Source: Chytriomyces cf. hyalinus JEL632
Lineage: Eukaryota > Chytridiomycota > Chytridiomycetes > Chytridiales > Chytriomycetaceae
Reading direction: 5' to 3'
Assembly (NCBI GenBank): GCA_025435555.1
Contig: JAIWWG010000158.1
Span: forward strand, 1 to 48,843
DNA: 48,843 nt
Position numbers and translations under genes: made by a program. Every line of letters begins with the position of its first letter. Within the stretch, counting starts at the first letter, position 1. A model generated the notes under the pieces. The model did no database searches. It was not told where the DNA came from and saw only the letters and a list, made by a program, of their open reading frames with translations. Below are positions 1 through 48,843 of this stretch, in pieces.

Positions 1-1942
1 CTGCCCATGGTCCATGCTGCTGCAACTATTCCATCTGACTGGAGGAAGGCGCTCATTGTGCCAGTCTTCAAGAAGAAGGGATCTGATCAGGACATTGCAA
101 ACTACCGACCTATTGCACTGACAAGTACGATACGACGACTCTACGAGCGGCTGCTTGTTCCTGAACTTGGACCCGTAATGCAACAACTCGATGACTTTCA
201 AGGTGGCTTCAGACCCGGTCGGTCCTCGCTCGATCAAGCCATGGTTCTCCACGAAACCCTGAACACCAATGAACATGCTTCGACTATCCTGCTGGACATC
301 AAAGCGGCATATGACGAAGTCGATCGAAGGGTTCTTTGGCAAATGCTCACACAAGTCTTCGGCCTGGACGAATTCATGCTTGCACGGCTCCAGGATCTTT
401 TCGATCACAACTCGTGCTGTCTGGTGGTGGCTGGCGTGATTAGTGATCCGATTGACAACGAACGAGGTCTTTTGCAGGGTGCTACTCTGTCCCCGATTTT
501 GTTCAACTGTCACATCCATGGTCTCTCAATTCGGCTACGTGCTCCTGGAATCCCGCGAATTCGAATCAACGGTATCCATCTCAATAACCTCCTGTTTGCA
601 GACGATACGTCCTTGGTAGCTGCAAATCAACATGATCTCGCAGTCCTGCTCCGAACGTGTGAGGAATGGTCCAACACTGTCGGCATCCGGTTCTCGCCAT
701 CCAAGTGCATCTATCTCGGTCCTGTTCCAGCACTACGTGATGTACCTCTCAAGCTCTACAACGTGGACCTTCCATCCCAGCAATGTGCCCCGTATCTCGG
801 CATCCCTTTTGGCCAACACGGAATCAACTGGGCTCTGCTGGCAAAGGAACGAACTTCAAAAGCGCGTGGGTCATTGTGGCGCTTGGCATCGGTAGGTATG
901 AATGCAATGGGCTGGGCTCCTGCAGCTTCTGTTACTATCTACAGGAGTTTCATTCGGCCGGTCCTTGAATATGGCATTGCTCTCAAGCTCCCATCCGCGT
1001 CCACGCTCAAGTTGTACGAGTCGGTCCAACGTCTTGCACTACGGACTCTCACATCAACACCCCGCAACACGTCCACTGCCGCTCTCCACAAGCTGCTGCA
1101 AGTCGAACCATTCAAACACCGTGCTACCAGAGCTCAATCTCATGTGGTCCTCCCGATTGCATAACTCAACTGATCGTTCTATCCCGGCTGTTCGTTTCTG
1201 GCGCGGCGCTCTGCTTGGTGCTGACAAACCATTTCAGGAATGTCTTCCCCGCCTTGCTCGCTCCAACCCACTTGTGACTCATGTGGATGCTAAATGGATT
1301 GATTTTCGACAGCAACCACTGGTTCCCCCACCTCCAGCTGAAGTTCCGTTCCGGTACCCTCCGAAGCCAAAACAAGCGCTGTCTGACAATGCTCGCAAGA
1401 AGCTGCGCAAGGAATCCATCGTCAACCTGGACAACAACCTGGACACCATTGCTGGCGCAATCCAAGTCGAAACCAAAGACCCAGTCCGGCCGTATCTGAC
1501 TGCCTGCAAGGGAATTGACCGCAAGACACGCAACAACATCCTTCGCTGGACTCTTGGTGCCGTCACCCGACACGAACCGTGCCTCAAGTGCAACGACGTA
1601 CTGACCCGATCCCATGCTGCTGACTGTTCTGGTGCCACTGCTCTCCTGCGCATCAACTGGGACACGCTTGCACCTCCTGCCGGCCGAATGACCTGGCTTG
1701 ATACGATCCTGAATGAAGTCCGGAATACACCGCCCTCCGAAATCGACACGTACACCGAAGTCTCTTCTGCCGTAGCTCTCATCTACACCGAATGTCGCCA
1801 CCTCCAACAGCAAGCCAATGGCTACTGGGCCGAGCCAGATGCACCCGCACGACCACTGCCGCCTCGAAGACCGCGAAATCGCATACCTCAACCCGGGGGA
1901 GCCCCGCTTGGGCGACCACGGCAAAACCCGGAGCCTGGATAA
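1..1942 (+). pseudogene. ORF2 (reverse transcriptase) of A1, partial and frameshifted
   Basis: This is the reverse transcriptase and C-terminal part of family A ORF2. Visible motifs are NYRPIALT, QGGFRPGRSS, the catalytic LLDIKAAYD, GLLQGATLSP and LLFADDT, so the palm is intact in the first reading frame. A lost T near 869 and an extra T near 882 compensate each other but replace VIVAL with SLWRL. An extra base near 1128 then shifts the frame, which stops at 1164. The true C-terminus, with the CCHC finger, continues in the next frame from about 1129 to 1942. Apart from these indels it matches copies A2, A3 and A5. I infer a normal ORF2 with read errors. Confidence 0.85.
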
Positions 1943-2137
1943 TCAACCGTCAAGCCCGAACTGACCATACATATCTTATTACCTTTACCGATCATCTGTT
2001 TTCTTAACATTTCCGCACTTTACTTCTGATTCTTTGGAGTTCTTGAACTTTTTTTGAGTGATTTTTGCTATCTTTCAACCCCGCACTTGTGTTACTGTGT
2101 AACTTGATTAAAAGAAACTGAAAACGTTAGGGTTAGG
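1943..2137 (+). other. Family A 3' UTR (copy A1)
   Basis: This is the 195-base untranslated tail after the ORF2 stop. It holds an ATTAAA poly(A)-signal variant at 2107-2112, fourteen bases or so before the terminal telomere-like block at 2126-2137. No ATG occurs in it. Confidence 0.8.
2126..2137 (+). repeat. Telomere-like junction block, A1/A2
   Basis: GTTAGGGTTAGG, two units of a TTAGGG-type telomeric repeat, sits between the A1 tail (ending ACTGAAAAC) and the A-run (7 A) that opens A2. Confidence 0.9.
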
Positions 2138-2155
2138 AAAAAAAGTCTGTTTGAA

Positions 2156-4039
2156 ATGTCCACGGTCATCAAAAGCAGCAGCACCAACACCAAGCACCCG
2201 TTCGTGATGCTGGAGCTCAACATCGCAAAGCGCCTCAAGGGGACGGCTCGCTGTCCCGTGGCGGGATGCGGGTCGGCCTCTCTGAAGAGCCTTGGGGTGG
2301 GAGGGAATCCGAACCAGTTTGGGTTCTCCACCATCCAAATGCAGTGCACCACGTGCACCAAACGTTGCAGACTCAACGCAGCGCTGAAGGCAGGAGGGTC
2401 GGCCTCTGCGGACCTGTACGCAGAGTGGGAGAAGGCTTTCGGTAAGCTGGTCCCAGTCACTTCCACCACAGGCACAGCAGCAAAGCGCCGCCGCCAGAAC
2501 TCCGAAGCAGACACTGCCACTGCAGTCTCTACTTCCACACCCAGTGCTTCCCAGAGTCGTCTGATCCAACAGACCCTCTCATTTGCTGCAGCCACCGCTG
2601 GCCGCTCTGTGGATCAGCCACCAGCAGGCTCAGCAGGCTCAGCAAGCACAGCAACAACCTCAACAACCAATCTCACCACCCCAGCTGGTTCCGCAGGCCT
2701 TCCACAGAGCGAATTCAGCTTCATGGCACCCGCGCCAGCCATGCAGACCACCGCTGCAGCCTCCGAAATGTCGCCATCAGTGATTTCGAATGCATTTCCA
2801 CCCCCTGCTGTGCCTGCCACAGCTGTCAACTGGCAGCAGCGTGCAGAGGCAGCAGAGGCCGCTACAGCTTCCCTTCAGACGCAGCTGCAGTCCCTGATTG
2901 CGCTGCTGGCCCAGCTGGTCACCCAGATGCAGCAGGGCTCAGTTGGTGTGGGTAAGTCATCAGGCACAGCAAATGAGTGTCAGCCAACTGTGGCGCAGCC
3001 ATTGAGCACAGCAACAGCCCTCTTGGCTTCCATCAGTGCTTCAACTGCTCCCACGCTCGCAGCACCAACTCCCAATGGAGCCCAGTCCACCCACGTGCAG
3101 CCCCATGTGCGTACCTCTCGAAAAAGCGGTCGTGGAGGTCGCACTGGACCTGGAGGGCGTATTGTCCCAGGTGCTGCCCCTGCCTCAACAACAACTGTTT
3201 CTGTACCCGTTGCTGTTGAAAACACTTCCACACAGGTTGTTGAAGCCGCCTGGTCCACTGTTGCACGTAATGGAACGCGTCGTGCCCCTCCACCATCTTG
3301 CGAATCTCGTCAACGCGCGCCGCAAACTCAGCAGCAGTATGATGAAAAAACACACCGCATGCGTCAAAAGAAGGCATTACAGATGGCGAAAGCTGTCCCT
3401 GAACCGAAAAAGTTTGCAGTGATCCGTGTTGAACTCCACAGCAGTCGTCAGTTGCGCGGATGTTCCTTCCGGGACCGGAAACATTTGATCGATGCGTTTG
3501 TGGGACAGATGGGGGTTCGCCACAATGTGGCTCTTACCTCATCTATTGGTAACTCCATCATTGAGCTGTATTGTCCGACTGATGTTGTTCTGGAAGTGGT
3601 GCGAGTTCTTAGGGAGCGTGGCCAACAAGTCCTCCTTGCAGCCTTCAACCCACTCATATCCGACATTGACGGAAATCGCCTTGACTCCACCCAGACAGAA
3701 AAAGCTGCCAAGCGCCTCGCGTTTTTGTGCAAAGCCGCACGTACTGTCAATCTCCGTGCTGCCATCCTTGCCGGTGCCTCTCAGCAACTCAAGGAAGCCA
3801 CGCAGAAAGTGTTTGAAACCATCCGAGGCTCCCCATCCGACTCCCTTCTTGCACCCCCACGCCCCCACCGTAGCGCGTTTGCGAAATTTGCTGCCCCAGA
3901 CACACTGTCGCTAACTGATTTTGTGACTCTCGACCCAGTTCCGGAATCTACTGAGTTTGTCGATAGTCAAGACGATGTTGCCATGTCTGTGTCCAATCTG
4001 GATCTTGGTCCCGCGGCTGACGCCGCCGACCAAGAATGA
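2156..4039 (+). CDS. ORF1 protein of family A LINE (copy A2)
   Basis: A 627-residue protein presumed to bind element RNA and form the ribonucleoprotein with ORF2p. Cys33, Cys38, Cys64, Cys67 and Cys71 form a zinc-ribbon-like cluster (C-x4-C then C-x2-C-x3-C). KRRR at 110-113 may be a nuclear localisation signal. Residues 120-220 are Ala/Ser/Thr/Pro-rich and low complexity. Residues 226-260 look like a coiled coil or long amphipathic helix. A basic Gly/Arg stretch lies at 321-335. Residues about 419-500 look like a small alpha/beta RNA-binding domain ending in the motif AFNPL, shared with family B. The start is the first ATG of the element, only 18 bases from its 5' end, with a purine at -3. 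The stop overlaps the ORF2 start in ATGA. Functions are inferred from position and composition. Confidence 0.9.
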   Translation: MSTVIKSSSTNTKHPFVMLELNIAKRLKGTARCPVAGCGSASLKSLGVGGNPNQFGFSTIQMQCTTCTKRCRLNAALKAGGSASADLYAEWEKAFGKLVPVTSTTGTAAKRRRQNSEADTATAVSTSTPSASQSRLIQQTLSFAAATAGRSVDQPPAGSAGSASTATTSTTNLTTPAGSAGLPQSEFSFMAPAPAMQTTAAASEMSPSVISNAFPPPAVPATAVNWQQRAEAAEAATASLQTQLQSLIALLAQLVTQMQQGSVGVGKSSGTANECQPTVAQPLSTATALLASISASTAPTLAAPTPNGAQSTHVQPHVRTSRKSGRGGRTGPGGRIVPGAAPASTTTVSVPVAVENTSTQVVEAAWSTVARNGTRRAPPPSCESRQRAPQTQQQYDEKTHRMRQKKALQMAKAVPEPKKFAVIRVELHSSRQLRGCSFRDRKHLIDAFVGQMGVRHNVALTSSIGNSIIELYCPTDVVLEVVRVLRERGQQVLLAAFNPLISDIDGNRLDSTQTEKAAKRLAFLCKAARTVNLRAAILAGASQQLKEATQKVFETIRGSPSDSLLAPPRPHRSAFAKFAAPDTLSLTDFVTLDPVPESTEFVDSQDDVAMSVSNLDLGPAADAADQE

Positions 4040-7000
4040 TCAAAATCGCATTTTCGAATCTCAACGGGCTGTCTGGCAAAGCCGAAGAAGTCCTGAGATT
4101 CAAGTCTGCGCAATCTGTTGACCTTTCTTTAATGGTGGAAACGTGGCTCTCCCCAACATCCTCCATTCCTTTTCGACCACACCTATTTAATATCACAAGT
4201 ACAAACACGGAGGCAATTGCGGGAGGTCGGCGCAATTTTGGCGGCATTTTGGCGTTCTCAACTGCAACTCTCTCCCCCCAATTCCGAGTTATCTATGAAG
4301 ATCCCTTGGGGTTCTATTGCGCAATGCGCATCTCTGATCTTATCCTCATCACTGCCTACATCCCCCCCTCTGCTGACAATCGGGTAATCGGGGACATGCT
4401 TCAAAAAGCGGAAACGTTATCTGAAGGCTTTACGTTGCGTTGTCTTTTGGTTGGCGATCTGAACGCACGGATGACGGATGCTGGTGATTCACTCACAAAC
4501 ACACGTGGAACGTATATGCAGCAGGAACTGTTCAACTCTGGACTTGCGCTTCAAATCCCGGAGTCTGGGAAATGGACGTCGTGGGCTGGTGGTGGTCGAG
4601 GGATTCCGGATGTTGTACTCTCGAGCTTCCCAGTCTCTAACCTCACAGTTCATGAAGGCGAGTCACTTGGAGGTTCGGACCATCGGCCGCTGACATTTTC
4701 TGTGCCACTGGATGTCGAAACCAAGCCCAAGTCTTTTGCGCGCTGGAATGTTCGTCGCCTCACAACTGCCAAATACCATCAGCGTTTTGCTGAGGAGCTG
4801 GAGTCCACGCAGCAGGAGATCATGGATCAACTGGAATTGCTGCGAACACGCTTGGAAAGCCCTGCTGTGGGATACGTTGCGGGTGTATCACAGTGCGATG
4901 CACACACCGTGGCACCTGCAGTAGGCGCCAACCCTCCGGGAAGTACTTCCCATGCTTCTCTTGATCCTGTTACCCACACTGCAGATTGCCCCAGAGCCAC
5001 CACTCACATGTCTGACAGTCCTTCTCAGTCCGCTGGTCCATCCCACTCCCATCCACGTTCTGTCGATGCTCCCAACCCATCTACGCAGCAGGACATGTGC
5101 TTATGCCTGGAATTGCTGCGAACGAGCTTTGAAAGCCCTGCTGTGGGGTACATCGCGGGTGCATCACAGTGCGATGCACACACCGCGGTACCTGCAGTAG
5201 GCGCTCCCCTCCCGGGAAGTACTTCTCGCTCCTCGCTCTTGAACAATACTCACACACCAAACCGTGCTAGAACTCAAGAGTTGATCAACGAGGCCTGGGA
5301 ACACTTCCTGTCATGGGTCCGAAATGCTGCGTCAAAGTCAATTGGTGTCCTCCAAGTCTCTGACCATCTGCCATCGGAGTTTTGGACTGATGAGCTTGAA
5401 CAAAGTCGGGACAACGTGCAGCAAGAACTTGCGAACGTGCAACAGGAAATCGAGCGTGGCCAGTTGTCTCGTCTCGAAATCAAACGCCTTGCTTCCGAAC
5501 TGACCAACACTCAGCGTGCTTACCGGGCGGATCTGACCACACGCAAGCGCGTGCTCTTCGAAGATGCTGTCGATAAGCTCACAGTCCCACAAAACATGTC
5601 CTCGTTCATGCGCATGGTAAAAGGAGCCAAGTCGCGAAAAGACCGCACTGTCTGCAAACTGGACCCGGCGAAAATCAATGAACACGCTGCCCATTTTCGA
5701 ACTACCTTTGGAGCACCTCCGACTGGACATCCCCAACCTGGACCCCCTGCGCTTGAGGAAATCCAGTCGCGTCCAACTCAGGAAGTCTTCAACCCGGATG
5801 CGATCATGTCTGCGATTGCTGGACTCCCACTCGGAAAGGCTACTGGATCCGATGGAATTCCTGCTGAACTCATCAAAGCCGGTGGCGATCTCATGGCTGA
5901 CGTTCTCAGTGTTTTCCTGCCCATGGTCCATGCTGCTGCAACTATTCCATCTGACTGGAGGAAGGCGCTCATTGTGCCAGTCTTCAAGAAGAAGGGATCT
6001 GATCAGGACATTGCAAACTACCGACCTATTGCACTGACAAGTACGATACGACGACTCTACGAGCGGCTGCTTGTTCCTGAACTTGGACCCGTAATGCAAC
6101 AACTCGATGACTTTCAAGGTGGCTTCAGACCCGGTCGGTCCTCGCTCGATCAAGCCATGGTTCTCCACGAAACCCTGAACACCAATGAACATGCTTCGAC
6201 TATCCTGCTGGACATCAAAGCGGCATATGACGAAGTCGATCGAAGGGTTCTTTGGCAAATGCTCACACAAGTCTTCGGCCTGGACGAATTCATGCTTGCA
6301 CGGCTCCAGGATCTTTTCGATCACAACTCGTGCTGTCTGGTGGTGGCTGGCGTGATTAGTGATCCGATTGACAACGAACGAGGTCTTTTGCAGGGTGCTA
6401 CTCTGTCCCCGATTTTGTTCAACTGTCACATCCATGGTCTCTCAATTCGGCTACGTGCTCCTGGAATCCCGCGAATTCGAATCAACGGTATCCATCTCAA
6501 TAACCTCCTGTTTGCAGACGATACGTCCTTGGTAGCTGCAAATCAACATGATCTCGCAGTCCTGCTCCGAACGTGTGAGGAATGGTCCAACACTGTCGGC
6601 ATCCGGTTCTCGCCATCCAAGTGCATCTATCTCGGTCCTGTTCCAGCACTACGTGATGTACCTCTCAAGCTCTACAACGTGGACCTTCCATCCCAGCAAT
6701 GTGCCCCGTATCTCGGCATCCCTTTTGGCCAACACGGAATCAACTGGGCTCTGCTGGCAAAGGAACGAACTTCAAAAGCGCGTGGTGTCATTGTGGCGCT
6801 GGCATCGGTAGGTATGAATGCAATGGGCTGGGCTCCTGCAGCTTCTGTTACTATCTACAGGAGTTTCATTCGGCCGGTCCTTGAATATGGCATTGCTCTC
6901 AAGCTCCCATCCGCGTCCACGCTCAAGTTGTACGAGTCGGTCCAACGTCTTGCACTACGGACTCTCACATCAACACCCCGCAACACGTCCACTGCCGCTC

Positions 7001-7857
7001 TCCACAAGCTGCTGCAAGTCGAACCATTCAAACACCGTGCTACCGAGCTCAATCTCATGTGGTCCTCCCGATTGCATAACTCAACTGATCGTTCTATCCC
7101 GGCTGTTCGTTTCTGGCGCGGCGCTCTGCTTGGTGCTGACAAACCATTTCAGGAATGTCTTCCCCGCCTTGCTCGCTCCAACCCACTTGTGACTCATGTG
7201 GATGCTAAATGGATTGATTTTCGACAGCAACCACTGGTTCCCCCACCTCCAGCTGAAGTTCCGTTCCGGTACCCTCCGAAGCCAAAACAAGCGCTGTCTG
7301 ACAATGCTCGCAAGAAGCTGCGCAAGGAATCCATCGTCAACCTGGACAACAACCTGGACACCATTGCTGGCGCAATCCAAGTCGAAACCAAAGACCCAGT
7401 CCGGCCGTATCTGACTGCCTGCAAGGGAATTGACCGCAAGACACGCAACAACATCCTTCGCTGGACTCTTGGTGCCGTCACCCGACACGAACCGTGCCTC
7501 AAGTGCAACGACGTACTGACCCGATCCCATGCTGCTGACTGTTCTGGTGCCACTGCTCTCCTGCGCATCAACTGGGACACGCTTGCACCTCCTGCCGGCC
7601 GAATGACCTGGCTTGATACGATCCTGAATGAAGTCCGGAATACACCGCCCTCCGAAATCGACACGTACACCGAAGTCTCTTCTGCCGTAGCTCTCATCTA
7701 CACCGAATGTCGCCACCTCCAACAGCAAGCCAATGGCTACTGGGCCGAGCCAGATGCACCCGCACGACCACTGCCGCCTCGAAGACCGCGAAATCGCATA
7801 CCTCAACCCGGGGGAGCCCCGCTTGGGCGACCACGGCAAAACCCGGAGCCTGGATAA
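4036..7857 (+). CDS. ORF2 polyprotein: APE endonuclease + reverse transcriptase, family A (copy A2)
   Basis: A 1,273-residue enzyme for target-primed reverse transcription. The APE-type endonuclease fills about residues 1-225, with Asn8, Glu35 in VETWL, Asp141 and Asn143 in GDLNAR, Asp192, and SDH at 214-216. A linker (about 226-450) holds an internal tandem duplication. The reverse transcriptase covers about 590-960: SDGIPAEL, NYRPIALT, QGGFRPGRSS, motif A with Asp726, GLLQGATLSP, and FADD with Asp828/Asp829. A thumb-like region follows. A finger C1154-x2-C1157-x7-H1165-x3-C1169 and an Arg/Pro-rich tail end the protein. The start ATG overlaps the ORF1 stop as ATGA, so translation is probably coupled to ORF1. 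All catalytic residues are present, so the copy looks active. Confidence 0.96.
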   Translation: MIKIAFSNLNGLSGKAEEVLRFKSAQSVDLSLMVETWLSPTSSIPFRPHLFNITSTNTEAIAGGRRNFGGILAFSTATLSPQFRVIYEDPLGFYCAMRISDLILITAYIPPSADNRVIGDMLQKAETLSEGFTLRCLLVGDLNARMTDAGDSLTNTRGTYMQQELFNSGLALQIPESGKWTSWAGGGRGIPDVVLSSFPVSNLTVHEGESLGGSDHRPLTFSVPLDVETKPKSFARWNVRRLTTAKYHQRFAEELESTQQEIMDQLELLRTRLESPAVGYVAGVSQCDAHTVAPAVGANPPGSTSHASLDPVTHTADCPRATTHMSDSPSQSAGPSHSHPRSVDAPNPSTQQDMCLCLELLRTSFESPAVGYIAGASQCDAHTAVPAVGAPLPGSTSRSSLLNNTHTPNRARTQELINEAWEHFLSWVRNAASKSIGVLQVSDHLPSEFWTDELEQSRDNVQQELANVQQEIERGQLSRLEIKRLASELTNTQRAYRADLTTRKRVLFEDAVDKLTVPQNMSSFMRMVKGAKSRKDRTVCKLDPAKINEHAAHFRTTFGAPPTGHPQPGPPALEEIQSRPTQEVFNPDAIMSAIAGLPLGKATGSDGIPAELIKAGGDLMADVLSVFLPMVHAAATIPSDWRKALIVPVFKKKGSDQDIANYRPIALTSTIRRLYERLLVPELGPVMQQLDDFQGGFRPGRSSLDQAMVLHETLNTNEHASTILLDIKAAYDEVDRRVLWQMLTQVFGLDEFMLARLQDLFDHNSCCLVVAGVISDPIDNERGLLQGATLSPILFNCHIHGLSIRLRAPGIPRIRINGIHLNNLLFADDTSLVAANQHDLAVLLRTCEEWSNTVGIRFSPSKCIYLGPVPALRDVPLKLYNVDLPSQQCAPYLGIPFGQHGINWALLAKERTSKARGVIVALASVGMNAMGWAPAASVTIYRSFIRPVLEYGIALKLPSASTLKLYESVQRLALRTLTSTPRNTSTAALHKLLQVEPFKHRATELNLMWSSRLHNSTDRSIPAVRFWRGALLGADKPFQECLPRLARSNPLVTHVDAKWIDFRQQPLVPPPPAEVPFRYPPKPKQALSDNARKKLRKESIVNLDNNLDTIAGAIQVETKDPVRPYLTACKGIDRKTRNNILRWTLGAVTRHEPCLKCNDVLTRSHAADCSGATALLRINWDTLAPPAGRMTWLDTILNEVRNTPPSEIDTYTEVSSAVALIYTECRHLQQQANGYWAEPDAPARPLPPRRPRNRIPQPGGAPLGRPRQNPEPG
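4804..5238 (+). repeat. Internal tandem duplication in ORF2 linker (copy A2)
   Basis: Residues 257-309 (bases 4804-4962) and 349-401 (5080-5238) are diverged copies offset by exactly 92 codons. Both contain STQQ, LELLRT, ESPAVGY, SQCDAHT, PAVGA and PGSTS. The same duplication lies at 16172-16606 (A3), 41110-41544 (A5) and 47020-47454 (A6). Family B ORF2 lacks it. Confidence 0.9.
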
Positions 7858-8052
7858 TCAACCGTCAAGCCCGAACTGACCATACATATCTTATTACCTT
7901 TACCGATCATCTGTTTTCTTAACATTTCCGCACTTTACTTCTGATTCTTTGGAGTTCTTGAACTTTTTTTGAGTGATTTTTGCTATCTTTCAACCCCGCA
8001 CTTGTGTTACTGTGTAACTTGATTAAAAGAAACTGAAAACGTTAGGGTTAGG
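7858..8052 (+). promoter_or_regulatory. Family A 3' UTR: poly(A) signal, hairpin, possible promoter for downstream copy
   Basis: This is the reference family A tail (A2). It has T-rich tracts, a short perfect inverted repeat GTTAC-TGT-GTAAC at 8006-8018, an ATTAAA poly(A)-signal variant at 8022-8027, then ACTGAAAAC and the telomere-like block. It contains no ATG, so a transcript started here would present no upstream AUG before the next element. A promoter role is inferred from the near absence of a 5' UTR in the downstream elements. No core promoter motif is convincing. Other copies lie at 1943-2137, 19226-19420, 38250-38444 and 44164-44359. Confidence 0.5.
8041..8052 (+). repeat. Telomere-like junction block, A2/B1
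   Basis: GTTAGGGTTAGG follows ACTGAAAAC of A2 and precedes the 7-A run and CTCTCTTG of B1. It is the first junction in the window between the two families. Confidence 0.9.
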
Positions 8053-8716
8053 AAAAAAACTCTCTTGAAATTGTGTTGGTTCATTGCCAGCACCGAAATC
8101 CCCAAGAGCGCAACCACAGCAACCCACCACCAACATTCAACAGCAGCCGAGGATCTCGTCGATCTTTAAGCGTCCAAAAGCATCCGAAGAACCCGAATCA
8201 GCGAGCGTTAAGCCCGAACCGACCCCGTTTGCGTTTAGTGCATCAGCATCAGATTACGTCATCAACACCAACCTCCGAGTTGTCGTCAAAGCCGCCACCC
8301 CAGACGGCTTCACCCAGTTCGAACGAGCAACTTGGCAATTCGCAAAGAAGCTCCTCAAGTGCAAACAGATCATTGGCAATTCAGTCTGTGATTTCGAATT
8401 TCAAACGAAGAGTGCCTGTGGCAATAAAACCCCATTCGGCATCAGTCTCACGTCTATCCAGTGTAAGAACAGCGAGTGTGCCAGCAGACCCCGACTCAGA
8501 GACGCCTGTCGTAATTCTGGAATCCAAGATCTTATCGATCTCGCACTTGAATCAGCACAGCTCGAAGACCATCTCCGGGCGCATTACAATCGAAAACAGC
8601 GAAAGAAGGCAGTCCCCTTTATTCCACAGCCCGCAGGCATCAAACGCACCGTTGACGCTGTCGACTCCAGTGATTCTGAATTTGAAATTGACTTTGACTG
8701 CGAGAAAAACGAAAAA
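8053..8716 (+). promoter_or_regulatory. AUG-free leader/N-terminal coding segment of family B (copy B1)
   Basis: No ATG occurs in any of the three forward frames across these 664 bases, while CAT (ATG on the other strand) occurs 12 times. The first ATG, at 8717, lies in a strong AAAAAATGTC context. The identical segment recurs at 19421-20083, 24872-25535 and 30324-30987. I infer selection against upstream AUGs on a scanned RNA. Confidence 0.7.
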
Positions 8717-9658
8717 ATGTCGAACCCAGCAATGAACCTTGCTGAACTCCAAAAAATGGTTCTTGAGAACAACAAACGTGTCGACGAATTTATGCGCACC
8801 ATCAACACACAGATGGAAATGATCCGTGAACAGAGTGCACAATTGAAACAACAGATCGAAAACAATGCAGCCCTCCAACGTGAAATCAACGACATGCGCA
8901 ACCGTCTTTCACAGCAACCCCAAACTCAACAGCCACAACAACAACAACCACAACAGCAACAACAACAACAAAAGTCCACCCGGGCTGCCAGTCGCGCTGC
9001 GCGCTCCGCCAGCCGTGGTAGACCCACTGAATCCCATGCGAATGGCCCTGTGTACCGCCCAAAAAACATGAACCGTACCCAAACGTTCAACAAAAACTTC
9101 AAAGCTGCTCCCTCGTACAAAGAGATTGCTGCCATGTCGATTCGATCAGACTTCAATGCGCCAGCCCGTGAAGGCCCAGCCCCCGTCCGTGCAGAATCCA
9201 TTAAGTCGTGCTTTGTATCGCTCAGATTCTTGAAGAAGGAAGCCAAATTGAACGGACCCATGAAAGCAACACGCGCCATCTTCCGCGACACGTTCGAACT
9301 GCCGTATATCGAGGACATCAGTCCACTTGGTCGTGGATTCTCCATTGCTGAGATCTTCTTTGATGGTCGTCATGAAGCCGATATTCGTCAGAAACTCGAC
9401 GCGAAGCAGATCTTGCTCAGCGATTTCAACCCGTTGGATAGTCCGCCACACCAACCGGATGCGAATGAGAACATGATGAAAGAATGCATGTGCGCGCGCC
9501 GTGCTGGGGTTTATCGCAGAGCTCGTTTTGCGCTTGTGAAGCAGGCTGCACTCGAGGGATGTGACATGGCAATGCAGGCTCGTATTCGAGAACTTGCTGC
9601 GCCAAAACAGGGTAATCAGTCAGGATCCAACTCTGAGGAAACTCAGATGGAGCAATGA
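8084..9658 (+). CDS. ORF1 protein of family B LINE, non-AUG start (copy B1)
   Basis: A 524-residue protein if started at the TTG codon at 8084. The frame is open from 8069, just after an in-frame TGA at 8066, and its first ATG is Met212 at 8717. N-terminal residues about 85-160 are Cys-rich (Cys93, 102, 112, 127, 132, 142) and align with the family A ORF1 zinc-like region through GN-x4-FG and QC-x(2-4)-C. That argues the ATG-less part is translated. An acidic patch (192-206), a coiled coil (about 214-276), a poly-Gln tract (276-296), an Arg/Ser-rich stretch (297-313) and an RNA-binding-like domain (about 374-452, ending DFNPL) follow. The stop overlaps ORF2 as ATGA. The exact start is uncertain. 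Initiation at Met212 would give a 313-residue form lacking the Cys-rich domain. Confidence 0.82.
   Translation: MPAPKSPRAQPQQPTTNIQQQPRISSIFKRPKASEEPESASVKPEPTPFAFSASASDYVINTNLRVVVKAATPDGFTQFERATWQFAKKLLKCKQIIGNSVCDFEFQTKSACGNKTPFGISLTSIQCKNSECASRPRLRDACRNSGIQDLIDLALESAQLEDHLRAHYNRKQRKKAVPFIPQPAGIKRTVDAVDSSDSEFEIDFDCEKNEKMSNPAMNLAELQKMVLENNKRVDEFMRTINTQMEMIREQSAQLKQQIENNAALQREINDMRNRLSQQPQTQQPQQQQPQQQQQQQKSTRAASRAARSASRGRPTESHANGPVYRPKNMNRTQTFNKNFKAAPSYKEIAAMSIRSDFNAPAREGPAPVRAESIKSCFVSLRFLKKEAKLNGPMKATRAIFRDTFELPYIEDISPLGRGFSIAEIFFDGRHEADIRQKLDAKQILLSDFNPLDSPPHQPDANENMMKECMCARRAGVYRRARFALVKQAALEGCDMAMQARIRELAAPKQGNQSGSNSEETQMEQ
8909..8971 (+). repeat. CAA/CAG poly-glutamine microsatellite in B ORF1
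   Basis: A Gln-rich run of mixed CAA and CAG codons covers ORF1 residues 276-296, directly after the coiled coil. The tract is the same length in all four B copies (also 20276-20338, 25728-25790, 31180-31242), which is notable for a sequence type that usually varies between copies. Confidence 0.85.
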
Positions 9659-12600
9659 TTGAGCACACCAAAATCGGATTTTTGAACGCGCGAAGAAACC
9701 TCATCGGTGAAGGACACCACATTGAATCCCTCATGAAACACAAAAAGTTAGACTATTTAATCCTCGCGGATACTGGGCTCAGAAAATCGGCAACAAACCC
9801 TATGAGAAATGTGATAGCAGAAACACGCGGAGAGACTCTCATCGGCGACCCTGCTCGCGGGGTAACCAAAGCTCGTAATGGGTTGATGATGATCGATGCA
9901 ACTGGCAGGCTAACGTCTATTTTCGAAATCAGTGATGACGACGGTAGATGGATGGTAGTCCGCCTTGGAGACACACTTTTAGTTAGCGCGTATTTGGCTC
10001 CCTCTGAAGGAGCAGCAACACTTACCGCATTCGATCTGATGATGACGCGGCTTCAGCAGCAGAACATCGGATCGCCAATCATTATGGTTGGAGACCTCAA
10101 TGCTCGCCACATTCGTGTTGGTGATCATAGCACAGTCCCGAACTCTGGCGTAAATGGTCAACGCAGAACGTGGATTGAAAAATGGCTTGATGATGGTGAC
10201 TGGCTTCGCGTCGACCCGGTCCAGGGGAAATGGACAACATGGAGCACCAACGGTGGAAAAGGGATCACTGATCTCGTCTTTGCCAATGGGCCTGGAGCCA
10301 CGCGTGTCTCGAATTTAACAGTACTGGACAACGAAACCGCGATTGGCTCCGACCACCATCTCTTGACATTCGAAGTGACCGGTTTGGCCGGCTTTCGAAA
10401 ACCCCCATTCGAACGCATCAACATCCGTGCTCTGCAGGGCAGAATGGATCAGTATCGTGAGGAACTTGAGAAAAGGGAAGGAGAAATCAACCAAGTACTC
10501 ACTGCAACAATTGAGGAAATCGAGCACCATCGACTCACGGCCGGACCAGTCACATGGGAAGACCGCGTCGATATTGCTGACCGTGCTTGGGACTTAGTAT
10601 CTGACTGGATTCGTTCAGCTGCGAGAAAAGCCCTTGGTGTGGTTAAGTTTCATGGTGGCGCTCTCAAGGCGGATATGATTGAGGACCATCTCAAAGAGCT
10701 GATGCGTTGGCGCACTGAAGCCCAGGACGCGATGCTTGAAGCTGGACTGGACCCCATCACGCGGAGAGAACGTGCCGGTAAACTTCGATATATCAACATC
10801 ATTGTTCGAAAAGCAGCCAAGCGCTCGAGGAAACGCCTCTACAACGCAGTCACTGACACCAGAGTGTATGACCCGAGCGCAGAAGCCAAACGGATTGCCT
10901 GCCAACGTGCTCGTAGTCTGCGATCCAACTGCGCTCTGCGACCGGATAAAATGGATCAATACGCGCAACACTTCAAAACAACGTTTGGCTCACCCCCAAA
11001 AGGAGAAGACCAACCCAACCCCATCGCACTTGACACAACCAATCCCCGATCCCCCCGAACCCCACTCACAAAAACATCTGTCGCAGATATCATTAAGGAA
11101 GAAAACGTGCATAGCCTGGTTGCCTGGATGCCCTCAGGAAAAGCAGCTGGAGAAGATGGAATACATGGAGAGTTAGTCAAGGGACCCAAGGATCCGGAGA
11201 CTGAAATCATTATCACAGCTTATCCCCTCACCCTCGCATTCCGCATCTTCACTGCACTTCTCGCAACACCCACCGAGTGGAATGTCGCCAACGTGGCACT
11301 GGTCTACAAAAACAAGGGTGATCAACATGACGTCGCCAATTATCGTCCCATATCGCTTACCTGTCGTATTCGGATGGTGTATGAGGGTTGCTTCCGTCAC
11401 CTCCTTGAACACCGCACTAACTCGTTCACTGACACTGCACAAGGTGGCTTCCGACGCAACCGCTCAACCCTCGATCAGCTACTCACCCTCCACGAAATCA
11501 TCGCAGCCCACCCAGACCTCCACGCAGTATACCTCGACATCCAAGCAGCTTACGATTGTACCAATCGCCCCCTCCTCTGGACAGAAATGTTCGAAAACCC
11601 GTCAGACCCCAATCCACAGATTACCCACTCAGTACTCATCCCCATCTTCAGATGCCTGTTTGACCACAACGTCGCCCGTCTACTCGTATCCGGCTCCAAA
11701 TCTGCAGATATCCCAGTTACCCGTGGTCTCCTACAAGGAACACTCTCAGCACCCCCCCTCTTCAACATCTCCATCAACTCGCTCCCAGCAACACTCCGTG
11801 ACCTGTACCAGAATGCATGTATTCGCGTCGGACCCCACCGCATCAACTCACTCCTTTTCGCAGATGACACTACAGTTTTCGCACGCAACAAACACACACT
11901 TCAGCAAATCATCAACACAGTCGCAGAATGGGGTAAGAAGAAGGGCGTCACCTGGGCGCCACACAAAAGCGTCGCTGTCGGACCGACCGAGATGTGCATC
12001 AAAATGAATGGAATCGAAATCGCACAAAGAGACAGCACCAGCTACGTAGGAATGACAATGACCGCCACAGGAATCGACATGACCGCATCAACATCAAAAA
12101 GAATCACCGATGCCAAGAAGACACTGTCCTGGATGAAGGGAAAAGGGTTTAATGGTTTTGGTTTTCGAACCCTGCACAGTCTATATATGTACCCAGTCTT
12201 TATTCGCTCGCAACTCGAATATGGTCTCGCAATTCGTCCGCTCACGACAGAAGAACTCCAGCCACTCCAGAAATTCCAGAACACATGCCTCCGTATCCTC
12301 TACTCAGTACCCACCTCCACATCTATCGCCTCGCTACACCTACTATCATCAGTTCCCACTATCAAAACACGTAACCTCATCCTCAATGCTGCCTACTACT
12401 ACCGTCTCCACCAGTCCAACGACACTCGCAACCTCACACTCCACACATACCGCCAAGGCCTCGAACGAGACCACAGACCCGAATCCACATCACTCATCAA
12501 GCACACCCTCGCACACAACCCACACTTCCGATCACTTCCCCGCCTCGCACTCATTGTCAACCCGCTCACCGTCAACAATCGTCAACCCATGCTCATCACT

Positions 12601-13302
12601 CCTCGTGGATCCACCCACAAGATCCCCGAAGACACCATTGACGAATGGCACCACCAAGACATGCTCGCGCTTCAACAGAAATCCCAAGCCCGGACATCGA
12701 AAATTCTCCCAGTCCCTGCGACCCGCAAGCAGCGCCACGCGCTTGTCATGGCCGGCCCCGCAATTTCCAGACCAGTCTCCCGCACCATCCTCCTCTGGCT
12801 CCTTGGCCGTATATGCAACCACCAAGAGTGCCGCACGTGCGGCGTCGAACTGTCCCGCCAGCATGGCATTGAGTGCTCCGGCATTGAACCCGCCCTGCAA
12901 GCCGCCTTCGACAACGATCTCGGACCGCCACCAGAACTCCTCGCGCATGGAGCCACTATCATCGACGAAGCCATTAGCAAGCTGGAGTTCAAATCCGGGA
13001 CCAATACAAGAATCGAAGCCACTTACCAGGCCATCAACACGATCCGACTCGCCTGCGGCGGATACAGCGAGATCATCGACGCCAGCACCGCTACGCTCCA
13101 GCAAGAGCTCGACGCCATCTTCGCGGACTACGAGGGCCTGCGAAGCATCCGAGTTCAGGCCACCGCCATCATGAACGCCCACTACAACCCAGCGAAATTC
13201 AAACCAACTTACCGAAGCGGGCCATCAAACGCACAAGCACCCCACCGCGGGGCGATCCGGAACCGAGGAGGTCGACCGAGAGGCCGTGGACGAGGCGGCT
13301 GA
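9655..13302 (+). CDS. ORF2 polyprotein: APE endonuclease + reverse transcriptase, family B (copy B1)
   Basis: A 1,215-residue protein. The endonuclease domain (about 1-245) has Asn11, Asp147/Asn149 in GDLNAR, Asp206, and SDH at 232-234. At the usual catalytic Glu it has Asp39 (LADTGL, against VETWL in family A). The reverse transcriptase (about 480-870) shows EDGIHGEL, NYRPISLT, QGGFRRNRST, motif A with Asp628 (YLDIQAAYD), GLLQGTLSAP, and FADD with Asp737/Asp738. The finger C1059-x2-C1062-x7-H1070-x3-C1074 has exactly the spacing seen in family A. The tail (1197-1215) is RGG-rich, a typical RNA-binding composition. The linker is shorter than in A because the 92-codon duplication is absent. 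ATGA overlap with ORF1 implies coupled translation. Confidence 0.95.
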   Translation: MIEHTKIGFLNARRNLIGEGHHIESLMKHKKLDYLILADTGLRKSATNPMRNVIAETRGETLIGDPARGVTKARNGLMMIDATGRLTSIFEISDDDGRWMVVRLGDTLLVSAYLAPSEGAATLTAFDLMMTRLQQQNIGSPIIMVGDLNARHIRVGDHSTVPNSGVNGQRRTWIEKWLDDGDWLRVDPVQGKWTTWSTNGGKGITDLVFANGPGATRVSNLTVLDNETAIGSDHHLLTFEVTGLAGFRKPPFERINIRALQGRMDQYREELEKREGEINQVLTATIEEIEHHRLTAGPVTWEDRVDIADRAWDLVSDWIRSAARKALGVVKFHGGALKADMIEDHLKELMRWRTEAQDAMLEAGLDPITRRERAGKLRYINIIVRKAAKRSRKRLYNAVTDTRVYDPSAEAKRIACQRARSLRSNCALRPDKMDQYAQHFKTTFGSPPKGEDQPNPIALDTTNPRSPRTPLTKTSVADIIKEENVHSLVAWMPSGKAAGEDGIHGELVKGPKDPETEIIITAYPLTLAFRIFTALLATPTEWNVANVALVYKNKGDQHDVANYRPISLTCRIRMVYEGCFRHLLEHRTNSFTDTAQGGFRRNRSTLDQLLTLHEIIAAHPDLHAVYLDIQAAYDCTNRPLLWTEMFENPSDPNPQITHSVLIPIFRCLFDHNVARLLVSGSKSADIPVTRGLLQGTLSAPPLFNISINSLPATLRDLYQNACIRVGPHRINSLLFADDTTVFARNKHTLQQIINTVAEWGKKKGVTWAPHKSVAVGPTEMCIKMNGIEIAQRDSTSYVGMTMTATGIDMTASTSKRITDAKKTLSWMKGKGFNGFGFRTLHSLYMYPVFIRSQLEYGLAIRPLTTEELQPLQKFQNTCLRILYSVPTSTSIASLHLLSSVPTIKTRNLILNAAYYYRLHQSNDTRNLTLHTYRQGLERDHRPESTSLIKHTLAHNPHFRSLPRLALIVNPLTVNNRQPMLITPRGSTHKIPEDTIDEWHHQDMLALQQKSQARTSKILPVPATRKQRHALVMAGPAISRPVSRTILLWLLGRICNHQECRTCGVELSRQHGIECSGIEPALQAAFDNDLGPPPELLAHGATIIDEAISKLEFKSGTNTRIEATYQAINTIRLACGGYSEIIDASTATLQQELDAIFADYEGLRSIRVQATAIMNAHYNPAKFKPTYRSGPSNAQAPHRGAIRNRGGRPRGRGRGG

Positions 13303-13504
13303 TGCGGCGGACTTGCGCTGCTGTTGTTGGCAGATCGACATTTTCTGTCAACTTTTACATTTAACCATTTCGAAATTTTTTTTCGCGACTTAGTCGTTTT
13401 TTCTCTGTATCCTTACCAAACACGGCCCAAAAAGGGAACCGATTACCATTTTGAAAGCGCGCTTTATCAAGCAATAAAGACACACTGAAAACGTTAGGGT
13501 TAGG
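13303..13504 (+). promoter_or_regulatory. Family B 3' UTR: poly(A) signal, palindrome, possible promoter for downstream copy
   Basis: This is the reference family B tail (B1). It holds T-rich tracts, a perfect 12-base palindrome AAAGCGCGCTTT at 13454-13465, an AATAAA signal at 13473-13478, then ACTGAAAAC and the telomere-like block at 13493-13504. Apart from an ATG overlapping the ORF2 stop, it has no ATG. The poly(A) signal is about as far from the terminal repeats as in family A, so the RNA probably ends at or just past the telomere-like block. Promoter function is inferred only. Other copies are at 24670-24871, 30122-30323 and 35574-35775. Confidence 0.5.
13493..13504 (+). repeat. Telomere-like junction block, B1/A3
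   Basis: GTTAGGGTTAGG followed by an 8-A run, the longest in the window, and then GTCTGTTTG of A3. Confidence 0.9.
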
Positions 13505-13523
13505 AAAAAAAAGTCTGTTTGAA

Positions 13524-15407
13524 ATGTCCACGGTCATCAAAAGCAGCAGCACCAACACCAAGCACCCGTTCGTGATGCTGGAGCTCAACATCGCAAAGCG
13601 CCTCAAGGGGACGGCTCGCTGTCCCGTGGCGGGATGCGGGTCGGCCTCTCTGAAGAGCCTTGGGGTGGGAGGGAATCCGAACCAGTTTGGGTTCTCCACC
13701 ATCCAAATGCAGTGCACCACGTGCACCAAACGTTGCAGACTCAACGCAGCGCTGAAGGCAGGAGGGTCGGCCTCTGCGGACCTGTACGCAGAGTGGGAGA
13801 AGGCTTTCGGTAAGCTGGTCCCAGTCACTTCCACCACAGGCACAGCAGCAAAGCGCCGCCGCCAGAACTCCGAAGCAGACACTGCCACTGCAGTCTCTAC
13901 TTCCACACCCAGTGCTTCCCAGAGTCGTCTGATCCAACAGACCCTCTCATTTGCTGCAGCCACCGCTGGCCGCTCTGTGGATCAGCCACCAGCAGGCTCA
14001 GCAGGCTCAGCAAGCACAGCAACAACCTCAACAACCAATCTCACCACCCCAGCTGGTTCCGCAGGCCTTCCACAGAGCGAATTCAGCTTCATGGCACCCG
14101 CGCCAGCCATGCAGACCACCGCTGCAGCCTCCGAAATGTCGCCATCAGTGATTTCGAATGCATTTCCACCCCCTGCTGTGCCTGCCACAGCTGTCAACTG
14201 GCAGCAGCGTGCAGAGGCAGCAGAGGCCGCTACAGCTTCCCTTCAGACGCAGCTGCAGTCCCTGATTGCGCTGCTGGCCCAGCTGGTCACCCAGATGCAG
14301 CAGGGCTCAGTTGGTGTGGGTAAGTCATCAGGCACAGCAAATGAGTGTCAGCCAACTGTGGCGCAGCCATTGAGCACAGCAACAGCCCTCTTGGCTTCCA
14401 TCAGTGCTTCAACTGCTCCCACGCTCGCAGCACCAACTCCCAATGGAGCCCAGTCCACCCACGTGCAGCCCCATGTGCGTACCTCTCGAAAAAGCGGTCG
14501 TGGAGGTCGCACTGGACCTGGAGGGCGTATTGTCCCAGGTGCTGCCCCTGCCTCAACAACAACTGTTTCTGTACCCGTTGCTGTTGAAAACACTTCCACA
14601 CAGGTTGTTGAAGCCGCCTGGTCCACTGTTGCACGTAATGGAACGCGTCGTGCCCCTCCACCATCTTGCGAATCTCGTCAACGCGCGCCGCAAACTCAGC
14701 AGCAGTATGATGAAAAAACACACCGCATGCGTCAAAAGAAGGCATTACAGATGGCGAAAGCTGTCCCTGAACCGAAAAAGTTTGCAGTGATCCGTGTTGA
14801 ACTCCACAGCAGTCGTCAGTTGCGCGGATGTTCCTTCCGGGACCGGAAACATTTGATCGATGCGTTTGTGGGACAGATGGGGGTTCGCCACAATGTGGCT
14901 CTTACCTCATCTATTGGTAACTCCATCATTGAGCTGTATTGTCCGACTGATGTTGTTCTGGAAGTGGTGCGAGTTCTTAGGGAGCGTGGCCAACAAGTCC
15001 TCCTTGCAGCCTTCAACCCACTCATATCCGACATTGACGGAAATCGCCTTGACTCCACCCAGACAGAAAAAGCTGCCAAGCGCCTCGCGTTTTTGTGCAA
15101 AGCCGCACGTACTGTCAATCTCCGTGCTGCCATCCTTGCCGGTGCCTCTCAGCAACTCAAGGAAGCCACGCAGAAAGTGTTTGAAACCATCCGAGGCTCC
15201 CCATCCGACTCCCTTCTTGCACCCCCACGCCCCCACCGTAGCGCGTTTGCGAAATTTGCTGCCCCAGACACACTGTCGCTAACTGATTTTGTGACTCTCG
15301 ACCCAGTTCCGGAATCTACTGAGTTTGTCGATAGTCAAGACGATGTTGCCATGTCTGTGTCCAATCTGGATCTTGGTCCCGCGGCTGACGCCGCCGACCA
15401 AGAATGA
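13524..15407 (+). CDS. ORF1 protein of family A LINE (copy A3)
   Basis: This 627-residue protein is identical to ORF1p of copy A2: Cys-rich zinc-ribbon-like N-terminus, low-complexity Ala/Ser/Thr region, coiled coil, Gly/Arg-rich stretch, and C-terminal RNA-binding-like domain with AFNPL. The ATG lies 19 bases from the element start because of the extra A. Its TGA overlaps the ATG of ORF2. Confidence 0.9.
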   Translation: MSTVIKSSSTNTKHPFVMLELNIAKRLKGTARCPVAGCGSASLKSLGVGGNPNQFGFSTIQMQCTTCTKRCRLNAALKAGGSASADLYAEWEKAFGKLVPVTSTTGTAAKRRRQNSEADTATAVSTSTPSASQSRLIQQTLSFAAATAGRSVDQPPAGSAGSASTATTSTTNLTTPAGSAGLPQSEFSFMAPAPAMQTTAAASEMSPSVISNAFPPPAVPATAVNWQQRAEAAEAATASLQTQLQSLIALLAQLVTQMQQGSVGVGKSSGTANECQPTVAQPLSTATALLASISASTAPTLAAPTPNGAQSTHVQPHVRTSRKSGRGGRTGPGGRIVPGAAPASTTTVSVPVAVENTSTQVVEAAWSTVARNGTRRAPPPSCESRQRAPQTQQQYDEKTHRMRQKKALQMAKAVPEPKKFAVIRVELHSSRQLRGCSFRDRKHLIDAFVGQMGVRHNVALTSSIGNSIIELYCPTDVVLEVVRVLRERGQQVLLAAFNPLISDIDGNRLDSTQTEKAAKRLAFLCKAARTVNLRAAILAGASQQLKEATQKVFETIRGSPSDSLLAPPRPHRSAFAKFAAPDTLSLTDFVTLDPVPESTEFVDSQDDVAMSVSNLDLGPAADAADQE

Positions 15408-18400
15408 TCAAAATCGCATTTTCGAATCTCAACGGGCTGTCTGGCAAAGCCGAAGAAGTCCTGAGATTCAAGTCTGCGCAATCTGTTGACCTTTCTTTAA
15501 TGGTGGAAACGTGGCTCTCCCCAACATCCTCCATTCCTTTTCGACCACACCTATTTAATATCACAAGTACAAACACGGAGGCAATTGCGGGAGGTCGGCG
15601 CAATTTTGGCGGCATTTTGGCGTTCTCAACTGCAACTCTCTCCCCCCAATTCCGAGTTATCTATGAAGATCCCTTGGGGTTCTATTGCGCAATGCGCATC
15701 TCTGATCTTATCCTCATCACTGCCTACATCCCCCCCTCTGCTGACAATCGGGTAATCGGGGACATGCTTCAAAAAGCGGAAACGTTATCTGAAGGCTTTA
15801 CGTTGCGTTGTCTTTTGGTTGGCGATCTGAACGCACGGATGACGGATGCTGGTGATTCACTCACAAACACACGTGGAACGTATATGCAGCAGGAACTGTT
15901 CAACTCTGGACTTGCGCTTCAAATCCCGGAGTCTGGGAAATGGACGTCGTGGGCTGGTGGTGGTCGAGGGATTCCGGATGTTGTACTCTCGAGCTTCCCA
16001 GTCTCTAACCTCACAGTTCATGAAGGCGAGTCACTTGGAGGTTCGGACCATCGGCCGCTGACATTTTCTGTGCCACTGGATGTCGAAACCAAGCCCAAGT
16101 CTTTTGCGCGCTGGAATGTTCGTCGCCTCACAACTGCCAAATACCATCAGCGTTTTGCTGAGGAGCTGGAGTCCACGCAGCAGGAGATCATGGATCAACT
16201 GGAATTGCTGCGAACACGCTTGGAAAGCCCTGCTGTGGGATACGTTGCGGGTGTATCACAGTGCGATGCACACACCGTGGCACCTGCAGTAGGCGCCAAC
16301 CCTCCGGGAAGTACTTCCCATGCTTCTCTTGATCCTGTTACCCACACTGCAGATTGCCCCAGAGCCACCACTCACATGTCTGACAGTCCTTCTCAGTCCG
16401 CTGGTCCATCCCACTCCCATCCACGTTCTGTCGATGCTCCCAACCCATCTACGCAGCAGGACATGTGCTTATGCCTGGAATTGCTGCGAACGAGCTTTGA
16501 AAGCCCTGCTGTGGGGTACATCGCGGGTGCATCACAGTGCGATGCACACACCGCGGTACCTGCAGTAGGCGCTCCCCTCCCGGGAAGTACTTCTCGCTCC
16601 TCGCTCTTGAACAATACTCACACACCAAACCGTGCTAGAACTCAAGAGTTGATCAACGAGGCCTGGGAACACTTCCTGTCATGGGTCCGAAATGCTGCGT
16701 CAAAGTCAATTGGTGTCCTCCAAGTCTCTGACCATCTGCCATCGGAGTTTTGGACTGATGAGCTTGAACAAAGTCGGGACAACGTGCAGCAAGAACTTGC
16801 GAACGTGCAACAGGAAATCGAGCGTGGCCAGTTGTCTCGTCTCGAAATCAAACGCCTTGCTTCCGAACTGACCAACACTCAGCGTGCTTACCGGGCGGAT
16901 CTGACCACACGCAAGCGCGTGCTCTTCGAAGATGCTGTCGATAAGCTCACAGTCCCACAAAACATGTCCTCGTTCATGCGCATGGTAAAAGGAGCCAAGT
17001 CGCGAAAAGACCGCACTGTCTGCAAACTGGACCCGGCGAAAATCAATGAACACGCTGCCCATTTTCGAACTACCTTTGGAGCACCTCCGACTGGACATCC
17101 CCAACCTGGACCCCCTGCGCTTGAGGAAATCCAGTCGCGTCCAACTCAGGAAGTCTTCAACCCGGATGCGATCATGTCTGCGATTGCTGGACTCCCACTC
17201 GGAAAGGCTACTGGATCCGATGGAATTCCTGCTGAACTCATCAAAGCCGGTGGCGATCTCATGGCTGACGTTCTCAGTGTTTTCCTGCCCATGGTCCATG
17301 CTGCTGCAACTATTCCATCTGACTGGAGGAAGGCGCTCATTGTGCCAGTCTTCAAGAAGAAGGGATCTGATCAGGACATTGCAAACTACCGACCTATTGC
17401 ACTGACAAGTACGATACGACGACTCTACGAGCGGCTGCTTGTTCCTGAACTTGGACCCGTAATGCAACAACTCGATGACTTTCAAGGTGGCTTCAGACCC
17501 GGTCGGTCCTCGCTCGATCAAGCCATGGTTCTCCACGAAACCCTGAACACCAATGAACATGCTTCGACTATCCTGCTGGACATCAAAGCGGCATATGACG
17601 AAGTCGATCGAAGGGTTCTTTGGCAAATGCTCACACAAGTCTTCGGCCTGGACGAATTCATGCTTGCACGGCTCCAGGATCTTTTCGATCACAACTCGTG
17701 CTGTCTGGTGGTGGCTGGCGTGATTAGTGATCCGATTGACAACGAACGAGGTCTTTTGCAGGGTGCTACTCTGTCCCCGATTTTGTTCAACTGTCACATC
17801 CATGGTCTCTCAATTCGGCTACGTGCTCCTGGAATCCCGCGAATTCGAATCAACGGTATCCATCTCAATAACCTCCTGTTTGCAGACGATACGTCCTTGG
17901 TAGCTGCAAATCAACATGATCTCGCAGTCCTGCTCCGAACGTGTGAGGAATGGTCCAACACTGTCGGCATCCGGTTCTCGCCATCCAAGTGCATCTATCT
18001 CGGTCCTGTTCCAGCACTACGTGATGTACCTCTCAAGCTCTACAACGTGGACCTTCCATCCCAGCAATGTGCCCCGTATCTCGGCATCCCTTTTGGCCAA
18101 CACGGAATCAACTGGGCTCTGCTGGCAAAGGAACGAACTTCAAAAGCGCGTGGTGTCATTGTGGCGCTGGCATCGGTAGGTATGAATGCAATGGGCTGGG
18201 CTCCTGCAGCTTCTGTTACTATCTACAGGAGTTTCATTCGGCCGGTCCTTGAATATGGCATTGCTCTCAAGCTCCCATCCGCGTCCACGCTCAAGTTGTA
18301 CGAGTCGGTCCAACGTCTTGCACTACGGACTCTCACATCAACACCCCGCAACACGTCCACTGCCGCTCTCCACAAGCTGCTGCAAGTCGAACCATTCAAA

Positions 18401-19225
18401 CACCGTGCTACCGAGCTCAATCTCATGTGGTCCTCCCGATTGCATAACTCAACTGATCGTTCTATCCCGGCTGTTCGTTTCTGGCGCGGCGCTCTGCTTG
18501 GTGCTGACAAACCATTTCAGGAATGTCTTCCCCGCCTTGCTCGCTCCAACCCACTTGTGACTCATGTGGATGCTAAATGGATTGATTTTCGACAGCAACC
18601 ACTGGTTCCCCCACCTCCAGCTGAAGTTCCGTTCCGGTACCCTCCGAAGCCAAAACAAGCGCTGTCTGACAATGCTCGCAAGAAGCTGCGCAAGGAATCC
18701 ATCGTCAACCTGGACAACAACCTGGACACCATTGCTGGCGCAATCCAAGTCGAAACCAAAGACCCAGTCCGGCCGTATCTGACTGCCTGCAAGGGAATTG
18801 ACCGCAAGACACGCAACAACATCCTTCGCTGGACTCTTGGTGCCGTCACCCGACACGAACCGTGCCTCAAGTGCAACGACGTACTGACCCGATCCCATGC
18901 TGCTGACTGTTCTGGTGCCACTGCTCTCCTGCGCATCAACTGGGACACGCTTGCACCTCCTGCCGGCCGAATGACCTGGCTTGATACGATCCTGAATGAA
19001 GTCCGGAATACACCGCCCTCCGAAATCGACACGTACACCGAAGTCTCTTCTGCCGTAGCTCTCATCTACACCGAATGTCGCCACCTCCAACAGCAAGCCA
19101 ATGGCTACTGGGCCGAGCCAGATGCACCCGCACGACCACTGCCGCCTCGAAGACCGCGAAATCGCATACCTCAACCCGGGGGAGCCCCGCTTGGGCGACC
19201 ACGGCAAAACCCGGAGCCTGGATAA
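15404..19225 (+). CDS. ORF2 endonuclease-reverse transcriptase, family A (copy A3)
   Basis: This 1,273-residue protein is identical to ORF2p of A2, with all endonuclease residues (Glu35, Asp141, Asn143, SDH 214-216), the FADD catalytic pair and the CCHC finger present. It is a potentially active copy. The linker duplication lies at 16172-16606. Identity to A2 across nearly 4 kb implies very recent copying, homogenisation or an assembly duplication. Confidence 0.96.
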   Translation: MIKIAFSNLNGLSGKAEEVLRFKSAQSVDLSLMVETWLSPTSSIPFRPHLFNITSTNTEAIAGGRRNFGGILAFSTATLSPQFRVIYEDPLGFYCAMRISDLILITAYIPPSADNRVIGDMLQKAETLSEGFTLRCLLVGDLNARMTDAGDSLTNTRGTYMQQELFNSGLALQIPESGKWTSWAGGGRGIPDVVLSSFPVSNLTVHEGESLGGSDHRPLTFSVPLDVETKPKSFARWNVRRLTTAKYHQRFAEELESTQQEIMDQLELLRTRLESPAVGYVAGVSQCDAHTVAPAVGANPPGSTSHASLDPVTHTADCPRATTHMSDSPSQSAGPSHSHPRSVDAPNPSTQQDMCLCLELLRTSFESPAVGYIAGASQCDAHTAVPAVGAPLPGSTSRSSLLNNTHTPNRARTQELINEAWEHFLSWVRNAASKSIGVLQVSDHLPSEFWTDELEQSRDNVQQELANVQQEIERGQLSRLEIKRLASELTNTQRAYRADLTTRKRVLFEDAVDKLTVPQNMSSFMRMVKGAKSRKDRTVCKLDPAKINEHAAHFRTTFGAPPTGHPQPGPPALEEIQSRPTQEVFNPDAIMSAIAGLPLGKATGSDGIPAELIKAGGDLMADVLSVFLPMVHAAATIPSDWRKALIVPVFKKKGSDQDIANYRPIALTSTIRRLYERLLVPELGPVMQQLDDFQGGFRPGRSSLDQAMVLHETLNTNEHASTILLDIKAAYDEVDRRVLWQMLTQVFGLDEFMLARLQDLFDHNSCCLVVAGVISDPIDNERGLLQGATLSPILFNCHIHGLSIRLRAPGIPRIRINGIHLNNLLFADDTSLVAANQHDLAVLLRTCEEWSNTVGIRFSPSKCIYLGPVPALRDVPLKLYNVDLPSQQCAPYLGIPFGQHGINWALLAKERTSKARGVIVALASVGMNAMGWAPAASVTIYRSFIRPVLEYGIALKLPSASTLKLYESVQRLALRTLTSTPRNTSTAALHKLLQVEPFKHRATELNLMWSSRLHNSTDRSIPAVRFWRGALLGADKPFQECLPRLARSNPLVTHVDAKWIDFRQQPLVPPPPAEVPFRYPPKPKQALSDNARKKLRKESIVNLDNNLDTIAGAIQVETKDPVRPYLTACKGIDRKTRNNILRWTLGAVTRHEPCLKCNDVLTRSHAADCSGATALLRINWDTLAPPAGRMTWLDTILNEVRNTPPSEIDTYTEVSSAVALIYTECRHLQQQANGYWAEPDAPARPLPPRRPRNRIPQPGGAPLGRPRQNPEPG

Positions 19226-19420
19226 TCAACCGTCAAGCCCGAACTGACCATACATATCTTATTACCTTTACCGATCATCTGTTTTCTTAACATTTCCGCA
19301 CTTTACTTCTGATTCTTTGGAGTTCTTGAACTTTTTTTGAGTGATTTTTGCTATCTTTCAACCCCGCACTTGTGTTACTGTGTAACTTGATTAAAAGAAA
19401 CTGAAAACGTTAGGGTTAGG
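19226..19420 (+). other. Family A 3' UTR (copy A3)
   Basis: This 195-base tail matches that of A2, with the GTTAC inverted repeat, ATTAAA and the terminal telomere-like block. It contains no ATG and precedes a family B copy. Confidence 0.75.
19409..19420 (+). repeat. Telomere-like junction block, A3/B2
   Basis: GTTAGGGTTAGG followed by a 6-A run and CTCTCTTG, the start of B2. Confidence 0.9.
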
Positions 19421-19450
19421 AAAAAACTCTCTTGAAATTGTGTTGGTTCA

Positions 19451-21025
19451 TTGCCAGCACCGAAATCCCCAAGAGCGCAACCACAGCAACCCACCACCAA
19501 CATTCAACAGCAGCCGAGGATCTCGTCGATCTTTAAGCGTCCAAAAGCATCCGAAGAACCCGAATCAGCGAGCGTTAAGCCCGAACCGACCCCGTTTGCG
19601 TTTAGTGCATCAGCATCAGATTACGTCATCAACACCAACCTCCGAGTTGTCGTCAAAGCCGCCACCCCAGACGGCTTCACCCAGTTCGAACGAGCAACTT
19701 GGCAATTCGCAAAGAAGCTCCTCAAGTGCAAACAGATCATTGGCAATTCAGTCTGTGATTTCGAATTTCAAACGAAGAGTGCCTGTGGCAATAAAACCCC
19801 ATTCGGCATCAGTCTCACGTCTATCCAGTGTAAGAACAGCGAGTGTGCCAGCAGACCCCGACTCAGAGACGCCTGTCGTAATTCTGGAATCCAAGATCTT
19901 ATCGATCTCGCACTTGAATCAGCACAGCTCGAAGACCATCTCCGGGCGCATTACAATCGAAAACAGCGAAAGAAGGCAGTCCCCTTTATTCCACAGCCCG
20001 CAGGCATCAAACGCACCGTTGACGCTGTCGACTCCAGTGATTCTGAATTTGAAATTGACTTTGACTGCGAGAAAAACGAAAAAATGTCGAACCCAGCAAT
20101 GAACCTTGCTGAACTCCAAAAAATGGTTCTTGAGAACAACAAACGTGTCGACGAATTTATGCGCACCATCAACACACAGATGGAAATGATCCGTGAACAG
20201 AGTGCACAATTGAAACAACAGATCGAAAACAATGCAGCCCTCCAACGTGAAATCAACGACATGCGCAACCGTCTTTCACAGCAACCCCAAACTCAACAGC
20301 CACAACAACAACAACCACAACAGCAACAACAACAACAAAAGTCCACCCGGGCTGCCAGTCGCGCTGCGCGCTCCGCCAGCCGTGGTAGACCCACTGAATC
20401 CCATGCGAATGGCCCTGTGTACCGCCCAAAAAACATGAACCGTACCCAAACGTTCAACAAAAACTTCAAAGCTGCTCCCTCGTACAAAGAGATTGCTGCC
20501 ATGTCGATTCGATCAGACTTCAATGCGCCAGCCCGTGAAGGCCCAGCCCCCGTCCGTGCAGAATCCATTAAGTCGTGCTTTGTATCGCTCAGATTCTTGA
20601 AGAAGGAAGCCAAATTGAACGGACCCATGAAAGCAACACGCGCCATCTTCCGCGACACGTTCGAACTGCCGTATATCGAGGACATCAGTCCACTTGGTCG
20701 TGGATTCTCCATTGCTGAGATCTTCTTTGATGGTCGTCATGAAGCCGATATTCGTCAGAAACTCGACGCGAAGCAGATCTTGCTCAGCGATTTCAACCCG
20801 TTGGATAGTCCGCCACACCAACCGGATGCGAATGAGAACATGATGAAAGAATGCATGTGCGCGCGCCGTGCTGGGGTTTATCGCAGAGCTCGTTTTGCGC
20901 TTGTGAAGCAGGCTGCACTCGAGGGATGTGACATGGCAATGCAGGCTCGTATTCGAGAACTTGCTGCGCCAAAACAGGGTAATCAGTCAGGATCCAACTC
21001 TGAGGAAACTCAGATGGAGCAATGA
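19451..21025 (+). CDS. ORF1 protein of family B LINE, non-AUG start (copy B2)
   Basis: Identical to B1 ORF1p over 524 residues when read from the TTG at 19451. The first ATG in any forward frame is at 20084 (Met212), so the missing start codon is not a defect private to B1. The poly-Gln tract is at 20276-20338. Stop and ORF2 start overlap as ATGA. Confidence 0.82.
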   Translation: MPAPKSPRAQPQQPTTNIQQQPRISSIFKRPKASEEPESASVKPEPTPFAFSASASDYVINTNLRVVVKAATPDGFTQFERATWQFAKKLLKCKQIIGNSVCDFEFQTKSACGNKTPFGISLTSIQCKNSECASRPRLRDACRNSGIQDLIDLALESAQLEDHLRAHYNRKQRKKAVPFIPQPAGIKRTVDAVDSSDSEFEIDFDCEKNEKMSNPAMNLAELQKMVLENNKRVDEFMRTINTQMEMIREQSAQLKQQIENNAALQREINDMRNRLSQQPQTQQPQQQQPQQQQQQQKSTRAASRAARSASRGRPTESHANGPVYRPKNMNRTQTFNKNFKAAPSYKEIAAMSIRSDFNAPAREGPAPVRAESIKSCFVSLRFLKKEAKLNGPMKATRAIFRDTFELPYIEDISPLGRGFSIAEIFFDGRHEADIRQKLDAKQILLSDFNPLDSPPHQPDANENMMKECMCARRAGVYRRARFALVKQAALEGCDMAMQARIRELAAPKQGNQSGSNSEETQMEQ

Positions 21026-24000
21026 TTGAGCACACCAAAATCGGATTTTTGAACGCGCGAAGAAACCTCATCGGTGAAGGACACCACATTGAATCCCTCA
21101 TGAAACACAAAAAGTTAGACTATTTAATCCTCGCGGATACTGGGCTCAGAAAATCGGCAACAAACCCTATGAGAAATGTGATAGCAGAAACACGCGGAGA
21201 GACTCTCATCGGCGACCCTGCTCGCGGGGTAACCAAAGCTCGTAATGGGTTGATGATGATCGATGCAACTGGCAGGCTAACGTCTATTTTCGAAATCAGT
21301 GATGACGACGGTAGATGGATGGTAGTCCGCCTTGGAGACACACTTTTAGTTAGCGCGTATTTGGCTCCCTCTGAAGGAGCAGCAACACTTACCGCATTCG
21401 ATCTGATGATGACGCGGCTTCAGCAGCAGAACATCGGATCGCCAATCATTATGGTTGGAGACCTCAATGCTCGCCACATTCGTGTTGGTGATCATAGCAC
21501 AGTCCCGAACTCTGGCGTAAATGGTCAACGCAGAACGTGGATTGAAAAATGGCTTGATGATGGTGACTGGCTTCGCGTCGACCCGGTCCAGGGGAAATGG
21601 ACAACATGGAGCACCAACGGTGGAAAAGGGATCACTGATCTCGTCTTTGCCAATGGGCCTGGAGCCACGCGTGTCTCGAATTTAACAGTACTGGACAACG
21701 AAACCGCGATTGGCTCCGACCACCATCTCTTGACATTCGAAGTGACCGGTTTGGCCGGCTTTCGAAAACCCCCATTCGAACGCATCAACATCCGTGCTCT
21801 GCAGGGCAGAATGGATCAGTATCGTGAGGAACTTGAGAAAAGGGAAGGAGAAATCAACCAAGTACTCACTGCAACAATTGAGGAAATCGAGCACCATCGA
21901 CTCACGGCCGGACCAGTCACATGGGAAGACCGCGTCGATATTGCTGACCGTGCTTGGGACTTAGTATCTGACTGGATTCGTTCAGCTGCGAGAAAAGCCC
22001 TTGGTGTGGTTAAGTTTCATGGTGGCGCTCTCAAGGCGGATATGATTGAGGACCATCTCAAAGAGCTGATGCGTTGGCGCACTGAAGCCCAGGACGCGAT
22101 GCTTGAAGCTGGACTGGACCCCATCACGCGGAGAGAACGTGCCGGTAAACTTCGATATATCAACATCATTGTTCGAAAAGCAGCCAAGCGCTCGAGGAAA
22201 CGCCTCTACAACGCAGTCACTGACACCAGAGTGTATGACCCGAGCGCAGAAGCCAAACGGATTGCCTGCCAACGTGCTCGTAGTCTGCGATCCAACTGCG
22301 CTCTGCGACCGGATAAAATGGATCAATACGCGCAACACTTCAAAACAACGTTTGGCTCACCCCCAAAAGGAGAAGACCAACCCAACCCCATCGCACTTGA
22401 CACAACCAATCCCCGATCCCCCCGAACCCCACTCACAAAAACATCTGTCGCAGATATCATTAAGGAAGAAAACGTGCATAGCCTGGTTGCCTGGATGCCC
22501 TCAGGAAAAGCAGCTGGAGAAGATGGAATACATGGAGAGTTAGTCAAGGGACCCAAGGATCCGGAGACTGAAATCATTATCACAGCTTATCCCCTCACCC
22601 TCGCATTCCGCATCTTCACTGCACTTCTCGCAACACCCACCGAGTGGAATGTCGCCAACGTGGCACTGGTCTACAAAAACAAGGGTGATCAACATGACGT
22701 CGCCAATTATCGTCCCATATCGCTTACCTGTCGTATTCGGATGGTGTATGAGGGTTGCTTCCGTCACCTCCTTGAACACCGCACTAACTCGTTCACTGAC
22801 ACTGCACAAGGTGGCTTCCGACGCAACCGCTCAACCCTCGATCAGCTACTCACCCTCCACGAAATCATCGCAGCCCACCCAGACCTCCACGCAGTATACC
22901 TCGACATCCAAGCAGCTTACGATTGTACCAATCGCCCCCTCCTCTGGACAGAAATGTTCGAAAACCCGTCAGACCCCAATCCACAGATTACCCACTCAGT
23001 ACTCATCCCCATCTTCAGATGCCTGTTTGACCACAACGTCGCCCGTCTACTCGTATCCGGCTCCAAATCTGCAGATATCCCAGTTACCCGTGGTCTCCTA
23101 CAAGGAACACTCTCAGCACCCCCCCTCTTCAACATCTCCATCAACTCGCTCCCAGCAACACTCCGTGACCTGTACCAGAATGCATGTATTCGCGTCGGAC
23201 CCCACCGCATCAACTCACTCCTTTTCGCAGATGACACTACAGTTTTCGCACGCAACAAACACACACTTCAGCAAATCATCAACACAGTCGCAGAATGGGG
23301 TAAGAAGAAGGGCGTCACCTGGGCGCCACACAAAAGCGTCGCTGTCGGACCGACCGAGATGTGCATCAAAATGAATGGAATCGAAATCGCACAAAGAGAC
23401 AGCACCAGCTACGTAGGAATGACAATGACCGCCACAGGAATCGACATGACCGCATCAACATCAAAAAGAATCACCGATGCCAAGAAGACACTGTCCTGGA
23501 TGAAGGGAAAAGGGTTTAATGGTTTTGGTTTTCGAACCCTGCACAGTCTATATATGTACCCAGTCTTTATTCGCTCGCAACTCGAATATGGTCTCGCAAT
23601 TCGTCCGCTCACGACAGAAGAACTCCAGCCACTCCAGAAATTCCAGAACACATGCCTCCGTATCCTCTACTCAGTACCCACCTCCACATCTATCGCCTCG
23701 CTACACCTACTATCATCAGTTCCCACTATCAAAACACGTAACCTCATCCTCAATGCTGCCTACTACTACCGTCTCCACCAGTCCAACGACACTCGCAACC
23801 TCACACTCCACACATACCGCCAAGGCCTCGAACGAGACCACAGACCCGAATCCACATCACTCATCAAGCACACCCTCGCACACAACCCACACTTCCGATC
23901 ACTTCCCCGCCTCGCACTCATTGTCAACCCGCTCACCGTCAACAATCGTCAACCCATGCTCATCACTCCTCGTGGATCCACCCACAAGATCCCCGAAGAC

Positions 24001-24669
24001 ACCATTGACGAATGGCACCACCAAGACATGCTCGCGCTTCAACAGAAATCCCAAGCCCGGACATCGAAAATTCTCCCAGTCCCTGCGACCCGCAAGCAGC
24101 GCCACGCGCTTGTCATGGCCGGCCCCGCAATTTCCAGACCAGTCTCCCGCACCATCCTCCTCTGGCTCCTTGGCCGTATATGCAACCACCAAGAGTGCCG
24201 CACGTGCGGCGTCGAACTGTCCCGCCAGCATGGCATTGAGTGCTCCGGCATTGAACCCGCCCTGCAAGCCGCCTTCGACAACGATCTCGGACCGCCACCA
24301 GAACTCCTCGCGCATGGAGCCACTATCATCGACGAAGCCATTAGCAAGCTGGAGTTCAAATCCGGGACCAATACAAGAATCGAAGCCACTTACCAGGCCA
24401 TCAACACGATCCGACTCGCCTGCGGCGGATACAGCGAGATCATCGACGCCAGCACCGCTACGCTCCAGCAAGAGCTCGACGCCATCTTCGCGGACTACGA
24501 GGGCCTGCGAAGCATCCGAGTTCAGGCCACCGCCATCATGAACGCCCACTACAACCCAGCGAAATTCAAACCAACTTACCGAAGCGGGCCATCAAACGCA
24601 CAAGCACCCCACCGCGGGGCGATCCGGAACCGAGGAGGTCGACCGAGAGGCCGTGGACGAGGCGGCTGA
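21022..24669 (+). CDS. ORF2 endonuclease-reverse transcriptase, family B (copy B2)
   Basis: This 1,215-residue protein is identical to B1 ORF2p, including the Asp39 substitution at the endonuclease Glu position, the FADD pair, the CCHC finger and the RGG tail. No frame disruption is seen, so it is a potentially active copy. Confidence 0.95.
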   Translation: MIEHTKIGFLNARRNLIGEGHHIESLMKHKKLDYLILADTGLRKSATNPMRNVIAETRGETLIGDPARGVTKARNGLMMIDATGRLTSIFEISDDDGRWMVVRLGDTLLVSAYLAPSEGAATLTAFDLMMTRLQQQNIGSPIIMVGDLNARHIRVGDHSTVPNSGVNGQRRTWIEKWLDDGDWLRVDPVQGKWTTWSTNGGKGITDLVFANGPGATRVSNLTVLDNETAIGSDHHLLTFEVTGLAGFRKPPFERINIRALQGRMDQYREELEKREGEINQVLTATIEEIEHHRLTAGPVTWEDRVDIADRAWDLVSDWIRSAARKALGVVKFHGGALKADMIEDHLKELMRWRTEAQDAMLEAGLDPITRRERAGKLRYINIIVRKAAKRSRKRLYNAVTDTRVYDPSAEAKRIACQRARSLRSNCALRPDKMDQYAQHFKTTFGSPPKGEDQPNPIALDTTNPRSPRTPLTKTSVADIIKEENVHSLVAWMPSGKAAGEDGIHGELVKGPKDPETEIIITAYPLTLAFRIFTALLATPTEWNVANVALVYKNKGDQHDVANYRPISLTCRIRMVYEGCFRHLLEHRTNSFTDTAQGGFRRNRSTLDQLLTLHEIIAAHPDLHAVYLDIQAAYDCTNRPLLWTEMFENPSDPNPQITHSVLIPIFRCLFDHNVARLLVSGSKSADIPVTRGLLQGTLSAPPLFNISINSLPATLRDLYQNACIRVGPHRINSLLFADDTTVFARNKHTLQQIINTVAEWGKKKGVTWAPHKSVAVGPTEMCIKMNGIEIAQRDSTSYVGMTMTATGIDMTASTSKRITDAKKTLSWMKGKGFNGFGFRTLHSLYMYPVFIRSQLEYGLAIRPLTTEELQPLQKFQNTCLRILYSVPTSTSIASLHLLSSVPTIKTRNLILNAAYYYRLHQSNDTRNLTLHTYRQGLERDHRPESTSLIKHTLAHNPHFRSLPRLALIVNPLTVNNRQPMLITPRGSTHKIPEDTIDEWHHQDMLALQQKSQARTSKILPVPATRKQRHALVMAGPAISRPVSRTILLWLLGRICNHQECRTCGVELSRQHGIECSGIEPALQAAFDNDLGPPPELLAHGATIIDEAISKLEFKSGTNTRIEATYQAINTIRLACGGYSEIIDASTATLQQELDAIFADYEGLRSIRVQATAIMNAHYNPAKFKPTYRSGPSNAQAPHRGAIRNRGGRPRGRGRGG

Positions 24670-24871
24670 TGCGGCGGACTTGCGCTGCTGTTGTTGGCAG
24701 ATCGACATTTTCTGTCAACTTTTACATTTAACCATTTCGAAATTTTTTTTCGCGACTTAGTCGTTTTTTCTCTGTATCCTTACCAAACACGGCCCAAAAA
24801 GGGAACCGATTACCATTTTGAAAGCGCGCTTTATCAAGCAATAAAGACACACTGAAAACGTTAGGGTTAGG
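24670..24871 (+). other. Family B 3' UTR (copy B2)
   Basis: A 202-base tail with the 12-base palindrome, AATAAA and the terminal block, as in B1. This is the first B-to-B junction. From the ATG overlapping the ORF2 stop (24669) to the next ATG, in the following B ORF1 (25536), there are about 865 bases without an ATG. Confidence 0.75.
24860..24871 (+). repeat. Telomere-like junction block, B2/B3
   Basis: GTTAGGGTTAGG followed by a 7-A run and the CTCTCTTG start of B3. Confidence 0.9.
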
Positions 24872-24902
24872 AAAAAAACTCTCTTGAAATTGTGTTGGTT
24901 CA

Positions 24903-26477
24903 TTGCCAGCACCGAAATCCCCAAGAGCGCAACCACAGCAACCCACCACCAACATTCAACAGCAGCCGAGGATCTCGTCGATCTTTAAGCGTCCAAAAGC
25001 ATCCGAAGAACCCGAATCAGCGAGCGTTAAGCCCGAACCGACCCCGTTTGCGTTTAGTGCATCAGCATCAGATTACGTCATCAACACCAACCTCCGAGTT
25101 GTCGTCAAAGCCGCCACCCCAGACGGCTTCACCCAGTTCGAACGAGCAACTTGGCAATTCGCAAAGAAGCTCCTCAAGTGCAAACAGATCATTGGCAATT
25201 CAGTCTGTGATTTCGAATTTCAAACGAAGAGTGCCTGTGGCAATAAAACCCCATTCGGCATCAGTCTCACGTCTATCCAGTGTAAGAACAGCGAGTGTGC
25301 CAGCAGACCCCGACTCAGAGACGCCTGTCGTAATTCTGGAATCCAAGATCTTATCGATCTCGCACTTGAATCAGCACAGCTCGAAGACCATCTCCGGGCG
25401 CATTACAATCGAAAACAGCGAAAGAAGGCAGTCCCCTTTATTCCACAGCCCGCAGGCATCAAACGCACCGTTGACGCTGTCGACTCCAGTGATTCTGAAT
25501 TTGAAATTGACTTTGACTGCGAGAAAAACGAAAAAATGTCGAACCCAGCAATGAACCTTGCTGAACTCCAAAAAATGGTTCTTGAGAACAACAAACGTGT
25601 CGACGAATTTATGCGCACCATCAACACACAGATGGAAATGATCCGTGAACAGAGTGCACAATTGAAACAACAGATCGAAAACAATGCAGCCCTCCAACGT
25701 GAAATCAACGACATGCGCAACCGTCTTTCACAGCAACCCCAAACTCAACAGCCACAACAACAACAACCACAACAGCAACAACAACAACAAAAGTCCACCC
25801 GGGCTGCCAGTCGCGCTGCGCGCTCCGCCAGCCGTGGTAGACCCACTGAATCCCATGCGAATGGCCCTGTGTACCGCCCAAAAAACATGAACCGTACCCA
25901 AACGTTCAACAAAAACTTCAAAGCTGCTCCCTCGTACAAAGAGATTGCTGCCATGTCGATTCGATCAGACTTCAATGCGCCAGCCCGTGAAGGCCCAGCC
26001 CCCGTCCGTGCAGAATCCATTAAGTCGTGCTTTGTATCGCTCAGATTCTTGAAGAAGGAAGCCAAATTGAACGGACCCATGAAAGCAACACGCGCCATCT
26101 TCCGCGACACGTTCGAACTGCCGTATATCGAGGACATCAGTCCACTTGGTCGTGGATTCTCCATTGCTGAGATCTTCTTTGATGGTCGTCATGAAGCCGA
26201 TATTCGTCAGAAACTCGACGCGAAGCAGATCTTGCTCAGCGATTTCAACCCGTTGGATAGTCCGCCACACCAACCGGATGCGAATGAGAACATGATGAAA
26301 GAATGCATGTGCGCGCGCCGTGCTGGGGTTTATCGCAGAGCTCGTTTTGCGCTTGTGAAGCAGGCTGCACTCGAGGGATGTGACATGGCAATGCAGGCTC
26401 GTATTCGAGAACTTGCTGCGCCAAAACAGGGTAATCAGTCAGGATCCAACTCTGAGGAAACTCAGATGGAGCAATGA
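24903..26477 (+). CDS. ORF1 protein of family B LINE, non-AUG start (copy B3)
   Basis: A 524-residue product identical to B1 ORF1p when read from TTG at 24903. The first ATG is Met212 at 25536. The poly-Gln tract is at 25728-25790. Confidence 0.82.
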   Translation: MPAPKSPRAQPQQPTTNIQQQPRISSIFKRPKASEEPESASVKPEPTPFAFSASASDYVINTNLRVVVKAATPDGFTQFERATWQFAKKLLKCKQIIGNSVCDFEFQTKSACGNKTPFGISLTSIQCKNSECASRPRLRDACRNSGIQDLIDLALESAQLEDHLRAHYNRKQRKKAVPFIPQPAGIKRTVDAVDSSDSEFEIDFDCEKNEKMSNPAMNLAELQKMVLENNKRVDEFMRTINTQMEMIREQSAQLKQQIENNAALQREINDMRNRLSQQPQTQQPQQQQPQQQQQQQKSTRAASRAARSASRGRPTESHANGPVYRPKNMNRTQTFNKNFKAAPSYKEIAAMSIRSDFNAPAREGPAPVRAESIKSCFVSLRFLKKEAKLNGPMKATRAIFRDTFELPYIEDISPLGRGFSIAEIFFDGRHEADIRQKLDAKQILLSDFNPLDSPPHQPDANENMMKECMCARRAGVYRRARFALVKQAALEGCDMAMQARIRELAAPKQGNQSGSNSEETQMEQ

Positions 26478-29400
26478 TTGAGCACACCAAAATCGGATTT
26501 TTGAACGCGCGAAGAAACCTCATCGGTGAAGGACACCACATTGAATCCCTCATGAAACACAAAAAGTTAGACTATTTAATCCTCGCGGATACTGGGCTCA
26601 GAAAATCGGCAACAAACCCTATGAGAAATGTGATAGCAGAAACACGCGGAGAGACTCTCATCGGCGACCCTGCTCGCGGGGTAACCAAAGCTCGTAATGG
26701 GTTGATGATGATCGATGCAACTGGCAGGCTAACGTCTATTTTCGAAATCAGTGATGACGACGGTAGATGGATGGTAGTCCGCCTTGGAGACACACTTTTA
26801 GTTAGCGCGTATTTGGCTCCCTCTGAAGGAGCAGCAACACTTACCGCATTCGATCTGATGATGACGCGGCTTCAGCAGCAGAACATCGGATCGCCAATCA
26901 TTATGGTTGGAGACCTCAATGCTCGCCACATTCGTGTTGGTGATCATAGCACAGTCCCGAACTCTGGCGTAAATGGTCAACGCAGAACGTGGATTGAAAA
27001 ATGGCTTGATGATGGTGACTGGCTTCGCGTCGACCCGGTCCAGGGGAAATGGACAACATGGAGCACCAACGGTGGAAAAGGGATCACTGATCTCGTCTTT
27101 GCCAATGGGCCTGGAGCCACGCGTGTCTCGAATTTAACAGTACTGGACAACGAAACCGCGATTGGCTCCGACCACCATCTCTTGACATTCGAAGTGACCG
27201 GTTTGGCCGGCTTTCGAAAACCCCCATTCGAACGCATCAACATCCGTGCTCTGCAGGGCAGAATGGATCAGTATCGTGAGGAACTTGAGAAAAGGGAAGG
27301 AGAAATCAACCAAGTACTCACTGCAACAATTGAGGAAATCGAGCACCATCGACTCACGGCCGGACCAGTCACATGGGAAGACCGCGTCGATATTGCTGAC
27401 CGTGCTTGGGACTTAGTATCTGACTGGATTCGTTCAGCTGCGAGAAAAGCCCTTGGTGTGGTTAAGTTTCATGGTGGCGCTCTCAAGGCGGATATGATTG
27501 AGGACCATCTCAAAGAGCTGATGCGTTGGCGCACTGAAGCCCAGGACGCGATGCTTGAAGCTGGACTGGACCCCATCACGCGGAGAGAACGTGCCGGTAA
27601 ACTTCGATATATCAACATCATTGTTCGAAAAGCAGCCAAGCGCTCGAGGAAACGCCTCTACAACGCAGTCACTGACACCAGAGTGTATGACCCGAGCGCA
27701 GAAGCCAAACGGATTGCCTGCCAACGTGCTCGTAGTCTGCGATCCAACTGCGCTCTGCGACCGGATAAAATGGATCAATACGCGCAACACTTCAAAACAA
27801 CGTTTGGCTCACCCCCAAAAGGAGAAGACCAACCCAACCCCATCGCACTTGACACAACCAATCCCCGATCCCCCCGAACCCCACTCACAAAAACATCTGT
27901 CGCAGATATCATTAAGGAAGAAAACGTGCATAGCCTGGTTGCCTGGATGCCCTCAGGAAAAGCAGCTGGAGAAGATGGAATACATGGAGAGTTAGTCAAG
28001 GGACCCAAGGATCCGGAGACTGAAATCATTATCACAGCTTATCCCCTCACCCTCGCATTCCGCATCTTCACTGCACTTCTCGCAACACCCACCGAGTGGA
28101 ATGTCGCCAACGTGGCACTGGTCTACAAAAACAAGGGTGATCAACATGACGTCGCCAATTATCGTCCCATATCGCTTACCTGTCGTATTCGGATGGTGTA
28201 TGAGGGTTGCTTCCGTCACCTCCTTGAACACCGCACTAACTCGTTCACTGACACTGCACAAGGTGGCTTCCGACGCAACCGCTCAACCCTCGATCAGCTA
28301 CTCACCCTCCACGAAATCATCGCAGCCCACCCAGACCTCCACGCAGTATACCTCGACATCCAAGCAGCTTACGATTGTACCAATCGCCCCCTCCTCTGGA
28401 CAGAAATGTTCGAAAACCCGTCAGACCCCAATCCACAGATTACCCACTCAGTACTCATCCCCATCTTCAGATGCCTGTTTGACCACAACGTCGCCCGTCT
28501 ACTCGTATCCGGCTCCAAATCTGCAGATATCCCAGTTACCCGTGGTCTCCTACAAGGAACACTCTCAGCACCCCCCCTCTTCAACATCTCCATCAACTCG
28601 CTCCCAGCAACACTCCGTGACCTGTACCAGAATGCATGTATTCGCGTCGGACCCCACCGCATCAACTCACTCCTTTTCGCAGATGACACTACAGTTTTCG
28701 CACGCAACAAACACACACTTCAGCAAATCATCAACACAGTCGCAGAATGGGGTAAGAAGAAGGGCGTCACCTGGGCGCCACACAAAAGCGTCGCTGTCGG
28801 ACCGACCGAGATGTGCATCAAAATGAATGGAATCGAAATCGCACAAAGAGACAGCACCAGCTACGTAGGAATGACAATGACCGCCACAGGAATCGACATG
28901 ACCGCATCAACATCAAAAAGAATCACCGATGCCAAGAAGACACTGTCCTGGATGAAGGGAAAAGGGTTTAATGGTTTTGGTTTTCGAACCCTGCACAGTC
29001 TATATATGTACCCAGTCTTTATTCGCTCGCAACTCGAATATGGTCTCGCAATTCGTCCGCTCACGACAGAAGAACTCCAGCCACTCCAGAAATTCCAGAA
29101 CACATGCCTCCGTATCCTCTACTCAGTACCCACCTCCACATCTATCGCCTCGCTACACCTACTATCATCAGTTCCCACTATCAAAACACGTAACCTCATC
29201 CTCAATGCTGCCTACTACTACCGTCTCCACCAGTCCAACGACACTCGCAACCTCACACTCCACACATACCGCCAAGGCCTCGAACGAGACCACAGACCCG
29301 AATCCACATCACTCATCAAGCACACCCTCGCACACAACCCACACTTCCGATCACTTCCCCGCCTCGCACTCATTGTCAACCCGCTCACCGTCAACAATCG

Positions 29401-30121
29401 TCAACCCATGCTCATCACTCCTCGTGGATCCACCCACAAGATCCCCGAAGACACCATTGACGAATGGCACCACCAAGACATGCTCGCGCTTCAACAGAAA
29501 TCCCAAGCCCGGACATCGAAAATTCTCCCAGTCCCTGCGACCCGCAAGCAGCGCCACGCGCTTGTCATGGCCGGCCCCGCAATTTCCAGACCAGTCTCCC
29601 GCACCATCCTCCTCTGGCTCCTTGGCCGTATATGCAACCACCAAGAGTGCCGCACGTGCGGCGTCGAACTGTCCCGCCAGCATGGCATTGAGTGCTCCGG
29701 CATTGAACCCGCCCTGCAAGCCGCCTTCGACAACGATCTCGGACCGCCACCAGAACTCCTCGCGCATGGAGCCACTATCATCGACGAAGCCATTAGCAAG
29801 CTGGAGTTCAAATCCGGGACCAATACAAGAATCGAAGCCACTTACCAGGCCATCAACACGATCCGACTCGCCTGCGGCGGATACAGCGAGATCATCGACG
29901 CCAGCACCGCTACGCTCCAGCAAGAGCTCGACGCCATCTTCGCGGACTACGAGGGCCTGCGAAGCATCCGAGTTCAGGCCACCGCCATCATGAACGCCCA
30001 CTACAACCCAGCGAAATTCAAACCAACTTACCGAAGCGGGCCATCAAACGCACAAGCACCCCACCGCGGGGCGATCCGGAACCGAGGAGGTCGACCGAGA
30101 GGCCGTGGACGAGGCGGCTGA
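26474..30121 (+). CDS. ORF2 endonuclease-reverse transcriptase, family B (copy B3)
   Basis: A 1,215-residue product identical to B1 ORF2p and intact from the ATGA overlap to the stop. All reverse transcriptase motifs and the CCHC finger are present. Confidence 0.95.
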   Translation: MIEHTKIGFLNARRNLIGEGHHIESLMKHKKLDYLILADTGLRKSATNPMRNVIAETRGETLIGDPARGVTKARNGLMMIDATGRLTSIFEISDDDGRWMVVRLGDTLLVSAYLAPSEGAATLTAFDLMMTRLQQQNIGSPIIMVGDLNARHIRVGDHSTVPNSGVNGQRRTWIEKWLDDGDWLRVDPVQGKWTTWSTNGGKGITDLVFANGPGATRVSNLTVLDNETAIGSDHHLLTFEVTGLAGFRKPPFERINIRALQGRMDQYREELEKREGEINQVLTATIEEIEHHRLTAGPVTWEDRVDIADRAWDLVSDWIRSAARKALGVVKFHGGALKADMIEDHLKELMRWRTEAQDAMLEAGLDPITRRERAGKLRYINIIVRKAAKRSRKRLYNAVTDTRVYDPSAEAKRIACQRARSLRSNCALRPDKMDQYAQHFKTTFGSPPKGEDQPNPIALDTTNPRSPRTPLTKTSVADIIKEENVHSLVAWMPSGKAAGEDGIHGELVKGPKDPETEIIITAYPLTLAFRIFTALLATPTEWNVANVALVYKNKGDQHDVANYRPISLTCRIRMVYEGCFRHLLEHRTNSFTDTAQGGFRRNRSTLDQLLTLHEIIAAHPDLHAVYLDIQAAYDCTNRPLLWTEMFENPSDPNPQITHSVLIPIFRCLFDHNVARLLVSGSKSADIPVTRGLLQGTLSAPPLFNISINSLPATLRDLYQNACIRVGPHRINSLLFADDTTVFARNKHTLQQIINTVAEWGKKKGVTWAPHKSVAVGPTEMCIKMNGIEIAQRDSTSYVGMTMTATGIDMTASTSKRITDAKKTLSWMKGKGFNGFGFRTLHSLYMYPVFIRSQLEYGLAIRPLTTEELQPLQKFQNTCLRILYSVPTSTSIASLHLLSSVPTIKTRNLILNAAYYYRLHQSNDTRNLTLHTYRQGLERDHRPESTSLIKHTLAHNPHFRSLPRLALIVNPLTVNNRQPMLITPRGSTHKIPEDTIDEWHHQDMLALQQKSQARTSKILPVPATRKQRHALVMAGPAISRPVSRTILLWLLGRICNHQECRTCGVELSRQHGIECSGIEPALQAAFDNDLGPPPELLAHGATIIDEAISKLEFKSGTNTRIEATYQAINTIRLACGGYSEIIDASTATLQQELDAIFADYEGLRSIRVQATAIMNAHYNPAKFKPTYRSGPSNAQAPHRGAIRNRGGRPRGRGRGG

Positions 30122-30323
30122 TGCGGCGGACTTGCGCTGCTGTTGTTGGCAGATCGACATTTTCTGTCAACTTTTACATTTAACCATTTCGAAATTTTTT
30201 TTCGCGACTTAGTCGTTTTTTCTCTGTATCCTTACCAAACACGGCCCAAAAAGGGAACCGATTACCATTTTGAAAGCGCGCTTTATCAAGCAATAAAGAC
30301 ACACTGAAAACGTTAGGGTTAGG
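30122..30323 (+). other. Family B 3' UTR (copy B3)
   Basis: A 202-base tail matching B1, with palindrome, AATAAA and terminal block. Confidence 0.75.
30312..30323 (+). repeat. Telomere-like junction block, B3/B4
   Basis: GTTAGGGTTAGG followed by a 7-A run and the B4 start. Confidence 0.9.
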
Positions 30324-30354
30324 AAAAAAACTCTCTTGAAATTGTGTTGGTTCA

Positions 30355-31929
30355 TTGCCAGCACCGAAATCCCCAAGAGCGCAACCACAGCAACCCACCA
30401 CCAACATTCAACAGCAGCCGAGGATCTCGTCGATCTTTAAGCGTCCAAAAGCATCCGAAGAACCCGAATCAGCGAGCGTTAAGCCCGAACCGACCCCGTT
30501 TGCGTTTAGTGCATCAGCATCAGATTACGTCATCAACACCAACCTCCGAGTTGTCGTCAAAGCCGCCACCCCAGACGGCTTCACCCAGTTCGAACGAGCA
30601 ACTTGGCAATTCGCAAAGAAGCTCCTCAAGTGCAAACAGATCATTGGCAATTCAGTCTGTGATTTCGAATTTCAAACGAAGAGTGCCTGTGGCAATAAAA
30701 CCCCATTCGGCATCAGTCTCACGTCTATCCAGTGTAAGAACAGCGAGTGTGCCAGCAGACCCCGACTCAGAGACGCCTGTCGTAATTCTGGAATCCAAGA
30801 TCTTATCGATCTCGCACTTGAATCAGCACAGCTCGAAGACCATCTCCGGGCGCATTACAATCGAAAACAGCGAAAGAAGGCAGTCCCCTTTATTCCACAG
30901 CCCGCAGGCATCAAACGCACCGTTGACGCTGTCGACTCCAGTGATTCTGAATTTGAAATTGACTTTGACTGCGAGAAAAACGAAAAAATGTCGAACCCAG
31001 CAATGAACCTTGCTGAACTCCAAAAAATGGTTCTTGAGAACAACAAACGTGTCGACGAATTTATGCGCACCATCAACACACAGATGGAAATGATCCGTGA
31101 ACAGAGTGCACAATTGAAACAACAGATCGAAAACAATGCAGCCCTCCAACGTGAAATCAACGACATGCGCAACCGTCTTTCACAGCAACCCCAAACTCAA
31201 CAGCCACAACAACAACAACCACAACAGCAACAACAACAACAAAAGTCCACCCGGGCTGCCAGTCGCGCTGCGCGCTCCGCCAGCCGTGGTAGACCCACTG
31301 AATCCCATGCGAATGGCCCTGTGTACCGCCCAAAAAACATGAACCGTACCCAAACGTTCAACAAAAACTTCAAAGCTGCTCCCTCGTACAAAGAGATTGC
31401 TGCCATGTCGATTCGATCAGACTTCAATGCGCCAGCCCGTGAAGGCCCAGCCCCCGTCCGTGCAGAATCCATTAAGTCGTGCTTTGTATCGCTCAGATTC
31501 TTGAAGAAGGAAGCCAAATTGAACGGACCCATGAAAGCAACACGCGCCATCTTCCGCGACACGTTCGAACTGCCGTATATCGAGGACATCAGTCCACTTG
31601 GTCGTGGATTCTCCATTGCTGAGATCTTCTTTGATGGTCGTCATGAAGCCGATATTCGTCAGAAACTCGACGCGAAGCAGATCTTGCTCAGCGATTTCAA
31701 CCCGTTGGATAGTCCGCCACACCAACCGGATGCGAATGAGAACATGATGAAAGAATGCATGTGCGCGCGCCGTGCTGGGGTTTATCGCAGAGCTCGTTTT
31801 GCGCTTGTGAAGCAGGCTGCACTCGAGGGATGTGACATGGCAATGCAGGCTCGTATTCGAGAACTTGCTGCGCCAAAACAGGGTAATCAGTCAGGATCCA
31901 ACTCTGAGGAAACTCAGATGGAGCAATGA
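30355..31929 (+). CDS. ORF1 protein of family B LINE, non-AUG start (copy B4)
   Basis: Identical to B1 ORF1p over 524 residues read from TTG at 30355. Met212 is at 30988 and the poly-Gln tract at 31180-31242. Confidence 0.82.
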   Translation: MPAPKSPRAQPQQPTTNIQQQPRISSIFKRPKASEEPESASVKPEPTPFAFSASASDYVINTNLRVVVKAATPDGFTQFERATWQFAKKLLKCKQIIGNSVCDFEFQTKSACGNKTPFGISLTSIQCKNSECASRPRLRDACRNSGIQDLIDLALESAQLEDHLRAHYNRKQRKKAVPFIPQPAGIKRTVDAVDSSDSEFEIDFDCEKNEKMSNPAMNLAELQKMVLENNKRVDEFMRTINTQMEMIREQSAQLKQQIENNAALQREINDMRNRLSQQPQTQQPQQQQPQQQQQQQKSTRAASRAARSASRGRPTESHANGPVYRPKNMNRTQTFNKNFKAAPSYKEIAAMSIRSDFNAPAREGPAPVRAESIKSCFVSLRFLKKEAKLNGPMKATRAIFRDTFELPYIEDISPLGRGFSIAEIFFDGRHEADIRQKLDAKQILLSDFNPLDSPPHQPDANENMMKECMCARRAGVYRRARFALVKQAALEGCDMAMQARIRELAAPKQGNQSGSNSEETQMEQ

Positions 31930-34900
31930 TTGAGCACACCAAAATCGGATTTTTGAACGCGCGAAGAAACCTCATCGGTGAAGGACACCACATTGAATCC
32001 CTCATGAAACACAAAAAGTTAGACTATTTAATCCTCGCGGATACTGGGCTCAGAAAATCGGCAACAAACCCTATGAGAAATGTGATAGCAGAAACACGCG
32101 GAGAGACTCTCATCGGCGACCCTGCTCGCGGGGTAACCAAAGCTCGTAATGGGTTGATGATGATCGATGCAACTGGCAGGCTAACGTCTATTTTCGAAAT
32201 CAGTGATGACGACGGTAGATGGATGGTAGTCCGCCTTGGAGACACACTTTTAGTTAGCGCGTATTTGGCTCCCTCTGAAGGAGCAGCAACACTTACCGCA
32301 TTCGATCTGATGATGACGCGGCTTCAGCAGCAGAACATCGGATCGCCAATCATTATGGTTGGAGACCTCAATGCTCGCCACATTCGTGTTGGTGATCATA
32401 GCACAGTCCCGAACTCTGGCGTAAATGGTCAACGCAGAACGTGGATTGAAAAATGGCTTGATGATGGTGACTGGCTTCGCGTCGACCCGGTCCAGGGGAA
32501 ATGGACAACATGGAGCACCAACGGTGGAAAAGGGATCACTGATCTCGTCTTTGCCAATGGGCCTGGAGCCACGCGTGTCTCGAATTTAACAGTACTGGAC
32601 AACGAAACCGCGATTGGCTCCGACCACCATCTCTTGACATTCGAAGTGACCGGTTTGGCCGGCTTTCGAAAACCCCCATTCGAACGCATCAACATCCGTG
32701 CTCTGCAGGGCAGAATGGATCAGTATCGTGAGGAACTTGAGAAAAGGGAAGGAGAAATCAACCAAGTACTCACTGCAACAATTGAGGAAATCGAGCACCA
32801 TCGACTCACGGCCGGACCAGTCACATGGGAAGACCGCGTCGATATTGCTGACCGTGCTTGGGACTTAGTATCTGACTGGATTCGTTCAGCTGCGAGAAAA
32901 GCCCTTGGTGTGGTTAAGTTTCATGGTGGCGCTCTCAAGGCGGATATGATTGAGGACCATCTCAAAGAGCTGATGCGTTGGCGCACTGAAGCCCAGGACG
33001 CGATGCTTGAAGCTGGACTGGACCCCATCACGCGGAGAGAACGTGCCGGTAAACTTCGATATATCAACATCATTGTTCGAAAAGCAGCCAAGCGCTCGAG
33101 GAAACGCCTCTACAACGCAGTCACTGACACCAGAGTGTATGACCCGAGCGCAGAAGCCAAACGGATTGCCTGCCAACGTGCTCGTAGTCTGCGATCCAAC
33201 TGCGCTCTGCGACCGGATAAAATGGATCAATACGCGCAACACTTCAAAACAACGTTTGGCTCACCCCCAAAAGGAGAAGACCAACCCAACCCCATCGCAC
33301 TTGACACAACCAATCCCCGATCCCCCCGAACCCCACTCACAAAAACATCTGTCGCAGATATCATTAAGGAAGAAAACGTGCATAGCCTGGTTGCCTGGAT
33401 GCCCTCAGGAAAAGCAGCTGGAGAAGATGGAATACATGGAGAGTTAGTCAAGGGACCCAAGGATCCGGAGACTGAAATCATTATCACAGCTTATCCCCTC
33501 ACCCTCGCATTCCGCATCTTCACTGCACTTCTCGCAACACCCACCGAGTGGAATGTCGCCAACGTGGCACTGGTCTACAAAAACAAGGGTGATCAACATG
33601 ACGTCGCCAATTATCGTCCCATATCGCTTACCTGTCGTATTCGGATGGTGTATGAGGGTTGCTTCCGTCACCTCCTTGAACACCGCACTAACTCGTTCAC
33701 TGACACTGCACAAGGTGGCTTCCGACGCAACCGCTCAACCCTCGATCAGCTACTCACCCTCCACGAAATCATCGCAGCCCACCCAGACCTCCACGCAGTA
33801 TACCTCGACATCCAAGCAGCTTACGATTGTACCAATCGCCCCCTCCTCTGGACAGAAATGTTCGAAAACCCGTCAGACCCCAATCCACAGATTACCCACT
33901 CAGTACTCATCCCCATCTTCAGATGCCTGTTTGACCACAACGTCGCCCGTCTACTCGTATCCGGCTCCAAATCTGCAGATATCCCAGTTACCCGTGGTCT
34001 CCTACAAGGAACACTCTCAGCACCCCCCCTCTTCAACATCTCCATCAACTCGCTCCCAGCAACACTCCGTGACCTGTACCAGAATGCATGTATTCGCGTC
34101 GGACCCCACCGCATCAACTCACTCCTTTTCGCAGATGACACTACAGTTTTCGCACGCAACAAACACACACTTCAGCAAATCATCAACACAGTCGCAGAAT
34201 GGGGTAAGAAGAAGGGCGTCACCTGGGCGCCACACAAAAGCGTCGCTGTCGGACCGACCGAGATGTGCATCAAAATGAATGGAATCGAAATCGCACAAAG
34301 AGACAGCACCAGCTACGTAGGAATGACAATGACCGCCACAGGAATCGACATGACCGCATCAACATCAAAAAGAATCACCGATGCCAAGAAGACACTGTCC
34401 TGGATGAAGGGAAAAGGGTTTAATGGTTTTGGTTTTCGAACCCTGCACAGTCTATATATGTACCCAGTCTTTATTCGCTCGCAACTCGAATATGGTCTCG
34501 CAATTCGTCCGCTCACGACAGAAGAACTCCAGCCACTCCAGAAATTCCAGAACACATGCCTCCGTATCCTCTACTCAGTACCCACCTCCACATCTATCGC
34601 CTCGCTACACCTACTATCATCAGTTCCCACTATCAAAACACGTAACCTCATCCTCAATGCTGCCTACTACTACCGTCTCCACCAGTCCAACGACACTCGC
34701 AACCTCACACTCCACACATACCGCCAAGGCCTCGAACGAGACCACAGACCCGAATCCACATCACTCATCAAGCACACCCTCGCACACAACCCACACTTCC
34801 GATCACTTCCCCGCCTCGCACTCATTGTCAACCCGCTCACCGTCAACAATCGTCAACCCATGCTCATCACTCCTCGTGGATCCACCCACAAGATCCCCGA

Positions 34901-35573
34901 AGACACCATTGACGAATGGCACCACCAAGACATGCTCGCGCTTCAACAGAAATCCCAAGCCCGGACATCGAAAATTCTCCCAGTCCCTGCGACCCGCAAG
35001 CAGCGCCACGCGCTTGTCATGGCCGGCCCCGCAATTTCCAGACCAGTCTCCCGCACCATCCTCCTCTGGCTCCTTGGCCGTATATGCAACCACCAAGAGT
35101 GCCGCACGTGCGGCGTCGAACTGTCCCGCCAGCATGGCATTGAGTGCTCCGGCATTGAACCCGCCCTGCAAGCCGCCTTCGACAACGATCTCGGACCGCC
35201 ACCAGAACTCCTCGCGCATGGAGCCACTATCATCGACGAAGCCATTAGCAAGCTGGAGTTCAAATCCGGGACCAATACAAGAATCGAAGCCACTTACCAG
35301 GCCATCAACACGATCCGACTCGCCTGCGGCGGATACAGCGAGATCATCGACGCCAGCACCGCTACGCTCCAGCAAGAGCTCGACGCCATCTTCGCGGACT
35401 ACGAGGGCCTGCGAAGCATCCGAGTTCAGGCCACCGCCATCATGAACGCCCACTACAACCCAGCGAAATTCAAACCAACTTACCGAAGCGGGCCATCAAA
35501 CGCACAAGCACCCCACCGCGGGGCGATCCGGAACCGAGGAGGTCGACCGAGAGGCCGTGGACGAGGCGGCTGA
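31926..35573 (+). CDS. ORF2 endonuclease-reverse transcriptase, family B (copy B4)
   Basis: A 1,215-residue product identical to the other three B copies and intact. It overlaps ORF1 by four bases (ATGA). Confidence 0.95.
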   Translation: MIEHTKIGFLNARRNLIGEGHHIESLMKHKKLDYLILADTGLRKSATNPMRNVIAETRGETLIGDPARGVTKARNGLMMIDATGRLTSIFEISDDDGRWMVVRLGDTLLVSAYLAPSEGAATLTAFDLMMTRLQQQNIGSPIIMVGDLNARHIRVGDHSTVPNSGVNGQRRTWIEKWLDDGDWLRVDPVQGKWTTWSTNGGKGITDLVFANGPGATRVSNLTVLDNETAIGSDHHLLTFEVTGLAGFRKPPFERINIRALQGRMDQYREELEKREGEINQVLTATIEEIEHHRLTAGPVTWEDRVDIADRAWDLVSDWIRSAARKALGVVKFHGGALKADMIEDHLKELMRWRTEAQDAMLEAGLDPITRRERAGKLRYINIIVRKAAKRSRKRLYNAVTDTRVYDPSAEAKRIACQRARSLRSNCALRPDKMDQYAQHFKTTFGSPPKGEDQPNPIALDTTNPRSPRTPLTKTSVADIIKEENVHSLVAWMPSGKAAGEDGIHGELVKGPKDPETEIIITAYPLTLAFRIFTALLATPTEWNVANVALVYKNKGDQHDVANYRPISLTCRIRMVYEGCFRHLLEHRTNSFTDTAQGGFRRNRSTLDQLLTLHEIIAAHPDLHAVYLDIQAAYDCTNRPLLWTEMFENPSDPNPQITHSVLIPIFRCLFDHNVARLLVSGSKSADIPVTRGLLQGTLSAPPLFNISINSLPATLRDLYQNACIRVGPHRINSLLFADDTTVFARNKHTLQQIINTVAEWGKKKGVTWAPHKSVAVGPTEMCIKMNGIEIAQRDSTSYVGMTMTATGIDMTASTSKRITDAKKTLSWMKGKGFNGFGFRTLHSLYMYPVFIRSQLEYGLAIRPLTTEELQPLQKFQNTCLRILYSVPTSTSIASLHLLSSVPTIKTRNLILNAAYYYRLHQSNDTRNLTLHTYRQGLERDHRPESTSLIKHTLAHNPHFRSLPRLALIVNPLTVNNRQPMLITPRGSTHKIPEDTIDEWHHQDMLALQQKSQARTSKILPVPATRKQRHALVMAGPAISRPVSRTILLWLLGRICNHQECRTCGVELSRQHGIECSGIEPALQAAFDNDLGPPPELLAHGATIIDEAISKLEFKSGTNTRIEATYQAINTIRLACGGYSEIIDASTATLQQELDAIFADYEGLRSIRVQATAIMNAHYNPAKFKPTYRSGPSNAQAPHRGAIRNRGGRPRGRGRGG

Positions 35574-35775
35574 TGCGGCGGACTTGCGCTGCTGTTGTTG
35601 GCAGATCGACATTTTCTGTCAACTTTTACATTTAACCATTTCGAAATTTTTTTTCGCGACTTAGTCGTTTTTTCTCTGTATCCTTACCAAACACGGCCCA
35701 AAAAGGGAACCGATTACCATTTTGAAAGCGCGCTTTATCAAGCAATAAAGACACACTGAAAACGTTAGGGTTAGG
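35574..35775 (+). other. Family B 3' UTR (copy B4)
   Basis: A 202-base tail as in B1. A minus-strand open frame runs from here into A4 (35661-36827), but I treat it as chance fusion of non-coding frames. Confidence 0.75.
35764..35775 (+). repeat. Telomere-like junction block, B4/A4 (no A-run)
   Basis: GTTAGGGTTAGG is followed directly by GGACTGATGAG, which is internal ORF2 sequence of family A. The next bases GG can be read either as more telomeric repeat or as element sequence, so there are up to two bases of microhomology. This is the only junction without an A-run. Confidence 0.9.
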
Positions 35776-35777
35776 GG

Positions 35778-38249
35778 ACTGATGAGCTTGAACAAAGTCG
35801 GGACAACGTGCAGCAAGAACTTGCGAACGTGCAACAGGAAATCGAGCGTGGCCAGTTGTCTCGTCTCGAAATCAAACGCCTTGCTTCCGAACTGACCAAC
35901 ACTCAGCGTGATTACCGGGCGGATCTGACCACACGCAAGCGCGTGCTCTTCGAAGATGCTGTCGATAAGCTCACAGTCCCACAAAACATGTCCTCGTTCA
36001 TGCGCATGGTAAAAGGAGCCAAGTCGCGAAAAGACCGCACTGTCTGCAAACTGGACCCGGCGAAAATCAATGAACACGCTGCCCATTTTCGAACTACCTT
36101 TGGAGCACCTCCGACTGGACATCCCCAACCTGGACCCCCTGCGCTTGAGGAAATCCAGTCGCGTCCAACTCAGGAAGTCTTCAACCCGGATGCGATCATG
36201 TCTGCGATTGCTGGACTCCCACTCGGAAAGGCTACTGGATCCGATGGAATTCCTGCTGAACTCATCAAAGCCGGTGGCGATCTCATGGCTGACGTTCTCA
36301 GTGTTTTCCTGCCCATGGTCCATGCTGCTGCAACTATTCCATCTGACTGGAGGAAGGCGCTCATTGTGCCAGTCTTCAAGAAGAAGGGATCTGATCAGGA
36401 CATTGCAAACTACCGACCTATTGCACTGACAAGTACGATACGACGACTCTACGAGCGGCTGCTTGTTCCTGAACTTGGACCCGTAATGCAACAACTCGAT
36501 GACTTTCAAGGTGGCTTCAGACCCGGTCGGTCCTCGCTCGATCAAGCCATGGTTCTCCACGAAACCCTGAACACCAATGAACATGCTTCGACTATCCTGC
36601 TGGACATCAAAGCGGCATATGACGAAGTCGATCGAAGGGTTCTTTGGCAAATGCTCACACAAGTCTTCGGCCTGGACGAATTCATGCTTGCACGGCTCCA
36701 GGATCTTTTCGATCACAACTCGTGCTGTCTGGTGGTGGCTGGCGTGATTAGTGATCCGATTGACAACGAACGAGGTCTTTTGCAGGGTGCTACTCTGTCC
36801 CCGATTTTGTTCAACTGTCACATCCATGGTCTCTCAATTCGGCTACGTGCTCCTGGAATCCCGCGAATTCGAATCAACGGTATCCATCTCAATAACCTCC
36901 TGTTTGCAGACGATACGTCCTTGGTAGCTGCAAATCAACATGATCTCGCAGTCCTGCTCCGAACGTGTGAGGAATGGTCCAACACTGTCGGCATCCGGTT
37001 CTCGCCATCCAAGTGCATCTATCTCGGTCCTGTTCCAGCACTACGTGATGTACCTCTCAAGCTCTACAACGTGGACCTTCCATCCCAGCAATGTGCCCCG
37101 TATCTCGGCATCCCTTTTGGCCAACACGGAATCAACTGGGCTCTGCTGGCAAAGGAACGAACTTCAAAAGCGCGTGGTGTCATTGTGGCGCTGGCATCGG
37201 TAGGTATGAATGCAATGGGCTGGGCTCCTGCAGCTTCTGTTACTATCTACAGGAGTTTCATTCGGCCGGTCCTTGAATATGGCATTGCTCTCAAGCTCCC
37301 ATCCGCGTCCACGCTCAAGTTGTACGAGTCGGTCCAACGTCTTGCACTACGGACTCTCACATCAACACCCCGCAACACGTCCACTGCCGCTCTCCACAAG
37401 CTGCTGCAAGTCGAACCATTCAAACACCGTGCTACCGAGCTCAATCTCATGTGGTCCTCCCGATTGCATAACTCAACTGATCGTTCTATCCCGGCTGTTC
37501 GTTTCTGGCGCGGCGCTCTGCTTGGTGCTGACAAACCATTTCAGGAATGTCTTCCCCGCCTTGCTCGCTCCAACCCACTTGTGACTCATGTGGATGCTAA
37601 ATGGATTGATTTTCGACAGCAACCACTGGTTCCCCCACCTCCAGCTGAAGTTCCGTTCCGGTACCCTCCGAAGCCAAAACAAGCGCTGTCTGACAATGCT
37701 CGCAAGAAGCTGCGCAAGGAATCCATCGTCAACCTGGACAACAACCTGGACACCATTGCTGGCGCAATCCAAGTCGAAACCAAAGACCCAGTCCGGCCGT
37801 ATCTGACTGCCTGCAAGGGAATTGACCGCAAGACACGCAACAACATCCTTCGCTGGACTCTTGGTGCCGTCACCCGACACGAACCGTGCCTCAAGTGCAA
37901 CGACGTACTGACCCGATCCCATGCTGCTGACTGTTCTGGTGCCACTGCTCTCCTGCGCATCAACTGGGACACGCTTGCACCTCCTGCCGGCCGAATGACC
38001 TGGCTTGATACGATCCTGAATGAAGTCCGGAATACACCGCCCTCCGAAATCGACACGTACACCGAAGTCTCTTCTGCCGTAGCTCTCATCTACACCGAAT
38101 GTCGCCACCTCCAACAGCAAGCCAATGGCTACTGGGCCGAGCCAGATGCACCCGCACGACCACTGCCGCCTCGAAGACCGCGAAATCGCATACCTCAACC
38201 CGGGGGAGCCCCGCTTGGGCGACCACGGCAAAACCCGGAGCCTGGATAA
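35778..38249 (+). pseudogene. ORF2 of A4, 5'-truncated (reverse transcriptase and C-terminus only)
   Basis: The frame equals residues 451-1273 of family A ORF2. It is open from just after a TAG stop supplied by the telomeric repeat (35772-35774). There is no endonuclease, and the first in-frame ATG is Met521, so a protein is unlikely to be made or useful. The reverse transcriptase motifs and CCHC finger are intact, with Ala495Asp the only change. Retention of a perfect frame despite certain loss of function shows the insertion is recent. Confidence 0.9.
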
Positions 38250-38444
38250 TCAACCGTCAAGCCCGAACTGACCATACATATCTTATTACCTTTACCGATC
38301 ATCTGTTTTCTTAACATTTCCGCACTTTACTTCTGATTCTTTGGAGTTCTTGAACTTTTTTTGAGTGATTTTTGCTATCTTTCAACCCCGCACTTGTGTT
38401 ACTGTGTAACTTGATTAAAAGAAACTGAAAACGTTAGGGTTAGG
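38250..38444 (+). other. Family A 3' UTR (copy A4)
   Basis: A 195-base tail identical to that of A2, with ATTAAA and the terminal block. The truncated element could therefore still supply any promoter that resides in the 3' UTR to copy A5. Confidence 0.75.
38433..38444 (+). repeat. Telomere-like junction block, A4/A5
   Basis: GTTAGGGTTAGG followed by a 6-A run and GTCTGTTTG of A5. Confidence 0.9.
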
Positions 38445-38461
38445 AAAAAAGTCTGTTTGAA

Positions 38462-40345
38462 ATGTCCACGGTCATCAAAAGCAGCAGCACCAACACCAAG
38501 CACCCGTTCGTGATGCTGGAGCTCAACATCGCAAAGCGCCTCAAGGGGACGGCTCGCTGTCCCGTGGCGGGATGCGGGTCGGCCTCTCTGAAGAGCCTTG
38601 GGGTGGGAGGGAATCCGAACCAGTTTGGGTTCTCCACCATCCAAATGCAGTGCACCACGTGCACCAAACGTTGCAGACTCAACGCAGCGCTGAAGGCAGG
38701 AGGGTCGGCCTCTGCGGACCTGTACGCAGAGTGGGAGAAGGCTTTCGGTAAGCTGGTCCCAGTCACTTCCACCACAGGCACAGCAGCAAAGCGCCGCCGC
38801 CAGAACTCCGAAGCAGACACTGCCACTGCAGTCTCTACTTCCACACCCAGTGCTTCCCAGAGTCGTCTGATCCAACAGACCCTCTCATTTGCTGCAGCCA
38901 CCGCTGGCCGCTCTGTGGATCAGCCACCAGCAGGCTCAGCAGGCTCAGCAAGCACAGCAACAACCTCAACAACCAATCTCACCACCCCAGCTGGTTCCGC
39001 AGGCCTTCCACAGAGCGAATTCAGCTTCATGGCACCCGCGCCAGCCATGCAGACCACCGCTGCAGCCTCCGAAATGTCGCCATCAGTGATTTCGAATGCA
39101 TTTCCACCCCCTGCTGTGCCTGCCACAGCTGTCAACTGGCAGCAGCGTGCAGAGGCAGCAGAGGCCGCTACAGCTTCCCTTCAGACGCAGCTGCAGTCCC
39201 TGATTGCGCTGCTGGCCCAGCTGGTCACCCAGATGCAGCAGGGCTCAGTTGGTGTGGGTAAGTCATCAGGCACAGCAAATGAGTGTCAGCCAACTGTGGC
39301 GCAGCCATTGAGCACAGCAACAGCCCTCTTGGCTTCCATCAGTGCTTCAACTGCTCCCACGCTCGCAGCACCAACTCCCAATGGAGCCCAGTCCACCCAC
39401 GTGCAGCCCCATGTGCGTACCTCTCGAAAAAGCGGTCGTGGAGGTCGCACTGGACCTGGAGGGCGTATTGTCCCAGGTGCTGCCCCTGCCTCAACAACAA
39501 CTGTTTCTGTACCCGTTGCTGTTGAAAACACTTCCACACAGGTTGTTGAAGCCGCCTGGTCCACTGTTGCACGTAATGGAACGCGTCGTGCCCCTCCACC
39601 ATCTTGCGAATCTCGTCAACGCGCGCCGCAAACTCAGCAGCAGTATGATGAAAAAACACACCGCATGCGTCAAAAGAAGGCATTACAGATGGCGAAAGCT
39701 GTCCCTGAACCGAAAAAGTTTGCAGTGATCCGTGTTGAACTCCACAGCAGTCGTCAGTTGCGCGGATGTTCCTTCCGGGACCGGAAACATTTGATCGATG
39801 CGTTTGTGGGACAGATGGGGGTTCGCCACAATGTGGCTCTTACCTCATCTATTGGTAACTCCATCATTGAGCTGTATTGTCCGACTGATGTTGTTCTGGA
39901 AGTGGTGCGAGTTCTTAGGGAGCGTGGCCAACAAGTCCTCCTTGCAGCCTTCAACCCACTCATATCCGACATTGACGGAAATCGCCTTGACTCCACCCAG
40001 ACAGAAAAAGCTGCCAAGCGCCTCGCGTTTTTGTGCAAAGCCGCACGTACTGTCAATCTCCGTGCTGCCATCCTTGCCGGTGCCTCTCAGCAACTCAAGG
40101 AAGCCACGCAGAAAGTGTTTGAAACCATCCGAGGCTCCCCATCCGACTCCCTTCTTGCACCCCCACGCCCCCACCGTAGCGCGTTTGCGAAATTTGCTGC
40201 CCCAGACACACTGTCGCTAACTGATTTTGTGACTCTCGACCCAGTTCCGGAATCTACTGAGTTTGTCGATAGTCAAGACGATGTTGCCATGTCTGTGTCC
40301 AATCTGGATCTTGGTCCCGCGGCTGACGCCGCCGACCAAGAATGA
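38462..40345 (+). CDS. ORF1 protein of family A LINE (copy A5)
   Basis: A 627-residue protein identical to ORF1p of A2. The ATG lies 17 bases from the element start, the shortest 5' UTR among the intact A copies. Confidence 0.9.
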   Translation: MSTVIKSSSTNTKHPFVMLELNIAKRLKGTARCPVAGCGSASLKSLGVGGNPNQFGFSTIQMQCTTCTKRCRLNAALKAGGSASADLYAEWEKAFGKLVPVTSTTGTAAKRRRQNSEADTATAVSTSTPSASQSRLIQQTLSFAAATAGRSVDQPPAGSAGSASTATTSTTNLTTPAGSAGLPQSEFSFMAPAPAMQTTAAASEMSPSVISNAFPPPAVPATAVNWQQRAEAAEAATASLQTQLQSLIALLAQLVTQMQQGSVGVGKSSGTANECQPTVAQPLSTATALLASISASTAPTLAAPTPNGAQSTHVQPHVRTSRKSGRGGRTGPGGRIVPGAAPASTTTVSVPVAVENTSTQVVEAAWSTVARNGTRRAPPPSCESRQRAPQTQQQYDEKTHRMRQKKALQMAKAVPEPKKFAVIRVELHSSRQLRGCSFRDRKHLIDAFVGQMGVRHNVALTSSIGNSIIELYCPTDVVLEVVRVLRERGQQVLLAAFNPLISDIDGNRLDSTQTEKAAKRLAFLCKAARTVNLRAAILAGASQQLKEATQKVFETIRGSPSDSLLAPPRPHRSAFAKFAAPDTLSLTDFVTLDPVPESTEFVDSQDDVAMSVSNLDLGPAADAADQE

Positions 40346-43300
40346 TCAAAATCGCATTTTCGAATCTCAACGGGCTGTCTGGCAAAGCCGAAGAAGTCCT
40401 GAGATTCAAGTCTGCGCAATCTGTTGACCTTTCTTTAATGGTGGAAACGTGGCTCTCCCCAACATCCTCCATTCCTTTTCGACCACACCTATTTAATATC
40501 ACAAGTACAAACACGGAGGCAATTGCGGGAGGTCGGCGCAATTTTGGCGGCATTTTGGCGTTCTCAACTGCAACTCTCTCCCCCCAATTCCGAGTTATCT
40601 ATGAAGATCCCTTGGGGTTCTATTGCGCAATGCGCATCTCTGATCTTATCCTCATCACTGCCTACATCCCCCCCTCTGCTGACAATCGGGTAATCGGGGA
40701 CATGCTTCAAAAAGCGGAAACGTTATCTGAAGGCTTTACGTTGCGTTGTCTTTTGGTTGGCGATCTGAACGCACGGATGACGGATGCTGGTGATTCACTC
40801 ACAAACACACGTGGAACGTATATGCAGCAGGAACTGTTCAACTCTGGACTTGCGCTTCAAATCCCGGAGTCTGGGAAATGGACGTCGTGGGCTGGTGGTG
40901 GTCGAGGGATTCCGGATGTTGTACTCTCGAGCTTCCCAGTCTCTAACCTCACAGTTCATGAAGGCGAGTCACTTGGAGGTTCGGACCATCGGCCGCTGAC
41001 ATTTTCTGTGCCACTGGATGTCGAAACCAAGCCCAAGTCTTTTGCGCGCTGGAATGTTCGTCGCCTCACAACTGCCAAATACCATCAGCGTTTTGCTGAG
41101 GAGCTGGAGTCCACGCAGCAGGAGATCATGGATCAACTGGAATTGCTGCGAACACGCTTGGAAAGCCCTGCTGTGGGATACGTTGCGGGTGTATCACAGT
41201 GCGATGCACACACCGTGGCACCTGCAGTAGGCGCCAACCCTCCGGGAAGTACTTCCCATGCTTCTCTTGATCCTGTTACCCACACTGCAGATTGCCCCAG
41301 AGCCACCACTCACATGTCTGACAGTCCTTCTCAGTCCGCTGGTCCATCCCACTCCCATCCACGTTCTGTCGATGCTCCCAACCCATCTACGCAGCAGGAC
41401 ATGTGCTTATGCCTGGAATTGCTGCGAACGAGCTTTGAAAGCCCTGCTGTGGGGTACATCGCGGGTGCATCACAGTGCGATGCACACACCGCGGTACCTG
41501 CAGTAGGCGCTCCCCTCCCGGGAAGTACTTCTCGCTCCTCGCTCTTGAACAATACTCACACACCAAACCGTGCTAGAACTCAAGAGTTGATCAACGAGGC
41601 CTGGGAACACTTCCTGTCATGGGTCCGAAATGCTGCGTCAAAGTCAATTGGTGTCCTCCAAGTCTCTGACCATCTGCCATCGGAGTTTTGGACTGATGAG
41701 CTTGAACAAAGTCGGGACAACGTGCAGCAAGAACTTGCGAACGTGCAACAGGAAATCGAGCGTGGCCAGTTGTCTCGTCTCGAAATCAAACGCCTTGCTT
41801 CCGAACTGACCAACACTCAGCGTGCTTACCGGGCGGATCTGACCACACGCAAGCGCGTGCTCTTCGAAGATGCTGTCGATAAGCTCACAGTCCCACAAAA
41901 CATGTCCTCGTTCATGCGCATGGTAAAAGGAGCCAAGTCGCGAAAAGACCGCACTGTCTGCAAACTGGACCCGGCGAAAATCAATGAACACGCTGCCCAT
42001 TTTCGAACTACCTTTGGAGCACCTCCGACTGGACATCCCCAACCTGGACCCCCTGCGCTTGAGGAAATCCAGTCGCGTCCAACTCAGGAAGTCTTCAACC
42101 CGGATGCGATCATGTCTGCGATTGCTGGACTCCCACTCGGAAAGGCTACTGGATCCGATGGAATTCCTGCTGAACTCATCAAAGCCGGTGGCGATCTCAT
42201 GGCTGACGTTCTCAGTGTTTTCCTGCCCATGGTCCATGCTGCTGCAACTATTCCATCTGACTGGAGGAAGGCGCTCATTGTGCCAGTCTTCAAGAAGAAG
42301 GGATCTGATCAGGACATTGCAAACTACCGACCTATTGCACTGACAAGTACGATACGACGACTCTACGAGCGGCTGCTTGTTCCTGAACTTGGACCCGTAA
42401 TGCAACAACTCGATGACTTTCAAGGTGGCTTCAGACCCGGTCGGTCCTCGCTCGATCAAGCCATGGTTCTCCACGAAACCCTGAACACCAATGAACATGC
42501 TTCGACTATCCTGCTGGACATCAAAGCGGCATATGACGAAGTCGATCGAAGGGTTCTTTGGCAAATGCTCACACAAGTCTTCGGCCTGGACGAATTCATG
42601 CTTGCACGGCTCCAGGATCTTTTCGATCACAACTCGTGCTGTCTGGTGGTGGCTGGCGTGATTAGTGATCCGATTGACAACGAACGAGGTCTTTTGCAGG
42701 GTGCTACTCTGTCCCCGATTTTGTTCAACTGTCACATCCATGGTCTCTCAATTCGGCTACGTGCTCCTGGAATCCCGCGAATTCGAATCAACGGTATCCA
42801 TCTCAATAACCTCCTGTTTGCAGACGATACGTCCTTGGTAGCTGCAAATCAACATGATCTCGCAGTCCTGCTCCGAACGTGTGAGGAATGGTCCAACACT
42901 GTCGGCATCCGGTTCTCGCCATCCAAGTGCATCTATCTCGGTCCTGTTCCAGCACTACGTGATGTACCTCTCAAGCTCTACAACGTGGACCTTCCATCCC
43001 AGCAATGTGCCCCGTATCTCGGCATCCCTTTTGGCCAACACGGAATCAACTGGGCTCTGCTGGCAAAGGAACGAACTTCAAAAGCGCGTGGTGTCATTGT
43101 GGCGCTGGCATCGGTAGGTATGAATGCAATGGGCTGGGCTCCTGCAGCTTCTGTTACTATCTACAGGAGTTTCATTCGGCCGGTCCTTGAATATGGCATT
43201 GCTCTCAAGCTCCCATCCGCGTCCACGCTCAAGTTGTACGAGTCGGTCCAACGTCTTGCACTACGGACTCTCACATCAACACCCCGCAACACGTCCACTG

Positions 43301-44163
43301 CCGCTCTCCACAAGCTGCTGCAAGTCGAACCATTCAAACACCGTGCTACCGAGCTCAATCTCATGTGGTCCTCCCGATTGCATAACTCAACTGATCGTTC
43401 TATCCCGGCTGTTCGTTTCTGGCGCGGCGCTCTGCTTGGTGCTGACAAACCATTTCAGGAATGTCTTCCCCGCCTTGCTCGCTCCAACCCACTTGTGACT
43501 CATGTGGATGCTAAATGGATTGATTTTCGACAGCAACCACTGGTTCCCCCACCTCCAGCTGAAGTTCCGTTCCGGTACCCTCCGAAGCCAAAACAAGCGC
43601 TGTCTGACAATGCTCGCAAGAAGCTGCGCAAGGAATCCATCGTCAACCTGGACAACAACCTGGACACCATTGCTGGCGCAATCCAAGTCGAAACCAAAGA
43701 CCCAGTCCGGCCGTATCTGACTGCCTGCAAGGGAATTGACCGCAAGACACGCAACAACATCCTTCGCTGGACTCTTGGTGCCGTCACCCGACACGAACCG
43801 TGCCTCAAGTGCAACGACGTACTGACCCGATCCCATGCTGCTGACTGTTCTGGTGCCACTGCTCTCCTGCGCATCAACTGGGACACGCTTGCACCTCCTG
43901 CCGGCCGAATGACCTGGCTTGATACGATCCTGAATGAAGTCCGGAATACACCGCCCTCCGAAATCGACACGTACACCGAAGTCTCTTCTGCCGTAGCTCT
44001 CATCTACACCGAATGTCGCCACCTCCAACAGCAAGCCAATGGCTACTGGGCCGAGCCAGATGCACCCGCACGACCACTGCCGCCTCGAAGACCGCGAAAT
44101 CGCATACCTCAACCCGGGGGAGCCCCGCTTGGGCGACCACGGCAAAACCCGGAGCCTGGATAA
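40342..44163 (+). CDS. ORF2 endonuclease-reverse transcriptase, family A (copy A5)
   Basis: A 1,273-residue protein identical to A2 ORF2p, with intact endonuclease, reverse transcriptase and CCHC finger. It overlaps ORF1 by ATGA. The linker duplication is at 41110-41544. Confidence 0.96.
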   Translation: MIKIAFSNLNGLSGKAEEVLRFKSAQSVDLSLMVETWLSPTSSIPFRPHLFNITSTNTEAIAGGRRNFGGILAFSTATLSPQFRVIYEDPLGFYCAMRISDLILITAYIPPSADNRVIGDMLQKAETLSEGFTLRCLLVGDLNARMTDAGDSLTNTRGTYMQQELFNSGLALQIPESGKWTSWAGGGRGIPDVVLSSFPVSNLTVHEGESLGGSDHRPLTFSVPLDVETKPKSFARWNVRRLTTAKYHQRFAEELESTQQEIMDQLELLRTRLESPAVGYVAGVSQCDAHTVAPAVGANPPGSTSHASLDPVTHTADCPRATTHMSDSPSQSAGPSHSHPRSVDAPNPSTQQDMCLCLELLRTSFESPAVGYIAGASQCDAHTAVPAVGAPLPGSTSRSSLLNNTHTPNRARTQELINEAWEHFLSWVRNAASKSIGVLQVSDHLPSEFWTDELEQSRDNVQQELANVQQEIERGQLSRLEIKRLASELTNTQRAYRADLTTRKRVLFEDAVDKLTVPQNMSSFMRMVKGAKSRKDRTVCKLDPAKINEHAAHFRTTFGAPPTGHPQPGPPALEEIQSRPTQEVFNPDAIMSAIAGLPLGKATGSDGIPAELIKAGGDLMADVLSVFLPMVHAAATIPSDWRKALIVPVFKKKGSDQDIANYRPIALTSTIRRLYERLLVPELGPVMQQLDDFQGGFRPGRSSLDQAMVLHETLNTNEHASTILLDIKAAYDEVDRRVLWQMLTQVFGLDEFMLARLQDLFDHNSCCLVVAGVISDPIDNERGLLQGATLSPILFNCHIHGLSIRLRAPGIPRIRINGIHLNNLLFADDTSLVAANQHDLAVLLRTCEEWSNTVGIRFSPSKCIYLGPVPALRDVPLKLYNVDLPSQQCAPYLGIPFGQHGINWALLAKERTSKARGVIVALASVGMNAMGWAPAASVTIYRSFIRPVLEYGIALKLPSASTLKLYESVQRLALRTLTSTPRNTSTAALHKLLQVEPFKHRATELNLMWSSRLHNSTDRSIPAVRFWRGALLGADKPFQECLPRLARSNPLVTHVDAKWIDFRQQPLVPPPPAEVPFRYPPKPKQALSDNARKKLRKESIVNLDNNLDTIAGAIQVETKDPVRPYLTACKGIDRKTRNNILRWTLGAVTRHEPCLKCNDVLTRSHAADCSGATALLRINWDTLAPPAGRMTWLDTILNEVRNTPPSEIDTYTEVSSAVALIYTECRHLQQQANGYWAEPDAPARPLPPRRPRNRIPQPGGAPLGRPRQNPEPG

Positions 44164-44359
44164 TCAACCGTCAAGCCCGAACTGACCATACATATCTTAT
44201 TACCTTTACCGATCATCTGTTTTCTTAACATTTCCGCACTTTACTTCTGATTCTTTGGAGTTCTTGAACTTTTTTTGAGTGATTTTTGCTATCTTTCAAC
44301 CCCGCACTTGTGTTACTGGTGTAACTTGATTAAAAGAAACTGAAAACGTTAGGGTTAGG
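44164..44359 (+). other. Family A 3' UTR (copy A5)
   Basis: A 196-base tail, one base longer than in the other copies because of the extra G near 44320. ATTAAA and the terminal block are present. Confidence 0.75.
44348..44359 (+). repeat. Telomere-like junction block, A5/A6
   Basis: GTTAGGGTTAGG followed by G and only 5 A before GTCTGTTTG. The odd G may extend the telomeric repeat to TTAGGG or may be a base-call error, since the sequence just downstream is full of indels. Confidence 0.85.
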
Positions 44360-44376
44360 GAAAAAGTCTGTTTGAA

Positions 44377-46256
44377 ATGTCCACGTCATCAAAGCATCAC
44401 GCAACCAACACCACAACCCGTTCGTGAATCTGGAGCTCAACATGCAAAGCTGCCTCAAGGGGAACGGCGCTCTGTCCCGTGGCGGGATGCCGGGTCTGTC
44501 CTCTCTGAAGAGCCTTGGGGTGGGAGGGAATCCGAACCAGTTTGGGTTCTCCACCATCCAAATGCAGTGCACCACGTGCACCAAACGTTGCAGACTCAAC
44601 GCAGCGCTGAAGGCAGGAGGGTCGGCCTCTGCGGACCTGTACGCAGAGTGGGAGAAGGCTTTCGGTAAGCTGGTCCCAGTCACTTCCACCACAGGCACAG
44701 CAGCAAAGCGCCGCCGCCAGAACTCCGAAGCAGACACTGCCACTGCAGTCTCTACTTCCACACCCAGTGCTTCCCAGAGTCGTCTGATCCAACAGACCCT
44801 CTCATTTGCTGCAGCCACCGCTGGCCGCTCTGTGGATCAGCCACCAGCAGGCTCAGCAGGCTCAGCAAGCACAGCAACAACCTCAACAACCAATCTCACC
44901 ACCCCAGCTGGTTCCGCAGGCCTTCCACAGAGCGAATTCAGCTTCATGGCACCCGCGCCAGCCATGCAGACCACCGCTGCAGCCTCCGAAATGTCGCCAT
45001 CAGTGATTTCGAATGCATTTCCACCCCCTGCTGTGCCTGCCACAGCTGTCAACTGGCAGCAGCGTGCAGAGGCAGCAGAGGCCGCTACAGCTTCCCTTCA
45101 GACGCAGCTGCAGTCCCTGATTGCGCTGCTGGCCCAGCTGGTCACCCAGATGCAGCAGGGCTCAGTTGGTGTGGGTAAGTCATCAGGCACAGCAAATGAG
45201 TGTCAGCCAACTGTGGCGCAGCCATTGAGCACAGCAACAGCCCTCTTGGCTTCCATCAGTGCTTCAACTGCTCCCACGCTCGCAGCACCAACTCCCAATG
45301 GAGCCCAGTCCACCCACGTGCAGCCCCATGTGCGTACCTCTCGAAAAAGCGGTCGTGGAGGTCGCACTGGACCTGGAGGGCGTATTGTCCCAGGTGCTGC
45401 CCCTGCCTCAACAACAACTGTTTCTGTACCCGTTGCTGTTGAAAACACTTCCACACAGGTTGTTGAAGCCGCCTGGTCCACTGTTGCACGTAATGGAACG
45501 CGTCGTGCCCCTCCACCATCTTGCGAATCTCGTCAACGCGCGCCGCAAACTCAGCAGCAGTATGATGAAAAAACACACCGCATGCGTCAAAAGAAGGCAT
45601 TACAGATGGCGAAAGCTGTCCCTGAACCGAAAAAGTTTGCAGTGATCCGTGTTGAACTCCACAGCAGTCAGTTGCGCGGATGTTCCTTCCGGGACCGGAA
45701 ACATTTGATCGATGCGTTTGTGGGACAGATGGGGGTTCGCCACAATGTGGCTCTTACCTCATCTATTGGTAACTCCATCATTGAGCTGTATTGTCCGACT
45801 GATGTTGTTCTGGAAGTGGTGCGAGTTCTTAGGGAGCGTGGCCAACAAGTCCTCCTTGCAGCCTTCAACCCACTCATATCCGACATTGACGGAAATCGCC
45901 TTGACTCCACCCAGACAGAAAAAGCTGCCAAGCGCCTCGCGTTTTTGTGCAAAGCCGCACGTACTGTCAATCTCCGTGCTGCCATCCTTGCCGGTGCCTC
46001 TCAGCAACTCAAGGAAGCCACGCAGAAAGTGTTTGAAACCATCCGAGGCTCCCCATCCGACTCCCTTCTTGCACCCCCACGCCCCCACCGTAGCGCGTTT
46101 GCGAAATTTGCTGCCCCAGACACACTGTCGCTAACTGATTTTGTGACTCTCGACCCAGTTCCGGAATCTACTGAGTTTGTCGATAGTCAAGACGATGTTG
46201 CCATGTCTGTGTCCAATCTGGATCTTGGTCCCGCGGCTGACGCCGCCCAAGAATGA
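44377..46256 (+). pseudogene. ORF1 of A6, frameshifted near its start
   Basis: The normal ATG is present at 44377, but indels within the next 130 bases scramble the zinc-ribbon-like region and give an early TGA. From about 44510 the frame is the normal family A ORF1 to its stop. Two in-frame 3-base losses also occur, near 45668 (one Arg of SSRQLRG) and near 46247 (the Asp before the final Gln-Glu). The Cys pair C-x2-C and all downstream domains are unchanged. I think it is a normal gene with errors, but cannot prove it. Confidence 0.8.
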
Positions 46257-48843
46257 TCAAAATCGCATTTTCGAATCTCAACGGGCTGTCTGGCAAAGCC
46301 GAAGAAGTCCTGAGATTCAAGTCTGCGCAATCTGTTGACCTTTCTTTAATGGTGGAAACGTGGCTCTCCCCAACATCCTCCATTCCTTTTCGACCACACC
46401 TATTTAATATCACAAGTACAAACACGGAGGCAATTGCGGGAGGTCGGCGCAATTTTGGCGGCATTTTGGCGTTCTCAACTGCAACTCTCTCCCCCCAATT
46501 CCGAGTTATCTATGAAGATCCCTTGGGGTTCTATTGCGCAATGCGCATCTCTGATCTTATCCTCATCACTGCCTACATCCCCCCTCTGCTGACAATCGGG
46601 TAATCGGGGACATGCTTCAAAAAGCGGAAACGTTATCTGAAGGCTTTACGTTGCGTTGTCTTTTGGTTGGCGATCTGAACGCACGGATGACGGATGCTGG
46701 TGATTCACTCACAAACACACGTGGAACGTATATGCAGCAGGAACTGTTCAACTCTGGACTTGCGCTTCAAATCCCGGAGTCTGGGAAATGGACGTCGTGG
46801 GCTGGTGGTGGTCGAGGGATTCCGGATGTTGTACTCTCGAGCTTCCCAGTCTCTAACCTCACAGTTCATGAAGGCGAGTCACTTGGAGGTTCGGACCATC
46901 GGCCGCTGACATTTTCTGTGCCACTGGATGTCGAAACCAAGCCCAAGTCTTTTGCGCGCTGGAATGTTCGTCGCCTCACAACTGCCAAATACCATCAGCG
47001 TTTTGCTGAGGAGCTGGAGTCCACGCAGCAGGAGATCATGGATCAACTGGAATTGCTGCGAACACGCTTGGAAAGCCCTGCTGTGGGATACGTTGCGGGT
47101 GTATCACAGTGCGATGCACACACCGTGGCACCTGCAGTAGGCGCCAACCCTCCGGGAAGTACTTCCCATGCTTCTCTTGATCCTGTTACCCACACTGCAG
47201 ATTGCCCCAGAGCCACCACTCACATGTCTGACAGTCCTTCTCAGTCCGCTGGTCCATCCCACTCCCATCCACGTTCTGTCGATGCTCCCAACCCATCTAC
47301 GCAGCAGGACATGTGCTTATGCCTGGAATTGCTGCGAACGAGCTTTGAAAGCCCTGCTGTGGGGTACATCGCGGGTGCATCACAGTGCGATGCACACACC
47401 GCGGTACCTGCAGTAGGCGCTCCCCTCCCGGGAAGTACTTCTCGCTCCTCGCTCTTGAACAATACTCACACACCAAACCGTGCTAGAACTCAAGAGTTGA
47501 TCAACGAGGCCTGGGAACACTTCCTGTCATGGGTCCGAAATGCTGCGTCAAAGTCAATTGGTGTCCTCCAAGTCTCTGACCATCTGCCATCGGAGTTTTG
47601 GACTGATGAGCTTGAACAAAGTCGGGACAACGTGCAGCAAGAACTTGCGAACGTGCAACAGGAAATCGAGCGTGGCCAGTTGTCTCGTCTCGAAATCAAA
47701 CGCCTTGCTTCCGAACTGACCAACACTCAGCGTGCTTACCGGGCGGATCTGACCACACGCAAGCGCGTGCTCTTCGAAGATGCTGTCGATAAGCTCACAG
47801 TCCCACAAAACATGTCCTCGTTCATGCGCATGGTAAAGGAGCCAAGTCGCGAAAAGACCGCACTGTCTGCAAACTGGACCCGGCGAAAATCAATGAACAC
47901 GCTGCCCATTTTCGAACTACCTTTGGAGCACCTCCGACTGGACATCCCCAACCTGGACCCCCTGCGCTTGAGGAAATCCAGTCGCGTCCAACTCAGGAAG
48001 TCTTCAACCCGGATGCGATCATGTCTGCGATTGCTGGACTCCCACTCGGAAAGGCTACTGGATCCGATGGAATTCCTGCTGAACTCATCAAAGCCGGTGG
48101 CGATCTCATGGCTGACGTTCTCAGTGTTTTCCTGCCCATGGTCCATGCTGCTGCAACTATTCCATCTGACTGGAGGAAGGCGCTCATTGTGCCAGTCTTC
48201 AAGAAGAAGGGATCTGATCAGGACATTGCAAACTACCGACCTATTGCACTGACAAGTACGATACGACGACTCTACGAGCGGCTGCTTGTTCCTGAACTTG
48301 GACCCGTAATGCAACAACTCGATGACTTTCAAGGTGGCTTCAGACCCGGTCGGTCCTCGCTCGATCAAGCCATGGTTCTCCACACGAAACCCTGAACACC
48401 AATGAACATGCTTCGACTATCCTGCTGGACATCAAAGCGGCATATGACGAAGTCGATCGAAGGGTTCTTTGGCAAATGCTCACACAAGTCTTCGGCCTGG
48501 ACGAATTCATGCTTGCACGGCTCCAGGATCTTTTCGATCACAACTCGTGCTGTCTGGTGGTGGCTGGCGTGATTAGTGATCCGATTGACAACGAACGAGG
48601 TCTTTTGCAGGGTGCTACTCTGTCCCCGATTTTGTTCAACTGTCACATCCATGGTCTCTCAATTCGGCTACGTGCTCCTGGAATCCCGCGAATTCGAATC
48701 AACGGTATCCATCTCAATAACCTCCTGTTTGCAGACGATACGTCCTTGGTAGCTGCAAATCAACATGATCTCGCAGTCCTGCTCCGAACGTGTGAGGAAT
48801 GGTCCAACACTGTCGGCATCCGGTTCTCGCATCCAAGTGCATC
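46253..48843 (+). pseudogene. ORF2 of A6, frameshifted and incomplete
   Basis: It starts normally at ATGA. One C lost near 46580 ends the frame at 46603. The endonuclease resumes in another frame at about 46612 and runs to about 47835, where one A is lost. The reverse transcriptase then continues in a third frame to about 48383, where two extra bases shift it again. A further C is lost near 48829. Motifs GDLNAR, SDH, NYRPIALT, QGGFRPGRSS, LLDIKAAYD, GLLQGATLSP and FADD are all visible across the frames. Confidence 0.85.

Follow-up and report, generated by a model that had tools for sequence, protein, structure and literature searches.

The window analysed here, 48,843 nt in length, is a complete contig (C66) that consists of array sequence only, without unique sequence. 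Ten units follow one another in the same direction in the order A A B A B B B a A A, as the initial annotation had described, and nine joints between them were mapped (Table 1). The unit lengths are 5.9 kb for A and 5.45 kb for B, and the outermost two units, the first and the last A, are cut by the contig ends. Because the contig holds nothing but the array, the number and order of the units rest on the assembler. Pairwise identity was 99.95–99.98% among the three full A copies and 99.98–100% among the four B copies, a likeness that polishing may have inflated. The last A was 99.3% identical to A with 16–17 gap openings, a pattern like that of a contig end with poor polishing, and its broken frames are probably contig-end consensus errors.

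Table 1 Units and joints of the array in the window
Feature	Position	Strand	Details
A, 3′ part	1..2126	+	cut by contig start; 99.86% to A 3791-5915
Joint TTAGGGTTAGG	2127..2137	+	nine blocks, starting at 2127, 8042, 13494, 19410, 24861, 30313, 35765, 38434 and 44349
Full A	2138..8041	+	ORF1 2156-4039, ORF2 4036-7857 (APE endonuclease, RT); 3′ tag CTGAAAACG
Full B	8053..13493	+	ORF1 frame 8084-9658 (without early AUG), ORF2 9655-13302
Full A	13505..19409	+	ORF1 13524-15407, ORF2 15404-19225
Full B	19421..24860	+	ORFs 19451-21025, 21022-24669
Full B	24872..30312	+	ORFs 24903-26477, 26474-30121
Full B	30324..35764	+	ORFs 30355-31929, 31926-35573
5′-truncated A (starts at A position 3258)	35776..38433	+	behind the usual 11-base joint
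Full A	38445..44348	+	ORF1 38462-40345, ORF2 40342-44163
A, cut by contig end	44360..48843	+	interrupted frames; ORFs 44424-46256, 46612-48252

Full A and B elements carry two ORFs, encoding 627 and 1273 aa in A and 524 and 1215 aa in B, and an in-frame AUG is absent near the start of B ORF1. The Pfam domains Exo_endo_phos_2 and RVT_1 were found above their cut-offs in ORF2 of both families, with the endonuclease domain N-terminal and of the APE type; ORF1 of A and of B returned no Pfam family above cut-off. PDB matches were restricted to L1, R2 and related RTs. A and B are two-ORF APE-type LINEs (non-LTR retrotransposons), and their ORF2 proteins share 28–29% identity across two main aligned parts. 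The 5′ truncations and target-site duplications that mark LINEs were found as truncated copies behind the joint and as joint variants that differ by array. When viral contigs were searched for relatives of ORF2, the 172 pattern matches included none. The initial annotation had counted two related LINE families, and both are present; the count proved too low, since outward-facing arrays in the genome contain families A–D, to which a fifth family, E, is added. Families C and D also carry the 3′ tag CTGAAAACG, and D has ORF1 only. E is poly(A)-tailed and oriented opposite to A–D; on 14 of 16 contigs its 3′ side faces inwards.

At all nine joints of the window the unit border reads CTGAAAACG followed directly by TTAGGGTTAGG, so that the telomere-like block first given as 12 bases is 11 bases long. 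A 12th base, G, precedes the A-run at the 44349 joint, and the G that follows the 35765 joint may be part of the truncated element. With up to one mismatch, the joint pattern occurred 72 times in the 37.8-Mb genome and its reversed control did not occur, which excludes chance; the constancy of CTGAAAACG is partly by construction, because the search bait included it. The block measured 10–12 bases at 39 of 43 joints before a full 5′ end and at 12 of 19 before a truncated element, in a list of 77 rows (15 unassigned) that are partly non-independent, the stuttered joint L102 filling two rows and C66 sharing a block with C78. At C5:96749 the tag has an extra A and the block is the consensus. An AT-rich hexamer starts 30–32 bases before the first base of the next element (TTAAAA in A; AATAAA in B, C and D).

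The joint variants were array-specific and common to different families and to differently truncated elements. In a shuffle test, 33 same-variant pairs were counted against 3.6 expected, a value reached in none of 20,000 shuffles. The input was 83 hand-entered joints on 27 contigs, comprising 82 of the 91 rows of the joint list and one further joint. Rows left out as likely chance matches were those of C111 (two rows), C134, C166, C178, C180, C199 and C210, and C5:96749, with its altered tag, was left out as well; variants of the test counted the repeated joint of C10 once or omitted C10. Among the six innermost elements that could be read on both sides, two showed an exact duplication (the first element of C68, with the informative sequence TTAGGATTAGG on both flanks, and C113, with the uninformative consensus), one a near-duplication (C238) and three no matching duplication (C5, C48 and C76). 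The telomeric 5′ flank was absent at the outer A of C40 and at the truncated A of C32. Serving as natural barcodes, the point variants indicate that the same 11 bases were repeatedly entered by insertions and duplicated. Judged from these sequences, the joint behaves as an 11-bp target-site duplication, a behaviour newly described here, although some borders do not fit. Every copy seems to insert at one kind of short telomere-like joint and to recreate it for the copy that follows.

Alternatively, recombination (break-induced replication between ends, unequal exchange, or copying through D-loops or circles) might account for most of the array growth, real insertions being few. MoTeR arrays are described as undergoing copying of this kind (PMC7367193), and several observations are in keeping with it. 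C66 and C78 share 24,993 bases at 99.94% identity (A B B B a) between different flanks, a block of about 25 kb that is either a copy made by recombination or an assembly repeat. In C10, one block, with an identically truncated C and unchanged spacing, is present twice, and at about 64.9 kb in the same contig a C element that ends before reaching its 3′ tag runs straight into A without a joint. However, copying of units alone is insufficient for C10, C5 and C203, where a single variant joint stands between different families and different truncation points, and the block length is kept at truncated copies. We regard recombination as the main source of growth as unlikely.

It is less probable still that the telomeric block belongs to the element RNA (3′ terminus ...CTGAAAACGUUAGGGUUAGG) rather than to the target, for which Penelope-like telomeric elements offer a parallel. 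Most joints do have the identical sequence, and a 3′-end stutter at C96:7007 (CTGAAAACGTTA-ACTGAAAACG) hints that the RNA can extend into UUA; however, RNA would spread variants between arrays, whereas the non-consensus joints cluster by array across families. On this clustering we rejected the RNA-borne block, keeping it as a rival. We give a similarly low chance to the possibility that the unit order and number in the window are an assembly artefact, in which true LINE joints form a false chain. The near-identical 5–6-kb units, the gaps concentrated in contig-end units and the block in common with C78 would suit such an artefact, but the same type of joint recurs on many contigs, several of them with unique sequence, and joint variants differ from contig to contig.

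The initial annotation proposed that these are telomere-associated APE-type LINEs, which is borne out by the domains, by adjoining TTAGGG tracts and by arrays near several other contig ends. TTAGGG tracts, which it suggested looking for at the termini, adjoin elements at the ends of three contigs: in C111, (TTAGGG)21 is followed by A up to the contig end; in C209, an A broken at A5391 is continued by TTAGGG-type repeats up to the contig end; and the terminus of C94 is TTAGGG ×8. The placement of the tracts is thus inward of elements, outward of them or on broken copies. On contigs with unique sequence, young arrays were mostly near contig ends with their 3′ ends outward, and on contigs longer than 60 kb with a young array near an end, the 3′ ends of A–D faced outward on seven of seven. 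The TTAGGG of the joint, as also in C111 and C113, is on the sense strand, which is the G-rich strand. On C49, C4 and C231, copies face away from the nearest end. A HeT-A-like polarity for A–D was rejected on their outward 3′ ends and the TTAGGG-tract evidence. By analogy with these arrays, the window is probably telomeric. That it belongs to a cluster of repeats inside a chromosome, such as one at or around a centromere, is very improbable, and was rejected as the home of young arrays: although the window has no unique flank to anchor it and the arrays of C10 (mid-contig), C203 and C198 lie inside contigs, the TTAGGG tracts and the many outward arrays at contig ends speak against a single internal locus.

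The host genome encodes a telomerase RT domain (PF12009, two stretches above cut-off). As this domain is present and telomeric repeats stand on the broken A and at the C94 terminus, telomerase probably caps the chromosome ends, against the capping role that the initial annotation suggested for the arrays; buffering of telomeres by the arrays, its other suggestion, is possible. The fungal chitin-synthase domain PF08407 had 14 matches in the same genome, which marks the host as a fungus, whereas a 5.8S search had no match; some LRR genes may be chytrid-like.

Taken as a whole, we consider it likely that the window belongs to a subterminal array made up of two-ORF LINEs of the APE type that target telomeres, in a fungus with a telomerase gene. 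In our reading, A–D are telomere LINEs with SART-like features and insert anew at the joints of their own 3′ ends. They would enter TTAGGG repeats in such a way that the sense and G-rich strands coincide, which would place 5′ ends inwards and 3′ ends toward the terminus. The endonuclease would nick the C-rich strand immediately ahead of a TTAGGG (CG^TTAGGG in the joint), reverse transcription, with no poly(A) tail involved, would begin at the 3′ tag CTGAAAACG, and a cut of the G-strand about 11 nt further on (TTAGGGTTAGG^) would yield the 11-bp target-site duplication. The new joint would be the smallest next target, and as every insertion adds one, arrays would lengthen head to tail and keep a fixed spacer. 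In addition, they would be copied and trimmed when chromosome ends recombine. We infer the nick positions and the self-targeting, as well as trans-mobilisation of the ORF1-only D. A more elaborate version is doubtful: the joint would act as a self-renewing landing pad and a switch, with the tag CTGAAAACG plus 11 bases as the next target and the AT-rich hexamer as the neighbour's promoter, and the four divergent families would form a mutually targeting guild that builds ends outward, with E opposite, alongside telomerase.

Telomeric repeats mask target-site duplications, as stated for FoTeR (PMC12857005), and the origin of head-to-tail telomeric LINE arrays is therefore often hidden. The trains of LINEs at these chromosome ends provide an example of how such arrays can build themselves. 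This one small fungal genome has elements of both SART-like and HeT-A-like polarity, together with a telomerase gene and a family that consists of ORF1 only, so it offers a testable case of LINEs and telomerase sharing chromosome ends.

Among the parallels initially drawn, HeT-A/TART/TAHRE and TRAS/SART, the polarity of the former is not that of A–D, and SART is the better comparison. As described for SART1 of Bombyx mori (PMC7265360, PMC4700185), likenesses include two ORFs, an APE-type endonuclease with an RT, a telomeric-repeat target in which the sense strand of the element is the G-rich one (here seen at the joints, C111 and C113), an opposite-facing second family (TRAS there, E here) and a telomerase gene. 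SART1 differs in that its poly(A) tail is joined to AGG (cut TT^AGG) and at least three TTAGG repeats are needed, according to the source cited (PMC7265360), whereas A–D have no poly(A) tail and join CTGAAAACG to TTAGGG in an 11-base block. The Drosophila elements HeT-A/TART/TAHRE resemble E, whose 3′ poly(A) side faces inwards; A–D do not have their 3′ ends toward the centromere, and the host, with PF12009, is not telomerase-less. HeT-A is not known to encode an RT, and the ORF1-only D resembles it there. Fungal, subtelomeric Penelope-like elements of Mycosphaerella have TTAGGG copies at the 3′ end but differ, as reported (PMC4522978), in lacking an endonuclease, in low copy number and in a 3′ end that faces away from the telomere. 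MoTeR1/2 of Magnaporthe likewise form mixed head-to-tail arrays in TTAGGG telomeres of a fungus, with 5′ truncations and a non-autonomous partner, and their spacers are described as being as short as half a repeat or as long as more than 20 repeats (PMC7367193); here, the spacer is a near-constant 11 bases and the elements are of the APE type with two ORFs. FoTeR of Fusarium oxysporum is another fungal telomeric non-LTR element with telomeric motifs on its flanks; the report cited assigns it to a restriction-like-endonuclease clade, groups MoTeR with elements of that type, and states that target-site duplications of FoTeR could not be identified (PMC12857005). CNL1 of Cryptococcus forms subtelomeric arrays with telomeric repeats outside and reportedly prefers to insert into its own copies; it is described as an R2-like element that has a single ORF (about 2.5 kb), target-site duplications of 0–13 bp and a still undefined target (PMC12810828). 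In these accounts, the fungal telomeric non-LTR elements MoTeR, FoTeR and CNL1 are of the restriction-like-endonuclease or R2-like type, with a C-terminal restriction-like endonuclease and one main ORF; A and B, with two ORFs and an N-terminal APE-type domain, depart from them. This suggests that APE-type LINEs arrived at fungal telomeres independently of the MoTeR/CNL1 group.

The window, which is contig C66 end to end in an assembly of 37.78 Mb and 242 contigs (C plus a number denotes its contigs; single letters denote LINE families), contained the head-to-tail LINE array proposed in the initial annotation: units A A B A B B B a A A were read with nine joints between them. Every joint (n = 9) consisted of the 3' tag CTGAAAACG and the telomere-like block TTAGGGTTAGG, and was followed by 5–8 A's and a full 5' end, except at 35765, where a truncated A followed. 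Joint included, a unit measured 5915 bases in A and 5452 in B (one copy each of 5916 and 5451), and full copies were 99.95–99.98% identical in A and 99.98–100% in B. The proteins of A comprise 627 and 1273 aa and those of B 524 and 1215 aa; in both families ORF1 runs four bases into ORF2, and ORF2 combines an endonuclease domain of APE type with an RT domain. ORF2 identity was 28–29% between A and B and 40% between B and C. The closest solved structures to ORF2 were L1 ORF2 proteins and, next, R2-type RTs.

Positions of elements, telomeric tracts and related features
Contig	Position	Feature
C66		head to tail: 3' piece of A; A, B, A, B, B, B; 5'-truncated A; A; A cut by contig end
C66	8011-8052	AT-rich hexamer site
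C66	13463-13504	AT-rich hexamer site
C92	~8294	AT-rich hexamer site
C94	~19885	AT-rich hexamer site
C94	first part	A (cut by contig start), A, A, D, truncated A, truncated D
C94	after truncated D	TTAGGG x5, piece of E, TTAGGG x8 at contig end
C111 (993 kb)	end	unique sequence, ~21 TTAGGG repeats, A from its position 94 to contig end
C209	end	A broken at A5391, then TTAGGG-type repeats
C94		D, whole
C95		D, nearly whole, 99.3%
C10		D, between joints 2343 bases apart
C48	~23520	degenerate telomere-like stretch
C68	~493770	degenerate telomere-like stretch
C76	~29287	degenerate telomere-like stretch
C5	~76655	degenerate telomere-like stretch
C238	~36580	degenerate telomere-like stretch
C209	193530-193648	degenerate telomere-like stretch
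C94, C177, C193, C232, C117, C76, C70, C167, C137	<400 bases from end	E copy

Genome-wide, the joint was found 72 times with at most one mismatch (reversed control, 0) and 91 times with at most three (control, 6). On C5, C40, C48, C68, C111, C209 and C238, all longer than 60 kb, young arrays or terminal copies lay ~37 kb or less from an end, with 3' ends outward on 7 of 7. Runs of at least three perfect TTAGGG repeats were confined to C94, C111, C193 and C209 (35 overlapping matches), and such repeats adjoined the broken A of C209 and formed the terminus of C94. C10 (95 kb) held a mixed array mid-contig, and C32 a lone truncated copy of 100% identity, outward-facing ~30 kb from the left end, outside any array and lacking telomeric flank. 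Older or diverged copies lay deeper inside contigs (C46, C203, C198) or faced inward relative to the nearest end (C49, C4, C231). The proposed telomere association is thus well supported for the young arrays by contig ends and TTAGGG tracts, and by analogy the window itself would be telomeric.

Between broken host sequence and young elements, and also at E borders, we observed short, degenerate telomere-like stretches (TTAGAG, TTAAGG, TTAAGATTAAG and similar); these resemble telomeres that have decayed or ends healed with errors, and contig-end errors may contribute. Near-identical frames for an LRR protein and a BTB-like protein close to the ends of C111 and C68 suggest duplicated subtelomeres.

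The initial interpretation held in part: telomeric LINE arrays stood, and the restriction to two families did not, since C and D also end in ACTGAAAACG and a further family, E, faces the opposite way. C has two ORFs (copies on C92, C137, C10 and C5). D is 2.3 kb long, with a single ORF similar to C ORF1 (31.8% over 701 aligned positions) and no RT frame. ORF1 proteins of A–D share a four-cysteine N-terminal motif. E, found at 23 places on 16 contigs, has a poly(A) tail (appearing as poly(T)) and encodes an RT, broken across several frames in the C193 copy. Counting one place per contig, E lay less than 400 bases from the contig end with its body outward on 9 of 16; on five more the outward end was less than 30 kb away, including small C92, whose other end is nearer, and C165 and C182 did not follow this pattern. 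A short degenerate TTAGGG-like stretch, itself after other sequence, precedes many E copies and is missing from several. The nine E copies lying closest to a contig end (within 400 bases) all occupied right-hand ends, and every TTAGGG tract found was on the forward strand, perhaps an assembler effect.

In three respects the joint resembles a target-site duplication. Among 77 tabulated rows, 15 of which fell into neither class, the block was 10–12 bases long in 39 of 43 before a full 5' end and 12 of 19 before a truncated element. Variant joints grouped by array: all seven joints found on C10 were TTAGGGTTATG, between neighbours C–C, C–B, B–C, C–D, D–C/D-like, D–C and A–C-like; C5 had three TTAGAGTTAGG followed by two of consensus sequence, C203 three TTAAGGTTAGC, C140 three TTAGGGTTAGA, and C137 and C198 each two of their own variant. 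Same-variant pairs within contigs numbered 33 against a shuffled mean of 3.6 (0 of 20,000 shuffles reached 33), 27 against 3.2 (0 of 20,000) with the repeated C10 joint counted once, and 12 against 2.4 (4 of 20,000) without C10. On C68 the inner flank TTAGGATTAGG recurred exactly behind the first element. Copying of whole units is disfavoured because it does not place one variant between different families, and a block carried on the RNA because such RNA would take variants from array to array.

Other borders run contrary to a duplication. Six innermost elements could be read on both sides: two had an exact duplication (C68, and C113, where the duplicate is the uninformative consensus), one a near match (C238), and C5, C48 and C76 no matching duplication. 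At ~64.9 kb on C10, a C element short of its 3' tag was joined straight to A with no joint. Later breakage, healing or template switching may account for such borders.

If the joint is a target-site duplication, the C-rich strand would be nicked just before TTAGGG, target-primed reverse transcription would start from the nick, and a second cut would fall ~11 nt further on. The joint could then be used again as the next target, which would make arrays grow head to tail without any further process. Some joints whose telomeric part is damaged (TTAAGGTTAGC, TTAGGGTTATA) were apparently reused, and CTGAAAACG is the constant part, so recognition may involve the tag itself, a hypothesis that the search bait favours. 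For SART1, ~12 bases upstream of the nick are reported to be important (PMC7265360); here these would correspond to the neighbour's tag. C66 and C78 have a block of 24,993 bases in common, 99.94% identical but flanked differently on the two contigs; unless this block is an assembly repeat, recombination acts too, and similar array copying is described for MoTeR (PMC7367193). A stuttered joint, CTGAAAACGTTA-ACTGAAAACG-TTAGGGTTAGG, at C96:6985-7120 hints that the template RNA can run on into UUA.

The element ends were also informative. Despite wide divergence, A–D all terminate in ACTGAAAACG, with TTAAAA or AATAAA upstream of it; this AT-rich hexamer starts 30–32 bases before the next element's first base, a distance like that of a TATA box, although the hexamer could be no more than a poly(A) signal. 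Full copies open with 5 to 11 A's (43 rows), and truncated copies have no A-run; slippage at the transcription start may explain the variation. A ORF1 has an early AUG. In the ORF1 frames of B, C (C92:2068) and D (C94:17552), no AUG lies in frame upstream of the conserved cysteine motif, which implies that translation starts at a non-AUG codon or that splicing or a different leader supplies the start; in B (window 8053-8730) an in-frame stop lies at 8066-8068, and the first M is residue 225 of the frame from 8042.

Two adjacent stretches of the genome scored above the Pfam cut-off for a telomerase RT domain, and frames beside them hold what we take to be further TERT motifs. Capping or buffering by the LINEs had been suggested. 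The simplest reading is that telomerase would cap the ends, with the LINEs residing within and beneath this cap; a buffering role for the LINEs is possible.

In searches of mainly open-licence literature, we found no account of APE-type two-ORF arrays with a near-constant 11-bp joint at fungal telomeres. The telomeric non-LTR elements that these searches turned up in fungi were MoTeR (PMC7367193), CNL1 (PMC12810828) and FoTeR (PMC12857005), as well as Penelope-like elements (PMC4522978), and a review-type list includes SART/TRAS, GilM/GilT, Zepp, MoTeR1, Athena and Tx1 (PMC10088271). The arrays described here keep an unusually legible record of their own growth.
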